From NCBI GenBank assembly GCA_903901975.1, contig CAIUTB010000040.1, forward strand, positions 1-64,000: a DNA stretch of 64,000 nucleotides, given 5' to 3'. The first letter of the stretch is position 1. Every line of letters begins with the position of its first letter. Shown here piece by piece: positions 1 through 64,000 of this stretch. Source of the DNA: an uncultured Bacteroidales bacterium (GTDB taxonomy: Bacteria > Bacteroidota > Bacteroidia > Bacteroidales > Paludibacteraceae). The position numbers and the translations under genes are program-made. The notes below the pieces were generated by a model. That model did no database searches. It saw only the letters and a list, made by a program, of their open reading frames with translations, and had not been told where the DNA came from.

Positions 1-66
1 ATCAACAAAATTGGATTGGATGCTGCCATTAAAAAAGCGTCAGATAAAGGGTATTTATACGCATAA
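1..66 (+). CDS. rpmB: 50S ribosomal protein L28, C-terminal end (partial)
   Basis: The first 21 codons in frame 1 end in TAA at 64-66 and read INKIGLDAAIKKASDKGYLY plus A. This is the typical carboxyl end of Bacteroidota L28, a component of the large ribosomal subunit. The start lies outside the window. It is followed 17 bp later by rpmG, the usual rpmB-rpmG pairing of the phylum. Confidence 0.85.
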   Translation: MNKIGLDAAIKKASDKGYLYA

Positions 67-83
67 TTTAGGAGAATTAAACC

Positions 84-272
84 ATGGCTAAAAAATCGAA
101 AGAAGCAAGAATCCAAGTAATTTTGGAATGCACAGAGCATAAAGAAAGCGGTATGCCCGGAACTTCACGTTATATTACGATGAAGAACAGAAAAAACACA
201 CCCGCACGTATGGAGTTGAAGAAATACAACCCTATATTGAAAAAATACACAGTTCATAAAGAAATTAAATAA
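84..272 (+). CDS. rpmG: 50S ribosomal protein L33
   Basis: This 62-residue basic protein begins [20 protein letters not shown] and has the L33 pattern: a beta strand with ILECTEH, then [13 protein letters not shown] and a KKYNP segment. It is a small protein of the 50S subunit. It sits between rpmB and a DUF4295 gene, a conserved Bacteroidota order. A weak purine run (aggag, 70-74) precedes the ATG. The family assignment is firm from sequence pattern and neighbours. Confidence 0.95.
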
Positions 273-282
273 TATCTGAATC

Positions 283-435
283 ATGGCTAAGAAAGCGGTT
301 GCATCGATGCAAAAAGGTGAAGGACGTTCATTTGCGAAGGTTATCAAAATGGTGAAATCACCTAAAACCGGAGCTTATGTCTTCCAGGAAGAAATTGTAC
401 ACAACGAAAGAGTGAAAGATTATTTTACGAAATAA
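283..435 (+). CDS. DUF4295 family small basic protein
   Basis: A 50-codon reading frame starts MAKKAVASMQKGEGRSFAKV and ends in DYFTK. The central part, MVKSPKTGAYVFQEEIV, is characteristic of the short DUF4295 proteins found directly after rpmG in Bacteroidota. The function is unknown; its place among ribosomal protein genes suggests a translation-related role. It begins 10 bp after the rpmG stop and is followed by an intrinsic terminator, so it closes the rpmB-rpmG transcript. Confidence 0.85.
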   Translation: MAKKAVASMQKGEGRSFAKVIKMVKSPKTGAYVFQEEIVHNERVKDYFTK

Positions 436-463
436 TCCTAATATCGTTATTAAATGATACAAG

Positions 464-498
464 AATCCTCTCATTTTTATTAATGAGGGGATTTTTTT
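464..498 (+). terminator. Intrinsic terminator after the rpmB-rpmG operon
   Basis: An 11-base arm AATCCTCTCAT pairs with ATGAGGGGATT (one G-U pair) across a short AT loop and is followed by a run of seven T. It is 28 bp after the DUF4295 stop codon, as expected for a rho-independent terminator. Confidence 0.85.
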
Positions 499-529
499 GC
501 TATTAGCTCAAAAAAAAGACTTAATTTTG
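496..529 (+). promoter_or_regulatory. Candidate promoter for ftsY
   Basis: TAATTTTG (522-529) is an exact match to the Bacteroidota -7 consensus TAnnTTTG. TTTG at 496-499 could be the -33 element, with a slightly long 22-bp spacing, and overlaps the T-tract of the previous terminator. It is 104 bp before the ftsY ATG. Confidence 0.45.
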
Positions 530-633
530 TAATCAAATTATTTAAGTATAAGTTTATTGAGTTGAATTGTTGAATAAGTTGATCAGGTTCTTGTCAATCA
601 ACTGTCAACTATCAACTAACAACTATTTTAAAA

Positions 634-1587
634 ATGGGAATATTTAATTTTTTCAGTAAAGATAAAAAGGAAACACTTGATCAGGGATTGTCGAAAACCA
701 AAGAAAGTGTTTTTTCGAAGTTGACACGTGCTGTTGCCGGAAAATCGAAGGTGGACGATGAGGTACTTGATAATCTGGAAGAAGTATTGATTACTTCGGA
801 CGTTGGTGTGGAAACTACTTTGCGTATTATTGAGCGTATTGAGAAACGTGTTTCGCGTGACAAATATGTAAGTACCGATGAGCTGAATGTGATTCTAAAA
901 GATGAAATTGCCGCTTTACTTGCCGAAAATAATTCTGATTCTCCGGCTGATTTTGATGCCGTTTTGCCTACAAAACCTTATGTTATCATGGTGGTGGGTG
1001 TAAATGGCGTAGGAAAAACAACAACCATAGGTAAATTAGCCCATCAGTTTACCAAAGCGGGTAAAAAAGTATACCTTGGTGCTGCCGACACATTTCGGGC
1101 TGCAGCTGTTGAGCAATTGGTTATTTGGGGTGAGCGCGCCGGAGTACCGGTTATCAAGCAGAAAATGGGTTCTGATCCTGCTTCTGTGGCTTATGATGCC
1201 ATTGCTTCTGCAAAAGCTAATGATGCCGACGTGGTAATTATTGATACTGCCGGTCGTTTGCATAATAAAATCAATCTGATGAACGAGTTGACCAAAATAA
1301 AAAATGTAATGCAAAAGGTTGTACCTGATGCTCCGCACGAAGTATTACTGGTTCTTGACGGCTCAACAGGCCAAAATGCGTTTGAACAAGCCAAACAGTT
1401 TACCAAAGCTACTGATGTTACAGCATTGGCTATTACCAAGTTAGATGGAACAGCAAAGGGTGGCGTTGTGATTGGAATTTCGGATCAGTTTAAAATTCCG
1501 GTAAAATATATTGGATTGGGCGAAGGAATTGATCATTTGCAGGTGTTTGATAGAAATGAGTTTGTGGCATCATTGTTTGAAAAATAA
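634..1587 (+). CDS. ftsY: Signal recognition particle receptor FtsY
   Basis: The product is an SRP-family GTPase that docks SRP-ribosome complexes at the inner membrane for co-translational insertion. Residues 1-95 form the helical N domain. The NG GTPase follows, with P-loop GVNGVGKT (122-129), DTFRAAA (152-158), DTAGR (204-208) and TKLDG (268-272). At 317 residues it lacks the long acidic A domain of E. coli FtsY and has only a short N-terminal helix ([12 protein letters not shown]), normal for this phylum. rimO begins 2 bp after the stop, so the two genes are co-transcribed. The upstream leader is low-complexity AT-rich filler. Confidence 0.97.
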
Positions 1588-1589
1588 GG

Positions 1590-2885
1590 ATGAGTAATAA
1601 AGGAGTTGTTGATGTAATAACGCTGGGTTGTTCTAAAAATCTCGTTGATTCAGAGCAGTTGATGCGACAATTTGATGCCTTGGGCTACAAAGTCAGACAC
1701 GATGCTGAAAATCCAGATGGTGAAATTGTGATTGTAAATACCTGTGGATTTATTGGAGATGCTAAAGAGGAAAGTATTAATACCATTTTGCAATTTGCCA
1801 ATTTAAAAAAACAGCAAAAGATTGGAAAACTTTTCGTAATGGGCTGTCTATCTGAACGCTATTTGAACGAATTGCGTTTGGAGATTCCTGAAGTGGATAA
1901 ATTTTACGGTAAATTCAATTATACCGATATTCTGAAAGAAATTGGTCAGGAATACAGGGCTGATTTACGATTGGAAAGAACGTTGACTACACCAAATCAT
2001 TACGCCTATATCAAAATATCGGAAGGTTGCAACCGGACTTGTTCGTATTGCGCTATTCCGATTATTACAGGCAAACATCGATCACGTTCGATGGAAGATA
2101 TTGAAAATGAGGTGAAAGGCCTGGTTCAAAATGGTGTAAAAGAGTTTCAGCTTATTGCTCAGGATTTGTCGTACTACGGGCAGGACAGATATAAAATGCT
2201 GAAATTAGCTGAATTGACCGAACGACTTTCCGACATTCAGGGAGTGGAATGGTTGCGCTTACATTATGCCTATCCGGCTCAATTTCCGTACGATTTGCTG
2301 AAAGTGATGCGAGAACGGGATAATGTTTGTAATTATCTGGATATTGCTTTGCAGCATGTAAGTGATGCTATGTTGAAGCAAATGCGTCGGAATATCACTA
2401 AAGCTCAGACTTATGAACTGATTGACAGGATTCGTCAGGAAGTGCCGGGAATACATTTACGTACTACTTTACTGCTTGGGCATCCCGGTGAAACAGAAGC
2501 AGATGTTGAAGAATTGAAAGAATTTATCCAAAAAGTGCGTTTTGAGCGCTTGGGGGCTTTTGCATTTTCGAATGAAGAAGGTACCTTTGCCTATAAAACC
2601 TACAAAGATGAAATAGCCGAAGAAGTGAAGCAACAGCGGGTGGATGAAATTATGGCGATTCAGCAGGGAATTTCGGCTGATATTAATCTGGCTAAAATAG
2701 GACAAACGCTCAAAGTGATGATTGACAGGGTTGAAGATGAATATTTTGTGGGACGAACTGAGTTTGATTCACCTGAAGTAGATCCTGAAGTATTGATTCC
2801 AATCATAACCAAAGGTGTTGAAAAAGGTCAGTTTTATCAGGCTAAAATTGTAGATGCAACTGATTTTGATTTGTATGCTCAATAA
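1590..2885 (+). CDS. rimO: Ribosomal protein S12 methylthiotransferase RimO
   Basis: This radical-SAM enzyme adds a methylthio group to an aspartate of ribosomal protein S12. The N-terminal UPF0004 domain carries the auxiliary cluster cysteines C14 (LGCSKN), C52 (NTCGF) and C86 (MGCLSER). The radical-SAM motif CNRTCSYC gives C147, C151 and C154. A TRAM-like RNA or protein binding domain closes the 431 residues (about 365-431). The GCSKNLVDSE signature separates RimO from MiaB and MtaB; an MtaB paralogue lies elsewhere in the window on the minus strand. It is co-transcribed with ftsY. Confidence 0.96.
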   Translation: MSNKGVVDVITLGCSKNLVDSEQLMRQFDALGYKVRHDAENPDGEIVIVNTCGFIGDAKEESINTILQFANLKKQQKIGKLFVMGCLSERYLNELRLEIPEVDKFYGKFNYTDILKEIGQEYRADLRLERTLTTPNHYAYIKISEGCNRTCSYCAIPIITGKHRSRSMEDIENEVKGLVQNGVKEFQLIAQDLSYYGQDRYKMLKLAELTERLSDIQGVEWLRLHYAYPAQFPYDLLKVMRERDNVCNYLDIALQHVSDAMLKQMRRNITKAQTYELIDRIRQEVPGIHLRTTLLLGHPGETEADVEELKEFIQKVRFERLGAFAFSNEEGTFAYKTYKDEIAEEVKQQRVDEIMAIQQGISADINLAKIGQTLKVMIDRVEDEYFVGRTEFDSPEVDPEVLIPIITKGVEKGQFYQAKIVDATDFDLYAQ

Positions 2886-2982
2886 GTTTTTAAAGTTGAA
2901 AGTTCATAAAGTTTTTTGATATTCAACTTTAAGTATAACTTTACGAACTTTTTACTTTACGAACTTTCCAACTATAAATATT
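2886..2982 (+). repeat. Low-complexity direct-repeat spacer
   Basis: The gap between rimO and the HU gene is built of degenerate copies of AAGTT(C/G)A, AACTTTA and TTTACGAACTTT words in both orientations (for example AAAGTTGAAAGTTCATAAAG, then ACTTTACGAACTTT twice). No gene is visible. Similar filler recurs between other operon genes in this window. Confidence 0.5.
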
Positions 2983-3273
2983 ATGAATCACAAAGAACTA
3001 ATTGCCGCCATGGCAACCAAAATGAATGCACCAAAATCGGTTGTGGAAGCATTGCTGGAAACAACTGTTAAGACTTGTGCTGAACTTTTGCTGGGTGAGA
3101 AAACCATTGGTTTTCAGAGTTTTGGGAATTTTGAAGTTCGCAAGAAAGAAGAACGTCTTTCGGTTCATCCTGCAACTCAGATTCGTACGCTTATCCCACC
3201 TAAACTGGTCGTGAATTTCAAGCAAAGTAATATTTTGAAAGATAAACTTAAAGATTTGCCGCACCATGAGTAA
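2983..3273 (+). CDS. HU-family DNA-binding protein
   Basis: This 96-residue protein has the HU/IHF fold pattern: two helices (MNHKELIAAMATKM and the VVEALLETTVKTCAELL region), then beta strands with GFQSFGNFEVRKK. The arm region (RLSVHPATQIRTLIPPKLVV) is a divergent version of the usual R-x-x-x-NP arm: HPAT replaces NP. It is probably a nucleoid-associated architectural protein. Its last 8 bp overlap the next gene (ATGAGTAA), so translation of the two HU proteins is coupled, and they may act as a heteropair. Confidence 0.85.
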   Translation: MNHKELIAAMATKMNAPKSVVEALLETTVKTCAELLLGEKTIGFQSFGNFEVRKKEERLSVHPATQIRTLIPPKLVVNFKQSNILKDKLKDLPHHE

Positions 3274-4534
3274 GGAAAAAATATCTTCACAAGAGATTGT
3301 TGACCTTGTTGCTGCAAAAGCTTTGGTGAGCAAACGTGCAGCAGATGAATTTCTGAAAGTAATGATTTTGACTATCGAAGAAGCTTTATTAGCAGGCGAT
3401 GTGGTGAAAATCAAAAATTTCGGGACTTTTAAATTGCATTGGAATGAACCCCGCAAAAGTGTGAATGTTCAGACAGGCGAAGATATTATTCTGTCGGGAT
3501 ATCATAAAGTAAGTTTCACACCTGATACTCAACTGCGGGATCTTGTAAATGAACCCTTTGCTCATTTGGATGCTGTTCAATTGGATGGTGAGCCGGTAGA
3601 ACACAGCATTCCGGCTGAAGCTGTTATTGATCCCTTGCGTACATTTAATGAGCAAGCTTCAGAAATTAAAAATATATTAGATGAAATAAAAGGCTTGTCC
3701 TCAAAACCTGTTGTTTCTGAATTACAAGATGTGGAAAAAGCAGACATTGAAACTGAATTAGAAAAGTTTGAAGATGAATTGCCCAAACAAACTCAGGAAA
3801 ACTTGTCGATGGCAGTCGAGACTGAACAGATAGTGGGTCATGTAGATGTAGTTCAGCCGGTTCAAGAAACATATACTAATAAAGTTGAAGAATCAAATTC
3901 AACTGATCATGAATACATTCAGTCAACTACAGAAACAATACCGGAAATTGAATCAGAAGCTATTTTGCCTTTGGAAATTAGTGAGAAAAAGAAACATAAA
4001 GCCTGGTTGTGGATTTTAATAATTTCAGTGTTATTGGGAGGATCGGGATTAGGACTTTGTTGTTTCTATCCACCGCTGAAAGATTCGGTTTATAAAATGA
4101 CACAAAATGTTTCGCTTGCAGATATGCTAAACACTTTTTCGGGTTGGTTTACGCCAAAACCAAAGAAAGTAGATATGACAGAAACTGTTGTCATTCCTAA
4201 AGATACAACAGCCATGGAAACCGTTTCCGAGAATATTGCAGCAGTTGACAGTTTGCAAGTATTGTTTGATAATCCGAGAGTGTTCACTGAGTATCTTGGT
4301 ACTGAACGTATTCATGATGGTAGTAGATTGACCAAAATTTCGAAACGATATTATGGAAGTAAAGATTTTTGGGTATATATCTATGAGGCCAACAGGGAAC
4401 ATATTTCTAATCCTGATCATATTTCGGTGGGAACAATAATCAAAATCCCCAAACTGGATTCAAGATTAATAGATGTTTCAAATGAACGTTGCCTTCAAAA
4501 AGCAAAAGAATTGCATGATATCTATGTGAAATAA
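3266..4534 (+). CDS. HU domain - transmembrane - LysM fusion protein
   Basis: The first ~92 residues are a second HU-like DNA-binding domain (KIKNFGTFKLHWNEPRKSVN). A long acidic linker of about 150 residues follows, rich in E, D and T. One transmembrane helix lies near 245-268 (AWLWILIISVLLGGSGLGL). The C-terminus from about 345 is a LysM-like domain (DGSRLTKISKRYYGSKDFWV, then ISVGTIIKIPKL). The topology predicts cytoplasmic DNA binding and a periplasmic peptidoglycan-binding module. HU-fusion membrane proteins with LysM or SPOR tails occur in Bacteroidota, but I know of no established function. It is translationally coupled to the upstream HU gene. Confidence 0.85.
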   Translation: MSKEKISSQEIVDLVAAKALVSKRAADEFLKVMILTIEEALLAGDVVKIKNFGTFKLHWNEPRKSVNVQTGEDIILSGYHKVSFTPDTQLRDLVNEPFAHLDAVQLDGEPVEHSIPAEAVIDPLRTFNEQASEIKNILDEIKGLSSKPVVSELQDVEKADIETELEKFEDELPKQTQENLSMAVETEQIVGHVDVVQPVQETYTNKVEESNSTDHEYIQSTTETIPEIESEAILPLEISEKKKHKAWLWILIISVLLGGSGLGLCCFYPPLKDSVYKMTQNVSLADMLNTFSGWFTPKPKKVDMTETVVIPKDTTAMETVSENIAAVDSLQVLFDNPRVFTEYLGTERIHDGSRLTKISKRYYGSKDFWVYIYEANREHISNPDHISVGTIIKIPKLDSRLIDVSNERCLQKAKELHDIYVK

Positions 4535-4567
4535 AAATTCACTTAGAATTTGAAGATAGAAATATTT

Positions 4568-4607
4568 AAAAAGTTCTGCATTTATTCACAATTGCAGAAC
4601 TTTTTTT
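4568..4607 (+). terminator. Intrinsic terminator after the HU-LysM gene
   Basis: AAAAAGTTCTGCA pairs with TGCAGAACTTTTT around an AT-rich 12-base loop and runs into a T-tract. It ends the ftsY-rimO-HU transcription unit 34 bp after the last stop. Confidence 0.9.
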
Positions 4608-4722
4608 ATTCAAAATATTTTAAAATTCATATCAGAATATATAACTAAAAACTTTCTTTCCTTAATAATCTAAATTCAGGTTAATAGTTATTAAATCAGC
4701 GATTTAGCGGTTTAAATAACAC

Positions 4723-4730
4723 TATATTTG
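4723..4730 (+). promoter_or_regulatory. -7 element of the moxR-bat operon promoter
   Basis: TATATTTG matches the Bacteroidota -7 consensus TAnnTTTG exactly and lies 37 bp before the moxR ATG. I see no TTTG at the ideal -33 spacing; TTTA at 4703 is the nearest candidate. Confidence 0.5.
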
Positions 4731-4766
4731 TTCCGCAAAAATTAAATAATTCAAACGTAAAATAAT

Positions 4767-5762
4767 ATGATTCAATCTGTTGATATTAGGGAACTTAATG
4801 AACGCATTGAAAAGCAAAGTTCTTTTGTTGATGCGTTAACTATGGGAATGGACAAGGTAATTATTGGTCAAAAACACCTTGTTGAGTCTTTGTTAATTGG
4901 TTTGTTGTCCGATGGTCACATTTTATTAGAAGGTGTACCCGGTTTGGCGAAAACCCTGGCAATTAAAACTCTTTCTGATTTGATTAAAGGTAATTTCAGT
5001 CGTATTCAGTTTACGCCGGATTTATTACCTGCCGACGTAGTTGGAACTATGATCTACAGTCAGAAGAAAGAGGAATTCAGCATTAAAAAAGGACCTATTT
5101 TTGCCAATTTGGTATTAGCCGATGAAATAAACCGTGCTCCGGCCAAAGTTCAGAGTGCCTTACTTGAAGCTATGCAGGAACGTCAGGTGACCATTGGAGA
5201 GCATACTTACAAATTGGATGAGCCATTTTTGGTAATGGCTACTCAAAATCCGATTGAACAAGAAGGTACCTATCCACTTCCTGAAGCACAAGTCGACCGT
5301 TTTATGTTGAAAGTGATTATCAATTATCCTAAAAAAGAGGAAGAAAAATTGATTATCCGTCAGAATTTATTGAAAGATAAACCGACCGTACTCCCTATTC
5401 TTTCTCCAAAAGATATTATTGAAGCCCGAGATGTGGTTCGTCAGGTATATATCGATGAAAAAATCGAACGCTATATCGTTGATATTGTGTTTGCAACCCG
5501 TTTTCCACAAGATTATGGCCTGGATTCATTGAAAGAAATGATTTCATTTGGTGCTTCGCCTCGTGCTTCTATTAACCTTGCGTTGGCAGCCCGTGCCTAT
5601 GCTTTTATCAAACGCCGTGGTTATGTCATTCCTGAAGATATCCGTGCTGTATGTTACGACGTATTACGTCACCGTATTGGTTTGAGTTATGAAGCTGAAG
5701 CCAACAATATGACATCCGACGAAATTATTACCGAAATTTTGAACACGGTTGAAGTACCTTAA
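4767..5762 (+). CDS. MoxR-family AAA+ ATPase
   Basis: This 331-residue AAA+ ATPase of the MoxR class is likely a chaperone acting with the VWA proteins encoded downstream. It shows Walker A GVPGLAKT (56-63), Walker B LVLADEINR (115-123), sensor-type ATQNPIEQEGTYPLPEAQ and arginine-bearing EAQVDRFM. It is the first gene of the moxR-DUF58-bat operon, the standard Bacteroidota order. Its promoter has a clear TATATTTG -7 box. It is well conserved and without anomalies. Confidence 0.95.
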   Translation: MIQSVDIRELNERIEKQSSFVDALTMGMDKVIIGQKHLVESLLIGLLSDGHILLEGVPGLAKTLAIKTLSDLIKGNFSRIQFTPDLLPADVVGTMIYSQKKEEFSIKKGPIFANLVLADEINRAPAKVQSALLEAMQERQVTIGEHTYKLDEPFLVMATQNPIEQEGTYPLPEAQVDRFMLKVIINYPKKEEEKLIIRQNLLKDKPTVLPILSPKDIIEARDVVRQVYIDEKIERYIVDIVFATRFPQDYGLDSLKEMISFGASPRASINLALAARAYAFIKRRGYVIPEDIRAVCYDVLRHRIGLSYEAEANNMTSDEIITEILNTVEVP

Positions 5763-5861
5763 TTAGTTGACAGTTTTCAGTTTATAGTTGACAGTGTTAT
5801 GCATTGTCGACACTTTTTCTGAGACTTTAGACCTTTGACTTTAGACAATAGACTAAATAAC
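5763..5861 (+). repeat. Degenerate filler repeat between moxR and DUF58
   Basis: The spacer consists of repeated words such as AGTTGACAGT, TTTCAGTTTATAGTTGACAG and GACTTTAGAC (the last three times). There is no coding potential. Very similar AGTTGACAGTTTATAG words occur at 10678-10700 and 60408-60430. Confidence 0.5.
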
Positions 5862-6731
5862 GTGGAAACGAGTGAATTAATAAAGAAAGTACGGAAAATT
5901 GAGATCAAGACACGTGGCTTGTCGAAGAATATTTTCGCAGGAGAATATCATTCGGCATTCAAAGGACGTGGTATGACCTTTGCTGAAGTGCGTGAATATC
6001 AATATGGTGATGATATTCGTTCCATCGATTGGAACGTGACTGCCCGTTTTGGACATCCATATATAAAAGTTTTTGAAGAAGAGCGTGAACTCACTGTGGT
6101 TTTGTTGATTGATGTTTCAGGTAGTCGTGAATTTGGTACTGTTTCCCAACTAAAAAAGGATATTTTTACTGAAGTTGCTGCTACACTTGCTTTTTCTACT
6201 ATTCAGAATAATGATAAAATTGGTGTTATTTTCTTTTCGGATAGAATTGAAAAATTTATTCCACCAAAAAAAGGGAAAAAACATGTTTTGCACATTATTC
6301 GTGAACTGATTGATTTTCAGCCTGAAAGTAATAAAACAGACATAGGTGGAGCGCTTCGTTATTTTACCAATGCCATTAAGAAAAGTTCGACAGCATTTAT
6401 TATTTCCGATTTGATTGATAATCGAAATTTTGAAAAGGAACTGACTATTGCAAGCCGGAAACACGATGTGGTAGCATTGCAGGTATATGATATCCGTGAA
6501 ACTGAATTACCTGATGTTGGCTTGGTTAAATTTAAAGACGCTGAAACCGGTGAACGAATCTGGGTTGATACCTCAGATAAACGTTTAAGGACCAGTTATA
6601 AACATGCCTGGGGCGAAAGTCAGTTGGAATTACAAAAAACTTTCACTAAATCCGGTGTTGATTTGGTTTCAATGACTACTTCAGAAGATTATGTACGGAC
6701 ATTAATGAAACTCTTTAAAATGAGAGCCTAG
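5862..6731 (+). CDS. DUF58 / VWA-like protein of the bat operon
   Basis: I place the start at GTG 5862, giving METSELIKKVRKIEIKTRGLS, which matches the family N-terminus. The in-frame TTG at 5835 lies in filler repeat. The protein has about 289 residues. The DUF58 signature is FKGRGMTFAEVREYQYGDDIRSIDWN, here quoted only as its core EVREYQYGDD and SIDWNVTAR. A VWA-like fold follows, with LLIDVSGS supplying a MIDAS-type DxSxS. It has no membrane segment. It is found with MoxR and Bat proteins throughout Bacteroidota. The exact role is unproven; it is presumed part of a MoxR-VWA chaperone complex at the membrane. Confidence 0.92.
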   Translation: METSELIKKVRKIEIKTRGLSKNIFAGEYHSAFKGRGMTFAEVREYQYGDDIRSIDWNVTARFGHPYIKVFEEERELTVVLLIDVSGSREFGTVSQLKKDIFTEVAATLAFSTIQNNDKIGVIFFSDRIEKFIPPKKGKKHVLHIIRELIDFQPESNKTDIGGALRYFTNAIKKSSTAFIISDLIDNRNFEKELTIASRKHDVVALQVYDIRETELPDVGLVKFKDAETGERIWVDTSDKRLRTSYKHAWGESQLELQKTFTKSGVDLVSMTTSEDYVRTLMKLFKMRA

Positions 6732-6777
6732 ATAAATTCTAAATTTACAATTCATAATTGCAAATTGAATAAATTGT

Positions 6778-7749
6778 ATGAGAAAAACCTTGTTGTTTTT
6801 ATTTTTCCTAATAACCTCATTTGCAAATACCAGCTTATTTGCTCAAAAAATAACTGTAAATGCAAAACTTGACTCCACTGTTATGTGGATTGGAAGTCAG
6901 GCAAATTTGACTTTTCAAGTTTCACAACAGCCGAATCAGAGAGTGCTAATGCCCATTTTCGTAGATTCAATAATGGGTGGACTGGAATTAGTTGAGCCTG
7001 TAAAAATTGATACTTCCAAATCGCAGGATGGACATTTGTTGATTACTCAACATTATCTGGTTACCGCGTTTAAAGATTCCTTGTTATATATTCCTTCATT
7101 CCCATTCGTTTTGAATGGTGATACTGTATGGTCTAAATCACTTTCGTTAAAGGTCGTACAGCCATTCAAAGTGGATACAGCATCCAAATCAATAGCCGAT
7201 ATTAAGCCAATTTTAACTCCTAAATTTGACTGGGCAGGCTTATTTATAAGCATTTTATTAGTTTTATTGAGTTTGATTCTTTTGGCTTTGTTGTATTACG
7301 TTTTAAAAAAATACTTTAAGAAAAAACCTGTTTTGACGGAAAACGAAATTAAACTTCTTCAACCGGCTCATGTGGTTGCGTTGAATCTTTTAGATAAAAT
7401 TAAACAGGAGAAAAAATGGCAACAAGGTCGTGAAAAGGATTACCACACCGAATTAACGGATGTAATTCGTGAATACATCGAACGAATTTTCAATATTACC
7501 AGTATGGAAATGACTTCGGAGGAAATTTTGGATCATTTGAAGTCCCTTCGGATGGAACAGAAATCTACTTACCTGAGCTTAAAACAAATTTTGCAATTGG
7601 CTGATCTGGTAAAATTTGCAAAATGGAATGCAACTCCCGATGAACACGAATTAAGCCTTTTGAATGCATATTTGTTTGTGAATCAGACAAAAATAGAGGA
7701 AGTAGTATCTTTGGATGAATTAAAAAAGGAAGAAGTAAACGAACTATAG
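6778..7749 (+). CDS. DUF4381/BatD-like membrane protein of the bat operon
   Basis: The 323-residue protein has a signal peptide (MRKTLLFLFFLITSF, cleaved near SLFAQ). A periplasmic Ig-like domain resembling the BatD N-terminus spans about 24-145. One transmembrane helix follows at about 150-175 (LFISILLVLLSLILLALLYY). The cytoplasmic tail resembles DUF4381, with LLDKIKQEKKWQQ and DVIREYIERIFNI. This combination between DUF58 and batA is usual in Bacteroidales. Function is unknown; the operon suggests a periplasmic sensor or scaffold for the VWA proteins. Confidence 0.8.
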   Translation: MRKTLLFLFFLITSFANTSLFAQKITVNAKLDSTVMWIGSQANLTFQVSQQPNQRVLMPIFVDSIMGGLELVEPVKIDTSKSQDGHLLITQHYLVTAFKDSLLYIPSFPFVLNGDTVWSKSLSLKVVQPFKVDTASKSIADIKPILTPKFDWAGLFISILLVLLSLILLALLYYVLKKYFKKKPVLTENEIKLLQPAHVVALNLLDKIKQEKKWQQGREKDYHTELTDVIREYIERIFNITSMEMTSEEILDHLKSLRMEQKSTYLSLKQILQLADLVKFAKWNATPDEHELSLLNAYLFVNQTKIEEVVSLDELKKEEVNEL

Positions 7750-7795
7750 TTTGCGTAGATCAAACTCACAATAACTAAAGAATTAAATAAGAACA

Positions 7796-8779
7796 ATGAT
7801 TTTTCATAATCCCGAATATCTCTTTTTAATACTTCTTATCGTTCCGGTTGTATTCTGGTACGTATGGGAGATGCAAAAATCGGATGCCAGTTTACAAATT
7901 TCATCGCATCGGAGTTTGTTGAAATTTCCGCCCAGCCGGAAGATTAAATTCCGTCATAGTCTTTTTGTTTTAAGAACGTTAGCTATGGCTTCCATTATTA
8001 TTGCGTTGGCTCGTCCACAAGCTTCGAACAGTTGGCGGACTCAAAATACAGAAGGAATTGATATTATGATGACGCTCGACCTTTCAGGTACCATGATGGC
8101 TGAAGATTTAAAACCAAACCGTTTGGAAGCCGCTAAAGCTGTAGCATCGGAGTTTATTCTTGCCCGTCCGAGTGACAATATCGGATTGGTAGTTTTTGCG
8201 CGTCAAAGCTTTACTCAATGTCCGTTGACTATAGATCATGCCGTATTAATTAATCTGTTTAATAGTGTACATTATGGTTTGATAGACGATGGAACAGCTA
8301 TAGGACTAGGATTAGCCAATGCAGTAAACCGAATTAAGGACAGTAAGGCAAAATCAAAGGTAATTATTTTATTGACTGATGGTTCAAACAATTGTGGAGA
8401 CATAGCACCCATTACTGCTGCAGAGATAGCGAAGACATTTGGTGTTAGGATTTATACCATAGGAGTCGGTACACGTGGAATTGTAAATATACCTGTTCCA
8501 ACGCCAATGGGAGTTCAATATCAGCAAATGCAATCGGAATTTGATTCCAAATCTTTACAGGATATTGCCAACCTGACCGGAGGAAAGTATTACAATGCTA
8601 CAGATAATAGAAAATTACGTCAGATTTATCAGGATATTGATAAACTGGAGAAAACCAAGATTAGTGTTCAACAATACAGCAAGAAGGAAGAACAATTTTA
8701 TGTATTTGCTTTGCTGGCATTTATATTTTTGACACTGGAAATTCTTTTCAGAAATACTGTTTTCAGAAAAATACCGTAA
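7796..8779 (+). CDS. batA: Aerotolerance-type VWA membrane protein BatA
   Basis: The 327-residue protein has N-terminal transmembrane helices (about 8-24 and 55-73), a von Willebrand A domain and a C-terminal helix (about 300-318). The metal-binding motif is DLSGT at 95-99, so the third MIDAS position is Thr. MMAEDLKPNRLEAAK and LTDGSNNCGD are hallmarks of BatA. Bat proteins were named for aerotolerance in Bacteroides; the molecular role is still unclear. It lies third after moxR. Confidence 0.92.
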   Translation: MIFHNPEYLFLILLIVPVVFWYVWEMQKSDASLQISSHRSLLKFPPSRKIKFRHSLFVLRTLAMASIIIALARPQASNSWRTQNTEGIDIMMTLDLSGTMMAEDLKPNRLEAAKAVASEFILARPSDNIGLVVFARQSFTQCPLTIDHAVLINLFNSVHYGLIDDGTAIGLGLANAVNRIKDSKAKSKVIILLTDGSNNCGDIAPITAAEIAKTFGVRIYTIGVGTRGIVNIPVPTPMGVQYQQMQSEFDSKSLQDIANLTGGKYYNATDNRKLRQIYQDIDKLEKTKISVQQYSKKEEQFYVFALLAFIFLTLEILFRNTVFRKIP

Positions 8780-8931
8780 ATTTTATGGATTTCGCGTTTC
8801 AGTAAAAGAAGTTCATTAGGTTAATGAAGTTGAATAAGTTGAATGAGTTCAATATGTTTGAAAGGTTTGAATGGTTGAAAAATAACTATTAACACAAAAC
8901 GCGAAACACAAAACACGAAACACAAAAAGAA
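8780..8931 (+). repeat. Degenerate repeat spacer between batA and batB
   Basis: The 152-bp gap holds two types of filler: GTT(G)AA(T/G)(A/G)AGTT words (8810-8880) and four copies of the word AACAC(A/G)AAA(A/C)(A/G)CG-like CACAAAACGCGAAACAC (8890-8930). Nothing suggests a gene. Confidence 0.5.
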
Positions 8932-9975
8932 ATGTTTAGATTTTCACATCCGGAATTTTTATTTTTACTTCTGTTAATTCCAGTATTAATAGGCGTATTT
9001 ATCTATACCAGCATATTAAAGAACCGTAACTTAAAGAAATTTGGTACTCCAGAACTGATTGCTCAATTAATGCCGAATGTTTCGTTTATTCGTCCTAAAG
9101 TTAAGTTTTACATTCAGCTTTTTGCTGTTTTACTGTTGACTATTGTGCTGGCTCAACCTCAGTTTGGTACCAAGGTAGAAAGTTCCAAACGTAAAGGAAT
9201 TGAAGTGATGATAGCTTTAGACGTATCGAATTCCATGATGGCTCAGGACGTTCAGCCCAATAGACTGGAAAAAGCAAAACAGGTTTTATCAAAACTTATT
9301 GATGGAATGAACGATGATAAAATCGGATTGGTGGTTTTTGCCGGCGACGCTTACACCCAGTTACCGATTACAGCCGATTATGTTTCCGCCAAAATGTTTC
9401 TATCGTCTATCTCCACACAAATGGTTCAACGACAGGGAACTGCCATTGGAACTGCCTTAGATTTGGCCATAAAATCATTTGGACCAAAAAATAAAGTTGC
9501 CCGTGCAATTATTGTAATAACTGATGGTGAAAACCATGAGGATGATGCTGTTGCAGCCGCTAAACTGGCAGCCGAAAATGATATTGTAGTTTATGTAATC
9601 GGTATGGGAAAACTTGACGGTGCGCCAATTCCTGTGCCCGGAACTATGAGTTTTTGGAAAGATAAAGATGGCAATGTGGTGGTTTCCAAGTTGAACGAGC
9701 AAATGTGTAAAGAACTAGCCATTGCAGGTAAAGGCTTATACGTTCATGCTGATAATAGCAGCAGTGCATTTCGTGTTATTACAAAAGAACTGGATAAGAT
9801 GGCAAAATCGGATATTAAATCAAGTGTTTTTTCGGAATATAATGAACAGTTTCAGTCATTTGCTATACTGGCTTTATTACTCTTGCTGATTGATTTTTTC
9901 ATTTTCGACCGTATTAATAAAAGCCTGACCAGGTTTAAGATTTTTGATTTGAAAGATAAAGTCACTAAAAATTAA
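8932..9975 (+). CDS. batB: Aerotolerance-type VWA membrane protein BatB
   Basis: The 347-residue VWA protein is paralogous to BatA, with transmembrane helices near 8-25 and 58-75 and at the C-terminus (about 308-328). MIDAS residues are DVSNS (97-101), followed by MMAQDVQPNRLEKAK. ITDGENHEDDA provides a further VWA loop. It is anchored in the inner membrane with the VWA domain probably periplasmic. It follows batA after a filler spacer and precedes batC by 17 bp. Confidence 0.92.
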   Translation: MFRFSHPEFLFLLLLIPVLIGVFIYTSILKNRNLKKFGTPELIAQLMPNVSFIRPKVKFYIQLFAVLLLTIVLAQPQFGTKVESSKRKGIEVMIALDVSNSMMAQDVQPNRLEKAKQVLSKLIDGMNDDKIGLVVFAGDAYTQLPITADYVSAKMFLSSISTQMVQRQGTAIGTALDLAIKSFGPKNKVARAIIVITDGENHEDDAVAAAKLAAENDIVVYVIGMGKLDGAPIPVPGTMSFWKDKDGNVVVSKLNEQMCKELAIAGKGLYVHADNSSSAFRVITKELDKMAKSDIKSSVFSEYNEQFQSFAILALLLLLIDFFIFDRINKSLTRFKIFDLKDKVTKN

Positions 9976-9992
9976 AGATTACTATTTTACCG

Positions 9993-10673
9993 ATGAAAAA
10001 TATATTTTATATACTGATGATGAGTCTGTTAACACTAACTGTTTCAGCTCAAAAAGAAAGCGGAGATGTTCGCTCAGGAAACAGATATTACAAGGACTCT
10101 AAATTCACCGAAGCTGAAATTGCTTATAGAAAAGGTCTTTTGAAGAATAAAGCTTCTTTTGAAGCCAATTATAATTTGGGAAATGCTTTGTTTCGTCAAA
10201 AAAAATATACTGAAGCTGTTGAGCAATATAATAATGCATTAGCTTTGCAACCAAAAGAGAAAACAAAAATAGCTGCAGCTTTACACAATACCGGAAATTC
10301 ATTATTGGTTGATAATAAAATTGAAGAAAGTATTAAAGCTTATCAATCGGCTTTAAAAGCTAACCCAAAAGACAATGAAACACGTTATAATCTGGCTTAT
10401 GCACAGGCTCTGCTGAAAAAGCAAAATCAAAATAAAGATAAGAACAAAGACAAGAAGGATCAAAATAAGGACAAGGATAAACAGGATCAGAAGAAGCCGC
10501 AACAACCAAAAGATCAGCAACAAAAGCCTCAGCCTCAACCACAAGAACCGAAAATGTCGAAAGAAAATGCACAGCAAATTCTGGATGCATTGTCACAGGA
10601 TGAGAAAAATGCTCAGGATAAAGCAAAGAAACAGCCTGTCCGTGGAACTAAAAAGGCCGAAAAAGACTGGTAA
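9993..10673 (+). CDS. batC: TPR protein BatC
   Basis: A signal peptide (MKNIFYILMMSLLTLTVSAQ) precedes three or more TPR motifs (about 22-145; for example EANYNLGNALFRQKKYTEAV). The tail from about 145 to 195 is a low-complexity K/D/Q/N/P run (NKDKNKDKKDQNKDKDKQ). It is secreted to the periplasm and probably scaffolds BatA and BatB. Length is 226 residues. The charged tail is compositionally extreme compared with the rest of the operon but normal for BatC. Confidence 0.88.
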   Translation: MKNIFYILMMSLLTLTVSAQKESGDVRSGNRYYKDSKFTEAEIAYRKGLLKNKASFEANYNLGNALFRQKKYTEAVEQYNNALALQPKEKTKIAAALHNTGNSLLVDNKIEESIKAYQSALKANPKDNETRYNLAYAQALLKKQNQNKDKNKDKKDQNKDKDKQDQKKPQQPKDQQQKPQPQPQEPKMSKENAQQILDALSQDEKNAQDKAKKQPVRGTKKAEKDW

Positions 10674-10721
10674 AAATAGTTGACAGTTTATAGTTAATAG
10701 TTTTCAGTTAAAGAAAAATAT
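10674..10721 (+). repeat. Degenerate filler between batC and batD
   Basis: AGTTGACAGTTTATAGTTAA and TAGTTTTCAGTTAAAG make up the spacer. They are the same word family as in the moxR-DUF58 gap. Confidence 0.45.
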
Positions 10722-12557
10722 ATGAAAAGCAAAATATTCCTTTTATCACTTTTTATAATCACAACATTCGTTGTATTTGCTGACGAACCTGTACGTTTTG
10801 TTGCTTCGTCACCTTCTACAGTTGTGTTGGATAAACCTTTTCAACTGGTATTCTCTGTTAACGCTTCTTGTAAGGATCTACGTGTACCTGAGTTTACGAA
10901 TTTTGATGTATTGGCCGGACCATTTGAATCGCATAGTTCGAGCATTCAGTATGTAAATGGGAAAAGTACTTCATCGGTTGCAGTTTCATATACCTACACC
11001 TTACAAGCCCAAAAAACAGGTACATTTACTATTCCGTCGGCCAGTATAACTGTTGATGGTAAAAAAGTCACTTCAAACGGAGTTTCAATAAAAGTTTTAC
11101 CGGCTGATGCCACTCCACCTCCTTCCAAATCGCAGGGAAATCAAGCAGGTGGCGGTGGGCAGGCATCGATTACCTCCGATAATCTTTTTATTCGCACTGA
11201 GGTATCAAAAACCAATGTGTATGAACAGGAAGCCATTCTGGTAACTTATAAACTTTACACTCTGGTTGATGTGGTTCAATGTAATCCCAAAAATTCGGTT
11301 GATTTTAATGGATTTATGAAACAGGAACTCGACCAGCCTGCAAATAAACAATTGGCGCTCGAAAATTATAACGGTCGCAATTATGGCACTTTTGTGTTAT
11401 ACAAGGTGTTGCTTTATCCACAGCGATCAGGCGTAATTCTGATAGATAAATGGAACTTTGAAGCAATGGTACGGATTCAAAATCGGCAGGCTGTTCGAAG
11501 TATGTTCGATGATTTCTTTGATTCATACAGTAATGTTTCTAAATTTATCACTGCTCCAGCTGTAAAAGTGACTGTGAATGCTTTGCCAACGGCAAATAAA
11601 CCGGCTTCATTCAACGGAACAGTCGGACATTTCTCAATGAATTCCAATATCACAGCAACGGAGATTAAAGCAAATGAAGCAGTTACGCTGAAACTGAATA
11701 TTGCGGGTAGTGGGAATATGAAATTGATTAAAAACCCCGTTATCAAGTTCCCTGATGGCTTTGAGTTATATGATCCGAAAGTGACAAATAATTTTAAAAC
11801 TTCTCCGGCTGGAGTTTCAGGAACAAAAACGATTGAATACCTATTTATACCACGTCACTCAGGTAATTTCGAAATTCCTTCGGCCGAAATCTCGTATTTT
11901 GATACACAGGAAAAAACCTATAAAACGATGAAAACTCCTGCATACAAATTGCAGGTTGCTAAAGGGGATGGAAATGAAGCACCTGTTGTTGCAGGTAGTT
12001 CTAATTATATCGATAAGCAGGACGTTAAGCAAATAGGTAAAGATATTCGATTTATTCAAACCGATAAATTCATTATTGCTAGGGAAGAAGAGCCAATTTT
12101 TGGAACATTAATTAGCTGGTTATTGTATCTGATCCCTTTATTGGTTTCATTGCTGTTGTTCATTTTCTTCCGAAAGCAAGCTAAAGAGAACGCCAATATC
12201 AGACTGGTTAAAAATAAGAAGGCCAATAAAATTGCTCAGAAGCGTCTTAAACTGGCTCAAAAACTCTTGAAAGACGGAAATAAAGATTCTTTCTATGAAG
12301 AAGTTTTGAAAGCAACCTGGACCTATTTAAGTGATAAATTGTCCATTCCGGTTGCGTCGCTTACAAAAGAGCGGGTGGGAGATGAACTTACTGCTTATAA
12401 GGTTGATTCTACGATTACAAATCAGTTTGTAGAAATTCTGAATACTTGTGAATTTGCCCGTTTTGCTCCGAATTCAGGTCAACAGGAAATGGGTAATTTA
12501 TATGATGATACCATTCAGGCAATCAGTATTTTAGAAGATATTTTCAGAAAACAATAA
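10722..12557 (+). CDS. batD: BatD family periplasmic/membrane protein
   Basis: The 611-residue protein has a signal peptide (MKSKIFLLSLFIITTFVVFA) and several Ig-like periplasmic domains. A glycine-rich linker lies near 140-150 (QAGGGGQA). A transmembrane helix is near 462-482 (LLYLIPLLVSLLLFIFF), followed by a cytoplasmic helical tail of about 130 residues. The FVASSPSTVVLDKPFQLVFSV opening is typical of BatD (shortened here to its core, SPSTVVLDKPF). It belongs to the bat operon between batC and batE and presumably contacts the VWA proteins in the periplasm. Confidence 0.9.
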   Translation: MKSKIFLLSLFIITTFVVFADEPVRFVASSPSTVVLDKPFQLVFSVNASCKDLRVPEFTNFDVLAGPFESHSSSIQYVNGKSTSSVAVSYTYTLQAQKTGTFTIPSASITVDGKKVTSNGVSIKVLPADATPPPSKSQGNQAGGGGQASITSDNLFIRTEVSKTNVYEQEAILVTYKLYTLVDVVQCNPKNSVDFNGFMKQELDQPANKQLALENYNGRNYGTFVLYKVLLYPQRSGVILIDKWNFEAMVRIQNRQAVRSMFDDFFDSYSNVSKFITAPAVKVTVNALPTANKPASFNGTVGHFSMNSNITATEIKANEAVTLKLNIAGSGNMKLIKNPVIKFPDGFELYDPKVTNNFKTSPAGVSGTKTIEYLFIPRHSGNFEIPSAEISYFDTQEKTYKTMKTPAYKLQVAKGDGNEAPVVAGSSNYIDKQDVKQIGKDIRFIQTDKFIIAREEEPIFGTLISWLLYLIPLLVSLLLFIFFRKQAKENANIRLVKNKKANKIAQKRLKLAQKLLKDGNKDSFYEEVLKATWTYLSDKLSIPVASLTKERVGDELTAYKVDSTITNQFVEILNTCEFARFAPNSGQQEMGNLYDDTIQAISILEDIFRKQ

Positions 12558-12579
12558 ACATATAATTCAGAAATATATT

Positions 12580-13332
12580 ATGAACCGCTTGTTTTTATTT
12601 TTGTCCTTAATTCTGAGTTTTGCATCTTCTGCTTTTGCACAATCAGATGCACTAAAACAGGGTAATAGCTTGTATTCAAAAGGGAATTATACCGATGCCG
12701 CCAAGGATTATGAAAAAGTGATTTCTACGCAGGGAGTTGCACCCGAATTGTATTTTAATTTGGGAAATGCATATTATAAATCTAATGAAACCGCTCATGC
12801 CATTTTAAATTACGAGAGAGCCCTGCGGCTTTCACCAACTTTCGAAGATGCCCGTTATAATCTGGAAATAGCCCAGTTGAAAGTTGTTGATAATGTCAAT
12901 CTAAACCAAGCTTTTTTTATTGGTCGTTGGGTTGATGGATCAATTAAGTTACTGAATTCCAATCAGTGGATATGGATTAGTTTGCTGCTGTTTTTTGTAA
13001 CATTACTAAGCGCGTTTATTTTTATATTTGGATCATCACGTTCTTTACGTAAAGTATCCTTCTATTTTGGCATAATCATTTTGGCAGTCAGTTTCTTTAC
13101 TTTTATTTTTTCCGGAATACGGAAAGATCAACTCATTCATCATCGCGAAGCTATTGTAATGACAGGGGTAGTTAGTGTTAAAGGAGCACCCGATAAAAGT
13201 GGAACGGAGTTATTTCAATTACACGAAGGAACGAAAGTGACGATTAAAAGTACGTTGGGCAACTGGACTGAAATAAAATTAGGGAATGGCAATATTGGTT
13301 GGGTAGAACAGGAAAATATCGAAAGGATTTAA
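12580..13332 (+). CDS. batE: TPR/SH3 protein BatE
   Basis: A signal peptide (MNRLFLFLSLILSFASSAFA) leads into TPR repeats at about 22-110 (GNSLYSKGNYTDAAKDYEKV, ELYFNLGNAYYKSNETAHAI). Two transmembrane helices follow near 128-148 and 158-178. A bacterial SH3-like domain forms the C-terminus (about 190-250; VTIKSTLGNWTEIKLGNGNI, GWVEQENIERI). It is the last bat gene. A palindromic repeat starts directly after its stop. Confidence 0.9.
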   Translation: MNRLFLFLSLILSFASSAFAQSDALKQGNSLYSKGNYTDAAKDYEKVISTQGVAPELYFNLGNAYYKSNETAHAILNYERALRLSPTFEDARYNLEIAQLKVVDNVNLNQAFFIGRWVDGSIKLLNSNQWIWISLLLFFVTLLSAFIFIFGSSRSLRKVSFYFGIIILAVSFFTFIFSGIRKDQLIHHREAIVMTGVVSVKGAPDKSGTELFQLHEGTKVTIKSTLGNWTEIKLGNGNIGWVEQENIERI

Positions 13333-13334
13333 TC

Positions 13335-13375
13335 ACCTTACCCCAGCCCTCTCCATGAGGAGAGGGAGAGAGAAA
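13335..13375. repeat. Palindromic GC-rich repeat, CCCTCTCC type
   Basis: CCCTCTCC ATGA GGAGAGGG forms an 8-bp perfect hairpin preceded by CACCTTACCCCAG. The same CACCCCAACCCTCTCC-N4-GGAGAGGGAGA layout occurs at 32289-32327 inside the transposase gene. It looks like a dispersed REP-like element; here it may also end batE transcription. Confidence 0.7.
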
Positions 13376-13406
13376 CAACTAACTTTTATAACCAATTCCA
13401 TCCTTT

Positions 13407-14072
13407 ATGCATATTATTGAACTATTTAAAGGCCTGGATACTCATTTATTTCTCATTATTAATGGGTTGCACTCTTCTTTCTTCGATAATTTTATGTGGG
13501 CAGTCAGTGCCAAACTAAGTTGGATTCCACTTTACCTTTCGGTTTTATATCTCCTCATTCGTACTTTCAAAAAAGATGCTTTCTGGATTATTGTGTCCCT
13601 AGTTCTTTGTATCCTTATCTCCGATCAACTTGCTTCCGGACTGCTCAAAGAACTGGTCAAACGCCTTCGTCCTTCGCATGTAGATAGCCTTAAATCAGTC
13701 ATTCATTTGCTGAAAGGGTATGAAGGTGGTTTATATGGTTTTGCTTCTTCTCATGCAGCTAATTCAGCCGGTTTTGCCCTGATAACTTCACTGATTTTCA
13801 GAAACAGACTTTATACATTTTCTATCTTAGCTTGGGCGCTGCTGGTTTCGTATTCACGCATTTACCTGGGTGTGCATTATCCGGGAGATATCTTGGGAGG
13901 AATGGCTATCGGAGTTTTAGCTGCTTTGCTTTGCCATGGATTGATTCAAAAATTCAAACCCCAACTACTAACTAATTCTAAAGCCATTATTAAAAAAACT
14001 CAGACAATAATTCCTATTGGAGTTTTATTGCTGAGTCTTTTAAGTCTGCTGATTTACAGCTTTATTGTCTGA
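13407..14072 (+). CDS. PAP2-family membrane phosphatase
   Basis: The 221-residue integral membrane protein has about six helices and the three PAP2 motifs: K81-x6-RP (KELVKRLRP, 81-89), SSHAAN (114-119, H116) and SRIYLGVHYPGD (S150, R151, H157, D161). The second motif is SSH instead of PSGH, common in Bacteroidota members. It likely removes phosphate from undecaprenyl pyrophosphate or lipid A/phospholipid head groups on the periplasmic face. It starts 75 bp after batE and could be read from the same transcript. Confidence 0.88.
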   Translation: MHIIELFKGLDTHLFLIINGLHSSFFDNFMWAVSAKLSWIPLYLSVLYLLIRTFKKDAFWIIVSLVLCILISDQLASGLLKELVKRLRPSHVDSLKSVIHLLKGYEGGLYGFASSHAANSAGFALITSLIFRNRLYTFSILAWALLVSYSRIYLGVHYPGDILGGMAIGVLAALLCHGLIQKFKPQLLTNSKAIIKKTQTIIPIGVLLLSLLSLLIYSFIV

Positions 14073-14234
14073 TTCTGTTCCGATTCTCAGTTCTACCACT
14101 GACTCTCATTTCGAACGAAGTGGGTAATTGAAAAATGGCGTTAGCCAAATCTCTCCCCAAAATTACATCTGTAAAGTTTACTGGACAATACTAAAAAAAA
14201 TAATCAAAAACACTATGGGTTCGGTTAATATATT

Positions 14235-14242
14235 TATATTTG
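14235..14242 (+). promoter_or_regulatory. Candidate -7 element for the TPR/HTH gene
   Basis: TATATTTG matches the Bacteroidota -7 box and lies 26 bp before the ATG at 14268. No TTTG is present at the ideal -33 spacing. Confidence 0.45.
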
Positions 14243-14267
14243 TACTATTATTCTTAACCAAAACCTT

Positions 14268-15902
14268 ATGATACGATATTTCTACTGTTTTTTAATCTCC
14301 TTATTCTGTTTTTTTAATTTCAGTTGTACCCCTGTACTTCCCGAACTGAAAACTGCAGAACAGCTTATGGAAACCGCTCCCGACTCAGCCCTTCACATAC
14401 TTCAAAGAATGAATGGACAAACAATCAGAGGTACATATAATCACGCATTATATGCCTTATTACTGAGCCAGGCATTAGATAAGAATGATAAAAAGATAAA
14501 GACCGACTCCCTTATAACCCTTGCCACCGATTTCTTTGATGAATCCGATCCCATACATGCCGGATATGCATGGTTTTATCATGCCCGTACAGCCAATAAC
14601 CGTGACAGTGTTAATGAACTGGCGAAGAACTTGCTGAAGGCACAGGAATATGCTGAACAAACAAATGATTATAAACTAAGAGGTTTGGTATATTGCGATA
14701 AAGCATTTATGTATAAAAATCAACAGATGTATGATAGTTCAAATTGTTATTATAAATATGCGTACAAATCTTTTGATAAAATATTTGATGAAAGAAATTT
14801 AATTTTATGTTTATTTAAAATAGGAGATAACTTTCTTTATTTATCAAAGCTTGATAGTGCACTTCATTACCTTAAAATAGCAGAGAGGCAATTAACTAAA
14901 AAAAATGATATTCTCATTCTATCTTCTCTTTATAGAAATATTGGTACAATATATTATCAATTAAATGATTTTAAACAAGCATTACACTATTATATGCTTG
15001 TACCTGACACTAAGATACATATCTACGATAGCAACAAATATTATCTTATTGCAAAAACACTTATACAGATTAATAGAATTGACTCAGCCCGAAAATACTT
15101 AGAAAAAGTTACGGAATTACAGAATATGGCTCCCGATTATTATAGGTTGTGGCAAGCAATATATAAAAAACAGGGAAATACTCAAAAATATATTTTTTAT
15201 GCAAATAAAGTAAATCTGGCAATCGATTCGCTTTATAAGAAAAAACTCGAAATTAGTTTCGCTGGTCTCGAAAAGAAATATAAGTATCAGGGATTGCAGA
15301 TTGCCTATCAGAATTTGACTATCAAAAACAATCAAAGGGGAATATTTCTACTGCTGTTATTATTAGCCTTGAGTGTTTTCAGCGGTGTAATTTTATTCTT
15401 GCGATTACGTGTGAAGAAAAATGAAGTTGAATATCAAAAGGATATAGCCATTAAGAAACAGAAGTTATTAGAAAAAGAGAAGGAAAATACAGCTAAAGAA
15501 AAGGAAAACAATGCTTTGTTGGAACGTCAATTAAAATTACAAGATATTTTGCTTTCAAATATCAAGATGCATCAAACGAATTCAATTAAAAGACCGACTG
15601 TGTTTAGAGATGGATCGAAAGAAACTATAGAGAAGCAATACGAGGCATTTTACAACGAGCTAAAAACCTACGTAGACATGGAATTTGATAATTTTACAAT
15701 CCGATTAAAAGAAAGATGCCCTGTTCTAACTGAAACTGATATTTTTATTTCCTGCCTGCTTATTGCTGAATTCGAAACAGGTATGATTGCAACTGTTTTG
15801 AATGTTCAGACTGACTCTTTAAACAAGTATCGATACCGACTTCGCACGAAGTTAAAAATGTCAAATTCTGATAATCTACTCGATTACCTTCGTCATTTTT
15901 GA
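14268..15902 (+). CDS. Membrane-anchored TPR protein with C-terminal HTH
   Basis: The 544-residue protein has a lipoprotein-type signal ending in FNFSC (Cys20). TPR-like helices cover about 30-340 (for example YNHALYALLLSQAL, HYLKIAERQL). One transmembrane helix is near 358-380 (GIFLLLLLLALSVFSGVILF), followed by a coiled coil rich in K and E (400-440). The C-terminal winged/HTH-like region (about 480-544) has LTETDIFISCLLIAEFETGM and LNKYRYRLRTKLKM. Such proteins are common Bacteroidota one-component membrane regulators. The target is unknown. The neighbouring RHS locus is a candidate, by position only. Confidence 0.8.
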   Translation: MIRYFYCFLISLFCFFNFSCTPVLPELKTAEQLMETAPDSALHILQRMNGQTIRGTYNHALYALLLSQALDKNDKKIKTDSLITLATDFFDESDPIHAGYAWFYHARTANNRDSVNELAKNLLKAQEYAEQTNDYKLRGLVYCDKAFMYKNQQMYDSSNCYYKYAYKSFDKIFDERNLILCLFKIGDNFLYLSKLDSALHYLKIAERQLTKKNDILILSSLYRNIGTIYYQLNDFKQALHYYMLVPDTKIHIYDSNKYYLIAKTLIQINRIDSARKYLEKVTELQNMAPDYYRLWQAIYKKQGNTQKYIFYANKVNLAIDSLYKKKLEISFAGLEKKYKYQGLQIAYQNLTIKNNQRGIFLLLLLLALSVFSGVILFLRLRVKKNEVEYQKDIAIKKQKLLEKEKENTAKEKENNALLERQLKLQDILLSNIKMHQTNSIKRPTVFRDGSKETIEKQYEAFYNELKTYVDMEFDNFTIRLKERCPVLTETDIFISCLLIAEFETGMIATVLNVQTDSLNKYRYRLRTKLKMSNSDNLLDYLRHF

Positions 15903-15921
15903 CCCAAATATTAACTATTTT

Positions 15922-15960
15922 AGAGGCTATTTGGACTTGTCCATATAGCCTCTTTTTTTA
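15922..15960 (+). terminator. Intrinsic terminator after the TPR/HTH gene
   Basis: AGAGGCTAT pairs with ATAGCCTCT around an inner TGGAC/GTCCA hairpin, followed by seven T. It lies 20 bp after the stop codon. Confidence 0.9.
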
Positions 15961-16024
15961 AAATGATTTAATCGCTGTATATCAGCACTATACGACTGTT
16001 AATAAATGGCTTTGTCCATAAAAT

Positions 16025-16060
16025 AAATCCGGTATTTAACCAAAATGTCGGATTTTTTTT
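16025..16060 (+). terminator. Second terminator-like hairpin before the RHS gene
   Basis: AAATCCG (16025-16031) pairs with CGGATTT (16049-16055) and leads into a T-run. It sits immediately upstream of the truncated RHS reading frame, so that frame seems to have no promoter of its own. Confidence 0.5.
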
Positions 16061-16225
16061 GTATTTATTTGTAGGATAAATAATTCAAAAATTTATCCTT
16101 ATGAAAAAAACTACGATTATAATCTTGATGCAATAACTTTTACCCGCAATCTGAATACTGAACAATTATTAACGGGTGTTATTACCAGCACAGGTCTAAT
16201 CAATAAGAATCAATTCGGGAGTATT

Positions 16226-19200
16226 ATGAATGATTATAGCATCTACGACCGAGGTACATCTTGTACTTATCCATATCGCAATCTTGCGGGCAATGTCTTT
16301 TTACTTGGTTCTACAAATGCCTACTTATCGGGTGTATTAATGTCATCTGTTTCTACCAAATATACCAAAGGTGTTTTGGATATTAGAGGAAAGGGATTTA
16401 TGGGATTTGAGAAAGTAGAGACTTACAATAATTTACGTAATACCACTACAACTCAAAATTTTAATCCGCTAAACTTTGGAGTATTGACAAGCGTTGATAC
16501 ACCTACCGCTTCAGCAAGCTATCTGTACAATGTTTCAATAGCAGCAAATAAGATTACAAAAGTTACCTTAGCGTCGAAAGCCGAAAGTAATAAATTGACG
16601 AATGCAACAGTCAACTCAAGCTATACTTATGATAGCTATGGAAACCAAACAAGCGAAACTGTAAATTTTGGTGGTGGTTTGAGTATTACCACATCTAATT
16701 TATACAACAATTACACGGGAACTCCTTATAAACTTGGTGTGCTATATGATCAAAGCGTTACGAATAATCGTAATTTACTAAGTTCAACAGTGAAGAAGAC
16801 ATTTTCAAACTTTACGGCAACTACACTTTTACCACAAAAAGTAACAATCAAAAAAGATGGTAATCAAGTGTCAGAAACTTATTATATCTACCAAAATGGA
16901 CATGTAACAAGAGACAGTGTAAAGAATCACACAGCAAGTACTTACCTTGTAACTAAATATGTTTATGATACCTATGGCAGATTAAGTCGTAAAACAGATC
17001 CATTGGGACTATATGTTGATTATGCTTATGACACATACGGCAGAGTAGAGTCTGTTACCGATCATAAGACTAATAAGACTGAATTTGGCTATGATAATTG
17101 GGGGCGAAAAGTTAGTACTATTTCGCCCGATGGTGTAACTGAAACTGTAACTATGCAATGGGTTGGTGCCGGTAGCGCTACACTTGCCAGTCCAAGCGGT
17201 GGTAGTAGTTCAGGCGGAAGTTCCGGTCAAACCTATCGTGACCTGCAATATTCAGCTCCATTAACTCAAAGTGGAAATATTACTGCAACTAACTCTATCA
17301 GACTTCTGAATAATTTTACTTATAGTGCTGCTACCAGCGGTAGTTTGGTATTGGGTATCGACAAAACAGCTAATTTTTCAGCACCGCCGACATCAATAAA
17401 TGGTAGTACTACGGGAGGAACAGGCGATTATATGTATCTGGTTACTAAACGGGTCACAGGAGCACCTGCCTCACAAAGCTATATTGATGCTCTGGGGCGT
17501 GAAATACGCACAGGTACTATGCGATTTGATGGCAATTACCTGTATTCCGACAAAACCTATGATAGTTTCGGACGGTTAGAAAAAGTATCTTTACCTTTCA
17601 AAGGAAATTCGGCTACGCTTTGGAATACCTATAGTTACGATACAAATGACCGACTTACGGGCATAAATTATGCTTCGGGTAAAACAGACAGTTACTCATA
17701 CAATAACCTTTCGGTTACTGCTACCGTAGATGGTATTGCTAAGACTACAACCAAAGATGCCATGGGCAAGGTGGTTAATGTTGTCGATCCTGCCGGCACT
17801 ATAACGTATAATCTTCGAGCCGATGGACAACCATCATCCATTGTAGCACCGGGCAATGTAACTACCAGCTTTACCTATGATAAATATGGACGACAATTAA
17901 CGTTGATTGACCCCAGTGCAGGTACGCATACATACGCCTACGATGAACGTGGTAATTTAAATAGAGATTCGATTGCTCCTGATAAAATTACCAATACCCT
18001 GTATGACGATTATAACCGTGTAATTCAAAAAGAAATAGTGGGTGAAATAACTACCACGTATGTTTACAATCCTGATGGACAAATGTCAACAGTAAGTAGT
18101 ACCAACGGCACTGGGAAAGAAATGAATTACGATAACCTGATGCGATTAAGTTCAGTAAAAGAAAAGGCACCCGATGCTAAATACTTCCAAAAGAATTTTA
18201 CATACAATGCCGGAACTACTACTGCTATCAGTTATGAAACTACGAATGGTAAAATAACTACCGAAAATTACAGCTATGCCAACGGCACCATGACTGAAAT
18301 AAAACTGAATAACACTACTTCGGTATGGAAACTGACTGCCGAAAACGATATGGGCTTAGCCACCGCCTCGGTTACAGGCAACTTACTCCGCGAGTATGGA
18401 TACGATGATTATGGTCTACCAACATCCCGCACCGTTAAATACGGAACGAATGTAATCCAGAATACCGGATATAGTTTCAATGCTGCCACAGGTAACCTAA
18501 CATGGCGGAAAGACAATACCCGCAACCTGCAGGAAAATTTCGGTTACGATAACCTGAACCGCCTGACAGGGTTTGGGGCAACAACCATTGCTTATGATAT
18601 TAAAGGAAATATCACCGACCATACAGGCATAGGTAGTTATGCTTACGAAAACACGACAAAACCTTATGCAGTTACTACACTAACACCTTATGGCGCAGCC
18701 ATACCACTGCGAGACCAGAATGTAACGTACAACGGTATGCAACGCCCGGCTACAATTACCGAAAACGGTTATGTGGCTACTTTGGGGTACGATGATGGTG
18801 GTGAACGTGTAAAAATGGTACTTACTCATAATGGCACGACTCAGCTTACCCGTTATTACTTAGGCGGACAATATGAATTAGATGCTGAAACAGGTACAGA
18901 GCGGCTTTATTTGGGTGGCGATGCCTATTCGGCAGCATCAGTGTATGTAAAGGAAGAAGGTAATTGGAATATTTACTATATTTGCAGGGATTATCAAGGG
19001 AGCATTACCCATATAGTAAATGCCAATGGCTCTTTGAAACAGGAATTAAGCTTCGACCCTTGGGGACGACTGCGTGATCCTAATACTCAACAAGTGTTTG
19101 CAGTGGGTGCTGAACCGGTATTATTCTTAGCCAGAGGTTATACGGGACATGAACATTTAGCAGTTTTCGGACTGATAAATATGAATGCCCGCTTGTACGA

Positions 19201-20158
19201 CCCGGCATTGGGTAGGTTCTTATCGCCTGACCCTTATGTGCAATCGCCCGATAATTCGCAAAACTTTAACCGCTATAGTTATTGTTTGAATAATCCGTTG
19301 AGATATTCGGATCCGAGTGGTTGTAATTTTTGGAGTTGGTTAGGTAATGGCGCCGCCACAATATTATATGGTGTGGCGACTCTAGCGGCTTTCTGTTTTA
19401 ATCCAATTATTGGTATGGCAATGGTAGGTGCTTATCTTGGAGGTATGTCTCAAAATAATGGACAATGGAACTTTTGCAAATGGGACTGGCAAAACCCTAA
19501 TACATACATAGGGATTGGAGTTGGTGGAATATCAGGTGCGTGTTTAGGTGACTTTCTTTTTAATCCAGCTACTACATTTAGTCTAAAACTTGGACTTAAT
19601 TTAAGCTTACCCAACGGCTTACCTTTTGGAGGGATATCTTTGGATTTTATACAAAAAGCAGGAAGTATCGCTTTACAAGGTCTTGGTTGGTTGACAGTTG
19701 CAGGAGGAGGCGGTTATCTCACTTACGAAGCTGCAAAGAGTATTTTTGGAAAGGAACCAAATGAAAAAAATAATCCTACTTTTTACGGGGCAGATGTTCG
19801 ATTTATTTCAGAATCAGCTTCCTATAATTCATATTTCGGTGGAGCAATAAATACCCAAGAATCTGTATACGCGAATTATCTAAAATTGGGACGTAACTCA
19901 TATGAAGGACAACTGTTAATGCATGAATATGGACACTATCTTCAGGAAAAATTTTACGGTCAATTTAATTATTACACTAATATAGCTCCTGCTAGTGGCA
20001 CGAATTATCTGCTACAACCATCGGATGTGTATAGAACTACATGGACGGAAATTCAGGCAAATACTTTATCTTTTGATTTTTTTTGTAGACCAAGTTCCTG
20101 GGATTTCAGCCATTATCCTATTAATAGAGATTTTCTAAATCGAATTATACATAAATAA
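16226..20158 (+). CDS. 5'-truncated RHS-repeat protein with metallopeptidase-like C-terminal tip
   Basis: The frame is open from 16040, and RHS-like coding reads back to about 16079, but the first ATG is 16226 and there is no signal peptide. The 1310-residue product begins in the middle of a SpvB/RHS protein: GKGFMGFEKVETY (about 55-67) aligns with GNGFNGFKTRTIS of the second giant RHS protein here. YD-repeats fill residues about 140-950, and the RHS core ends in DPSG near 1031. The variable tip (1032-1310) has a glycine-rich hydrophobic segment and HEYGH (1233-1237) plus a downstream TWTEIQAN, which suggest a zinc metallopeptidase-type toxin. The N-terminal export and SpvB/FG-GAP regions are missing. 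It is followed 10 bp later by a small lipoprotein gene, its likely immunity partner. Confidence 0.85.
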   Translation: MNDYSIYDRGTSCTYPYRNLAGNVFLLGSTNAYLSGVLMSSVSTKYTKGVLDIRGKGFMGFEKVETYNNLRNTTTTQNFNPLNFGVLTSVDTPTASASYLYNVSIAANKITKVTLASKAESNKLTNATVNSSYTYDSYGNQTSETVNFGGGLSITTSNLYNNYTGTPYKLGVLYDQSVTNNRNLLSSTVKKTFSNFTATTLLPQKVTIKKDGNQVSETYYIYQNGHVTRDSVKNHTASTYLVTKYVYDTYGRLSRKTDPLGLYVDYAYDTYGRVESVTDHKTNKTEFGYDNWGRKVSTISPDGVTETVTMQWVGAGSATLASPSGGSSSGGSSGQTYRDLQYSAPLTQSGNITATNSIRLLNNFTYSAATSGSLVLGIDKTANFSAPPTSINGSTTGGTGDYMYLVTKRVTGAPASQSYIDALGREIRTGTMRFDGNYLYSDKTYDSFGRLEKVSLPFKGNSATLWNTYSYDTNDRLTGINYASGKTDSYSYNNLSVTATVDGIAKTTTKDAMGKVVNVVDPAGTITYNLRADGQPSSIVAPGNVTTSFTYDKYGRQLTLIDPSAGTHTYAYDERGNLNRDSIAPDKITNTLYDDYNRVIQKEIVGEITTTYVYNPDGQMSTVSSTNGTGKEMNYDNLMRLSSVKEKAPDAKYFQKNFTYNAGTTTAISYETTNGKITTENYSYANGTMTEIKLNNTTSVWKLTAENDMGLATASVTGNLLREYGYDDYGLPTSRTVKYGTNVIQNTGYSFNAATGNLTWRKDNTRNLQENFGYDNLNRLTGFGATTIAYDIKGNITDHTGIGSYAYENTTKPYAVTTLTPYGAAIPLRDQNVTYNGMQRPATITENGYVATLGYDDGGERVKMVLTHNGTTQLTRYYLGGQYELDAETGTERLYLGGDAYSAASVYVKEEGNWNIYYICRDYQGSITHIVNANGSLKQELSFDPWGRLRDPNTQQVFAVGAEPVLFLARGYTGHEHLAVFGLINMNARLYDPALGRFLSPDPYVQSPDNSQNFNRYSYCLNNPLRYSDPSGCNFWSWLGNGAATILYGVATLAAFCFNPIIGMAMVGAYLGGMSQNNGQWNFCKWDWQNPNTYIGIGVGGISGACLGDFLFNPATTFSLKLGLNLSLPNGLPFGGISLDFIQKAGSIALQGLGWLTVAGGGGYLTYEAAKSIFGKEPNEKNNPTFYGADVRFISESASYNSYFGGAINTQESVYANYLKLGRNSYEGQLLMHEYGHYLQEKFYGQFNYYTNIAPASGTNYLLQPSDVYRTTWTEIQANTLSFDFFCRPSSWDFSHYPINRDFLNRIIHK

Positions 20159-20168
20159 TAATGTTTTT

Positions 20169-20600
20169 ATGAAAGCTACTTTTAGATATTTGTCTTTTTG
20201 CAAAGTTATCATATTAATACAAATAACAATTCTTATTTTAAATTCATGTACTTGTGATAGAATTGATAACAGAAAAATTAAAGTAATTAACGAGTCTATG
20301 TCAGATATTGTCTGGCTTAAATCATCCAATAAAGCGTTCAGAAAGCCAAAATATAATCAAGATATTGATAGTGTTTCGATTGATTCCATTGGTTATATAT
20401 CAAATATAGTTCCTACTTGGAATGAATTAATAGAAGAATCAAAGGATAAAAAAATAGCCATTTTTATTATCAATAATGATTCATTAAAAAAATATGGATG
20501 GGAAACTATATATAAAAAAAATAACTTTTCAAAAGTTTATCTGTTGAATATTGAAGATTTGAATAATTGTCAATGGGAAATAAGATATGATGGAAAGTGA
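20169..20600 (+). CDS. Small lipoprotein, putative immunity partner of the RHS metallopeptidase tip
   Basis: The 143-residue protein has a lipoprotein signal with lipobox LNSC (Cys near 27). The mature part begins CTCDRIDNRKIKVINESM and ends SKVYLLNIEDLNNCQWEIRY. From memory, proteins with a similar K-I-x-V-x-N-x-S opening and LxxEDLxxxxWxIxY ending often follow HEYGH-type RHS tips in Bacteroidota. It begins 10 bp after the RHS stop. Immunity function is inferred from position and export only. Confidence 0.65.
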   Translation: MKATFRYLSFCKVIILIQITILILNSCTCDRIDNRKIKVINESMSDIVWLKSSNKAFRKPKYNQDIDSVSIDSIGYISNIVPTWNELIEESKDKKIAIFIINNDSLKKYGWETIYKKNNFSKVYLLNIEDLNNCQWEIRYDGK

Positions 20601-20632
20601 AATTATGAAATAGTTGGTTCGGCGTAGGGTAA

Positions 20633-21682
20633 TTGGCAGGGGTACTTTTGAGTAGAGGCTATACAGGACATGAGCATTTAACCGTTTTCGGTCTGATAAA
20701 TATGAATGCCCGCTTGTACGACCCGGCTCTAGGTAGATTCTTATCTCCTGACCCTTATGTGCAGTCTCCTGACAACTCCCAAAACTATAATCGATATAGT
20801 TATTGTCTGAATAATCCATTGAGGTATAGTGATCCTAGTGGGGAACTTTTTGGAATTGATGATGGAATATTAATTGCAGGGTTCTTAATTTATACTGCAA
20901 TAGCTTATTTAGCCAGTGTGAGAGATACTGGTTATAAAGACTGGACACCTCATGTAAATGCAATTGGTGCTGGGTATTCAGGAACTAATGGAGGTTATGT
21001 AGGTTTTTCTTTTGATGGAGACAACCATTTTTCAAATGTGGGATTGAATAATGGACTTACTGCTGGTAGCACAAATTATGGATTTACATATATGAGTCAT
21101 TTTGATCTTTCTGTTGACCCTGTTCAGTATTTAATGCAAAAAGAACAGGAAATAAGATACGATGATGCTGCTAATAGAAATTATCAAAAAAACACAAATG
21201 CTTGGATTGAAAATGTTAACTACACATCAGGTGCGTTGTCGACAGCAGGATACATTATTCAAAAAACTCAAAATGGAACTTTTAGATTGACGAATGGAAC
21301 TTATAATGGTTCAGAACTAAGTTTTAAATATTATTCTAATGGTTGGGAAGGAGGAAGTGTTGCTGATATTACGACTTATAGCGTTTCCAAAATGGGTGGC
21401 TACCTATCACTTGGTGCAAGTGTTGTTGGTACTGCTTCGTCCTATGCTCAACTTTATAAAGGTACTGGAGGTATTATGACTATGCCAGATGCTACCATAG
21501 GGACAATTGGTTTGGCAAACTCACTTGCTCCATATATGGGTGGAAGTGCAATACCTGTTGTCGGAGAAGGTGTTGCAATATATGGTATTGGGCGTTTTAC
21601 TTGGGATACTTTTTTTGACTTAGGTCAAAAATATGGCCCTAGCACTTGGTATGGCACAGATGACACAAAATGGTTTAAATAG
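20633..21682 (+). CDS. Orphan RHS C-terminal tip (displaced toxin cassette)
   Basis: The frame opens straight after a TAA at 20630-20632 and enters at the RHS core boundary: [20 protein letters not shown], then [20 protein letters not shown] and a DPSG end near residue 70. This part is closely similar at DNA level to 19129-19320 of the upstream gene. After DPSG the roughly 280 residues differ completely and end [28 protein letters not shown]. There is no ATG or signal peptide (only TTG 20633), so it is probably a silent or donor cassette. The toxic activity of the tip is not recognised. A membrane protein gene follows after 8 bp. Confidence 0.8.
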
Positions 21683-21690
21683 GCAATAGT

Positions 21691-22098
21691 ATGAAAAATA
21701 TTTATTATATAATTTGGGTAGATTCCATTCTTCGATATAGAAAATCTTTGCCAAAAGCTAAAGATTGGAAGCTGAAAGTTTTTCTTCTCAACACATGGGT
21801 AAATGCAATTAATTTCTGGACAATTCTTATTTGGTTGAAATTCTTTGGTATATACCATCTTCCATTGATTGATATCGAAATTTTCCCAGGAAATATATTA
21901 AATTATTTCATATCTTTCACAATTGAATTTGCCTTACCATTTGGTCTATTAAACTATTTTTTGATTTTTTATAATGACAGATACAAAAAAATAATTGAAA
22001 GATATTCTGCTCCCAAAAGAAAATATGCATTTATATACTCACAATCAGTAATTTGGTTTGCTTTGTTCTCTGCCTATATTTATTATATATGGAGGTGA
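21691..22098 (+). CDS. Small membrane protein paired with the orphan RHS tip (putative immunity)
   Basis: The 135-residue protein has an N-terminal MKNIYYIIWVDSILRYRK and three predicted membrane helices (about 38-52, 70-94, 112-132), including NILNYFISFTIEFALPFGLL. From memory, proteins of this pattern recur after Bacteroidota RHS tips. It starts 8 bp after the tip gene. Immunity function is an inference from position. Confidence 0.65.
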   Translation: MKNIYYIIWVDSILRYRKSLPKAKDWKLKVFLLNTWVNAINFWTILIWLKFFGIYHLPLIDIEIFPGNILNYFISFTIEFALPFGLLNYFLIFYNDRYKKIIERYSAPKRKYAFIYSQSVIWFALFSAYIYYIWR

Positions 22099-22183
22099 AT
22101 ATTCTGTAAATGTGGTAATTCTTCAGATGTGTTGATATAAAACTAACATGCTGAAAACAAAAAAATGATCAAGTATAATAAAA

Positions 22184-22278
22184 GCCTGTCCTTGCGGAAA
22201 TATTCATTAAATGAGTAAAAGGTGGTGCTGTTGGGATTTGTAATCCCAACTGTATGTATTATAAGGATTTTTAATCCG
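22184..22278. repeat. RHS cassette junction sequence with two small palindromes
   Basis: GCCTGTCCTTGCGGAAATAT and the following AAATGAGTAAAAGGTGG (22184-22225) resemble 31520-31561 downstream of the second RHS gene (roughly three quarters identical by eye). Two inverted repeats follow: GTTGGGATT-TGT-AATCCCAAC (22230-22250) and GGATT-TTT-AATCC (22264-22276). No gene is seen. It looks like debris left by cassette exchange. Confidence 0.5.
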
Positions 22279-22307
22279 AAATAAATAAATCTGCTTTACA
22301 GCCAGAT

Positions 22308-22718
22308 TTGCTACTGGGTGGTGTTGAAATACATGTAAATTATTTTCCTACATCTGCCATGCCTAAATCTTATTGGGAACAATATATCACAACAAATGAT
22401 CCATTAAGTATAAAACAATATAATTTTCTGACAAAAATAAACGGAAGCATGTATTCTTATTGGGATGATGCTGAATCTGGGGGTAATTTTCGATATTATT
22501 CTATTCAAAGTATGAATGAAAGAAGAGATAACGTTGGTTGGGCAATAAATTTTGATGATTGTCCACGCAGAAATATGTCTCCAAATACATATTGGCGAGC
22601 CAATTTGTATTTAATAAATGAAGGACAACCGGTTTTTCGCTTAACATATGGATGGACTACAAACAGTGCAGGTTCCCCAATCCCGATGCCATATATTTAT
22701 TATGAGTTTCCAAGATAA
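22308..22718 (+). CDS. Uncharacterised ORF, possibly a truncated RHS tip
   Basis: The 136-codon frame begins at TTG 22308 but is open back to 22275 (EINKSALQPD). It has no signal peptide and no convincing start. It contains WRANLYLINEGQPVFRLTYG and ends IYYEFPR. I recognise no family. It lies just after the cassette junction sequence and 17 bp before a secreted protein gene, the toxin-then-partner arrangement seen twice elsewhere in this locus. A decayed toxin tip is therefore plausible but unproven. Confidence 0.45.
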   Translation: MLLGGVEIHVNYFPTSAMPKSYWEQYITTNDPLSIKQYNFLTKINGSMYSYWDDAESGGNFRYYSIQSMNERRDNVGWAINFDDCPRRNMSPNTYWRANLYLINEGQPVFRLTYGWTTNSAGSPIPMPYIYYEFPR

Positions 22719-22735
22719 CAAAAGACAAATATTAT

Positions 22736-23263
22736 ATGAAAAAAATCTTTATTTGTGTAATTCTACTAACCGGTTCGTTAGTTATCTACGCTGAAGGAGG
22801 TGAATCTCCTCAAAGAGCGAATCCAAACTATAAAAAACTAAATCTATATGCTCATGTTTTAGAACGCTATGGTAAAAGTAATTACTATCAGTTACAAATT
22901 GAAATTGTAAATACAGGTAGTAAATCAGTTTCTTTTTGGGAAGACACTAATACATATCAGTATGTTTTTATGTTATCAGCGGGTGGGATAACGTTTGTGA
23001 ATAATCGTGAACGTGAATATGCCCTTAAAAATATTCCATATAAGCAAAAAGCCATGTTAGCGACATATAGAAAGGTGAGAATATTACCTGATGCTAAATA
23101 TTTAATTAAACTAGATATTTGCATATATAATAGAGAAGTATTTTTTAAAAGCAATAAAAATTTAAGATTATTATTTCATTTTGAAGATGCAAACCTATCT
23201 TTTTGTGAAGATCCTACCAAACCTAAAATTCTCAGTGAGAATATTATTGACTATAAATGGTAA
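22736..23263 (+). CDS. Uncharacterised secreted protein
   Basis: The 175-residue protein has a signal peptide (MKKIFICVILLTGSLVIYAE). The mature part is predicted to be beta-rich (LYAHVLERYGKSNYYQLQIE, YRKVRILPDAKYLIKLDICI). No family is recognised. It follows the ORF at 22308 closely, so a periplasmic immunity role is possible. It overlaps the nominal open frame of the next gene by a few bases, but that gene's likely start is at 23290. Confidence 0.55.
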   Translation: MKKIFICVILLTGSLVIYAEGGESPQRANPNYKKLNLYAHVLERYGKSNYYQLQIEIVNTGSKSVSFWEDTNTYQYVFMLSAGGITFVNNREREYALKNIPYKQKAMLATYRKVRILPDAKYLIKLDICIYNREVFFKSNKNLRLLFHFEDANLSFCEDPTKPKILSENIIDYKW

Positions 23264-23289
23264 AAAGAAAACTTGATATAATTTACAAT

Positions 23290-24324
23290 ATGAGAAATAT
23301 ATTATTTTTATATTTCATAGTATTACTGAGTTCGTGTACCCCAAGAATCACGACTTCATTAATCAAAAAAGAAAAGTCCTTATCGAAAAATGCTATGGTT
23401 ACCGTGTATGATAAAAATGACACATTACCAGCTGTTATTGAGAAGTTAGGAACAACCAGGGTCAATGATAATGGATCAACGGCAGAATTTAATTATAATT
23501 TTGTATTTGAGCTAGCCAAACTTGAAGCGGGTAAAGCCGGAGGAAATGCCATTAGGATAATTAAGCATCAAATACCTAATATTTTTAATACGGGTCATGA
23601 AGTATATGCAGATATTCTAAAAATAGATACAAATATTGTAGATAAAAAGTCAAATCAAAAGACCAAAGAATCTTACAAGAAAATACCATATTCCCATTTA
23701 CGTTTGGCAATCAATGGCGGGTATGCCTATAATTTGGGTAAAGTTGCTCCGGCTTTTGACACGCGTCTTCAAACCTATGATAATCAGATGAGGTCTGGTT
23801 TTAACTTTGGTGCAGAGATAAATTATTTCTTTGTTAGTGGTCAGGCGGGAATAGGAATAAACTATGAGACTGTAAGTTCACAGAATAGTTTGAGTGGAGT
23901 AACCTACTTAAGTGCGGGTCAAATATTCTCAAATAACATTTTGAGTGATAACTTAAATATCCAGTATATTGGGCCAATGTACACAGCCATATCAAGACAA
24001 ATAATTAAAAACGGAATAAAAGACGCTTTAATTATTAATGTGGGTATGGGAAATTTGTCCTATTCAGATTCAAAAATTGTAGATTTGATGAACTATAAAA
24101 TAACTGGGTCGGCACTTGGCACTTATTATTCTATTGGCTATGATCGTTTCATTTCCAAAAATATGGCACTTGGAATACAGTTGTCTTTAATAAGAGGTTT
24201 GTTGACTAATTATGATCTATTTGATGGAACTTCAACTACGCATGTCCAACTGGATAATAACAGCTACCAAAGTTTAAGTCATTTAAGTTTGACAGTTGGA
24301 TTACGATTTAACACTTCAAAATAA
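23290..24324 (+). CDS. Outer-membrane-type lipoprotein of unknown function
   Basis: I choose ATG 23290 because MRNILFLYFIVLLSSC then forms a proper lipoprotein signal (lipobox LSSC, Cys16); GTG or ATG codons upstream at 23257 would only add a charged extension. The protein has about 344 residues. After a region with EFNYNFVFELAKLEAGKAGG (about 70-90), the C-terminal half shows alternating amphipathic strands and ends SLSHLSLTVGLRFN, typical of a small outer-membrane beta-barrel (about 140-344). Its function and link to the RHS genes are unknown. Confidence 0.6.
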   Translation: MRNILFLYFIVLLSSCTPRITTSLIKKEKSLSKNAMVTVYDKNDTLPAVIEKLGTTRVNDNGSTAEFNYNFVFELAKLEAGKAGGNAIRIIKHQIPNIFNTGHEVYADILKIDTNIVDKKSNQKTKESYKKIPYSHLRLAINGGYAYNLGKVAPAFDTRLQTYDNQMRSGFNFGAEINYFFVSGQAGIGINYETVSSQNSLSGVTYLSAGQIFSNNILSDNLNIQYIGPMYTAISRQIIKNGIKDALIINVGMGNLSYSDSKIVDLMNYKITGSALGTYYSIGYDRFISKNMALGIQLSLIRGLLTNYDLFDGTSTTHVQLDNNSYQSLSHLSLTVGLRFNTSK

Positions 24325-24640
24325 TATGGTAATATCTCATTCCATACAATCGGGTATGTTCTCAATTATAAGAGCAATAGGTTTATGTTGTTTGTTGGGA
24401 TATATCAGTTTCAAGCATCAATATTTACACATCTAATGATCATGTCCGATAAGTTGAGAGAAGAACTGACTCTTTATGTAATTGTGATTTAACAAAAGAA
24501 AAGTATCGAACGCTTGAGTAAAAATCAAAAATAAACAGGTTTTAGACATCCCATTCTATTTTACATACAAGTACTGTTAGTGAGAAGCCAATTTCTTACT
24601 AACATTCCACCTATTTATTCACTTCGTGAAAATAACCACC
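24325..24640 (+). other. Gene-free leader of the second RHS gene
   Basis: No gene is visible in this stretch. It contains an imperfect 12-bp inverted repeat, TGTTAGTGAGAA-N6-TTCTTACTAACA (24575-24604), about 40 bp before the RHS start, which could be an operator or leader hairpin. I found no clear TAnnTTTG promoter. Confidence 0.4.
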
Positions 24641-27600
24641 ATGATAACAAACTATAAACACAATATTTTGTCTGTACTACTTGCTGGCGTATGGGCAACT
24701 CAATTGTTGGCTCAAGCACCAAATTTTGAATTGTCAGCTCCGGAAACAGATGCTCAAAAAAACTATGTAGCCCGTGACTATATAAAGCTAAAAGCAACTT
24801 CAACGAGTGGTTTTCACTTTAGTGCAACCGATGCAAATCATCGCTTTAGTGCCAAAATTGATGCAGGGCTTTTGTTTCCTCCTACAGACAAAACCTTTCA
24901 GAAAACTGATGGAACATTTACAACTGATCCTACTCAGGGAGCAGTGGTGGGAAGTATTCCGGGAAAGCTAAATGTAGGTTCCAGCGGATGTGCAACTTAT
25001 AATATTCCAATCGAATGTCCATCGGGTATTATGGGAATGCAACCGGATTTATCCATTTATTATAATAGCCAGGGAGGAAATGGACCTGTAGGGATTGGAT
25101 GGAATGTTGGTGGACTTTCTGCGATTGGAAGGGCAACTAAAAATAGTTTTAATGATTACGCAATTGCCGGTATCAATTTTACAGCACTTGATAAATACAC
25201 GTTGGATGGAAATGATTTAGTGACTCTTACCGGGACGTATGGTGCAGATGGTTCAACATATCAGACCCGGATCAAAAACTATACAAAAGTTGAATCAATA
25301 GGACAAATTGGAGGCATCTCTCCACAATATTTCAGGGTAACATCAAAAGATGGAAGGATTATTGAATATGGGAATACAACGGACTCAAAAATGATTCCGA
25401 CAGGTGGAACTATTCCGTTACAATGGTTCGTCAATAAAGTTACTGATCCCAATGGGAATTATATGACCTTTACTTATCAAACAAACGGAGGACAAACTGT
25501 ATTGTCTGAAATTGATTACAGCGGAAATGGAAACAAAGCTCCTTTTACAAGTATTGTCTTCAATTATACAACGAAATCAACTATTTACAAATCATATATC
25601 GCCGGTTATTCTATTGATGACAGGTTTCTATTGAATAATATTCAGATAAAAAATAATACAACAGTTCTAAAACAATATAGCCTTGATTATAATATTCAGA
25701 ATAGTAGATATTTCTTGAAAAGTGTGACTCTTGTTGGGTTGAACAATGAAAAACCAAATCCAACCCTTATTGAATGGGGAGCAGATAACTCGGTTACAAG
25801 TGTTTCAACAGTTTCCGGTACTTCAATTCAAGACTTTATCCCGGGAACTACCGAGATAAAATGGGTTTCTACTGATGTAAATGGGGATGGAAAATCTGAT
25901 TTGGCATACATTTATTCAAAAGTAGTAAATGGAACAGCCAAAGGCTTTATTGCAACTTTTCTATGTTCAATTGATAGCAATAATAAACCTGCTTTTAATC
26001 TTTATAGTGATCATTTATTTGATGAATCAATAGATGTAGCAGCTTTAAAAAATACATTGCTGAATACAAATCCAACAAAGTTATCGGCAGATCTAAATGG
26101 GGACGGTTCAAAATTTATTGTAATGCCTCCAACTTATCAAAGTTTTGGTGGATATTGCTCATCATGCTTTGGGTACGGCGGGTATGGTTCATTTACATTT
26201 CCAATATATAAAGGAAATAATAATTATTATTATTGTATGTCTGGAACCACAAAGATAACATCCGAAATGCCGATATATACAATTGCCGATATAAATAATG
26301 ATGGAGTGGATGATATAATTATTGTTGAAAAGGGAATATCAAATGGACATACAATTCTTCAATATTCAAATGGAATTGCACATATACCAACTGTTGCAGA
26401 ATTACCCACGGCAAATGATCCATGGACATCTTGCAATTTAGATATAAATTCTATTCCAAGAGATATATTTATAGCCGATTATGATGGTGATGGATTAAAA
26501 GATATATTGATTTTAACGGACAATGGGGTGAAATTCTTTAAAAATAATGGAGGTTTAAAGTCTGGAGATAATGGTTTTACAACTGTATCTTTTACAGAAA
26601 AAGCATCATTAAATACATTTGATACAAGTTACAGGACAATCAAACAAGGTGATTTCAATGGTGATGGATTAAGTGACTTTATCCTGAATGAACATTGTAA
26701 TAGTAATTGGAAAATTGCTCTAAGTGATGGTAATTGGGGGTTTAATGTTAGTCCTTTATCAAATTTTACAGCTATCGAAGAGGAATATACTCCTTTAAAT
26801 GATGATAAAGAGGATTGCATTGTTACTGACTTTAATCATGATGGAAAATCAGATGTAGTTTTAATAGATGCAGTATATGATTACAGAATAAACAATATTT
26901 TTGGTTACCCTGTAGGGGAGCCGTGGGGAGAATATAATAAAACCGATATAACATGGTACACTTCTACGGGAGGAGGATTTAATGCAAATACTCAAACTGT
27001 GTATGATGAAAGTTATACCTATAATTATAGAAACATGGTAGGTGACTTTGATGGTGATGGCAGAGAAGATATAATGACCTTTGGCTCAAACATTCTAAAT
27101 TTAAGCACAACTAATAAGTCATCCGCTTTATACTTCTATAATTCATTTAATACAAATTTTGAAGCCAATAAGGTGAAATCGATTACAGATGGAATTGGAG
27201 TCAGGCGAGATATATCATATCAACCGCTTACTTATACAATGATAGATGCTAATACTACATTTTTCACAAAAGGAAACGGTCTTATTTTTCCATTATATTG
27301 TGTAAGCAACATATCCGAACCCGATGGTAAAGGGGGATCAAATATAACGAAATTTTCGTATAACGAAATTGTCTATCAAAGAGATGGGAATGGATTTAAT
27401 GGTTTTAAAACTCGTACAATAAGTAATGCTTCGACAAACAGGAAAATTGTATCGACAACCGATTTAAACCTTAATTTTTATTTACCCGATAAGCAGACTG
27501 TAGAAGTATCGACATTAGATAACAACAGCCCTATTTCTAAAACCGAATCATATTTTACTAATCTTAATTATGCTTATTATTTTGATCCGCTTTTGACTAA

Positions 27601-30600
27601 AACAGTAGAAACAAATTTGTTAAACGGACTCTCGAAAACAACAGAATATGAGTATGATGGTGGTGAAGGTTGGGATTTGTATGGCAATCCTTTTTCTATC
27701 AAAACAACTCAGGGAAATATAATAACCACACAAAACCTAACGTATGTTCAAAAAGGTTCGTGGTGTCCGAATAAGCTGGATAAAATCACCATTACAAAGA
27801 CAAAGGGTAGTGAAAGTATTGTTCGTACAATTGATTATTCATACGATAATAACGGAAATTTGACCGGACAAACAAATGATGAAGGTGATACAAATGAACA
27901 ATCAGTAGTCTATTCAGAACCAAACCAATTTGGCCAGCCTACGAAGATACAAACAACTGCAAATGGAAATACCAGAACAGCTTCAATAACAATTACATCT
28001 TCCGGTCGGTTCATTTCGAGTACAACCAATGTATTGGGTCAAACTACTTCCTACGATTGGGGTGACGAATCACGTGGATTACTTTTTGAACAAACAGACC
28101 ATCGAGGAACAATAAATTATACAACACATTATACGTATAACGGATTGGGGCAACTGACGAAAACGAAATACCCTACCGGATTAGGAAAAACTTCCGTACC
28201 TCAATGGGCAGCAAATGGAAATACTTATAATTCGAAATTCTACATCTATTCCGAGGCTTCGGGTTCCGCTCCCGTTTATACATGGTGTGATGCACTGGGA
28301 CGTGAAATAGTAAAAGAAACCACCGGGCTAAACGGGAACACGGTCAGGGCGTTTACTGAATATAATTCCAATGGACAAGTGTATCGTATTTCCGAACCAA
28401 CCTTCGCAGGCACAGCTGCTACGTGTAATGCATGGGCAACCACCTATACGGAATATGATTCCTTCGGACGTCCTACCATTGTTGATACTCCTGCGGGACA
28501 AACTACCATGTCCTATACAGGAACCACTACGTTGGTAACTTCACCTAACGGAACTAAACAAACTGTGTTAAACGCGGCAGGACAACTACAAACCAGTACC
28601 GTAAACGGGAACACGGTTACCTACGATTATTATCCCTCGGGACTTGCCAAAACATCAACACCCGATGGAGGACAAGCTATTAGTATGCAGTACGACCTGC
28701 AAGGCAACCGTACCAAACTTATTGACCCCGATGCAGGAGCTGTACGAACACAGTATAACGGTTTTGGAGAATTGATACTGGAAAAACAATTGATGAAGGC
28801 AGGACAAGATTCTGTTTCCACAGTTAATACATACGATGAAACAACAGGATTGCTGCAAACCATCGTTAGGGGAACTGAAACTACTTCGTATGGTTATGAT
28901 AACCTGAAGCGACTCGGTACCATCGAGATAGCCGGGCAACATAAACAAACTTTTAGTTATGGCGATTTTGACCGGATAAGCAATGTAAAGGAAGAAATAG
29001 GGACACAGGTTTATAATAAACAGGTGGAATATGATAGTTATGGGCGGGTAAAGAAGGAGTTATTCCCTTCGGGTTATTACACAACGAATAGCTATGATAT
29101 ATACGGCAACCTTTCGGAAGTGAGAGATGCTAACCGCTCTATATGGAAAGCGGTGGAAGCTAATGCCCGTGGGCAATTGACTAAAGAAAATAAGGGAGTG
29201 AAACAAACCCTGTATGGGTATGACGACCGTGGTATGACCACTTCCATACAAACAGCCGGAGTGGTGGATATGAGTTATGTGTTCGATAGCAAGGGTAATT
29301 TGTTTTCGAGAACTGATGCTTTGACCAATCAAAAAGAACAGTTTGGCTATGATGTACTGAACCGCCTGACTAACTGGGATATTCATCAAAATAGCAGCAA
29401 TAACCTGCTTAAAGCAAACAGCATAAGCTATGATGCCACGAGTGGAAATGTCACTACAAAAAGTGATTTGGAAAACTATACGATGAGTTACGGTGGCAAA
29501 CGCCCCGATGGAAGCGATATAGGGCCACATGCCCTGGCAACTATTTCGGGTGTACCAAGCGGTACTCCTACCGATAACCTGGACGCAAGCTATACCAACT
29601 TTAAGAAAATAGCAACGCTGAGCGAAGGTACTAAAAGTTATGCTGTTACGTACGGAGTAGATCAGCAGCGACGAAAATCGGTGCAGACAGTTAATGGTGT
29701 TACCACTACCCGGTATTATCTGGGTGACTATGAAGAAGAAATTGGAGTTGGATATGTAAAGAAATTCCATTATCTTAGCGGCGGTGCAATAATGGTAAAT
29801 AACAACGGTGTAGAGACACTGTATTATGGATATACCGATAACCAAGGTTCCCTTATTGCCCTAACGGATGCAAGTGGAAATGTAGTTGAAAAGTATGCTT
29901 ACGATCCATGGGGAGCAAGACGTAACCCTACGGACTGGACGCAGAAAGACAACCGTACTTCATGGATAACTAACAGAGGTTATACAGGGCATGAGCATAT
30001 TGATGCCTTTGGCATTATCAACATGAACGGGCGGATCTATGATCCACAAACAGCCATGTTTATGAATACTGATCCGCTGGTGCAAGCACCGGATAACTGG
30101 GTTAATTATAACCGTTATAGTTATTGCTATAATAATCCGTTGAATTATACTGATCCGAGCGGGTATATGTCAAATACTGCATCTTTGGATGTTTCAAGGG
30201 GTAATAGAGGTTGGCAAATAATGAGAGATGGTGGTGATTACTGGGATGCTTTGTATGCAGATGCAGGCCCCGGTGAATGGGCATTTGGAAGTGGAGGCGG
30301 TGGAGGTGGTGGTTCCGGTTCTATGTCAGGGGACTATAAATATGATATGTATTTAGAAGCATCGAATCAGGGGTATGAAGGTACTTATAACGAATTTCAA
30401 ATCAAATACGATAGAGAATCAAAAAATAGAAATTTTAACGGAGATTTCACTTTTGGAATCCAGTGGGGATATGAACCTTATGCAATATCTAATAAAAAAG
30501 GTGAACCCATGCCAAATCTTTTATTAGGTAGCCCTGTTGTAGCAGTAGATATCATTACTATAAAATTAAGTGACTTCTTAAAGATAGATTATCTAACAAA

Positions 30601-30955
30601 GGATAATCATGAAATTGGCTTAACAGATCAATTAAAAGTAACTACTTATTGGCTTGGTACACTTTCATCAATAGCACCATCTGCATTTAAACTTTTAGGG
30701 GCTGGCAGAATGGTGACTGAAACGATGTTAATTACAACAAAATTTTTAGGCAAATCATTATTTGTAGTTGGACTTGTATTTACAGCTAATGACATTATTC
30801 AAAGCAAAGGATCTACAGAGTCTATAATTTGGGGTCTAGCTGATACTAGTATGAGTATTCTTGGTTTTGTTCCAGGCTTTGGACTGGTTTCAGCTGTGTA
30901 TTTTACTGGAAGAATTGGATATCAAGTATATGAAGAAATGAAAAATGAAAAATAG
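24641..30955 (+). CDS. Giant secreted SpvB/FG-GAP/RHS polymorphic toxin
   Basis: The start at ATG 24641 gives a signal peptide (MITNYKHNILSVLLAGVWAT, then QLLAQ); GTG 24626 is an alternative. About 2104 residues. A SpvB-like N-terminal domain covers about 100-270 (PSGIMGMQPDLSIYYNSQGG). Seven FG-GAP/VCBS calcium-binding loops follow (DVNGDGKSD, DLNGDGS, DINNDGVDD, DYDGDGLKD, DFNGDGLSD, DFNHDGKSD, DFDGDGRED; about 410-820). YD/RHS repeats run from about 960 to 1700, and the RHS core ([20 protein letters not shown]) ends at DPSG 1838-1841. The variable tip of about 263 residues has a G/S linker and hydrophobic C-terminus ending YFTGRIGYQVYEEMKNEK; its activity is not recognised. It is the only complete, exportable RHS protein of the locus. 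Confidence 0.88.
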   Translation: MITNYKHNILSVLLAGVWATQLLAQAPNFELSAPETDAQKNYVARDYIKLKATSTSGFHFSATDANHRFSAKIDAGLLFPPTDKTFQKTDGTFTTDPTQGAVVGSIPGKLNVGSSGCATYNIPIECPSGIMGMQPDLSIYYNSQGGNGPVGIGWNVGGLSAIGRATKNSFNDYAIAGINFTALDKYTLDGNDLVTLTGTYGADGSTYQTRIKNYTKVESIGQIGGISPQYFRVTSKDGRIIEYGNTTDSKMIPTGGTIPLQWFVNKVTDPNGNYMTFTYQTNGGQTVLSEIDYSGNGNKAPFTSIVFNYTTKSTIYKSYIAGYSIDDRFLLNNIQIKNNTTVLKQYSLDYNIQNSRYFLKSVTLVGLNNEKPNPTLIEWGADNSVTSVSTVSGTSIQDFIPGTTEIKWVSTDVNGDGKSDLAYIYSKVVNGTAKGFIATFLCSIDSNNKPAFNLYSDHLFDESIDVAALKNTLLNTNPTKLSADLNGDGSKFIVMPPTYQSFGGYCSSCFGYGGYGSFTFPIYKGNNNYYYCMSGTTKITSEMPIYTIADINNDGVDDIIIVEKGISNGHTILQYSNGIAHIPTVAELPTANDPWTSCNLDINSIPRDIFIADYDGDGLKDILILTDNGVKFFKNNGGLKSGDNGFTTVSFTEKASLNTFDTSYRTIKQGDFNGDGLSDFILNEHCNSNWKIALSDGNWGFNVSPLSNFTAIEEEYTPLNDDKEDCIVTDFNHDGKSDVVLIDAVYDYRINNIFGYPVGEPWGEYNKTDITWYTSTGGGFNANTQTVYDESYTYNYRNMVGDFDGDGREDIMTFGSNILNLSTTNKSSALYFYNSFNTNFEANKVKSITDGIGVRRDISYQPLTYTMIDANTTFFTKGNGLIFPLYCVSNISEPDGKGGSNITKFSYNEIVYQRDGNGFNGFKTRTISNASTNRKIVSTTDLNLNFYLPDKQTVEVSTLDNNSPISKTESYFTNLNYAYYFDPLLTKTVETNLLNGLSKTTEYEYDGGEGWDLYGNPFSIKTTQGNIITTQNLTYVQKGSWCPNKLDKITITKTKGSESIVRTIDYSYDNNGNLTGQTNDEGDTNEQSVVYSEPNQFGQPTKIQTTANGNTRTASITITSSGRFISSTTNVLGQTTSYDWGDESRGLLFEQTDHRGTINYTTHYTYNGLGQLTKTKYPTGLGKTSVPQWAANGNTYNSKFYIYSEASGSAPVYTWCDALGREIVKETTGLNGNTVRAFTEYNSNGQVYRISEPTFAGTAATCNAWATTYTEYDSFGRPTIVDTPAGQTTMSYTGTTTLVTSPNGTKQTVLNAAGQLQTSTVNGNTVTYDYYPSGLAKTSTPDGGQAISMQYDLQGNRTKLIDPDAGAVRTQYNGFGELILEKQLMKAGQDSVSTVNTYDETTGLLQTIVRGTETTSYGYDNLKRLGTIEIAGQHKQTFSYGDFDRISNVKEEIGTQVYNKQVEYDSYGRVKKELFPSGYYTTNSYDIYGNLSEVRDANRSIWKAVEANARGQLTKENKGVKQTLYGYDDRGMTTSIQTAGVVDMSYVFDSKGNLFSRTDALTNQKEQFGYDVLNRLTNWDIHQNSSNNLLKANSISYDATSGNVTTKSDLENYTMSYGGKRPDGSDIGPHALATISGVPSGTPTDNLDASYTNFKKIATLSEGTKSYAVTYGVDQQRRKSVQTVNGVTTTRYYLGDYEEEIGVGYVKKFHYLSGGAIMVNNNGVETLYYGYTDNQGSLIALTDASGNVVEKYAYDPWGARRNPTDWTQKDNRTSWITNRGYTGHEHIDAFGIINMNGRIYDPQTAMFMNTDPLVQAPDNWVNYNRYSYCYNNPLNYTDPSGYMSNTASLDVSRGNRGWQIMRDGGDYWDALYADAGPGEWAFGSGGGGGGGSGSMSGDYKYDMYLEASNQGYEGTYNEFQIKYDRESKNRNFNGDFTFGIQWGYEPYAISNKKGEPMPNLLLGSPVVAVDIITIKLSDFLKIDYLTKDNHEIGLTDQLKVTTYWLGTLSSIAPSAFKLLGAGRMVTETMLITTKFLGKSLFVVGLVFTANDIIQSKGSTESIIWGLADTSMSILGFVPGFGLVSAVYFTGRIGYQVYEEMKNEK

Positions 30956-30957
30956 AT

Positions 30958-31392
30958 ATGGCAAAAATTAAGAATTTATATTGGAAAATTTTTTTTTCTG
31001 CATATTGGTTTGCAGTAAATCTGGGTGAAAAAAAAACGCCAGAATGGAATGCTAGTGGTTTTGTAGAGTTTATTTATGCCTTTAATCTTATAGGACTGAT
31101 TTTTATTGTCAATTTTATATATGGAGGGGATCTTCCATTCATGATATTTTATGTTACGTTAGCAATACTTTTTTCAATTTTTTTGAATGAATTTATAATT
31201 CGTTCAAAGAAAAATGGTTTTAAAAAGCAAATAAAGTTATACGAATATTTATCAAAACCAGAAATGAGAAAAACAAAGAATAAAATACTTTTGATTACAT
31301 TAATCTCTACCTTTGTTTTTATGAGTGTTAGTGTGCTAACAATAAAACCTAGTGTAAGAGTAATATTACTCAATCTTTTTAAAAGTATATGA
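30958..31392 (+). CDS. Membrane protein paired with the giant RHS protein (putative immunity)
   Basis: The 144-residue protein begins MAKIKNLYWKIFFSAYWFAV only 2 bp after the RHS stop and so is probably translationally coupled. Three membrane helices are predicted (about 38-55, 61-80, 104-124). No known family is recognised. Position after the variable tip suggests an inner-membrane immunity protein. Confidence 0.65.
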   Translation: MAKIKNLYWKIFFSAYWFAVNLGEKKTPEWNASGFVEFIYAFNLIGLIFIVNFIYGGDLPFMIFYVTLAILFSIFLNEFIIRSKKNGFKKQIKLYEYLSKPEMRKTKNKILLITLISTFVFMSVSVLTIKPSVRVILLNLFKSI

Positions 31393-31474
31393 ATAAGTTG
31401 AAAGGTGGTACTGTATCAGATTTAGCATTGGCAAAATAAAAACGCGAAATTCAATAAAGATTAACAAGAATGGT

Positions 31475-31546
31475 AATGCCGGAAGAATTGGATTTCAAGT
31501 ATATGAAGAGTTGATAGAAACCCGTCCTTATGGATATGTCCTTTAA
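31475..31546 (+). pseudogene. Remnant of an RHS C-terminal tip
   Basis: The reading frame NAGRIGFQVYEELIE, ending at TAA 31544-31546, repeats the end of the upstream toxin (TGRIGYQVYEEMKNE). At DNA level, 31481-31510 matches 30908-30937 in 28 of 30 positions. The rest of the tip is lost. It is followed by the junction sequence seen also at 22184. It is a leftover of an earlier or duplicated toxin cassette. Confidence 0.75.
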
Positions 31547-31561
31547 ATGATTAAAAGGTGT
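31520..31561. repeat. Second copy of the RHS cassette junction sequence
   Basis: ACCCGTCCTTATGGATATGT and then TTTAAATGATTAAAAGGTG resemble 22184-22225. A third partial copy (GTTGAAAGGTGGTACTGTAT) is at 31397-31416, right after the membrane partner gene. AAAGGTG(G)T plus ATGTATCAG is the shared core. Confidence 0.5.
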
Positions 31562-31690
31562 GGTAATGTATCAGAATTGTTGATAAGCAAATAAGATATT
31601 GATTATCAACAGAACAAAATAAATTTTGGATAATAGAGGCAGGTGTTTTCATCTGCTTCTATTATTTTTAAGCCTAAAAACTGTCCTAAA

Positions 31691-32424
31691 ATGATTCAAA
31701 AGAAAGAAAATAGCACTTCATGCTTCAGATGTGTTGATACGTGTAAATGCAAAGGTTGTAGCTCTAACGATATCGTAAAAAACGGAAAGACCAGAAATGG
31801 GAAACAGCGTTTTCTGTGCAAGAACTGTTCAAAGAGTTTTATTCTGGATTATAGTTATAATGCTTGTAATAAGCATATCAATCAACAAATTATATTGTTT
31901 ACCAAAGAAGGGCTGGGCATTCGAAGTACTGCAAGAGTGTTGAAAATATCTGTTACTACGCTATTGAAACGGATAATTGCTATTGCAGCTACAATACAGC
32001 AACCTCCAATACCAAAAGGGATGAGTTATGAAGTAGATGAGATGAGAACCTTTATTGGGAAAAAATCGAGGCTGAGATGGATTGTGTATGCATTGGAGCG
32101 TGAAAGCAAAACAGTAGTAAGTTTTAATGTGGGTAGACGTACCAATAAAACTCTTAAGCGTGTTATCAAAAGTTTGGAATTGTCGAATGCCCGAAAAATC
32201 TACACAGATAAACTAAAAAACTATAAGTATATTATTCATAAGAAAATTCATAATACCCGTGTACATTGTACTAATCATATTGAGCGGCGACCTCACCCCA
32301 ACCCTCTCCAAATGGAGAGGGAGAAATATGAACTCATTTGAAACGGTTAAACCGAAAAACTATTTGTTATAGCAGGAGCCTGGTGGTATTGATAGCCGTA
32401 TTGCGGATTTATTTCTGGGCATAG
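31691..32424 (+). pseudogene. IS1-type transposase gene broken by a palindromic repeat
   Basis: From ATG 31691 (an in-frame ATG at 31643 is less likely) the protein has a four-Cys zinc ribbon (CKCKGC and CKNC) and GKQRFLCKNCSKSF, an HTH (STARVLKISVTTLLKR) and the start of an IS1 catalytic domain (MSYEVDEMRTFIGKK, RLRWIVYALERESKTVVSFN). After CTNHIER (ending near 32289) the frame enters a CCCTCTCC palindromic repeat and stops at 32341. The genuine C-terminus continues in another frame from 32332 (THLKRLNRKTICYSRS) to TAG 32422. The expected N-N-L-N-L-R link has been replaced. The transposase is therefore inactive as it stands. I could not define the IS ends. Confidence 0.85.
32289..32327. repeat. 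Palindromic repeat inserted in the IS1 transposase gene
   Basis: CGACCTCACCCCAACCCTCT then CC-AAAT-GGAGAGGGAG forms an 8-bp hairpin (CCCTCTCC/GGAGAGGG). It is closely related to the repeat after batE at 13335. It interrupts the transposase coding sequence and shifts its frame. Confidence 0.8.
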
Positions 32425-32469
32425 ATGATCTCCTCATATTTCCCTCAGTTTTTTATTGCCTGATTTTTT

Positions 32470-33225
32470 TTAAATTCTTACTTCCACCCCTTTTTCTTTC
32501 AGATACTTTTTTAATTCAGGAATAGCTATTTCTTTGTAGTGGAAAATGCTTGCTGCAAGTGCTGCATCCGCTTTTCCTTCGTCAAAAACACGAACAAAAT
32601 GTTCCATCGTTCCGGCACCTCCGCTGGCAATAACCGGTACATTCACCGCTTCGGAAACTGCACGGGTAATATCTAGTGCAAATCCGTCTTTTGTTCCATC
32701 GTTGTTCATCGAAGTCAGGAGAATCTCACCTGCACCTAAAGCTACAGCCTGTTTAGCCCATTCCACGGTTTTTATATCGGTAGGAACGCGACCACCGTTC
32801 AGAAAAACGTACCACTCGCCGTCGATAAACTTGGTATCGATCGCTAAGACAACACACTGACTTCCAAACTGAGCTGCCAAATCGCTGATAAGTTGAGGAT
32901 TGCGTACGGCAGAAGTGTTTACCGAAATTTTATCGGCACCACAAGCCAACAAAACTGATACATCTTCCACACTTGAAATTCCACCGCCAACCGTAAAAGG
33001 AATATTGATATGCTTGGCAATGCGCGTTACCAGTTCTGAAAGTGTTTTACGTTTCTCGTTCGTAGCCGTTATGTCTAAGAACACCAGTTCATCGGCACCC
33101 ATTTGAGCATATAAAGCACCCAATTCAACAGGGTCACCCACATCGGTTATATTTAGAAAATTGATACCTTTTACGGTTTTCCCGTTTTTAATATCTAAGC
33201 AGGGTATAATTCGTTTTGCAAGCAT
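32470..33225 (-). CDS. hisF: Imidazole glycerol phosphate synthase subunit HisF
   Basis: HisF is the cyclase of the histidine pathway. With ammonia from HisH it converts PRFAR to IGP and AICAR. The 251-residue (beta/alpha)8 barrel has both catalytic aspartates, D11 ([13 protein letters not shown]) and D130 (VVLAIDTK), and phosphate-binding loops FTVGGGI (77-83) and ASGGAG. No other his gene lies in the window; it sits downstream of mtaB on the same strand, separated by an inverted pair of palindromic repeats, so it appears detached from a his operon. Confidence 0.96.
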
Positions 33226-33230
33226 AATAT

Positions 33231-33260
33231 TAGGCCCCCTAAATCCCCCTAAAGGGTGAC
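33231..33260. repeat. Palindromic repeat, CCCCCTAAAGGG type, upstream of hisF
   Basis: GGCCCCCTAAATCCCCCTAA followed by AGGGTGAC. It is an inverted counterpart of the repeat at 33330-33356. The two flank the 70-bp core of the mtaB-hisF gap. Confidence 0.6.
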
Positions 33261-33329
33261 TTTTGAGATTATTTATTATTGAGTTTTATCTGTTATAATT
33301 ATTTTCGATTAATAAAGTCTAAACAATAT

Positions 33330-33356
33330 TTCTCCCTTTAGGGGGTCAGGGGGCAA
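33330..33356. repeat. Palindromic repeat overlapping the mtaB stop codon
   Basis: TTTCTCCCTTTAGGGGGTCA and then GGGGGCAA. The mtaB stop (TGA, complement of 33346-33348) and its last codons are inside the repeat. The same TTTCTCCC(C)TTTAGGGG layout occurs at 63263-63291. Confidence 0.7.
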
Positions 33357-34659
33357 TACATATAGCCGATTTGTCCTCATTCCAATTTCCTAAAGTAACT
33401 ATTTCCACTTTATTAACCAAAATTTTATCATAAGGACGTTCTGCTTTTACATAATTAGCTGTGAAGCCCACCATATTCTCTCCTTTGTGACGACTTTCCC
33501 ACAAAACCGGCGATGTTTTGCCACGCTGACTTTCGTAAAATGCTTTTGTTTTCTTGTCCGACAAAGCATGTAACACATCGCTTCTATGTTTTCGTTCTTT
33601 CAAGTGGACTATGTGTTCCATTTCAAGCATTTTGGTGCCGGCACGTTCGGAGTAAGTAAACACATGAAGCTGCGAAATATCCAATGAATCAATAAATTGA
33701 CAGGATTGCTCAAACAGTTCTGCAGTTTCGCCTCTCACGCCAACAATTACATCCACACCAATAAAAGCATCGGGCATTAGCTGTTTTATTTTTTCTACTT
33801 TATGCGCAAAAAGCTCCCGGTTATATTTACGCTTCATTATTTCTAACACTTCGTTTGTTCCCGATTGAAGCGGAATATGAAAATGTGGCATAAAACGTTT
33901 TGCACTAGAAATATAGTCAATAATTTCATCGGTCAGCAGATTTGGCTCAATGGACGATATGCGGAAACGTACATCAGTCTGAATATTATCAAGCGCTTTC
34001 ACCAAATCAAAAAAACCTTCCTTAGTGGATTTACCAAAATCACCGATATTTACCCCTGAAAGAACAATTTCTTTTGCTCCGTCGCGAATAGCTTCTTCGG
34101 CCATTGCCACCGTTTCAGCAATGGTTGCATTGCGGCTTCGTCCACGGGCAAAGGGAATGGTACAATACGTGCAGAAATAATCACAACCGTCCTGCACTTT
34201 CAGAAAATAACGGGTGCGGTCGTCGTGTGAACAGGAAGGTTTAAACTCACGAACCTGCTTAATTTCATCCCTATGCACTTCAGCTATCCCGCTGTTATCG
34301 AGTTTTCGTAAATGATCCAGAATACTGAATTTTTCATTAGCCCCAAGCACCAGATCCACACCGTCGATAGCTGCAATCTCATCGGGTTTAAGCTGTGCAT
34401 AGCAGCCGGTTACTACCATGATGGCATTGGGATGCTGGCGGTTCAGACGACTAATGGCCTGGCGGCATTTATGGTCGGCAGTATCGGTTACCGAGCAGGT
34501 ATTAATTACACAAACATCAGCTTCTTCGCCCGGTTTTATTTTACTGAAGCCTTCGTCAGTCATTTGTTTTCCGATGGCCGATGTCTCCGAAAAGTTTAAT
34601 TTACAGCCAAGGGTATGAAAAGCTACTTTTTTATTGTTGAATATGTTGTTGTCAATCAT
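33346..34659 (-). CDS. mtaB: tRNA t6A37 methylthiotransferase MtaB
   Basis: The 437-residue radical-SAM methylthiotransferase converts t6A37 to ms2t6A37 in tRNA. Auxiliary cluster cysteines are C19 (FHTLGCKLN), C55 (VINTCSVT) and C86 (VTGCYAQ); the SAM-cluster motif is CDYFCTYC (C159, C163, C166). HTLGCKLN together with TADHKCRQ marks MtaB rather than MiaB or RimO. The last residues (CIAP then stop) are encoded by a palindromic repeat. A -7-like TAACTTTG lies upstream on the minus strand (34685-34692). hisF follows downstream. Confidence 0.94.
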   Translation of the reverse strand: MIDNNIFNNKKVAFHTLGCKLNFSETSAIGKQMTDEGFSKIKPGEEADVCVINTCSVTDTADHKCRQAISRLNRQHPNAIMVVTGCYAQLKPDEIAAIDGVDLVLGANEKFSILDHLRKLDNSGIAEVHRDEIKQVREFKPSCSHDDRTRYFLKVQDGCDYFCTYCTIPFARGRSRNATIAETVAMAEEAIRDGAKEIVLSGVNIGDFGKSTKEGFFDLVKALDNIQTDVRFRISSIEPNLLTDEIIDYISSAKRFMPHFHIPLQSGTNEVLEIMKRKYNRELFAHKVEKIKQLMPDAFIGVDVIVGVRGETAELFEQSCQFIDSLDISQLHVFTYSERAGTKMLEMEHIVHLKERKHRSDVLHALSDKKTKAFYESQRGKTSPVLWESRHKGENMVGFTANYVKAERPYDKILVNKVEIVTLGNWNEDKSAICIAP

Positions 34660-34684
34660 TACTATGTTTCAAAAAAAGAGTTTG

Positions 34685-34692
34685 CAAAGTTA
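34685..34692 (-). promoter_or_regulatory. Candidate -7 element for mtaB
   Basis: On the minus strand the bases read TAACTTTG, an exact TAnnTTTG match, 26 bp before the mtaB ATG. No ideal -33 TTTG is visible. Confidence 0.4.
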
Positions 34693-34773
34693 GTAAAAAA
34701 TGAAGAAATACGTCCGCAACCGATTTTCTTTAGTACTTTTACCAATCAAAAATTACTACTAAAACAAAATAAA

Positions 34774-35055
34774 ATGACATCCGTTCAACTTGTTGGTTTT
34801 TTAGCAACCACGCTTTCTGTTTTGAATCAAATCCCTCAGGCTATTAAAGTAATGCGTTCGCAGGATACACATAGTATTTCGCTGGTTATGTATTGTATTG
34901 TAGTTGTGGCAATTAGTTTATGGTTGGTCTATGGAATCATGCTGAATGATGCTCCACTTATTTGGGCAAATACACTTTCTTTATTCCCTATCGTATATAT
35001 TTTCATTATAAAAATGAAAAATACTATTCAGGGAAAAGATAAACTATCAATCTAA
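34774..35055 (+). CDS. SemiSWEET-family sugar transporter
   Basis: The start at ATG 34774 gives MTSVQLVGFLATTLSVLNQI and a 93-residue protein. Upstream codons in the same frame belong to the intergenic region. Three membrane helices form one SWEET/PQ-loop triple-helix unit, with the signature NQIPQAIKVMRSQDTHSISL. Such proteins dimerise to a sugar facilitator in the inner membrane. It lies just before the glycan-utilisation region and could export or import a mono- or disaccharide. Confidence 0.88.
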   Translation: MTSVQLVGFLATTLSVLNQIPQAIKVMRSQDTHSISLVMYCIVVVAISLWLVYGIMLNDAPLIWANTLSLFPIVYIFIIKMKNTIQGKDKLSI

Positions 35056-35056
35056 T

Positions 35057-35827
35057 TTACACTCTGAAATCAAAGCGTTCGGTGCGGGTTTTTTCGTAAA
35101 TATCACGGTTGAAAGAGTAGAGGCGGGCGGGTTTGTGTGAAACTCCGGTCTGTATTTCGTCCAACTGAATGAGGTAAGCCATTTTATTTATTTTCCGGCG
35201 GTAATTCCGTTTGTCAAAGGTAGTATTGAAAATGGCTTCGTAAAGTTTTTGCATCTGAGTCAACGTAAACTTTTCGGGCAGTAATTCAAAAACCAGGGGT
35301 TCGTGCAATAAATCGTATCGAAGTTTTTTGAATGCTTCATCATAAATTTCGTTGTGGTCAAACATTAATTCGGTAATCTCGTAAGCGTTTGCCCAGTTTG
35401 CATCTTCCATTAACATGCTGTTATCCACATCGCTTACATTTATCAGCGAATAAAAAGCCACTGTGATAACCCGCTCATCCTTCAGGCGTGGTTTTATCCA
35501 TTCAAAGTCCTGTGGGCGTGTCTTCAACCGATTTGGATCACTGAAAACCCTAAATTGTTTTACATAGATATTTTCCAATCCGGTTTGTTCCTTCAAAATA
35601 CGAGAAGCGGTTTCGTCAATGTTTTCAGTTCGTCTTACCTGATTGCCCGGAAGTTTCCATTCGGTATAAATTTTCCCATTCAACGGCACAAATTCCCTCC
35701 GAACCAATACTTTAAGTGTTGATTCATCATAACCAAAAATAACACAATCTACGGATATAGTGGAAATAGTTTCAAAATTTGCTTGGTCTGTAATTGGTTC
35801 TGATGTCATATTCTGTTGAATGAGCAT
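35057..35827 (-). CDS. Nudix-type transcriptional regulator (NrtR/AraR-like)
   Basis: The 256-residue protein has an N-terminal Nudix fold (about 20-160) and a C-terminal winged-helix DNA-binding region (about 165-250). The Nudix box at 61-84 is degenerate: R-I-L-K-E-Q-T-G-L replaces REUXEEXGU, so two catalytic glutamates are lost and hydrolysis is unlikely. Bacteroidota use such proteins as sugar-responsive regulators (the AraR type controls arabinose genes). An AGTGT-N7-ACAC palindrome 41 bp upstream covers the -33 position of its own promoter, and the same palindrome precedes three transcription units of the adjacent glycan locus. ATG 35809 is an alternative start. Confidence 0.85.
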   Translation of the reverse strand: MLIQQNMTSEPITDQANFETISTISVDCVIFGYDESTLKVLVRREFVPLNGKIYTEWKLPGNQVRRTENIDETASRILKEQTGLENIYVKQFRVFSDPNRLKTRPQDFEWIKPRLKDERVITVAFYSLINVSDVDNSMLMEDANWANAYEITELMFDHNEIYDEAFKKLRYDLLHEPLVFELLPEKFTLTQMQKLYEAIFNTTFDKRNYRRKINKMAYLIQLDEIQTGVSHKPARLYSFNRDIYEKTRTERFDFRV

Positions 35828-35839
35828 TGATTAACTATG

Positions 35840-35847
35840 CAAAGATA
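35840..35847 (-). promoter_or_regulatory. -7 element for the Nudix regulator
   Basis: On the minus strand the bases read TATCTTTG, an exact TAnnTTTG match, 13 bp before the ATG. The expected -33 position coincides with the AGTGT-N7-ACAC palindrome. Confidence 0.5.
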
Positions 35848-35867
35848 CATATTTTTTGAATTTGTTT

Positions 35868-35884
35868 AGTGTCATATACACACA
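35868..35884. promoter_or_regulatory. Operator-like palindrome, site 1 (beside the Nudix gene)
   Basis: AGTGTCATATACACACA fits AGTGT-N7-ACACW. It lies where the -33 element of the Nudix gene should be, as expected for autoregulation. Three more copies are at 38144, 43269 and 54907. Confidence 0.6.
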
Positions 35885-35941
35885 ATTATTTTGATTATTA
35901 TAAAAACAAGTGACTTAGTCTAAAAAGATACGTACTATCCT

Positions 35942-35973
35942 TTTGTTAGTTCATTAAATCCTGATTATATTTG
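35942..35973 (+). promoter_or_regulatory. Promoter of the TPR/HTH regulator gene
   Basis: TTTG (35942-35945), a 20-bp spacer and TATATTTG (35966-35973) form a perfect Bacteroidota promoter. Because it covers the in-frame start codon at 35971, translation must begin downstream, at ATG 36094. Confidence 0.75.
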
Positions 35974-36093
35974 CAGAAGAAAAGTATTGTTTTTTCTAAA
36001 ACCAACGTTCTCAAGCTAATCGAACATATTATTAATGAGTTAATTTGTTTACTATCTATTTTGAAATTTAACTGTATTTGCCAAGCCTATAAA

Positions 36094-37737
36094 ATGAAAA
36101 ATAAATTAATTATTTTACTTTTTCTTACACTTCCACCTTGCTTCGTTTTTTCACAAAATGCACTGGATTCCTTGTTGACCCGAATAGATAGTTTAATCAA
36201 TGAATCAACTCTTTATTCAACAAAAAAGGAGGTTCGTATAAAAGGAATGAAGGATCAATTAAAAAGAAAAAAATCTGATTCTGAAAAACAATATGAACTT
36301 AATTATCAGTTATATAAAGAATATAAATCGTATATAAGTGATTCTGCCATTTATTACCTGCGTAAAAATGTAGAAATAGCTACTAAATTGAATGATAAAG
36401 AACGAATAAATCAATGTCAAATTCAACTTGCCTACTTAATGGGTTCTTTAGGAATGTACAAAGAGGGGGTGGATATTCTTGAAACAATTAATCGAACGAA
36501 ACTATCATCACACTTAATTTGCGATTATTATGCAGCCTATGATCATATATATGGCGAATTAGCATTTTATACTCAGGATAAAGAAAGTGCAAAGCACTAT
36601 CGTCAGATTTCAACTAATTATAAAGATTCGTTGAATAATTGTTTACCTATACACGATGAGTTACGGTTGATTTTGAAAGAAACGTATTTTCGTGATATTG
36701 GAAATTACACTGAAGCAGGTAAATTAAATGATATTCAGCTTCTCAAAGCAAAAAAAGAAACTCCGGAATATGCATTAACAACTTTCTACAGGGCTTTGTT
36801 ATACAGAAGGCAGGGTAAAATTGAAGAAGAAAAATATTATTTGGCGCTATCCGTCCTTTCAGATATTGCCATTGCGAATAAAGATCATGCTTCATTGTTT
36901 ATGTTAGCCCGAATTCTATATAATCAGGGCGATATTGAGCGGGCATATAACTATATTCGGTTCTCGTGGAGTGAAACCGTTTTTTATAATGCCCGTTTGA
37001 GGAGTTTACAGAGCGCATCTATATTATCACTAATTGATAAAACCTATCAGGCCAAAATTGAAAAGCAAAAATCACGCCTCAAGGATTACCTGATTTTAAT
37101 AAGTATTTTACTTTTAATTTTGTCTTTTATTGCGTATTATCTAAACCGGCAAATGAAGCGGTCGAAAGTTTTACAGAAAAATATTCAAGAAGCAAACATT
37201 CAGCTTGAAAATATAAACGAGGAGCTGAAGCAATTGAATGTTCAATTGTTATCTACTAATATTGACCTTTCGGAGGCTAATAAAATAAAAGAGGAATATA
37301 TTGGGCGATTTATTAAGCTCTGTTCAACTTATATCGACAAGTTGGATAGTTACCGTAGAATGATTAATAAAAAAATATCCAGTGGCCAAACTGCCGAAGT
37401 TTTAAAAATTACCCGTTCACAAGATGTTTTGGATAAGGAGTTTGAAGAGCTTTATGCCAATTTTGATGCTGCTTTTCTTCAATTATTTCCTGATTTTGTA
37501 AATAAAGTAAATGATTTATTTATCGAAGAAGATAATATTGTACTTAAAAGAGATGAAATATTCAATACGGAGTTAAGAATTCTGGCATTAATTCGATTGG
37601 GCATTAATGATAGTCAGCAAATAGCTGATTTTCTGAGATACTCAGTTAATACCATATACAACTATAGGGCTAAAATTAAAAACAGAGCCAATGTAACACG
37701 AACTGATTTTGAAAGTTTAATTATGCTGATTAGATAA
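36094..37737 (+). CDS. Membrane TPR regulator with C-terminal HTH (DUF6377-type)
   Basis: The start at ATG 36094 gives a signal peptide (MKNKLIILLFLTLPPCFVFS). About 547 residues. TPR-like helices cover 30-330, one transmembrane helix is near 333-351 (YLILISILLLILSFIAYYL), then a coiled coil (355-410, with repeated N-I/L-x-E). The C-terminal domain has EEYIGRFIKLCSTYIDKLDS and ends in an HTH (LRILALIRLGINDSQQIADF, LRYSVNTIYNYRAKIKNRA). This matches Bacteroidota membrane regulators annotated DUF6377. It probably senses periplasmic or envelope cues and acts on the adjacent glycan genes; the signal is unknown. Confidence 0.85.
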   Translation: MKNKLIILLFLTLPPCFVFSQNALDSLLTRIDSLINESTLYSTKKEVRIKGMKDQLKRKKSDSEKQYELNYQLYKEYKSYISDSAIYYLRKNVEIATKLNDKERINQCQIQLAYLMGSLGMYKEGVDILETINRTKLSSHLICDYYAAYDHIYGELAFYTQDKESAKHYRQISTNYKDSLNNCLPIHDELRLILKETYFRDIGNYTEAGKLNDIQLLKAKKETPEYALTTFYRALLYRRQGKIEEEKYYLALSVLSDIAIANKDHASLFMLARILYNQGDIERAYNYIRFSWSETVFYNARLRSLQSASILSLIDKTYQAKIEKQKSRLKDYLILISILLLILSFIAYYLNRQMKRSKVLQKNIQEANIQLENINEELKQLNVQLLSTNIDLSEANKIKEEYIGRFIKLCSTYIDKLDSYRRMINKKISSGQTAEVLKITRSQDVLDKEFEELYANFDAAFLQLFPDFVNKVNDLFIEEDNIVLKRDEIFNTELRILALIRLGINDSQQIADFLRYSVNTIYNYRAKIKNRANVTRTDFESLIMLIR

Positions 37738-37775
37738 TATTCGGAATTTTCCAATTTCTTTTTATACGCTATACT

Positions 37776-37812
37776 ACAGAGTTCAGGTTTATAACCTGAA
37801 CTCTGTTTTTTT
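37776..37812 (+). terminator. Intrinsic terminator after the TPR/HTH regulator
   Basis: ACAGAGTTCAGGTT pairs with AACCTGAACTCTGT across a 3-base loop and is followed by a run of T. It lies 38 bp after the stop. Confidence 0.92.
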
Positions 37813-38143
37813 CTCTATAGCCATTCTTCTTTCGTGTTCTATTTAAAACGATAGGTTTTGTTTATGTAAACAGTATTATTTATTGATGAATTCATTTTTA
37901 GTTGTTAATTTGATAGAAAAATAAATATTTATTCAGTAAATAGCTGCTTAATCATTTTTGTATTCGATTGTCTGGAAGTGTTATGATAATAACCCCAATA
38001 GCTAATCCACTTTTTTTTAGGTGTGCCAAAATTGTAAGTTCTTTATTATAAATAATATAGGGTGTATTTTATTGAACACTCATTCACTTTTTTATTCACG
38101 CTAAAATATTGAATAGCTGATTAAACTATTTTTGTTGAACGAA

Positions 38144-38160
38144 AGTGTAATAAATACACT
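38144..38160. promoter_or_regulatory. Operator-like palindrome, site 2
   Basis: AGTGTAATAAATACACT is a near-perfect palindrome fitting AGTGT-N7-ACACW. It lies 10 bp after a TATTTTTG -7 box, so it would cover the transcription start of the 38193 gene, a repressor-like location. Confidence 0.65.
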
Positions 38161-38192
38161 ATCACTTAAAACAATTTAATCATTTATTTATC

Positions 38193-39995
38193 ATGAAAAA
38201 CGCATTATTACTATCAATCTTACTTTTTCTGTCACTAAGTTTAGCAGCTCAAACATTAGAGAAGAATATCTTAATTGACTTTGGTCCGGTGGCTTCACCG
38301 GGATTAAGCACTGCAAATCCAGATGCCAATTTAAATTATTGGAATAACCACAATGCATTGACTGCACTTTCCACTACCGCACTTGTTGATACAACTAATA
38401 CAGCTAGTGGCATTACACTGAATATTGTGACTGCTTTCTTGGCAAATGGAGGAAGTAGTTCCGGAGGTTTGACCACTCCATCAACAGCTTTATTGGGAAA
38501 TTTCGCTATAGCAAATGCTACGCAAGATTATTTCTTCACACAAAATAATCAAAATGGCACCAGTACTTCTACTATGAAGTTTACGGGTTTGAATTTAGCT
38601 AAAGGCTATCGGTTTCAGATTTTTGGTTGTAGAATAACTGCAGACCCGATAAGAACGTCGAGATATACTTTTACAGGAGCAACATCAACTGTGGGAACTC
38701 TGCAAACTTCAGGCACCAATCTAGGGGGGACAGGAGTAAACGGAAATAATAGTACGATTTATTCAACACCAATAATTTATGCGGATGCAAATGGGGAGAT
38801 AAAACTTGATTTATCTATAGTAACGGGTGGGTATGCTTATATCAATGTTATGAGAATTCAGCAATATACTGCTCCCAAAGTTAATGTAACAAGTATTGCA
38901 GTTTCAGGAACAGCTATTTCAACTGAAAGTGGTACAACTCAAATGACAGCAACAATAACTCCATCGAATGCAACCGTGCAGGATGTGACTTGGAGTGTAA
39001 ATGATCCTTCCATTGCAACTATAAACTCTGCAGGTTTACTTACTGCAAAGAAAAATGGAGCAGTAACTGTAACAGCAACTACTAAAGAAGTTGGATCTAC
39101 CATATATGGAACGGCAGCAATAGTTGTAACAAATCAATCCGTTTTAGTTCCTACAAAACAACTATTTATTGATTTTGGTCCAAATGATGTAACCAATGGA
39201 AACACGACCTTAAGTCCGGATGCAAATAACAATTACTGGAATAATGCAACTGATCCGGCCCTGACAGCTACTCCTGTAAGTTTGATTGATAATGCAAATT
39301 CAGCTACCGGATTTAGTTTAGTGATTACGACAGCCATGACCAGAAATGGAATATTAAGTGGTGGTTTACTGGCTCCTAACAGTTCCTTTTTAGGTGAGTT
39401 TGCAGTTGCAACAGCCACCCAGGATTTTTTCTTTACCACCAATGCTACGACTCCGGGGCAATTGAAAATAACAGGACTTGACCCTAATAAGCAATATAAG
39501 TTTCGTATTTTTGGAAGCAGGGATGTTTCTGAAACCCGCATAGCCAGTTATACTTTCACCGGTTCAAACACGATGAACGGAACACTTCAGACATCAGGAG
39601 CCAATTTGGGAGGTATAGGGGTAAACGGTAATAATAGCAGCATTTTTTCTTCCACTATGATTTCTCCGAATGCCAGTGGAGAGATTACAGTTGATTTGGC
39701 TGTTTTGGTGGGTACTTATTCACACCTGAATATAATGAAAATAGAAGAGTATACTAATCTAACAACTTCGATAAATAAACAATCAGATACTTCAATGAAA
39801 GTTTATCCAGGAATTTTTGATAAAGAATTGAAAATTACAGGGGCTAAAAGTTCAATAGAAATATTTAATATGCTAGGTATAAGTGTTCTATCTTGTCAGG
39901 TTAATTCTGAAAAGCTTTTAAACACTTCAACACTCCAGAAAGGAACTTACATTTTGGTAGTTGATAAAAAAGAATGTTTTAAAATAATTAAATAA
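38193..39995 (+). CDS. T9SS-exported two-module protein with a bacterial Ig domain
   Basis: The 600-residue protein has a signal peptide (MKNALLLSILLFLSLSLAAQ). Module A (about 22-230) and module B (about 322-520) are repeats of one beta-rich unit (LIDFGP, NYWNN, QDYFFT, L-x-x-x-K-x-Y-x-F-x-I-F-G, LQTSGxNLGG, GVNGNNS). A Big_2-type Ig domain lies between (VTSIAVSGTAISTESGTTQM, 235-315). The C-terminus is a type IX sorting tail (MKVYPGIFDKELKITGAKSS, GTYILVV). No catalytic site is seen. It probably binds glycan or a surface structure. The next gene carries the same module, so the pair arose by duplication. Confidence 0.75.
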   Translation: MKNALLLSILLFLSLSLAAQTLEKNILIDFGPVASPGLSTANPDANLNYWNNHNALTALSTTALVDTTNTASGITLNIVTAFLANGGSSSGGLTTPSTALLGNFAIANATQDYFFTQNNQNGTSTSTMKFTGLNLAKGYRFQIFGCRITADPIRTSRYTFTGATSTVGTLQTSGTNLGGTGVNGNNSTIYSTPIIYADANGEIKLDLSIVTGGYAYINVMRIQQYTAPKVNVTSIAVSGTAISTESGTTQMTATITPSNATVQDVTWSVNDPSIATINSAGLLTAKKNGAVTVTATTKEVGSTIYGTAAIVVTNQSVLVPTKQLFIDFGPNDVTNGNTTLSPDANNNYWNNATDPALTATPVSLIDNANSATGFSLVITTAMTRNGILSGGLLAPNSSFLGEFAVATATQDFFFTTNATTPGQLKITGLDPNKQYKFRIFGSRDVSETRIASYTFTGSNTMNGTLQTSGANLGGIGVNGNNSSIFSSTMISPNASGEITVDLAVLVGTYSHLNIMKIEEYTNLTTSINKQSDTSMKVYPGIFDKELKITGAKSSIEIFNMLGISVLSCQVNSEKLLNTSTLQKGTYILVVDKKECFKIIK

Positions 39996-40035
39996 TTCCT
40001 TCGCTTTTACATTCATAAAAACAAAAATAAAGTTC

Positions 40036-43000
40036 ATGAAAAAAATATTATTGCTTGCGAGCATTTTCTGCATACTTGTAAATTCCGGAGCTCAAACATT
40101 GAACCAGCGCTTATTTATTGATTTTGGTCCCAATGATGTTACGAACGGAAATATAACTGTAAGTCCCGACCTTAATGGTAATTACTGGAATAATGCCATT
40201 GATAACACCTTGAATGCAACATTAGCCTTGAAAAATGCGTTGAATGCAACTACCCCTTTTAATTTAGTGGTTACAAAGGCAATGTCGAAGAATGGTATTG
40301 CGTCTGGTGGATTATTAGCTCCAAGTGCAACACTTTTAGGTGAATTTGCAATAGCAACAGCTACTCAGGATTATTTTTTCACTACAAATGCCAGCACTCC
40401 CGGACAATTAAAAATTACGGGTCTGGATCCTTCTAAACAATATAAATTTTATATGTTTGGTAGTCGTAGTACAACTGAGACCAGATTTGTAAAGTATACG
40501 CTTACAGGTACTAATTCGATGTTTGGACTTCTTCAAACGTCAGGAACAAACCTTGGAGGTACTGGGATAAATGGAAATACAAGTGCTATTTTCACTTCAG
40601 ATATGATTTTTCCAACTACTGCGGGTGAAATTGTAATTGATATTGCTGTTTCTTCGGGAACTTATGCACATCTCAACATACTGAAGTTGGAAGAATATAG
40701 CGGACCGGTGATTAATGTAACCGGTGTAAGCGTATCAGGCAATGATATCACAGTTTCAGGTGCAACTTCACAGATGATAGCAACAATTTCTCCTTCAACA
40801 GCTACTATTAAATCAGTATCGTGGACAGTAAGTGATAATACTGTTGCAAGTGTTGATGGGAATGGAATTGTATATCCGAAGAAAAACGGTACAGTGACTG
40901 TTACTGCGACATCATCACAGGCAGGTACTGTAATTGCCGGCACTAAACAAATTACGATAAATAATCAACAATCAACGCTCTATTTTTCGGGAACGGCTAC
41001 TGAAAATGGCAATAATTTAGCAACCGCAATTCCCATGAAAATGGTTACTGATCAGCAGGGTCTTATAATTAGTGGAATATTTGAAATTTATACTTCGTTG
41101 AATGCATCCGGCACATTTAATTTTTATACAACAAAGGACCTTGGCACAGCAATAGTTTATGGTACAGGAGCTTCGGCAGGAACAATTCAATCTGGTGAGG
41201 CAGGCATTGATCCTGCTGAAACAGGAACCGTGTTGATTACAGTGAACGTGACAAATAATACCTATACCATTCTTCCTATTACAAATTGGAGTATTGTGGG
41301 AAGTACAATTCCAAGTGCATGGAATGGTGATGTGCCTCTGAGCTATCAGGGGAATGGAATTTGGTCAAGTACCGTTGCGCTTACAACTCTGGCTGCATCG
41401 GGTGATACACCCCGTTTTAATTTCAGAGCAAATGGTTCGTGGAGTTATGTAATGAAAAAAGTAACCGGAACTACAAATTCCTTGAGAATGGAATCTCAGG
41501 CAACCACCTATGGTGTTGCTGTTGGAGATATTCTTATGAATTATGGAACTTTTGTTATTACACTCGACTTGCGGAATTATACTTATTCAGTGGCTTGTAC
41601 AGCAATTGATCCGTTAAAGATTTCAGTAATGGGTTCATCAGTCGCCAATGGATACGGTGCAACAAATCAGCTTGGTTATGCTTATAAATACTCACAAATA
41701 TTAGCCCAACGCTATACGGATGGAAAAGGACAAAACTGGACTTATTCGAATATTTGTGTGAACGGAAATAGTACAGTCGATGTATTGAATCGCTGGGATA
41801 ATGATTTGTTGAACGATTGCAGTTCGTATGTTATCTATGGTCTTTCGCTTGGTAATGAAGGTATTATTGGTGGCGGACAGCCTATCTACGATCAGTTCAA
41901 AAACAACTTGTTGCTATTGATCTCAAAAGCACGGGCTGTTGGGAAAATTCCAGTAGTGATGAATAATTATACCCGAAATGATTATACTGCTACTGAATAC
42001 GCTTTTATTAAACAAATTGATATGCTTATTCACGAGTGGGATGTTCCGAGTATAAATATGTTGGGGGCTGTTGATAATGGAACCGGACAATATGCCACAG
42101 GATACTTTTTTGATGCATTGCATCCAAATGATTTGGGACATGCTGAAATATCCTATGCAATGGTATCTACTTTATTTGAAGCTTTACAAGCAGGAAAAGC
42201 TCAACCGGTTAAGAAAAGTGGAACCTATATTCTATCCGGTAAATCCGGAAGTTCTGACAAACTGGTTTTTGTCCCTGATAATATGATTCATCCATTCACT
42301 CTGTCATTTGATATTAAAACCAGTACCACTGGAACGATTGCTTCATTTAAACAGGGTACAAGTAATGGATTAATCAAAATTCAAGCCATCACCGGATTTA
42401 TAACTTATACATCACCTAATGGCGGAACAATAACCGGAAATGTAGCTGTAAATGATGGACAATGGCATAAAATAACCTTATCGCATTTTTATGCTCGGGG
42501 TGAAACTTTATTGTATAGTGACAATCATCTTGCCGGTAGTCTGGCAGAGAAACTAATAGCCGAAAAGTTCATTTTGAATGATCTGAATGCTCCGGATTTT
42601 ATTTATTACAAGGACTGGTTATTTTATCGTTCGGGTATGAATTCAACTGAAGTAGCTGCTTTAAATAATAATGAAATGCTTAAATCCAGCCTGGAATTAT
42701 ATTCACCACTCGATGGACAAGCCGTTTTAAGTCAAGATCCACTTGTTAATCTTGCTCAAAGCACGAATAAAATTCAAAAAAGTCAATTGTCAACGGGTTT
42801 GCAACAAAGTTTACAATCTGCAGATTTAAGTATTTATCCTAATCCGGTTTCAGAAACTCTTAGAATAAACGGATTATCCGGATCAGGAATCTATGAATGT
42901 ACTATATATGGCATTGATGGACGAATAGTTCTTAAACAACAAATTGCCAGAACGAATGAAATTAATACAGCAAATTTGTCTCCTACATTTTATTTGTTGA

Positions 43001-43056
43001 CTTTAATCGAGAAAAATTCATCTGAAAAAGTGACCTTGAGCTTTTCAAAGAAGTAG
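40036..43056 (+). CDS. T9SS-exported SGNH/GDSL hydrolase with Ig and LamG-like domains
   Basis: The 1006-residue protein has a signal peptide (MKKILLLASIFCILVNSGAQ). The same LIDFGP module as the preceding gene (about 22-228) and a Big_2 Ig domain (232-310) follow. A SusE/F-like beta domain is near 315-520 (AWNGDVPLSYQGNGIWSSTV). An SGNH esterase domain covers about 525-725, with nucleophile serine in VMGSSVANGYG and DALHPND supplying the Asp-His pair near 691-694. A LamG-like domain (750-900) and a type IX sorting tail (LSIYPNPVSETLRINGLSG) complete it. It is likely a cell-surface carbohydrate esterase of the glycan locus. Confidence 0.8.
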   Translation: MKKILLLASIFCILVNSGAQTLNQRLFIDFGPNDVTNGNITVSPDLNGNYWNNAIDNTLNATLALKNALNATTPFNLVVTKAMSKNGIASGGLLAPSATLLGEFAIATATQDYFFTTNASTPGQLKITGLDPSKQYKFYMFGSRSTTETRFVKYTLTGTNSMFGLLQTSGTNLGGTGINGNTSAIFTSDMIFPTTAGEIVIDIAVSSGTYAHLNILKLEEYSGPVINVTGVSVSGNDITVSGATSQMIATISPSTATIKSVSWTVSDNTVASVDGNGIVYPKKNGTVTVTATSSQAGTVIAGTKQITINNQQSTLYFSGTATENGNNLATAIPMKMVTDQQGLIISGIFEIYTSLNASGTFNFYTTKDLGTAIVYGTGASAGTIQSGEAGIDPAETGTVLITVNVTNNTYTILPITNWSIVGSTIPSAWNGDVPLSYQGNGIWSSTVALTTLAASGDTPRFNFRANGSWSYVMKKVTGTTNSLRMESQATTYGVAVGDILMNYGTFVITLDLRNYTYSVACTAIDPLKISVMGSSVANGYGATNQLGYAYKYSQILAQRYTDGKGQNWTYSNICVNGNSTVDVLNRWDNDLLNDCSSYVIYGLSLGNEGIIGGGQPIYDQFKNNLLLLISKARAVGKIPVVMNNYTRNDYTATEYAFIKQIDMLIHEWDVPSINMLGAVDNGTGQYATGYFFDALHPNDLGHAEISYAMVSTLFEALQAGKAQPVKKSGTYILSGKSGSSDKLVFVPDNMIHPFTLSFDIKTSTTGTIASFKQGTSNGLIKIQAITGFITYTSPNGGTITGNVAVNDGQWHKITLSHFYARGETLLYSDNHLAGSLAEKLIAEKFILNDLNAPDFIYYKDWLFYRSGMNSTEVAALNNNEMLKSSLELYSPLDGQAVLSQDPLVNLAQSTNKIQKSQLSTGLQQSLQSADLSIYPNPVSETLRINGLSGSGIYECTIYGIDGRIVLKQQIARTNEINTANLSPTFYLLTLIEKNSSEKVTLSFSKK

Positions 43057-43084
43057 TATTTAAAAAACCTTAGTATTTTAATTA

Positions 43085-43117
43085 TAGCGGCTGTAATCTA
43101 ATGATTTACAGTCGCTA
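43085..43117 (+). terminator. Terminator-like hairpin after the SGNH hydrolase gene
   Basis: TAGCGGCTGTAA pairs with TTACAGTCGCTA (one G-T mismatch) around a 9-base loop. The T-tract is delayed (TTTGTTTTTTC about 15 bp later), so efficiency is uncertain. Confidence 0.55.
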
Positions 43118-43268
43118 TTATTAAAATTTGTTTTTTCATCTGAAATTCAACCGTTCAGTTATTCAACTTTTCCGTATATTGTAGATAAAAATAATAATTA
43201 GAATCAATGACAATCATCAATCCTTGAAATTTAAAAGTAATATTTTTTTTCGGAACAAAATGATACTT

Positions 43269-43285
43269 AGTGTAAAATAAACACA
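43269..43285. promoter_or_regulatory. Operator-like palindrome, site 3 (GH3-SusCD operon)
   Basis: AGTGTAAAATAAACACA fits AGTGT-N7-ACACW and ends 6 bp before the -33 TTTG, a position compatible with activation. Confidence 0.65.
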
Positions 43286-43291
43286 TATTTG

Positions 43292-43323
43292 TTTGGAGAA
43301 TCTAAAAATACATTCTATATTTG
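43292..43323 (+). promoter_or_regulatory. Promoter of the GH3-SusCD-GH30 operon
   Basis: TTTG (43292-43295), 20-bp spacer, TATATTTG (43316-43323): an exact Bacteroidota promoter. It overlaps the upstream in-frame start at 43289 and so supports ATG 43373 as the GH3 start. Confidence 0.8.
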
Positions 43324-43372
43324 CACAGAAATTACTTATTGTGTTTCTGACACTAAATCAAAATATGAAAAA

Positions 43373-45580
43373 ATGAGATTAATCCGAATAGTTTATGTGG
43401 GTTTAATATGCCTGATTTTAGCATTTAATCAGGTAAAAGCCCAAAACCCGATTTATTTAGATGTAAATCAACCCATCGAAAAAAGAGTAGATCAGGCTCT
43501 TTCGTTGATGACACTCGAAGAAAAAGTGGCTATGTGTCACGCTCAATCAAAATTCAGTTCCAGAGGCGTTCCCCGCCTTGGAATCCCTGAAGTATGGACA
43601 GATGATGGTCCTCACGGGATTCGCGAAGAAGTTTACTGGGATAAATGGAGTGGTGCTGGTTGGACAAACGATTCATGTACCGCATTTCCTGCACTGACTT
43701 GTCTTTCGGCAAGTTTCAATCCTCAAATGGCTTTGAATTATGGTAAAGCCATCGGTGAAGAAGCCCGTTATCGTAATAAAAATGTTCTGCTCGGTCCGGG
43801 TGTAAATATTTACCGCACTCCTCTTAATGGACGCAATTTTGAATATATGGGTGAAGATCCTTATTTGTCATCGCGCATGGTAGTTCCATACGTTAAAGGT
43901 GTTCAACAAAATGGTGTGGCTGTCTGTGTTAAACATTTTGCTTTGAATAATCAGGAAGATAACCGAATGGCTGTCAATGTACAGGTTAGCGACCGGGCAT
44001 TATACGAAATCTATTTACCAGCTTTTAAGGCAGCAGTTCAGGAAGGCAAAGCCTGGTCGATTATGGGATCTTATAATCGCTTCAGAGGGGAAAATAATTG
44101 TCATAATGATTTCTTATTAAATAAAATTCTGAAAAATGATTGGAAATTTGATGGAGTTGTTATTAGCGATTGGGGTGGAGTTCATAGTACAGATGAAGCT
44201 GTAAAAAATGGTCTCGATTTGGAAATGGGAACTTCAACGAATGGATTGACAACCGATGGAACAGCACCTTATTCGGAATATTTTCTCGCAAATCCCTATT
44301 TGCGCGGTTTAAAATCAGGAAAATACAGCGAAACCATGTTGAATGATAAAGTCAGACGGATTTTGAGACTTATTTTCCGAACCACGATGAGCGCTGATCG
44401 TCCTTTCGGAAAATTTGTAAGTCCCGAACATTCTGAAGCTGCCCGTATGATAGCCGAAGAAGGAATTGTGTTATTAAAAAACGACAAGCAATTTTTCCCT
44501 ATTCCGGTTGGAAAATATCAGAAAATAGCTGTAATCGGTGAAAATGCTACCCGCAGCCTGGTTATTGGAGGTGGTTCTTCTTCATTGAAAGTGGCGTATG
44601 AAGTTTCGGCATTAGACGGGTTGATAAAAAAATATGGAAAAGATCATATTGTGTATTCAAAAGGCTATATTTCAGGCGATAATGACTATAATAAGGAAGT
44701 CTCAGTAAAAATAAATACGGATTCATTGATTCATGCTGCTGTAGAAGTGGCTCAACATGCTGATATCGTTTTGGTTATTGGCGGATTGAACAAAAATCAT
44801 TTACAGGATAGTGAAGGTGCTGACCGAAAATCAATGGATTTGTCATTTGGACAGGATGAATTGATTTCCGCATTACTTCAAGTTAATAAAAAAACGGCAG
44901 TAATTTTAAACAGTGGAAATGCAGTTTCAATGCCATGGATAAACGATGTTCGTGCCATTGTTCAGGGTTGGTATCTGGGATCAGAAGCCGGTAATGCTCT
45001 TGCCAATGTGCTTTCGGGTGAAGTTAATCCTTCAGGAAAATTACCCTTTTCATTTCCAAAAAAACTGGACGATAATGCTGCTATAAGTTTTGGTGAAATT
45101 TCCTATCCGGGTGTTGGAGATAATGAAGTGTACAAAGAAGACATTCTGGTAGGGTATCGCTGGTTTGATACAAAAAAAATTACTCCCTTCTTTCCTTTCG
45201 GATTCGGATTGTCATATACTACCTTCGAATATGGAAAAATTACTACGGATAAAAAATCGTATTCAGCCGACGAAACGATAAAGCTATCATTCAAGTTGAA
45301 AAATACAGGAAAAATTTATGGAGCTGATGCTGCACAAGTATATGTATCTCAAAAAATAGCATCAGTAGTTCGTCCGCTAAAAGAACTTAAAGCTTTCAAA
45401 AAGTGTTATTTACATGCAGGAGAAACACAAACCGTGGAAATGGAAATCAAAGCAAAAGACCTGGCTTTCTACAACGAAAAAACACAAAGCTGGACATTGG
45501 AATCGGGTGAATTTATTCTTTATAATGCAGCTTCTTCTGCCGACTTAAAAAGCAATATTTCTATTCAAATAAATAACTAA
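43373..45580 (+). CDS. Glycoside hydrolase family 3 beta-glucosidase
   Basis: The start at ATG 43373 gives a signal peptide (MRLIRIVYVGLICLILAFNQ, then VKAQ). About 735 residues. It has the GH3 barrel (LMTLEEKVAMCHAQ, WTDDGPHGIREE), catalytic nucleophile D266 in VISDWGGVHS, the alpha/beta sandwich (EEGIVLLKND, IGGGSSS), and a C-terminal fibronectin-III-like domain (PFGFGLSYTTFEYGKI onward). It is periplasmic or outer-membrane associated and releases glucose from the non-reducing end of beta-glucan oligosaccharides. It is first in an operon with SusC/D and GH30 enzymes and has a perfect promoter. Confidence 0.93.
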   Translation: MRLIRIVYVGLICLILAFNQVKAQNPIYLDVNQPIEKRVDQALSLMTLEEKVAMCHAQSKFSSRGVPRLGIPEVWTDDGPHGIREEVYWDKWSGAGWTNDSCTAFPALTCLSASFNPQMALNYGKAIGEEARYRNKNVLLGPGVNIYRTPLNGRNFEYMGEDPYLSSRMVVPYVKGVQQNGVAVCVKHFALNNQEDNRMAVNVQVSDRALYEIYLPAFKAAVQEGKAWSIMGSYNRFRGENNCHNDFLLNKILKNDWKFDGVVISDWGGVHSTDEAVKNGLDLEMGTSTNGLTTDGTAPYSEYFLANPYLRGLKSGKYSETMLNDKVRRILRLIFRTTMSADRPFGKFVSPEHSEAARMIAEEGIVLLKNDKQFFPIPVGKYQKIAVIGENATRSLVIGGGSSSLKVAYEVSALDGLIKKYGKDHIVYSKGYISGDNDYNKEVSVKINTDSLIHAAVEVAQHADIVLVIGGLNKNHLQDSEGADRKSMDLSFGQDELISALLQVNKKTAVILNSGNAVSMPWINDVRAIVQGWYLGSEAGNALANVLSGEVNPSGKLPFSFPKKLDDNAAISFGEISYPGVGDNEVYKEDILVGYRWFDTKKITPFFPFGFGLSYTTFEYGKITTDKKSYSADETIKLSFKLKNTGKIYGADAAQVYVSQKIASVVRPLKELKAFKKCYLHAGETQTVEMEIKAKDLAFYNEKTQSWTLESGEFILYNAASSADLKSNISIQINN

Positions 45581-45598
45581 CCAAATATTTAATTATCA

Positions 45599-48500
45599 AT
45601 GAAACACAACAACAAAAATCGAGAAAAAACGGAAGTGCAGAAAAATAGCGCTCGTTGGTTTCGGCGTACATTGCCACTTCTTTTTGCTATAGTCATTTCG
45701 CTAAATTTGTTAGCACAAAATGCAGCAGTTAATGGCGTAGTCGTCGACACAAAAAATGAACCTGTTATAGGGGCAAATATCTCTGTGAAAGGAACTAAAA
45801 TTGCAACTATCACTGATTTTAATGGTAAATTCAACATTAATGCAAAATCAGGCGATGTGTTAGTATTTAGCTACGTGGCAATGAATACCTTAGAACAAGC
45901 TGTTGGTGTAGCTAAAAATCTTAGAATTGTAATGACTGATAACACAAAAGCCCTCGATGAAGTAGTGGTAGTTGGTTATGGATCAGTTAAGAAAAAAGAT
46001 TTAACCACAGCAGTTTCAACCGTATCAACCAAAGATATTGATGAAAGACCCCTAATTTCGGCAGCTTCGGCTATTCAGGGTAAAGCATCCGGTGTAACGG
46101 TTATGCAACCAAGTGGTGAGCCTGGTGCAGGAATGGTAGTTCGTGTACGTGGAAATACATCCATCACAGCCAGTAACGATCCACTTTATGTAGTAGATGG
46201 TGTGCCAATGACAGAAATTAATTTTCTATCGCCAAACGATATCGAAAGTATGCAGATTTTAAAAGATGCATCCTCGGCGGCTATTTACGGTTCGCGTGCT
46301 TCGAATGGAGTAGTATTAATAACTACAAAATTAGGAAGTAAGGGACAGGCGAAAATCACGTTTAATGCTCACGCAGGTGTTACACAAGTCGTAAAGCAAA
46401 TTCAATCACTTAATACCTCGCAGTATAAAGCGTTGATGGACGAAATTGGAGCAGTTACTTTGCCTGATGGACTTGTAGATCAAACCGATTGGTTTAAAGA
46501 AACATACCGAACAGGAGTGACACAGGATTATCAGTTGTCATTATCGAATGCAACTGACAAAATGAGGTATTTCGTTTCAGGTGGCTTGACCAATGAATCG
46601 GGCGTGATACCTGTTGCTTATTATAAACGTTATAATTTAAGAGTAAATCTTGAAAACCAGATTCGTTCGTGGCTTAAATTAAGTACCAACCTGGCTTATT
46701 CTGATTATACTTCGAATGGTATTATCTCAGGTACAGGTTCTAACCGCGCCGGTGTAATTTTATCGGTAATCAATACACCAACTTATGCACCAATTTGGGA
46801 TACAACCAATCCAAAACAATATTATGAAAATTTCTATGGTGCACAAACAACCAGTCCGGTGGAGAATATGTCACGTACAGCCAACAATAAAACGAATAAC
46901 AACCGTTTTGTGGGCAGTGTAAGTGGCGATATTACATTCACAAAGGACCTGAAGTTTAAAACATCTGCTTCGATGGATCGTGTTTACTTTAATTCGACCA
47001 GTTTCCTTGATCCAATTTCAACTTCATACGGACAAACTCAACATGGTACTGCATCTGATAATCGTTCCCTGAGCACCATTTTGGTGTTTGATAATGTGTT
47101 GACTTATGATAAACAGATTGATAAACACGGTTTTAGTGTAATGGCGGGTTCATCGTATACCGGCTCAGACTGGAATCAGAGTTATCTGGGAGCTTCAAAT
47201 TTTATTGGTTCTGATATAAAAACCTTGAATGCAGGTAACAAAATTGATATTTGGGGAAGTGGCACCAATGGTTCACAATGGGCAATAATGTCATATCTCG
47301 GAAGGCTAACGTATAATTACGACAGTAAATATTTATTGACTGTAAACTTCCGTGCGGATGGTTCATCCAAATTAAATCCAACTCATCGTTGGGGTTATTT
47401 CCCATCAGCTTCAGCTGCATGGCGTATTTCGTCCGAAGATTTTATGAAACAATTTGAATGGATAGATGATTTAAAACTTCGTGGTGGCTGGGGAAAAGTC
47501 GGTAACCAATCTGGAATCGGTGATTATTCCTATTTGTATATGTATAATATCAGTCGTATTGATTGGACCATTCCTGCAAATGCAAATGCTACCGTGAGCA
47601 TATCACCTCCTTCTTCTATGCAAAATCCTGATTTGACATGGGAAACAACTACCGGCTCGAATATCGGTATCGATTTGACTGTTCTTAAAAGTAGAATTAC
47701 TTTCTCAATTGATGCCTATTATAAATATACTACGGACTTATTGTTAAACTTTAAAGTTCCGAGTACAAACGGAGATTTGTGGGTTACACGTAATGATGGT
47801 GAAATGAGCAATAAAGGGGTTGAGTTTACATTAAATACTAAGAACCTGACCGGAAAATTAAAATGGGAAACTGATTTTAATATGTCCTTCAACTCGAACC
47901 GGGTAGAAAAATTAAAAACACAACAGATTTATTCTTTCGGACAAACATCGGTTGGAGAGTTTATTACAAGAATGACACCTGGTTTGCCATTAGGAGCTTT
48001 TTATGGCTATATTGCCAAAGGAGTTGATCCCGAAACCGGTAATTTATTGTATCAAACCAAAAATGGAGACAGCAATTCACCACAATTGAGCGACCGCACA
48101 ATCATTGGTGACCCTAATCCTAAATTTACCTACGGTATGACTAATAATTTATCGTACCAGGGTTTCTCTCTGAATGTGTTTTTACAAGGTTCGTATGGTA
48201 ACAGTATTTTCAATGTTTCACGTATGGAAACAGAAGGTATGTATGATGCTAAAAACCAGTCGGTGGCTGTACTCGATCGTTGGGAACGCCCCGGAATGCT
48301 AACTTATATGCCAAAAGCAACTATTTCGAAAGCTAATTTATTGGCTTCAACGCGTTTTGTAGAAGATGGTAGTTATTTACGTCTGAAAGCATTGACTATG
48401 TCCTATAATTTTAGCGGATCGTTCTTCAAAAAATTGGGTATAACACGTCTACAACCTTATCTGACAGCTCAGAATCTGTTAACTCTGACAAAATACAAAG

Positions 48501-48613
48501 GATTTGATCCGGAAGTAAGTCAGTATGGTGGTGATCCTACTCAACAAGGCATTGATTATGGTACCTATCCACAGTCGAAGAGCTATATAATTGGAATTAA
48601 TGTTGAATTTTAA
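45599..48613 (+). CDS. SusC-like TonB-dependent outer-membrane transporter
   Basis: The 1004-residue protein has a signal peptide after a charged stretch (LPLLFAIVISLNLLAQ), a carboxypeptidase-regulatory-like domain (AAVNGVVVDTKNEPVIGANI), a TonB-box-type DEVVVVGYG, a plug domain (AIQGKASGVTVMQPSGEPGA, VRVRGNTSI) and a 22-strand barrel. It imports oligosaccharides together with the SusD lipoprotein encoded 12 bp downstream. It is 18 bp after the GH3 gene, in the same operon. Confidence 0.95.
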   Translation: MKHNNKNREKTEVQKNSARWFRRTLPLLFAIVISLNLLAQNAAVNGVVVDTKNEPVIGANISVKGTKIATITDFNGKFNINAKSGDVLVFSYVAMNTLEQAVGVAKNLRIVMTDNTKALDEVVVVGYGSVKKKDLTTAVSTVSTKDIDERPLISAASAIQGKASGVTVMQPSGEPGAGMVVRVRGNTSITASNDPLYVVDGVPMTEINFLSPNDIESMQILKDASSAAIYGSRASNGVVLITTKLGSKGQAKITFNAHAGVTQVVKQIQSLNTSQYKALMDEIGAVTLPDGLVDQTDWFKETYRTGVTQDYQLSLSNATDKMRYFVSGGLTNESGVIPVAYYKRYNLRVNLENQIRSWLKLSTNLAYSDYTSNGIISGTGSNRAGVILSVINTPTYAPIWDTTNPKQYYENFYGAQTTSPVENMSRTANNKTNNNRFVGSVSGDITFTKDLKFKTSASMDRVYFNSTSFLDPISTSYGQTQHGTASDNRSLSTILVFDNVLTYDKQIDKHGFSVMAGSSYTGSDWNQSYLGASNFIGSDIKTLNAGNKIDIWGSGTNGSQWAIMSYLGRLTYNYDSKYLLTVNFRADGSSKLNPTHRWGYFPSASAAWRISSEDFMKQFEWIDDLKLRGGWGKVGNQSGIGDYSYLYMYNISRIDWTIPANANATVSISPPSSMQNPDLTWETTTGSNIGIDLTVLKSRITFSIDAYYKYTTDLLLNFKVPSTNGDLWVTRNDGEMSNKGVEFTLNTKNLTGKLKWETDFNMSFNSNRVEKLKTQQIYSFGQTSVGEFITRMTPGLPLGAFYGYIAKGVDPETGNLLYQTKNGDSNSPQLSDRTIIGDPNPKFTYGMTNNLSYQGFSLNVFLQGSYGNSIFNVSRMETEGMYDAKNQSVAVLDRWERPGMLTYMPKATISKANLLASTRFVEDGSYLRLKALTMSYNFSGSFFKKLGITRLQPYLTAQNLLTLTKYKGFDPEVSQYGGDPTQQGIDYGTYPQSKSYIIGINVEF

Positions 48614-48625
48614 ATTTAAGCGAAA

Positions 48626-50122
48626 ATGAAAAATATACAAAAACTAGCTTATTTATTAACGATAACCTTTGTCGTTAGTTCGTGTGATTTGAATCTGATA
48701 CCAGTCTCAAGCTTCAATGAGAAAAATCATGGAGGTACAGATAGTGTAGGAAATACGGTGAAGTTTAAAAACAGAGCTGAGATGCTTGCTGCTTATACCT
48801 ATATGTACAACATTTTGACCAAAAATGAAGGAATTGAAGGTTGGACTGCTGATATGCTGATTTATTCGGATACACATGCCGATAATTCTTATCGTGGTGC
48901 TTCCGACGTCGAATTAACCCAGTTGGAACAACAAAAACAAGATGGTATTAATAAAAATATCAATCGTGACTGGGATTATTACTTCGCTATCATTGGTGCA
49001 GCTAATAACGTGATTTGCAATATAGATTCAGTTCCTGACGCTTCATTCACTCTGGCAGAACGGAAACAATGGAAATCAGAAGGACTTATTTTGCGGTCCA
49101 TGATGTATTTCGACCTGGTTCGCCTTTGGGGTGACGTGCCATTAGTAACCGTACAACCACCAGCAATTACCAATGCCAATATCGAAACTGTATATCCTTT
49201 GTATTATCCGCCACGTGATTCATCTGCCAAAGTGTATCGTCAGATTATCAAAGACTTAAAATATGCATTGGAAGCTGATGGCGCACCTGCCATTGATAAT
49301 ACAAATAAATTCAAATTTTCCAAAACAGTCGCCAATGCGTTGCTGGCAAAGATTTATGCCGAAAAACCTGTACGCGATTATGATAAAGTAATTTTCTACA
49401 GTGGCGAAGTGGAAAAAGATGTAACGTTGGTTCCAAATTTTGGCGATTTGTTTGATATGAATACCGCCAAAACCGATGTAAAATCCCGAAATACTTCAGA
49501 ATCTATTTTTGAGATTAATTTTTCAGGAGGTGGGCTTTGGTTTACCTGGTTGGTTGGACTTGACCAATCCGATCCAAACAGTAAATATGACTGGGCAAAA
49601 TGGTTTACACCTTCACGCGATTTAACTGCTGCTTTTGTTGCAGCCGGAGATAATGTTAGAATGAACCAAACCATTATCAAGGCAACCGTTACCTGGAGTA
49701 ACGAATATCCCTCAGTTAATTATCCATTCATGTACAAATACCGCTCGAAATACAGCAGTGTGATAAAACTTCGTTTAGCTGATATATTGTTATTGAAGGC
49801 TGAGGCATATGTTGGTAAAAGCGATATCGCTAATGCAACATCACTTGTCAACCGCACCCGCACCCGGGCTGGTTTAACCAATTTGTCAACTGTAACCATT
49901 GATGATGTGTTGAAAGAAAGACGACTGGAGTTGGCATTTGAAGGTCAGCGATGGTTCGATTTGGTTCGAAATGATAAAGTTATTGATGTGATGAATTCAC
50001 TTAACAGCCGTGATGTCGGTCGATTAGCAATGGATCAGGTGAATCAGAATAAGACCTTACTACCAATTCCTCAACCACAGATTGATAAAAATCCTTCTAT
50101 GGTTCAAAATCCGGGATATTAA
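48626..50122 (+). CDS. SusD/RagB-family glycan-binding lipoprotein
   Basis: The 498-residue lipoprotein has lipobox VSSC (Cys20). SusD features are the N-terminal helical part (AEMLAAYTYMYNILTKNEG), the WKSEGLILRSMMYFDLVRLW motif (shortened here: RSMMYFDLVRLWGDVPLV) and the C-terminal DVLKERRLELAFEGQRWFDL followed by LLPIPQPQIDKNP. It caps the SusC barrel on the cell surface and binds the imported oligosaccharide. Confidence 0.95.
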   Translation: MKNIQKLAYLLTITFVVSSCDLNLIPVSSFNEKNHGGTDSVGNTVKFKNRAEMLAAYTYMYNILTKNEGIEGWTADMLIYSDTHADNSYRGASDVELTQLEQQKQDGINKNINRDWDYYFAIIGAANNVICNIDSVPDASFTLAERKQWKSEGLILRSMMYFDLVRLWGDVPLVTVQPPAITNANIETVYPLYYPPRDSSAKVYRQIIKDLKYALEADGAPAIDNTNKFKFSKTVANALLAKIYAEKPVRDYDKVIFYSGEVEKDVTLVPNFGDLFDMNTAKTDVKSRNTSESIFEINFSGGGLWFTWLVGLDQSDPNSKYDWAKWFTPSRDLTAAFVAAGDNVRMNQTIIKATVTWSNEYPSVNYPFMYKYRSKYSSVIKLRLADILLLKAEAYVGKSDIANATSLVNRTRTRAGLTNLSTVTIDDVLKERRLELAFEGQRWFDLVRNDKVIDVMNSLNSRDVGRLAMDQVNQNKTLLPIPQPQIDKNPSMVQNPGY

Positions 50123-50155
50123 TTCAATTTATACTTCATAATTAAAAATCAGATC

Positions 50156-51574
50156 ATGAAAAATACATTTAAATATATATTAATTGCCGGCTTGTCAACT
50201 TTTCTGTGGGCTTGTACAAACCCCGAAGATGTAGTGGTGCGTTATGCTGCATCCACTCCTAAAATTGATACGGCTGTAGTGAAAGAAGCGCAAATTACCT
50301 ATGGTGATTCAATTCATTTAAAAATAGCCGTTTCTGATAAAGTGGCACCTCTGTCAACCCTGGTTTTAAGAGTTGTCTGTAATAATGAGGTGGTAACTTC
50401 CGAAACTATCCGGACTAAAGGAAATTCAATGAGTATTAATCGTACGTTTAAAGTGCCTTTTGTGGCTAATCGTCCGGACAATACTCCTGTCAAAATTTAT
50501 TTGACTGAAACCAATGTTAGTGGAATTACGAAAGATTCAATAATTAGTACAACTATTGCCAAACGTCCTGCATTTCCAGAATTATGGCTGGTTACCGATG
50601 GAACGGCTAGGGGTGTAAAACTTGATTTAACTGATCCGGTAAATCTAATTTATTCAATAAAGGGACTGACATTTGGTACCACTATATCGTATAAATTAGC
50701 TACAAAAGTAAAAACTCCATTTAAAAAATTAGACTGGAGTGGACTCGTTTTTGGAAAAGTTGGTGATGGAGTAGGTGTTACTGACTCAATCAGTAACTCA
50801 GTTAGCAATGCTTCAATTATTACGACTGATGCTACCTTGGTTGGCATTTCGGAATTTACGTTCGATGCGCTGAAATTTACCGTTAAAGTAGGTGGAAAAT
50901 TACTCGAACCAGTTACTACATTGGATGTGATAGCAGATCTACTTCTAAATCCGGCTTCGTTGGGTAGTCCTACCGGTTTCCGCGGTGGAAATATCTATTT
51001 TGGAGAAGGTGTGGAAGTTACATTTTCCAATATTACAAATTTGGCCAATAATTTATCACCTGATTACTTCCAGGTTACAGGTACAAATACAGCCAAATTC
51101 CTGGGAAAAACCGGATTGTATAAGGCATACTTTTTGACAACTGCTAACTACTTATACATTGAACCTCAGCCTGAAGCACTTTATCCAGATGTTGTGTGGG
51201 TTTGTGGTACAGGTTTTGGCCGTCCACAGTCACCTTACGCCAGTACTTCGAGTTGGAATTGGAACAGTCCGTTAGACTATTATGCAACCCGTAAAATTGC
51301 AAATGGAATTTATCAGGTTACGATGTATTGTAAAAACGAACCTAGCACCGATACAAATATTTATGGGAAATGTGATTTTAAATTTTTCCATAAACGTGGT
51401 TGGTGGGATGGACATGAATTGTGGGTCGACACGTATACCCTGACTCCTCCATTTCTGGGACCAACAGGAGTAGGCGGTAATGTGAAGTTGTTAAGTGCAA
51501 CTGTACTTGATGGTGTTTATCGATTTACAGTAAATGAAAATGATAAAACCTTTACAGCTGTAAAACTAAACTAA
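50156..51574 (+). CDS. Surface glycan-binding lipoprotein (SusE/F position)
   Basis: The 472-residue lipoprotein has lipobox LWAC (Cys20). The N-terminal region is Ig-like (about 30-130). Later beta domains include FLGKTGLYKAYFLTTANYLY and a SusE/F-like C-terminus (VWVCGTGFGRPQSPYAST, KCDFKFFHKRGWWDGHELW). Exposed Trp-rich loops suggest sugar binding. It follows susD by 33 bp, the usual site of surface glycan-binding proteins. Related DUF5121/DUF5125-type proteins occur in beta-glucan loci; that match is from memory. Confidence 0.8.
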   Translation: MKNTFKYILIAGLSTFLWACTNPEDVVVRYAASTPKIDTAVVKEAQITYGDSIHLKIAVSDKVAPLSTLVLRVVCNNEVVTSETIRTKGNSMSINRTFKVPFVANRPDNTPVKIYLTETNVSGITKDSIISTTIAKRPAFPELWLVTDGTARGVKLDLTDPVNLIYSIKGLTFGTTISYKLATKVKTPFKKLDWSGLVFGKVGDGVGVTDSISNSVSNASIITTDATLVGISEFTFDALKFTVKVGGKLLEPVTTLDVIADLLLNPASLGSPTGFRGGNIYFGEGVEVTFSNITNLANNLSPDYFQVTGTNTAKFLGKTGLYKAYFLTTANYLYIEPQPEALYPDVVWVCGTGFGRPQSPYASTSSWNWNSPLDYYATRKIANGIYQVTMYCKNEPSTDTNIYGKCDFKFFHKRGWWDGHELWVDTYTLTPPFLGPTGVGGNVKLLSATVLDGVYRFTVNENDKTFTAVKLN

Positions 51575-51582
51575 TTCATTAA

Positions 51583-51611
51583 GATTCGGGATATGCTGAA
51601 TATCCCGAATC
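51583..51611 (+). promoter_or_regulatory. Intercistronic hairpin between the binding-protein and GH30 genes
   Basis: GATTCGGGATAT-GCTGA-ATATCCCGAATC is a perfect 12-bp stem with a 5-base loop, followed by seven A and not T. It is therefore unlikely to terminate on the plus strand. It may protect upstream mRNA or partially attenuate the enzyme genes. Confidence 0.65.
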
Positions 51612-51630
51612 AAAAAAATACTCTCAAAAA

Positions 51631-53112
51631 ATGATTGATTCTAAATTTCTGTTTTCACTAGTCGCATTTATTGGATTATCATTGTCTTCCTGTAAGACAG
51701 AAGAGGTTATAACCCCAATAATAACTCCTGTTCAAAAAGATGTTGATTTGTATGTTACAACAGCGAATAAATCGATGCTATATGTCAATATTCCTTTGGC
51801 ATTCAGTACAAAACCGAATATGGCGATTGAAACTACCATCAATCTAAAACCTACAGAAACTTATCAGCAAATCGATGGTTTTGGTGCAGCCATTACCGGT
51901 TCAAGCTGTTATAATCTGCTTAAAATGACAACTGCAAATAGGGCAGCTATCCTAAAAGAAACTTTTGACCCGGTAAATGGTATGGGTTACAGTTATATTC
52001 GTATTTCAATCGGAGCGTCTGATTTTTCAATGGATGAATATACTTGTTGCGATACACCGGGAATTGAGAATTTTACTCTGAATGCCTATGATATTCATGA
52101 TTTACTGCCGGTTTTGAAAGAAATTTTGGCTATTAATCCTAATTTGAAAATTCTCGGTTCACCCTGGACTTGTCCACGTTGGATGAAAGTGAATAATCTG
52201 ACTGATTTACAACTTTATAATTCGTGGACGAGTGGTCAGCTTAATCCGAAATACTATCAGGATTATGCCACTTATTTTGTGAAATTTGTTCAAACTATGC
52301 AGCACGAAGGGATCAATATTGATGCTATAACTATTCAAAATGAACCGTTGAATCGTGGAAATTCTGTTTCTTTGTATATGAGTTGGCAGGAACAGGCTGC
52401 TTTTATCAAAACAGCTTTAGGTCCTAAGTTTGCGGAAGCAGGAATTACAACTAAAATTGTTGCTTTTGATCATAATTACAATTACGATAATATCAGCGAC
52501 CAAATGAGTTATCCGGTGAAAATGTATGCTGACCCTGAAGTGGCCAAGTATCTGGATGGTGCAGCTTATCATGCCTACGGTGGTGATAAAAGTGAGTTGA
52601 TAAATGTTCATACAGCTTATCCTTCTAAAAATCTGTACTTTACCGAAATGTCAATCGGCACATGGAATTATAGTTTTGATGGAGATTTAATGTGGAGTAT
52701 GCGTGAACTGGGGATTGGCACCTTGAATAATTTCTGTAAATCAGTAATTGTGTGGAATTTTATGCTCGACGAAAAAGGAGCTCCATATCGTCCGGGAGGT
52801 TGTAATACTTGTTATGGTGCAGTTCAAATAAACTCTTCAGATTATAAAACACTAGATCGAAAATCACATTTTTATGTTATTGGTCATTTAGCGAAAGCTA
52901 TTTCAGCTGGTGCAACCCGCATTGGAACAAGTGGTTTCCAAACCTCAGGCTTATATTATACGGCTGTTCAAAATCTTGATGGAACGTATGGAGTTGTATT
53001 GCAAAATGATACAGATAGTTCTATAAAAGTAACTTTAGACGATGCGGTTCATTCGTTCAGCTATATTATTCCTGCAAAAAGTATTGTTTCCTGTCGCTGG
53101 AAGAAATCATAA
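51631..53112 (+). CDS. GH30 family glucanase, lipoprotein
   Basis: The 493-residue lipoprotein has lipobox LSSC (Cys21). The GH30 barrel shows IDGFGAAITGSS (81-92), acid/base E238 in ITIQNEPLN and nucleophile E339 in LYFTEMSIG, then a C-terminal beta sandwich side domain (RIGTSGFQTSGLYYTAVQNL). In SusCD loci with GH3, GH30 enzymes of this kind typically cleave beta-1,6-glucan, so a surface endo-glucanase is likely. A glucosylceramidase-like specificity cannot be excluded by sequence alone. Confidence 0.9.
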   Translation: MIDSKFLFSLVAFIGLSLSSCKTEEVITPIITPVQKDVDLYVTTANKSMLYVNIPLAFSTKPNMAIETTINLKPTETYQQIDGFGAAITGSSCYNLLKMTTANRAAILKETFDPVNGMGYSYIRISIGASDFSMDEYTCCDTPGIENFTLNAYDIHDLLPVLKEILAINPNLKILGSPWTCPRWMKVNNLTDLQLYNSWTSGQLNPKYYQDYATYFVKFVQTMQHEGINIDAITIQNEPLNRGNSVSLYMSWQEQAAFIKTALGPKFAEAGITTKIVAFDHNYNYDNISDQMSYPVKMYADPEVAKYLDGAAYHAYGGDKSELINVHTAYPSKNLYFTEMSIGTWNYSFDGDLMWSMRELGIGTLNNFCKSVIVWNFMLDEKGAPYRPGGCNTCYGAVQINSSDYKTLDRKSHFYVIGHLAKAISAGATRIGTSGFQTSGLYYTAVQNLDGTYGVVLQNDTDSSIKVTLDDAVHSFSYIIPAKSIVSCRWKKS

Positions 53113-53170
53113 ACTATTCAGGAGTATTTCTTTTAAAATTTGAAATCACAACGTTTTAAACACATATATT

Positions 53171-54826
53171 TTGAAACAGATATTAAAAAATATTTTTACT
53201 TTTGTCGTTTTGTTTTTTTTTCATCAAGTAGCTGTTTCACAAGTTGTAACCCCTTGGCTAACTACCGGTGATAAAACCAAACTTCTTCAACAACAATCTA
53301 CCCTTAGTTTTGCTGTCAATTCAACATCAGTAGGCAATACTATGACAATTAATCCCGCTTCAACTTTTCAGAATGTGGATGGATTTGGTTATTGTATGAC
53401 TGAAGGTAGTGCTGAGGTTATCAGTTCGTTGGTCAGCGTTCAACAAGATGCTTTATTAAGTGAATTATTTGATAAAAATAATGGTTTAAGCATTTCTGTC
53501 TTGAGAATCAGCATTGGTGCTTCCGATTTAAGTTCGTCCAATTACAGTTACAATGAAACTTCTGGGGATACAAATATGGCAAACTTTAGTCTGGCAGGAC
53601 CGGATTTGACCTATTTAATTCCAATTTTGAAAAAAGTACTCGTTATTAATCCTGATATTAAAATATTGGCAACACCGTGGTCACCACCACGATGGATGAA
53701 ATCCAATACTTCCTGGATTGGTGGAAGCTTAAATACAGTCAGTTACGCTGCTTATGCAACTTATTTTGTAAAATATATTGCAGCAATGAAAGCGCAGGGA
53801 ATAACTGTTTGGGGCATTACGCCACAAAATGAACCGGAAAATCCAAATAATAATCCAAGTATGTTGATGACCTCAACTGAACAGAAAAATTTTATCAACA
53901 ATAATCTTGGTCCCGCACTTGCTACTGCCGGATATTCAACGGTAAAAATCATAGCTTTTGATCATAATTGTGATAATACTGCTTATCCGATTGATGTTTG
54001 CAACAACAGCAGCTATGTTGATGGAGCGGCATTTCATCTATATGCAGGCAATATTTCTGCACTAAGCACTGTCAAAAATGCAACGAATAAGAATGTGTAT
54101 TTTACTGAACAATATACCGCTTCAACTGGTAGTTTCTCTGGTGATTTTGGTTGGCACATGCAGAATGTGGTAATTGGCGCTTCAAATAATTGGGCAAAAG
54201 TAGTGCTTGAATGGAATGTTGCTAATAATTCATCGATTGGACCCTATACCTCGGGTGGATGTAATACTTGTTTGGGTGCAATAACCATCAATAGCTCTAC
54301 AACCTTTACCCGTAACGTAGCCTATTATATTATCGGACAAATTTCTAAATTTGTTCATTCGGGAGCTACCCGAATAGGAGTTTCTTCAAGCAGTTCATCT
54401 TTAATTGCCAGCGCATTTTTAAATACCAATGGCACAATGGCTTTGGTAAGCTACAATTCGTCATCTTTGGCTCAAAGTGTCAAAATTGTTGTTGGTGCCA
54501 ATTCGTTTTCCTATAGCATACCGGGTTCATCTGCCTGTACTTTTAGTTGGAATAATGCTACTCAGGCTGTTTCCGAATTACAAATAGAAGACCAAAAATT
54601 ACATATTACACCCAATCCGGCTGTTAATGAAATAAACCTGACTTTTCCATTAACTGTCAAAGCCAATATAGCATTAGTTTCCTTAAATGGTTATGTTCTA
54701 TTTCAACAAGATATTTCCAATGTCTCTGAATCAAAAATCAACACCCATAAACTTTCTTCGGGCATTTACCTGGTAAGGTTGCAAGACGAAAAAAACAGTA
54801 TTTTCTCCAGATTTATTAAAAGTTGA
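53171..54826 (+). CDS. GH30 family glucanase with T9SS sorting tail
   Basis: The start is TTG 53171, because only it gives a signal peptide (MKQILKNIFTFVVLFFFHQV, then AVSQ); no in-frame ATG precedes the conserved domain. The 551-residue protein has NVDGFGYCMTEGSAE (68-82), acid/base E221 in ITPQNEPENP and nucleophile E313 in VYFTEQYTAS. The C-terminus (from about 530 of the coding region's last 80 residues) is a type IX sorting domain (LHITPNPAVNEINLTFPLTV, GIYLVRLQ). It is a paralogue of the preceding lipoprotein GH30, but released or attached through type IX secretion. Confidence 0.9.
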   Translation: MKQILKNIFTFVVLFFFHQVAVSQVVTPWLTTGDKTKLLQQQSTLSFAVNSTSVGNTMTINPASTFQNVDGFGYCMTEGSAEVISSLVSVQQDALLSELFDKNNGLSISVLRISIGASDLSSSNYSYNETSGDTNMANFSLAGPDLTYLIPILKKVLVINPDIKILATPWSPPRWMKSNTSWIGGSLNTVSYAAYATYFVKYIAAMKAQGITVWGITPQNEPENPNNNPSMLMTSTEQKNFINNNLGPALATAGYSTVKIIAFDHNCDNTAYPIDVCNNSSYVDGAAFHLYAGNISALSTVKNATNKNVYFTEQYTASTGSFSGDFGWHMQNVVIGASNNWAKVVLEWNVANNSSIGPYTSGGCNTCLGAITINSSTTFTRNVAYYIIGQISKFVHSGATRIGVSSSSSSLIASAFLNTNGTMALVSYNSSSLAQSVKIVVGANSFSYSIPGSSACTFSWNNATQAVSELQIEDQKLHITPNPAVNEINLTFPLTVKANIALVSLNGYVLFQQDISNVSESKINTHKLSSGIYLVRLQDEKNSIFSRFIKS

Positions 54827-54844
54827 AGATTTACCCGCTAATTT

Positions 54845-54865
54845 CAGTAAAAAACTGATTTTTTT
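54845..54865 (+). terminator. Weak terminator after the second GH30 gene
   Basis: TCAGT-AAAAA-ACTGA followed by seven T. The stem is only 5 bp, but the T-tract and position 19 bp after the stop fit a terminator. Confidence 0.45.
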
Positions 54866-54886
54866 AAGCGAAAACATTTTGATCTG

Positions 54887-54918
54887 TTTGCTTGTTATAG
54901 ATAAATAGTGTATTTTTG
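54887..54918 (+). promoter_or_regulatory. Promoter of the starch-binding-like protein gene
   Basis: TTTG (54887-54890), 20-bp spacer, TATTTTTG (54911-54918): an exact Bacteroidota promoter. The leader to ATG 55119 is long, about 190 nt. Confidence 0.75.
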
Positions 54919-54923
54919 ACACA
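54907..54923. promoter_or_regulatory. Operator-like palindrome, site 4
   Basis: AGTGTATTTTTGACACA fits AGTGT-N7-ACACW and covers the -7 element completely, as expected for a repressor site. Confidence 0.65.
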
Positions 54924-55118
54924 TTGAGTATGAAGAATAAAATTTTAAGAATAAATTCTTTGCAAACGTTTGCATTACTTTTTATTGATAAAATTATTCC
55001 TTTGTAGATTAAATTAATTGTGAACACTTAATTTTGTGAGTGTAAAATTAGATATGGATTTTATTAAACTTAAATAATAAATTAATTCTCAATTTAATTA
55101 CTAAAAAAAAACAATGTT

Positions 55119-56414
55119 ATGAAAAGAATTTTTACTTTCGCAATCGCTCTTATGAGCTTGTTTGCAAGCAGTCAGTTGGCTTCTGCTGCAACTGCTGTGT
55201 TTAATGTAACTGTACCTGCCGGTACAAATGCCTGCTACATTATTGGTAGCTTTAATAGCTGGGATCAAACAAAATCTGTGAAACTAACTAAAGTCGATGC
55301 TACGCATTACACAGTCACTTTAGATGAAGCTACTTTTGCAACCGGTGTTACGCTTGCCACTATGCAGTACAAATATTGCAGTGGACCTGGTGACTGGGCT
55401 TATGTAGAAAAATATGCAGATGGTACTGAAATCCATGCAAACCGTGTTTATACCGGTACAAATGTTTGGGTTGATACAGCTACTCCACCAGCACCTACAG
55501 AAACTGCAATTGGTACACTTGGACAAGATGTGGTTGCTAAATGGGCAATGGTTTGGGCAGACGTACCACCAAAACCAATGAAAGTGACCATCGATGTATT
55601 GGTTCCAGCCGGAACTTTCCAATGTTACATAGTTGGGACATTTAATAACTGGGCTGGTCCTTCTGCTCCGGTTGATAGTTGTAAGATGGTAAATATGGGT
55701 GCAAATCCTGATGGAACAATTATTTTTGAAAAAACTATTTATTCACCAGATGTAAATAAATTAGCTTATCACTTCTGTAGCGGTCCGGATTGGTCATTTG
55801 AACAGAGTGCTCCTACAGGTGATTATAAATATCCTGAAGTTGCTCCAATTGTAACAGCTTGGAAAGCAATTTACGATCCAACCAAGTTAGGAAATATCGA
55901 TTTTGTTGTAACTGTACCTGCTAATACTCCTAAGATTTGGGCAGTAGGTAGTTTCCAGGGTTGGAGTCAAACTAATGGTTTGGAATGTACGAAAAATATT
56001 AATGGAACTTTTAGTTTCTCTGTTAAAAATATTCAGAGTATGGAATTCAAAATGTATAACCGATTAGATGCAAGTTGGGGTTTTGTTGAAGTTGACGCTC
56101 TAGGTGTAGAAGTTGCAAATCGTAAAGCTACTGCAACTCCAGGAACAACAATTACTGTACCCATTACTGTAATTGGTTGGAAACAAGCTTTTGACACGAA
56201 AGTGGATGAAGTGAGCATTGATAACTACAAAATATATTCTAATAACAGCAAAATCGTTGTAGAAGGTGTACTTTCAACAGTAGATTTATTCAGTCTTGAT
56301 GGACGTCGTGTTCAAACTGAAAGACTCTCAGGAACATTTACTTCTCAAACGTTGAACAAAGGTTTGTATGTTGTACGTGTTGACGGTGCTAGCAAAAAAG
56401 TATCCGTAAACTAA
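55119..56414 (+). CDS. T9SS-exported protein with three starch-binding-like modules
   Basis: The 431-residue protein has a signal peptide (MKRIFTFAIALMSLFASSQL). Three CBM20/E-set-like modules follow: FNVTVPAGTNACYIIGSFNS (29-48), VLVPAGTFQCYIVGTFNNW (about 160-178) and FVVTVPANTPKIWAVGSFQG (about 262-281), each with the V-P-A-x-T...GxFNxW core. A type IX sorting tail ends it (YKIYSNNSKIVVEGV, GLYVVRVDG). It has no catalytic domain and is probably a surface glycan binder. It has its own promoter with an overlapping operator-like palindrome, so it seems to be a separate unit of the same regulon. Confidence 0.8.
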   Translation: MKRIFTFAIALMSLFASSQLASAATAVFNVTVPAGTNACYIIGSFNSWDQTKSVKLTKVDATHYTVTLDEATFATGVTLATMQYKYCSGPGDWAYVEKYADGTEIHANRVYTGTNVWVDTATPPAPTETAIGTLGQDVVAKWAMVWADVPPKPMKVTIDVLVPAGTFQCYIVGTFNNWAGPSAPVDSCKMVNMGANPDGTIIFEKTIYSPDVNKLAYHFCSGPDWSFEQSAPTGDYKYPEVAPIVTAWKAIYDPTKLGNIDFVVTVPANTPKIWAVGSFQGWSQTNGLECTKNINGTFSFSVKNIQSMEFKMYNRLDASWGFVEVDALGVEVANRKATATPGTTITVPITVIGWKQAFDTKVDEVSIDNYKIYSNNSKIVVEGVLSTVDLFSLDGRRVQTERLSGTFTSQTLNKGLYVVRVDGASKKVSVN

Positions 56415-56435
56415 TACAACTGATTTGATTTGATT

Positions 56436-56472
56436 GAAAGGCTGTACGTTTTGCGTACAGCCTTTCTTTTTA
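56436..56472 (+). terminator. Intrinsic terminator after the starch-binding-like gene
   Basis: GAAAGGCTGTACG pairs perfectly with CGTACAGCCTTTC (13 bp) around a TTTTG loop and is followed by T5. It closes the glycan-utilisation locus. Confidence 0.95.
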
Positions 56473-56505
56473 TGAAAGTGGCAAGTTCTGAAATAGCTTT
56501 AAATA

Positions 56506-56536
56506 CTTGGAATCACTAAAAAAATGCTTACTTTTG
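56506..56536 (+). promoter_or_regulatory. Promoter of the surface-glycan operon
   Basis: CTTG (56506-56509), 19-bp spacer, TACTTTTG (56529-56536): close to the Bacteroidota consensus, with one mismatch in the -33 element. It is 50 bp before ATG 56587. Confidence 0.6.
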
Positions 56537-56586
56537 CGTTGATTTTTATTGTAATAAAGTTAGAACATATAAACTGATTTGTAATT

Positions 56587-57423
56587 ATGGAATATAATAC
56601 CGTTATTAAGCCCAAAAATAAATTGTTTGAGGTTGATTTCAAAGAGATTTGGCAATACCGCGATTTGTTTAGCATGTTTGTAAAGCGTGATATAATCACA
56701 CAGTATAAGCAAACTGTTTTGGGTCCGCTTTGGTTTTTTATTCAACCCGCCATTACAACTATTATGTATATGGTTGTGTTTGGTGGAATTGCCGGTATTC
56801 CAACTGACGGATTACCTCAACCTATGTTTTATATGGCAGGGATTGTTTGCTGGCAGTATTTTGCCGATTGTTTGAATAAAACTTCTTCCACCTTTACGGC
56901 TAATCAGGGAATTTTCGGGAAAGTGTATTTCCCTCGAATGATTGTGCCGCTTTCTACTGTTGCATCAGGTTTGGTACGTATGGGAATTCAATTTTTGCTG
57001 TTTATTGCAGTTTACGTTTACTATATTATTATGGGAGTTCACGTTGCACCAAACGCGTATATTTTACTTTTACCACTGATAATATTAATGCTGGCTGGTT
57101 TATCGCTCGGTTTTGGAATTATCATTTCCTCCATGACCACTAAATACCGTGACCTTACCATACTTTTTTCTTTTATTGTTGGTTTGTGGATGTATGCTAC
57201 TCCGGTTATTTATCCGTTGAGCACCATGTCACCTAAACGTCAATGGATTATGGCGCTTAATCCGGTTACTTCACTAGTCGAAACTTTCAAATACGGCACG
57301 ATGGGTGTCGGTACTTTCAGTTGGGGACAATTGGGCTATAGTTTTGTATTTATGGTTGTATTGCTGGGAATTGGGATAGTGGTATTTAATAAAGTTCAGC
57401 GGTCGTTTATGGATACTGTATAA
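56587..57423 (+). CDS. ABC-2 type polysaccharide export permease
   Basis: The 278-residue membrane protein starts MEYNTVIKPKNKLFEVDFKE and has six helices. Wzm/TagG-type signatures are RDIITQYKQTVLGPLWFFIQ, FGKVYFPRMIVPLS and MALNPVTSLVETFKYG. It would move lipid-linked glycans across the inner membrane. The matching ATP-binding subunit, normally encoded next, is absent from the window; the next 563 bp are instead a four-helix-bundle mini-element that begins at the last base of this gene's stop codon. Confidence 0.9.
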   Translation: MEYNTVIKPKNKLFEVDFKEIWQYRDLFSMFVKRDIITQYKQTVLGPLWFFIQPAITTIMYMVVFGGIAGIPTDGLPQPMFYMAGIVCWQYFADCLNKTSSTFTANQGIFGKVYFPRMIVPLSTVASGLVRMGIQFLLFIAVYVYYIIMGVHVAPNAYILLLPLIILMLAGLSLGFGIIISSMTTKYRDLTILFSFIVGLWMYATPVIYPLSTMSPKRQWIMALNPVTSLVETFKYGTMGVGTFSWGQLGYSFVFMVVLLGIGIVVFNKVQRSFMDTV

Positions 57424-57436
57424 TTAATGTAATTAT

Positions 57437-57500
57437 GTAGTTGTGTAATTGTGTAGTTGTGTAATTGTGTAGTTGTGTAATTGTGTAGTTGTGTAATTGT
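57437..57500 (+). repeat. Four perfect tandem copies of a 16-bp unit
   Basis: GTAGTTGTGTAATTGT is repeated four times without mismatch (57437-57452, 57453-57468, 57469-57484, 57485-57500). It forms the left subterminal repeat of the element. Confidence 0.95.
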
Positions 57501-57565
57501 GTTGCTTGGAAATGTCTAAATCTTGAAAATTATTGTTTTTTTGAACAGATAAATAATTATAAACT

Positions 57566-57940
57566 ATGGAATTCAAGTATAGTTTTGAAAAATTGGATGT
57601 TTGGAATGATGCACGCAAATTTGTTGTTGACATATATGCTTTGACAAAGCTAATGCCTACGGAAGAAAGATTTGGATTATGTTCGCAAATTCAAAGAGCT
57701 TCTGTTTCAATTGTTTCAAATATTGCTGAAGGAACAACCAGGTTCTCTGATAAAGGAAAAATACGATTTATTGAAATAGCTTATGGTTCTTTGATGGAGG
57801 TATATTGTCAATTATATGTAGCTTTTGATTTGAAATATATTACTTTAGAACATTTTCAAAATGTGAAGATATCAGTTAATGAAATCTCAAATAAATTAAA
57901 TGCTCTTAACCGAGCATATAAGAAAAGGTTAAACAATTAA
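57566..57940 (+). CDS. Four helix bundle protein (23S rRNA intervening-sequence family)
   Basis: The 124-residue helical protein has the family pattern: F-E-K-L-D-V-W-N-D-A-R near the start, LCSQIQRASVSIVSNIAEGT (about 47-66), F-L/I-E-I-A-Y-G-S-L-M-E (about 77-87) and the C-terminal LNALNRAYKKR. Homologues lie in intervening sequences of 23S rRNA genes and as free-standing genes in Bacteroidota; related Avd proteins assist diversity-generating retroelements. The function is unknown. Here it is enclosed by inverted repeats and sits in an unrelated glycan operon, consistent with insertion. Confidence 0.88.
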   Translation: MEFKYSFEKLDVWNDARKFVVDIYALTKLMPTEERFGLCSQIQRASVSIVSNIAEGTTRFSDKGKIRFIEIAYGSLMEVYCQLYVAFDLKYITLEHFQNVKISVNEISNKLNALNRAYKKRLNN

Positions 57941-57950
57941 ATTTCGCTAC

Positions 57951-57985
57951 TACACAATTACACAATTACACAACTACACATTAAT
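57951..57985 (-). repeat. Right inverted repeat of the four-helix-bundle element
   Basis: Read on the minus strand it is ATTAATGTGTAGTTGTGTAA followed by TTGTGTAATTGTGTA, matching the left arm apart from a 6-bp insertion (AATTAT) after ATTAATGT there. It ends 5 bp before ATG 57991. Confidence 0.85.
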
Positions 57986-57990
57986 CAGCC

Positions 57991-58359
57991 ATGCGTTATA
58001 TTTATATCTTTGCCACCCTATTCTTCACCATTTACGGTCAAATGATTTTGAAATGGAGGATTTTGAAGATTCATTGGAGTATGCCTCAAACCGGACTTTG
58101 GGATATGGTGGTCTCTTATACTAAGTTTCTGCTTGATCCGTTTATCTTTTCGGGTTTTATGGCTGCATTTATTGCATCAGTATGTTGGTCGATGGCTATG
58201 ACTAAATTCCAGATTACAGAAGCCTATCCTTTTATGAGTCTGGCACCGGCTATCGTCTTTCTGTTGGGAGTATGGCTCTTGAGCGAAACATTTACGATTG
58301 GTAAAGTGATTGGATTAGTGTTGATTATTGCAGGTACAATTGTTACAGTGAAATTCTAA
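57991..58359 (+). CDS. Small EamA/SMR-like membrane transporter
   Basis: The 122-residue protein has four helices (about 1-18, 45-65, 71-91, 98-119). ITEAYPFMSLAPAIVFLLGV and FTIGKVIGLVLIIAGTIVTV are typical of EmrE/EamA half-transporters; ArnE/ArnF-like undecaprenyl-sugar flippases have this size. In this operon a lipid-linked sugar flippase subunit is the most likely role. It ends 4 bp before the ATP-grasp gene. Confidence 0.8.
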   Translation: MRYIYIFATLFFTIYGQMILKWRILKIHWSMPQTGLWDMVVSYTKFLLDPFIFSGFMAAFIASVCWSMAMTKFQITEAYPFMSLAPAIVFLLGVWLLSETFTIGKVIGLVLIIAGTIVTVKF

Positions 58360-58363
58360 CAAA

Positions 58364-59473
58364 ATGAAGAAATTAGCCATCATTGGTGCCAGTTACCTGC
58401 AATTACCATTAGTTCTCAAAGCGAAGGAAATGGGATTTGAAACACATTGTTTTGCGTGGGAGGATGGTGCTGTTTGCCGAACTGTTGCTGATTTTTTTTA
58501 TCCTGTTTCTATTCTGGAAAAAGAACAGATTTTAGAACTTTGCGAATCGATTGATATCGATGGAATAACCAGTATAGCCTCAGATGCTGCCGTACCAACT
58601 GTCAATTATGTGGCTGGTAAAATGGGTTTGACGGGCAATCAGTTTGCAGATGCAAAAGTATGTACCGATAAATATCAAATGCGCCGCCGGTTTGCTGAAT
58701 TTGGAGTTTCTTCACCAAAATTTGTGATTTCAGCTGACGGTTATTCTATTAAGGATTTTCGGTTTCCGGTAATTGTGAAACCAACAGACCGTTCAGGAAG
58801 TCGTGGGGTAAAAAAAATAGTAAGCGAAGGTGATTTACAGGTGGCGGTAGCGCGTGCAAAGCATGAATCATTTAGTGGAAATGCAATTATTGAAGAATAT
58901 ATTTCAGGCAATGAAGTAAGTGTTGAAAGTATTTCCTGGAAAGGAAAACATTACATTTTGGCTATTACTGATAAAGTAACAACAGGAGCGCCTTGTTTTG
59001 TGGAACTGGAACATCATCAACCCAGTCAATTATCCAATGAAATTCAACAGAAGATAAAATTTGAAACACTTAAAGCACTGAAAGCATTAAATATCGAATA
59101 TGGTGCAAGTCATTCGGAGTTTAAAATTACAGCAGCTGGCGAAGTTTTTGCCATTGAAGTAGGAGCGAGGATGGGCGGTGATTTTATAGGTTCTAATCTG
59201 GTACAGCTTTCAACAGGATATGATTTTGTTAAAGGGGTGATTGATGTGGCGTTGGGATATTTTGAAGAACCTGTAATTCAAGCCGAAATGTGTTCAGGTG
59301 TTTATTTCCTTTGTAAGGAAACTGAACGTTTGCTTACTGTAATTCAACAACCAAAAAAATACAAGGAAATTATTGAAGCAGAAATAACCGATGCAGAATT
59401 ACACGACATACAATGCAGTGCCGACCGTAGCGGATATTTTATTTATCAGGCTAACAAACGATTCAAGATATGA
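58364..59473 (+). CDS. ATP-grasp ligase (carbamoyl-phosphate-synthase-like)
   Basis: The 369-residue protein has a pre-ATP-grasp N-domain (MKKLAIIGASYLQLPLVLKA) and an ATP-grasp core with FPVIVKPTDRSGSRGVKKIV (about 129-148), IIEEYISGNEVSVES and the metal-binding FAIEVGARMGGDF (about 264-276). Such enzymes ligate a carboxylate to an amine or thiol via acyl phosphate. In a surface-glycan operon with an ACP it may join an amino acid or acyl group to a sugar; the substrate is unknown. The last 4 bp (ATGA) overlap the GT2 gene. Confidence 0.85.
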   Translation: MKKLAIIGASYLQLPLVLKAKEMGFETHCFAWEDGAVCRTVADFFYPVSILEKEQILELCESIDIDGITSIASDAAVPTVNYVAGKMGLTGNQFADAKVCTDKYQMRRRFAEFGVSSPKFVISADGYSIKDFRFPVIVKPTDRSGSRGVKKIVSEGDLQVAVARAKHESFSGNAIIEEYISGNEVSVESISWKGKHYILAITDKVTTGAPCFVELEHHQPSQLSNEIQQKIKFETLKALKALNIEYGASHSEFKITAAGEVFAIEVGARMGGDFIGSNLVQLSTGYDFVKGVIDVALGYFEEPVIQAEMCSGVYFLCKETERLLTVIQQPKKYKEIIEAEITDAELHDIQCSADRSGYFIYQANKRFKI

Positions 59474-60405
59474 AGATTCCTCATTTATCCATAGTTACGA
59501 CACTTTACCGTTCGGAAAGATTTCTGGATTCATTTGTGGCTCAATGTGAGACTGCAATGGCTGAGATAGCTTGCGATAATTATGAAATTGTATTTGTAAA
59601 TGATGGCTCGCCCGATAATTCATTGGCTAAGGTTCTTCAACAGAAAGAATCAAATAATCATATTGTGGCAGTGGATTTGTCGCGTAACTTCGGACATCAT
59701 TACGCTATTATGGCCGGACTGAATTGTGCTACAGGTGAAACTGTTTTTCTGATTGACTGCGATTTGGAGGTTCCACCAACTTATATTCCAACATTTTACA
59801 CTAAGTTTAATGAAGAATCGTGCGATGTGGTTTATGGCATTCAGGAAACCCGTAAAGGATCGTTTATCGAACGGACTGTTGGTGGGCTTTTCTATAGTTT
59901 TTTTAATAGTCTAACTGATACACAGATTCCTGAAAACCTGCTAACAGAACGCTTGATGAGTCGTCGGTATGTGAACGAACTGATAAAACTCGGCGATAAA
60001 AATATTTTTATGGCCGGAATGATGCAATGGATAGGTTTTAAGCAAATTCCTATTACCATAAAGAAAGGACAACGCGAAGGAAAAAGTACGTATACGCTTG
60101 GAAAACGTATTGCATTGAGTATGGAAGCTGTTACCTCATTTTCTTCCTATCCTCTGGTTGTATTGTTTAAGTTTGGTTTTTTTATCTCTGCTATCAGCGT
60201 TATTACAGGTCTTTACTTTTTGATATACAAACTATTTAATCCGGAGATAGTGCTTTCAGGATTTACTTTTCTGATTGTTGCCTTGCTGTTTTCGGTTGGA
60301 GTAATCATAAGTTCGCTCGGTATTTTAGGAATTTACATTGATAAGCTGTTTAATCAGACAAAGAACCGCCCGACTTTTATTGTAAAGGATATTTATAAAT
60401 TTTAG
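59470..60405 (+). CDS. GT2 family glycosyltransferase, polyprenyl-phosphate type
   Basis: The 311-residue GT-A enzyme has VNDGSPDNS (43-51), DLSRNFGHHYAIMAGLNCAT (69-88) and the metal-binding DCD (96-98), then two C-terminal membrane helices (about 232-252, 265-288). This layout matches GtrB/DPM-type transferases that load a sugar onto undecaprenyl phosphate, a natural partner for the small flippase upstream. Translation is coupled to the ATP-grasp gene. Confidence 0.88.
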   Translation: MKIPHLSIVTTLYRSERFLDSFVAQCETAMAEIACDNYEIVFVNDGSPDNSLAKVLQQKESNNHIVAVDLSRNFGHHYAIMAGLNCATGETVFLIDCDLEVPPTYIPTFYTKFNEESCDVVYGIQETRKGSFIERTVGGLFYSFFNSLTDTQIPENLLTERLMSRRYVNELIKLGDKNIFMAGMMQWIGFKQIPITIKKGQREGKSTYTLGKRIALSMEAVTSFSSYPLVVLFKFGFFISAISVITGLYFLIYKLFNPEIVLSGFTFLIVALLFSVGVIISSLGILGIYIDKLFNQTKNRPTFIVKDIYKF

Positions 60406-60430
60406 TAGTTTATAGTTGGCAGTTGATAGT

Positions 60431-61105
60431 ATGAATGCAAATAAGAAGATTGTTATTTTCGGTGTCAGTGATTTTGCAAGTCAGGTTAGTTCTTATCTGA
60501 AGCAAGATTCTGATTTTGAAATTGTGGCTTATACTGTTGATGCTGAGTATAATAAAATAGGAGCATTTTTAGATTTACCGGTTGTAGATTTTGAAAAGGT
60601 TCAGGAAATCTATCCTCCATCAGAATATTCTATGTTTGTGGCCATTGGGTATCATAAATTGAATTCTAGCCGTGAAACCAAATTCAATGAAGCAAAAGCT
60701 AAAGGATATCAATTAATAACTTATATTTGCTCCCGCAATTCATATTGGAAGGACTTGGAAATAGGCGAAAATTGCTTTATTATGGAAGCTAATGTTTTTA
60801 TGCAGAACGTAAAAATAGGCGATAATGTGATATTTGCAATAGGCAATAAAATTGGTCATGATTCAGTTATTGATTCCAACTGTTTTATTACTTCCAACGT
60901 AATGATAGGTGGATTTTGCAGCCTTAAAAAAAATAGTTTTATTGGTATGAGTGCTGTAATTAAAGACAAAACAACGATTGGCGAATTCAATATTCTGGGA
61001 GCGGGTTCAATTATTTTAAAAAATACCAGGGACAGAAGTTCTTTTTTGACCAAATCAACCCCACTTAGTTTCGATCCAAATAATCTTATTCAGGATTTTA
61101 TTTGA
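60431..61105 (+). CDS. PglD/NeuD-like hexapeptide-repeat acyltransferase
   Basis: The start at ATG 60431 gives MNANKKIVIFGVSDFASQVS; the 15 bp before it in frame are filler repeat. About 224 residues: an N-terminal Rossmann-like sugar-nucleotide-binding domain (1-100) and a left-handed beta-helix (about 105-215; IGENCFIMEANVFMQNVKIG, GDNVIFAIGNKIGHDSVI). PglD/NeuD-type enzymes acetylate amino sugars with acetyl-CoA. Here the next gene encodes an ACP, so an ACP-bound acyl donor is possible. Confidence 0.85.
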   Translation: MNANKKIVIFGVSDFASQVSSYLKQDSDFEIVAYTVDAEYNKIGAFLDLPVVDFEKVQEIYPPSEYSMFVAIGYHKLNSSRETKFNEAKAKGYQLITYICSRNSYWKDLEIGENCFIMEANVFMQNVKIGDNVIFAIGNKIGHDSVIDSNCFITSNVMIGGFCSLKKNSFIGMSAVIKDKTTIGEFNILGAGSIILKNTRDRSSFLTKSTPLSFDPNNLIQDFI

Positions 61106-61147
61106 TATTCGGATTTAAATTAAATATTAATTTTAAACAGATACCTT

Positions 61148-61378
61148 ATGGACACGAATGAATTTATCAAAAATTTTGCAACACAGTTCGACGATACAGA
61201 TTTGGCTGAATTCACTATGCAAACCCGTTTCCGTGACTTGGATGAATGGTCATCGCTCAATGCGTTGGCAATTTTGAATATGATTGGCAAAAAATACTCC
61301 GTTTTGCTTAGACCGGATGAAATGAAACCAACGAATACGGTTCAGGAATTATTTGACTTAGTAAAGAGCAAGCAGTAA
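61148..61378 (+). CDS. Acyl carrier protein
   Basis: The 76-residue acidic helical protein has the pantetheine attachment motif LDEWSSLNALAILNMIGKKY; S36, before Leu37, is the likely modified serine. It differs from fatty-acid ACP and resembles those of surface-glycan and non-ribosomal clusters. It is placed between an acyltransferase and an SDR reductase, so together they may build a dedicated acyl group for the glycan. Confidence 0.85.
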   Translation: MDTNEFIKNFATQFDDTDLAEFTMQTRFRDLDEWSSLNALAILNMIGKKYSVLLRPDEMKPTNTVQELFDLVKSKQ

Positions 61379-61430
61379 GCAGAAAATAGTAAAGAATTTA
61401 ATTATTAACTGCAAACTAAAAACTAAAAAT

Positions 61431-62174
61431 ATGAGTCCATTTTCGCTCGGAGATAAAACCATTCTGGTTACCGGTGCCTCCTCGGGCATTGGAAGAGCTA
61501 TTGCTGTTGCTTGCTCTCAAATGGGAGCAAAAATGATTATTACAGGACGTAATGTAACCCGACTGTCTGAAACATTTTCCTTACTTGAGGGCACTGAGCA
61601 TCAACAAATTTGTGCTGATTTGACAAATGCCGACGATCTTACGAAATTGGTTGAGGAATTACCCAAACTTGATGGCTTAGTGAATTGTGCAGGTATAGCA
61701 AATCCATTGGTTCTTCAATTGACTGAAAAAGAAGATGTTGATGAAATAATGCAGATCAATACAATGGCTCCAATAAATCTTAGCCGTTTAGTACTTCAAA
61801 ACAAAAAGTTAAATAAAGGAGCTTCCCTTGTCTTTATTTCGTCCATTAATGGTAACAATTGTGCCTATATTGGTAGTGCCGTTTATGCAGCATCTAAAAG
61901 TGCATTGACAGGCTTCATGAAGGGTATTGCCCTGGAACTTGCTCCGCGTGGCATTCGGGCTAATTGTATTAATCCCGGAATGATTGATACTGATTTGCTT
62001 AGCAATGGCTATATTGGTGAAGATGAAATGGAAAAAGACCGCTTGAAATATCCGCTTAAACGATATGGAAAACCTGAAGAAGTAGCTTCAGCTGCTGTTT
62101 ATCTGCTTTCAGATGCTACACAATGGATGACCGGTAGTAGTTTGTTGCTTGATGGAGGTTATACGCTTCAGTAG
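61431..62174 (+). CDS. SDR-family oxidoreductase (FabG-like)
   Basis: The 247-residue Rossmann enzyme has TGASSGIG (14-21), NCAG (85-88) and the catalytic triad S138, Y152 and K156 (YAASK). The C-terminus shows INPGMIDTDLLS and WMTGSSLLLDGGYTL, typical of 3-oxoacyl-ACP-reductase-like SDRs. It follows the ACP by 52 bp, suggesting reduction of an ACP-bound beta-keto acyl chain, or alternatively of a sugar. It is the last gene of the operon. Confidence 0.9.
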   Translation: MSPFSLGDKTILVTGASSGIGRAIAVACSQMGAKMIITGRNVTRLSETFSLLEGTEHQQICADLTNADDLTKLVEELPKLDGLVNCAGIANPLVLQLTEKEDVDEIMQINTMAPINLSRLVLQNKKLNKGASLVFISSINGNNCAYIGSAVYAASKSALTGFMKGIALELAPRGIRANCINPGMIDTDLLSNGYIGEDEMEKDRLKYPLKRYGKPEEVASAAVYLLSDATQWMTGSSLLLDGGYTLQ

Positions 62175-62203
62175 CTCTTAATCTGCGAAATGATTTTTGA
62201 CAT

Positions 62204-62211
62204 TACATTTG
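62204..62211 (+). promoter_or_regulatory. Candidate -7 element for the lipid kinase gene
   Basis: TACATTTG fits TAnnTTTG and is 51 bp before ATG 62262. A small CCCC-ATTC-GGGG hairpin (62238-62249) lies in the leader. No good -33 element is seen. Confidence 0.4.
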
Positions 62212-62261
62212 AATAGAATAAAAGTACGAACTTAGTTCCCCATTCGGGGTAGTGTTTTATT

Positions 62262-63197
62262 ATGGAAATAAATTCTGAACATTGGGCAATAATCATTAAT
62301 CCAAAATCGGGTAAGAAGAATTTTAGACAACAACAGAAATATCTTTTCCTGATGTTGAAACATGCGGGAATACCCTTTGATTATCGAATGACAAAATTTG
62401 CTAATCATGCTTCGAAAATTGCGCGTTATTTTCTTCAAAAAGGATATCGTAATATCATGATATTGGGTGGTGACGGCACGATGAGTGAAGTTATAAATGG
62501 TATTTTCAGTACTGATTTATCAGATACAAGTTCTCTGAAAATCGCTCTCATACCTCGTGGAACAGGTAATGACTGGGCTCGTTTCTGGGGTTTGACTACT
62601 GATTATAAAAAATCAATTGAGGTGTTTTTTAAAGGGAAAATTCAGCCAATTGATATAGGAAAAGTTGAATACGATATGGAGGGAGTGAAAGAATCGCACT
62701 ATTTCATTAATTCCATTGGATTGGGACTTGATGCGGCTGTAGTCAATCTAACCCATCGATTAAAAGAAATTTTCGGAAGTCATTCGTTTATGTACACTCT
62801 GGCTTTACTTGGAGCCGTTTTTAGGTATAAAGCGCATAAAATCAGAATATTTTCAGACGAAAAAAATATCAAGGATAGTATGTTCACCATGAATGTGGCT
62901 AATGGGTGCTACAGTGGGGGCGGTATGAAACAAAATCCAAATGCTTTGCCTTACGACGGATTGATGGATGTAATGATGGCTAAGAAACCAACCCTGTGGG
63001 ATATTATCACAGCCATACTCCGACTCTTCAATGGAAAACTACTCGAACATCCCGTTATTGAATCGTTTCAAACGAAAAATTTATTGGTTCAATGTGATAA
63101 AACAGCTTTAATGGAAGCAGATGGAATAATTGTCAATGGTTTTTCTCCATTCAATATCAGCATTATGCCTCATGCAATTCAGATGATTGTACCGTAA
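62262..63197 (+). CDS. Diacylglycerol/sphingoid-base kinase family protein
   Basis: The 311-residue protein has the lipid kinase signatures IINPKSGKKNFRQ (11-23), LGGDGTMSEVING (68-80) and ALIPRGTGNDWAR (about 92-104). The C-terminal beta domain includes FTMNVANGCYSGGGMKQNPN. It phosphorylates diacylglycerol or possibly sphingoid lipids, which Bacteroidota produce. It has no transmembrane segment. It seems to be transcribed apart from the preceding operon. Confidence 0.9.
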   Translation: MEINSEHWAIIINPKSGKKNFRQQQKYLFLMLKHAGIPFDYRMTKFANHASKIARYFLQKGYRNIMILGGDGTMSEVINGIFSTDLSDTSSLKIALIPRGTGNDWARFWGLTTDYKKSIEVFFKGKIQPIDIGKVEYDMEGVKESHYFINSIGLGLDAAVVNLTHRLKEIFGSHSFMYTLALLGAVFRYKAHKIRIFSDEKNIKDSMFTMNVANGCYSGGGMKQNPNALPYDGLMDVMMAKKPTLWDIITAILRLFNGKLLEHPVIESFQTKNLLVQCDKTALMEADGIIVNGFSPFNISIMPHAIQMIVP

Positions 63198-63262
63198 ACT
63201 TCTGGCTCATTAAGTAGGACTAATTACTTTCGTCTGTTTTCGCCAAAAATCTGTTTCCATAT

Positions 63263-63291
63263 TTCTTTCTCCCCTTTAGGGGTTGGGGGTC
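63263..63291. repeat. Palindromic repeat overlapping the nucleotidyltransferase stop
   Basis: TTTCTTTCTCCCCTTTAGGG then GTTGGGGGT. CCCCTTTAGGGG is a near-palindrome related to the repeat at 33330. The minus-strand gene ends in TPNP-stop within it, with TAA taken from CCCCTAAAGG. Confidence 0.7.
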
Positions 63292-64000
63292 ATAAATCTT
63301 TCAGCCTCATCCAATACATTCAATTTCCCCACATCCAACATATTGTAATCAGTCGGAATAAAGCCGGTTATGATTTGTGATGTTGCGTTTGTTAGATAAA
63401 AATCAATGATCGGAAACTTTATTGGAAACTGCTCCATCAATTCAAAAATAGCAGGTGAAAGCACCTGAATACCGGAGAAAGCCAACTTATTGTAGGAGTC
63501 TATTTCATTTAATTTAGCAGGTTTGGTTTCGCCTGTTTTCTCGTTTACCCAACCATTCAAGCGCTTGTTCTCATCAAAAAGTAAATATCTGAACGTGTCA
63601 CGTTGACTTACAACTAATGTAGCCAATGAATTTGTCAGGATATGCTGATTGTAAAGTGCCGATAAATCAACATTCGACAGAATATCGACATTATGGACCA
63701 GAAAAGGCTTTCTGTCATCGAAAAACCAGGCTGCCTTGCGAATTCCTCCACCGGTATCCAACAATTCGTTCCGCTCATCAGATACTTCAATGCGAATACT
63801 AAAATTATTATTTAGCTTTAGAAAATCAATAATCTGATCTGGGAAATGGTGAACGTTGATAATTATTTCATCAAAACCACTAGCTTTAAGTTTCAGAATC
63901 ACATGTTCTAACAAAGGCTTTCCGGCAATCGGAACTAAGGCTTTGGGTAGAGTGTCGGTAAGTGGTTTTAAACGGGTACCTAAACCAGCGGCGAAAATAA
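63276..64000 (-). CDS. Sugar-1-phosphate nucleotidyltransferase (partial)
   Basis: The minus-strand frame runs off the window end. The last visible N-terminal codons read IFAAGLGTRLKPLTDTLPKA, which is the signature of NTP-transferases that make NDP-sugars; the true start is beyond 64000. KPLLEHVILKLKASGFDEII, then LLDTGGGIRKA and LVHNVDILSNVDL follow. It most resembles MurNAc-1-phosphate uridylyltransferase or mannose-1-phosphate guanylyltransferase; specificity is not decidable. The final codons (PNP-stop) come from a palindromic repeat. TTG 63914 is not the real start. Confidence 0.9.
   Translation of the reverse strand, partial: IFAAGLGTRLKPLTDTLPKALVPIAGKPLLEHVILKLKASGFDEIIINVHHFPDQIIDFLKLNNNFSIRIEVSDERNELLDTGGGIRKAAWFFDDRKPFLVHNVDILSNVDLSALYNQHILTNSLATLVVSQRDTFRYLLFDENKRLNGWVNEKTGETKPAKLNEIDSYNKLAFSGIQVLSPAIFELMEQFPIKFPIIDFYLTNATSQIITGFIPTDYNMLDVGKLNVLDEAERFMTPNP

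Follow-up and report, generated by a model that had tools for sequence, protein, structure and literature searches.

Gene Content of the Locus

The window, that is, the whole 64-kb stretch of DNA that was analysed, contains a glycan locus with the following genes.

35057..35827, minus strand: nudR, NrtR/AraR-family regulator of 256 aa with a Nudix-like domain and a winged helix (Pfam and BtAraR similarity)
35971..37737, plus strand: SusR-family regulator gene, ORF probably starting at ATG 36094 (NCBIfam NF058541, 584.8 bits, cut-off 480)
38193..39995, plus strand: accessory protein, Big_2 domain and weak T9SS sorting-domain match
40036..43056, plus strand: GDSL-type esterase/lipase-family protein, Big_2 and T9SS sorting domain
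43289..45580, plus strand: GH3 family enzyme, ORF probably starting at ATG 43373
45599..48613, plus strand: SusC-like transporter, Plug and CarboxypepD_reg-like domains
48626..50122, plus strand: SusD-like protein
50156..51574, plus strand: probable surface glycan-binding protein with weak matches to DUF5016/DUF5121
51631..53112, plus strand: GH30 endo-1,6-beta-glucanase, BT3312 type (NF053856, 763.8 bits, cut-off 700)
53171..54826, plus strand: second GH30 with a T9SS sorting domain
55119..56414, plus strand: starch-binding-like protein, partial CBM53 match

The locus combines a GH30 endo-1,6-beta-glucanase with a SusCD pair and a GH3 enzyme, as expected of a 1,6-beta-glucan PUL, and 1,6-beta-glucan, a glucan of fungi, is its predicted substrate.

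The Regulator NudR

The regulator encoded at 35057..35827, for which the name NudR was coined in this analysis, matched the Pfam families NrtR_WHD (2.1e-26), AraR_C (7.9e-10) and NUDIX (2.9e-7). PF00293, PF21906 and PF19368 were all above cut-off, placing NudR in the NrtR family with an N-terminal Nudix-like domain and a C-terminal NrtR winged helix, and its closest solved relative was BtAraR (E 9.5e-44; 5bs6 and three further entries). The Nudix box, defined as REUXEEXGU (PMC4666351), is degenerate in NudR (SRILKEQTGL) and near-identical across 17 orthologs. The recognition-helix residues Asp178, Lys179, Arg180 and Asn181 of BtAraR are identical in 18/18 NudR proteins; Lys184 is replaced by Arg, and Lys204 and Arg205 of the minor-groove wing by His and Lys, so that the DNA contacts would not all be shared with BtAraR.

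In the sugar pocket, the equivalents of Arg86, Phe129 and His131 are retained, and Gly48-Phe49 of BtAraR differs in 18/18 proteins, being Asn-His in 17 and Asn-Gln in the NudR of the window. Arg34 is also retained according to the phmmer alignment, whereas MAFFT places Glu there; the former was preferred, as a matter of judgement, because the neighbouring Phe then aligns too. BtAraR carrying the F49Q mutation retained DNA binding in the presence of 0.5 mM arabinose (PMC4666351). Among the regulators above 100 bits kept for the residue comparison, the Gly-Asn-His/Gln pocket signature occurred in 23 rows, and as 18 of these came from the NudR clade alone, what it says about the ligand is thin. 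The NudR proteins formed their own clade (support 100/98), outside both the AraR clade and the XylR-like clade, and no arabinose genes were found as neighbours of nudR when the window was scanned and the ortholog loci were compared with the window genes. By its sequence, NudR represents a new clade within the known NrtR/AraR sugar regulators.

Palindromic Sites in the Window and the Genome

An earlier note on this DNA had described four copies of an AGTGT-N7-ACACW palindrome, at 35868, 38144, 43269 and 54907, and no further exact copy in intergenic DNA; an exact search of the 64-kb window bore out both statements. Five matches were counted at these four places because the 38144 site is a perfect palindrome that is read on both strands. 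The shuffled window gave a mean of 0.18 exact matches, and five were reached in 0/100 shuffles. The genome-wide scan of the 17-bp pattern that the note had proposed located six places in the 3.97-Mb genome, four of them in the window and within 19 kb. The remaining two had no operator-like look: one (C143) lies between a terminator-like hairpin and the 3' end of what we judge by eye to be sppA, and the other (C146) lies inside what we read by eye as a tRNA gene.

With one mismatch allowed, 13 matches were found in the window against a shuffle mean of 6.8 (13 was reached in 5/100 shuffles), which is mildly above chance; a fifth site at 43338-43354, ATTGTGTTTCTGACACT (ATTGT-N7-ACACT), is one mismatch from the pattern and had been overlooked. 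A matrix was built from the sites of other genomes, the window excluded, using 26 sites from L040-L056, with L041 site 13639 left out, together with 20 O2-type sites; three of the latter (L042 1715, L043 5484 and L045 1685) do not belong to the main pairs. It returned exactly these five window sites, at 22.8-18.5 bits, and the next score was 11.5, a drop of 7 bits. The spacer preference was for N7, with 31 sites at N7 and 0 at N6 and N8.

It could be argued that AT-rich intergenic DNA simply yields look-alike palindromes, as genome-wide counts of a loose pattern were near control: 139 versus 125 in the reversed control for 18 NudR genomes, barely above it; 103 versus 135 for 19 genomes lacking a close ortholog; and, for WKTGT-N7-ACACW in the own genome, 24 and 31 strand matches versus 30 and 29, which is background. 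Outside the locus, a loose match therefore takes its meaning only from position and context, and the case for O2, the fifth site, is built on its conserved position and on the matrix. Nevertheless, the local enrichment, the matrix gap, the N7 preference and the cross-genome conservation described below leave chance or composition with a negligible probability.

Predicted Operators and Promoters

The predicted operators and the accompanying promoter elements are as follows.

35840..35847, minus strand: -7 element of nudR, TATCTTTG (consensus match only)
35868..35884: predicted operator at the nudR own promoter, AGTGTCATATACACACA (matrix score 22.8)
38127..38134, plus strand: -7 element of the accessory unit, TATTTTTG (consensus match only)
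38144..38160: predicted NudR operator AGTGTAATAAATACACT, just after the accessory-unit -7 (score 22.3)
43269..43285: predicted operator O1, AGTGTAAAATAAACACA, directly upstream of the main-operon -33 (score 21.0)
43292..43295, plus strand: -33 TTTG of the main operon (consensus match only)
43316..43323, plus strand: -7 TATATTTG of the main operon (consensus match only)
43338..43354: predicted operator O2, ATTGTGTTTCTGACACT, in the main-operon 5' leader (score 18.5)
54907..54923: predicted NudR operator AGTGTATTTTTGACACA, enclosing the -7-like TATTTTTG at 54911-54918 (score 22.0)

The promoter positions given in the earlier note held on inspection, the promoter elements being matches to the -33/-7 consensus only. 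The 35868 site overlaps the expected -33 of the nudR promoter, suggesting that NudR may be autoregulated; the 38144 site starts 9 bp beyond a -7; the 43269 site ends 6 bp ahead of the TTTG at 43292; and the 54907 site covers a -7-like element.

Conservation of the Predicted Operator Layout

The operator layout is retained with the NudR orthologs of 17 related genomes, namely those of 18 close ones that have long flanks (G168, split over two contigs, was excluded); as these relatives share ancestry, the following counts are not independent. In 20/20 promoters, the window included, the distance from the start of O1 down to the -7 is 46-48 bp. The list of these promoters was hand-picked from sites before the -7 of a glucan or accessory unit; it excludes the nudR-own sites, the starch-binding-gene sites and L046 1517 (also at 47 bp), and takes O1 in L051 and L054 from a looser pattern (ending in G or C). 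O2, searched with a pattern fixing TTGT, lies just inside the transcript in 18/20 promoters, the window included. The starts of O1 and O2 are 63-69 bp apart (67-69 in 17/18), about 6.5 helix turns, a spacing that does not favour a simple loop. The imperfect half of O2 is kept (ATTGT in 17/18 and GTTGT in one), for which symmetry gives no explanation.

The nearly fixed distance from O1 to the -7, found also ahead of accessory units (L053 and L055), and a site 46 bp above a -7 in two AraR-clade loci (L072 and L074, in a comparison excluding L179_b and BtAraR) would equally suit a dual switch, in which NudR activates the main operon from O1 (centre around -50) by touching RNA polymerase and represses at O2 and the other sites. 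However, inducer binding lowers the DNA affinity of AraR, the closest relative that has been studied (PMC4666351), and four of the five window sites occupy positions at which a bound protein should be obstructive, with O2 in the leader; a dual switch thus seems rather unlikely. The suggestion in the earlier note that one unit is activated found no support, since the 43269 site pairs with 43338 to bracket the promoter and the others are in repressor-like places.

SusR-Type Boxes and the Distribution of the Sites

Control of Bacteroides glycan loci is generally attributed to SusR, to hybrid two-component systems or to ECF sigma/anti-sigma pairs, and published SusR motifs consist of two boxes in tandem at a spacing of 67 or 77 bp (PMC3878776). 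The palindromes might then belong to the SusR-family regulator encoded in the locus, given the O1-O2 distance of 63-69 bp and the ACTTAGTGT / ACTTATTGT that O1 and O2 often share. Among 80 sampled beta-1,6-glucan GH30 loci, 43 bear SusR; the palindrome site was present in only 1/43 of these, but in 3/3 loci with NudR in view (three contigs among the 17 orthologs). The palindrome sites track NudR, not SusR. In the 17 ortholog regions, SusR was the best match for no ORF (unmatched ORFs below about 120 aa being hidden).

Some SusR loci carry boxes of another kind. Pairs of TCCACTTT-type boxes exactly 77 bp apart precede SusC in 7/43 SusR loci and in L143 (upstream cut); the box was derived from 17 hand-chosen loci of the 43, four of which have AGTACTTTT-type boxes and others no clear pair. 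The window contains one such pair.

38006..38015, plus strand: SusR-type box 1, TCCACTTTTT (77-bp-step pair)
38083..38092, plus strand: SusR-type box 2, TTCACTTTTT (77-bp-step pair)

A search of the window for YCACTTT boxes in pairs, at a step of 60-82 bp, found this pair (38007/38084), ahead of the accessory unit, and no other; before the main SusCD operon, there was thus no pair of this YCACTTT type, the form searched for among the box variants of different lineages. SusR was therefore rejected as the palindrome binder on distribution and on its own boxes, and we regard it as a highly improbable one.

The boxes at 38007/38084, missed by the earlier note, make the 38.1-kb promoter a composite carrying SusR-type boxes and a predicted NudR operator, and one genome thus holds both site types. 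An NrtR-type regulator accompanies the same glucan machinery in the Paludibacter group, and in three further loci the machinery has as its neighbour either a Reg_prop/Y_Y_Y regulator or a pair of ECF sigma and FecR genes. NudR seems to have displaced membrane-bound SusR, a regulator common among its relatives, at the main operon. The occurrence of the same machinery with SusR, NrtR-type or other regulators, together with one genome holding both site types, makes regulator replacement directly testable.

Paralogs and Residue 179

The genome encodes two other NrtR proteins, one XylR-like (C129) and one AraR-like (C55), either of which might read the palindromes, being of the same family and having, for the AraR clade of relatives, genes with near-identical sites. 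However, both lack Lys179 (Val and Ile, respectively) and are on other contigs, and no palindrome site was found in the 16 and 18 kb examined around them. Across loci, excluding L179_b and BtAraR and with a paralog set of 16 regions picked from a longer list, Lys179 occurred with AGTGT half-sites in 28/36, Val with ATTGT in 4/7 and Asn with AGCGT/AACGT in 4/4. The XylR-like loci, so labelled because an FGGY kinase and a sugar transporter adjoin the regulator, carried ATTGT-N7-ACAAT in 4/7 and AGTGT pairs in none. Eight of the 36 Lys179 loci had no exact site within 600 bp, and there were misses among the Lys179 relatives, namely L169 and L173 with no good site and L170 with a weaker one (16.0 bits). 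The paralogs were rejected as binders on residue 179, a very improbable alternative in our view. The match between residue 179 and the half-site offers a simple rule to predict operators in this group. To our knowledge, AraR is the sole member of the group studied in depth.

Proposed Mechanism

The regulon of a Nudix/winged-helix regulator put forward in the earlier note is strongly supported by the BtAraR-like layout, the kept helix residues, the joint retention of the regulator and its sites across 17 other genomes and the near-absence of the sites from SusR loci. From what the sequence provides, namely the sites, their conservation, the family, the residue-base match and the SusR-type box pair, we infer binding, repression, an effector and displacement with its direction. 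NudR is probably a sugar-released dimeric repressor of the NrtR/AraR family, dedicated to the beta-1,6-glucan locus through five operators, with SusR displaced at the main operon. Each winged helix would read one AGTGT half-site, the dimer spanning AGTGT-N7-ACACW. Sugar-free NudR would occupy its own -33, the accessory unit after the -7 and the -7 of the starch-binding-like gene, and would bracket the promoter of the main GH3-SusCD-GH30 operon with a strong O1 above the -33 and a weaker O2 in the leader. A cytoplasmic sugar from the glucan (glucose or beta-glucobiose) may enter the Nudix-like pocket and draw the two winged helices towards each other, the movement that arabinose causes in BtAraR, freeing the promoters. 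NudR would thereby replace periplasm-sensing SusR at the main operon; at the accessory promoter, the sole place with remaining SusR-type boxes, SusR would activate and NudR repress.

More tentatively, and with somewhat less than an even chance, NudR may be the tip of an unrecognised class of regulators that sit within Bacteroidales glycan loci. These would be NrtR-type repressors of the cytoplasm that follow a modular code (residue 179 for the half-site, residues 48-49 for the sugar class) and can replace SusR, ECF sigma or other sensors, so that sensing moves from the periplasm to the cytoplasm; in NudR promoters, the strong O1 and an O2 kept imperfect on purpose would form a graded or two-step switch.

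Comparison with Known Systems

The NrtR repressors that control NAD metabolism, such as 3gz5 (MutT/nudix family), share the Nudix-like domain and winged helix with NudR (E 1.1e-11), whereas NudR stands in a glycan context and scored 90.5 bits against the NCBIfam model NF050029, well short of the cut-off of 400. Besides AraR and XylR, no NrtR regulator tied to a PUL was found in the open-access literature searched, and no NrtR regulator was found in passages of PMC5507952. XylR of Bacteroidetes (BT0791 type) is an NrtR-family sugar regulator of similar length to NudR (PMC3878776); the XylR-like proteins of the Paludibacter group, compared here in place of BT0791 itself, differ from NudR in Val179, in ATTGT half-sites (4/7 loci) and in forming a separate clade.

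The 1,6-beta-glucan PUL of Bacteroides thetaiotaomicron, BT3309-BT3314, has SusCD, GH30, GH3 and a DUF5016-type binding protein, as in the window (PMC5481569, PMC3878776). A SusR-family gene is likewise present in the window as in this SusR-type PUL, whereas the main operon of the window has predicted NudR operators instead of a SusR-type box pair.

AraR of B. thetaiotaomicron (BT0354) resembles NudR over both domains and in its Asp-Lys-Arg-Asn helix and its degenerate Nudix box, and its operators have the AGTGT-N7-ACAC layout of the predicted NudR sites (PMC4666351). The BtAraR gel-shift fragments, one of which was also crystallised, contain AGTGT-N7-ACAC(C/T), the 17-mers being delimited in this analysis (PMC4666351). 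The two differ in clade and in the residues of pocket positions 48-49 and the wing, and AraR is associated with arabinose genes, whereas NudR is associated with one beta-1,6-glucan locus. The sites of AraR before araM are in tandem, 3 or 42 nt apart (PMC4666351), whereas the paired sites predicted for NudR bracket the promoter.

Occurrence and rarity of the palindromic sites

An earlier note on this DNA had proposed that four copies of the palindrome AGTGT-N7-ACACW define the regulon of a Nudix-type regulator, here called NudR. A pattern search of the window confirmed all four of the 17-bp sites, and a fifth, at a position also occupied in relatives, emerged when one mismatch was permitted.

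35057-35827 (-), nudR, NrtR/AraR-family regulator (Nudix-like domain and winged helix)
35868, site at the nudR promoter
38144, site at the accessory unit
43269 and 43338 (ATTGTGTTTCTGACACT, one mismatch), predicted operators O1 and O2 on the two sides of the main GH3-SusCD-GH30 promoter (-7 at 43316-43323)
54907, site at the starch-binding-like gene

A scan of the whole genome (3.97 Mb, 170 contigs) found the exact pattern at six places, four of them inside the window. By eye, we take one of the two outside matches to lie inside a tRNA gene, while the other presumably has an sppA-like gene on one side and a terminator-like hairpin on the other. In dinucleotide-shuffled versions of the window, exact matches averaged 0.18. 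A weight matrix trained on other genomes only gave the five window sites scores of 22.8, 22.3, 22.0, 21.0, and 18.5, the sixth-best match scoring 11.5. The top match in each of 20 random sequences as long as the window, generated by a first-order Markov model, averaged 13.8 (maximum 21.3); a lone strong match can thus arise by chance, but not the set of five. Spacer counts showed a preference for N7 (31 sites) over N5 (10), N9 (6), and N6 and N8 (none each); in our reading, the N5 and N9 counts are partly due to GTGTGT repeats.

Predicted DNA-reading residues of NudR

The best match of NudR among solved structures was AraR of Bacteroides thetaiotaomicron (BtAraR; E 9.5e-44), whose residue numbering is used here. 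As described in PMC4666351, the BtAraR gel-shift fragments contain AGTGTATTTGATACACC, AGTGTTACTTTTACACC, and AGTGTAAAAAAGACACT, and in the BtAraR-DNA complex the first G of GTGT is bonded by Lys179 and an A of ACAC by Asn181, with Arg180 intercalating and the wing residues Lys204 and Arg205 entering the minor groove. The Asp178-Lys179-Arg180-Asn181 stretch was retained in 18 of 18 NudR proteins, as in BtAraR; unlike BtAraR, NudR has Arg in place of Lys184, and His and Lys as wing residues.

We compared residue 179 with the half-sites in the 600 bp upstream of the regulator at 50 loci. AGTGT pairs were found in 28 of 36 loci with Lys179 and in one of two with Arg179, ATTGT pairs in 4/7 with Val179, and AGCGT or AACGT pairs in 4/4 with Asn179; the single Ile179 locus had none. 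When the region was extended to 1 kb, with loci treated as unrelated, Lys179 differed from the other residues (29/36 vs 1/14, Fisher p 2.5e-6), also after removal of the NudR orthologs (13/18 vs 1/14, p 2.9e-4). The palindromes of the Asn179 relatives (AGCGT-N7-ACGCT or AACGT-N7-ACGTT; L181 at 8460, L182 at 10508, L057, and L058) lie just upstream of the regulator, and possibly hint at a residue-to-base rule. Locus L179 encodes two NrtR-type regulators, close together on the same strand (8959-9744 and 10773-11465), with Asp-Lys-Arg-Asn in the recognition helix of one and Asp-Pro-Gly-Asn in that of the other.

The window's genome encodes three NrtR winged-helix proteins. The paralog on contig C129 has Val179 and adjoins an FGGY sugar kinase and a sugar transporter, and is thus XylR-like. 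The paralog on contig C55 (L066) has Ile179 and falls in the AraR clade; one of its two scanned neighbours is an S1/P1 nuclease and the other had no match. No AGTGT site was found in the regions around these two paralogs (16 kb and 18 kb, respectively). The L066 protein is perhaps a regulator with changed or lost targets. In the tree, NudR formed a clade of its own (100/98), nearest to the proteins of L169-L171 (100/100) and set apart from AraR (92/70) and the XylR-like proteins (100/100).

Conservation of the predicted operators

Among 200 family genomes, NudR orthologs of at least 71% identity occurred in 18 besides the window's, two of them of a sister genus; in one, the gene is split over two contigs, with the second piece at 65% identity. 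Longer flanks were analysed for 17 of the 18. SusC lay downstream of the operator in 16 of these 17 loci, with GH3 in front in 15 and SusD in 13, several contigs ending mid-unit; in the seventeenth (L056), the contig stops just past the promoter region. The operator was kept in four loci (L042, L043, L045, and L046) although their SusC shares only 31-34% identity with that of the window.

In all 20 promoters (the window and the 17 loci, L053 and L055 each entering twice), O1 started 46-48 bp upstream of the -7, and in 18 of them O2 started 63-69 bp downstream of the O1 start; the search for O2 found none in the two loci of the sister genus (L047 and L048). In an unselected check of all WGTGT-N7-ACACW sites on both strands of 50 loci, 26 of the 42 TAnnTTTG matches within 100 bp downstream started at 46-48 bp. 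At nudR's own promoter, six relatives have the operator start 44-47 bp upstream of the -7; in the window this distance is 37 bp. At the starch-binding-like gene, a -7 falls inside the operator in both the window and L040. The site is present in L041 with no clear -7, and L044 has the gene with no exact site.

The O2 half facing the -7 is ATTGT, the type seen at XylR-like genes, in 17 of 18 (the window and 17 further promoters), and the far half is ACACT in 17 of 18 and ACACC in L040. This asymmetry is conserved. In L053 (1438 and 2382) and L055 (3654 and 4496), a separate small unit has an O1/O2 promoter of its own; in L053 this unit encodes a GDSL-type esterase, paralleling the GDSL gene of the window's accessory unit.

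In 295 genomes of the order, 14 others had relatives (E below 1e-60, 45-59% identity), and nine of the 14 regions (L171, L172, and L174-L180) carried an exact match in the 1 kb preceding the regulator gene. SusCD and GH30 were again adjacent in L170 and L171; L177 lies beside genes for a sugar transporter, a GH94 phosphorylase, and GH3; L178 lies beside GH9; and L176, L179, and L180 have ORFs equal in size to the GH94 ORF. No adjacent glycan genes were recognised in L169, L173, and L182.

NudR and SusR at beta-1,6-glucan loci

NCBIfam places the gene at 51631-53112 in the endo-1,6-beta-glucanase group of BT3312 (above cut-off). Around it lie genes for GH3, SusC, SusD, a probable surface binding protein, another GH30, which has a T9SS tail, a GDSL-type protein, and two other proteins. 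Downstream of the locus lies a gene for a 23S rRNA intervening-sequence family protein (57566-57940). Divergent from nudR, the window further encodes a SusR-family protein, which scores over its cut-off.

A SusR match was present in 43 of the 80 GH30 loci taken from named records, and only one of these 43 had a NudR-type site (L133 at 956, distant from the operon). Sites occurred in all three loci with NudR in view (contigs of three genomes already among the orthologs), and in two related loci ending at a contig edge (L086, which is the G170 contig, and L089). Three loci with neither regulator in view were inspected for others: upstream of SusC, L079 and L080 have a Reg_prop/Y_Y_Y protein and L083 an ECF sigma/FecR pair; L083 had one site of only 10.4 bits. 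All three carry the same beta-1,6-glucan gene set.

Pairs of YCACTTT boxes with a step of exactly 77 bp lay upstream of SusC in seven SusR loci out of the 43 and in L143 (upstream cut), in agreement with the published tandem structure of SusR motifs (67 or 77 bp; PMC3878776); the remaining 36 have variant boxes, or no boxes matching this heptamer. The sole such pair in the window (38007/38084; 38006-38092) is immediately above the NudR site at 38144, and none precedes the main operon. Because a SusR-type pair stands beside a NudR site, the accessory promoter is predicted to be a composite activator/repressor promoter. The predicted operator at 43338 and this putative composite promoter in the 38.1 kb region are additions to the earlier note.

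Sign of regulation and comparison with known systems

Taken together, the conservation of the sites, the retained Asp-Lys-Arg-Asn, and the rarity of sites at SusR loci support the predicted NudR regulon. The suggestion that one unit is activated is unproven: O1 alone is ambiguous as to the sign of regulation, and we favour repression, since BtAraR loses DNA affinity with arabinose and four of the five window sites lie on or after promoter elements. The NudR pocket, like that of AraR, retains the equivalents of Arg86, Phe129, and His131; unlike AraR (Gly-Phe, residues 48 and 49), it has Asn-His/Gln. Phe49 of BtAraR lies at C4/C5 of arabinose (PMC4666351). We suggest that a polar residue at this position could take the CH2OH of a hexose. 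Outside NudR, His49 occurs in L169-L171 and L176-L180; of the five of these loci whose neighbours were scanned, four (L170, L171, L177, and L178) lie next to beta-glucan-type genes and one (L169) lacks such neighbours. B. thetaiotaomicron has a 1,6-beta-glucan PUL with a gene set of the same kind as the window's, and BT3309, the regulator of that PUL, is described as of the SusR type (PMC5481569). NudR forms a new clade within a known regulator family, and its predicted role is uncommon.
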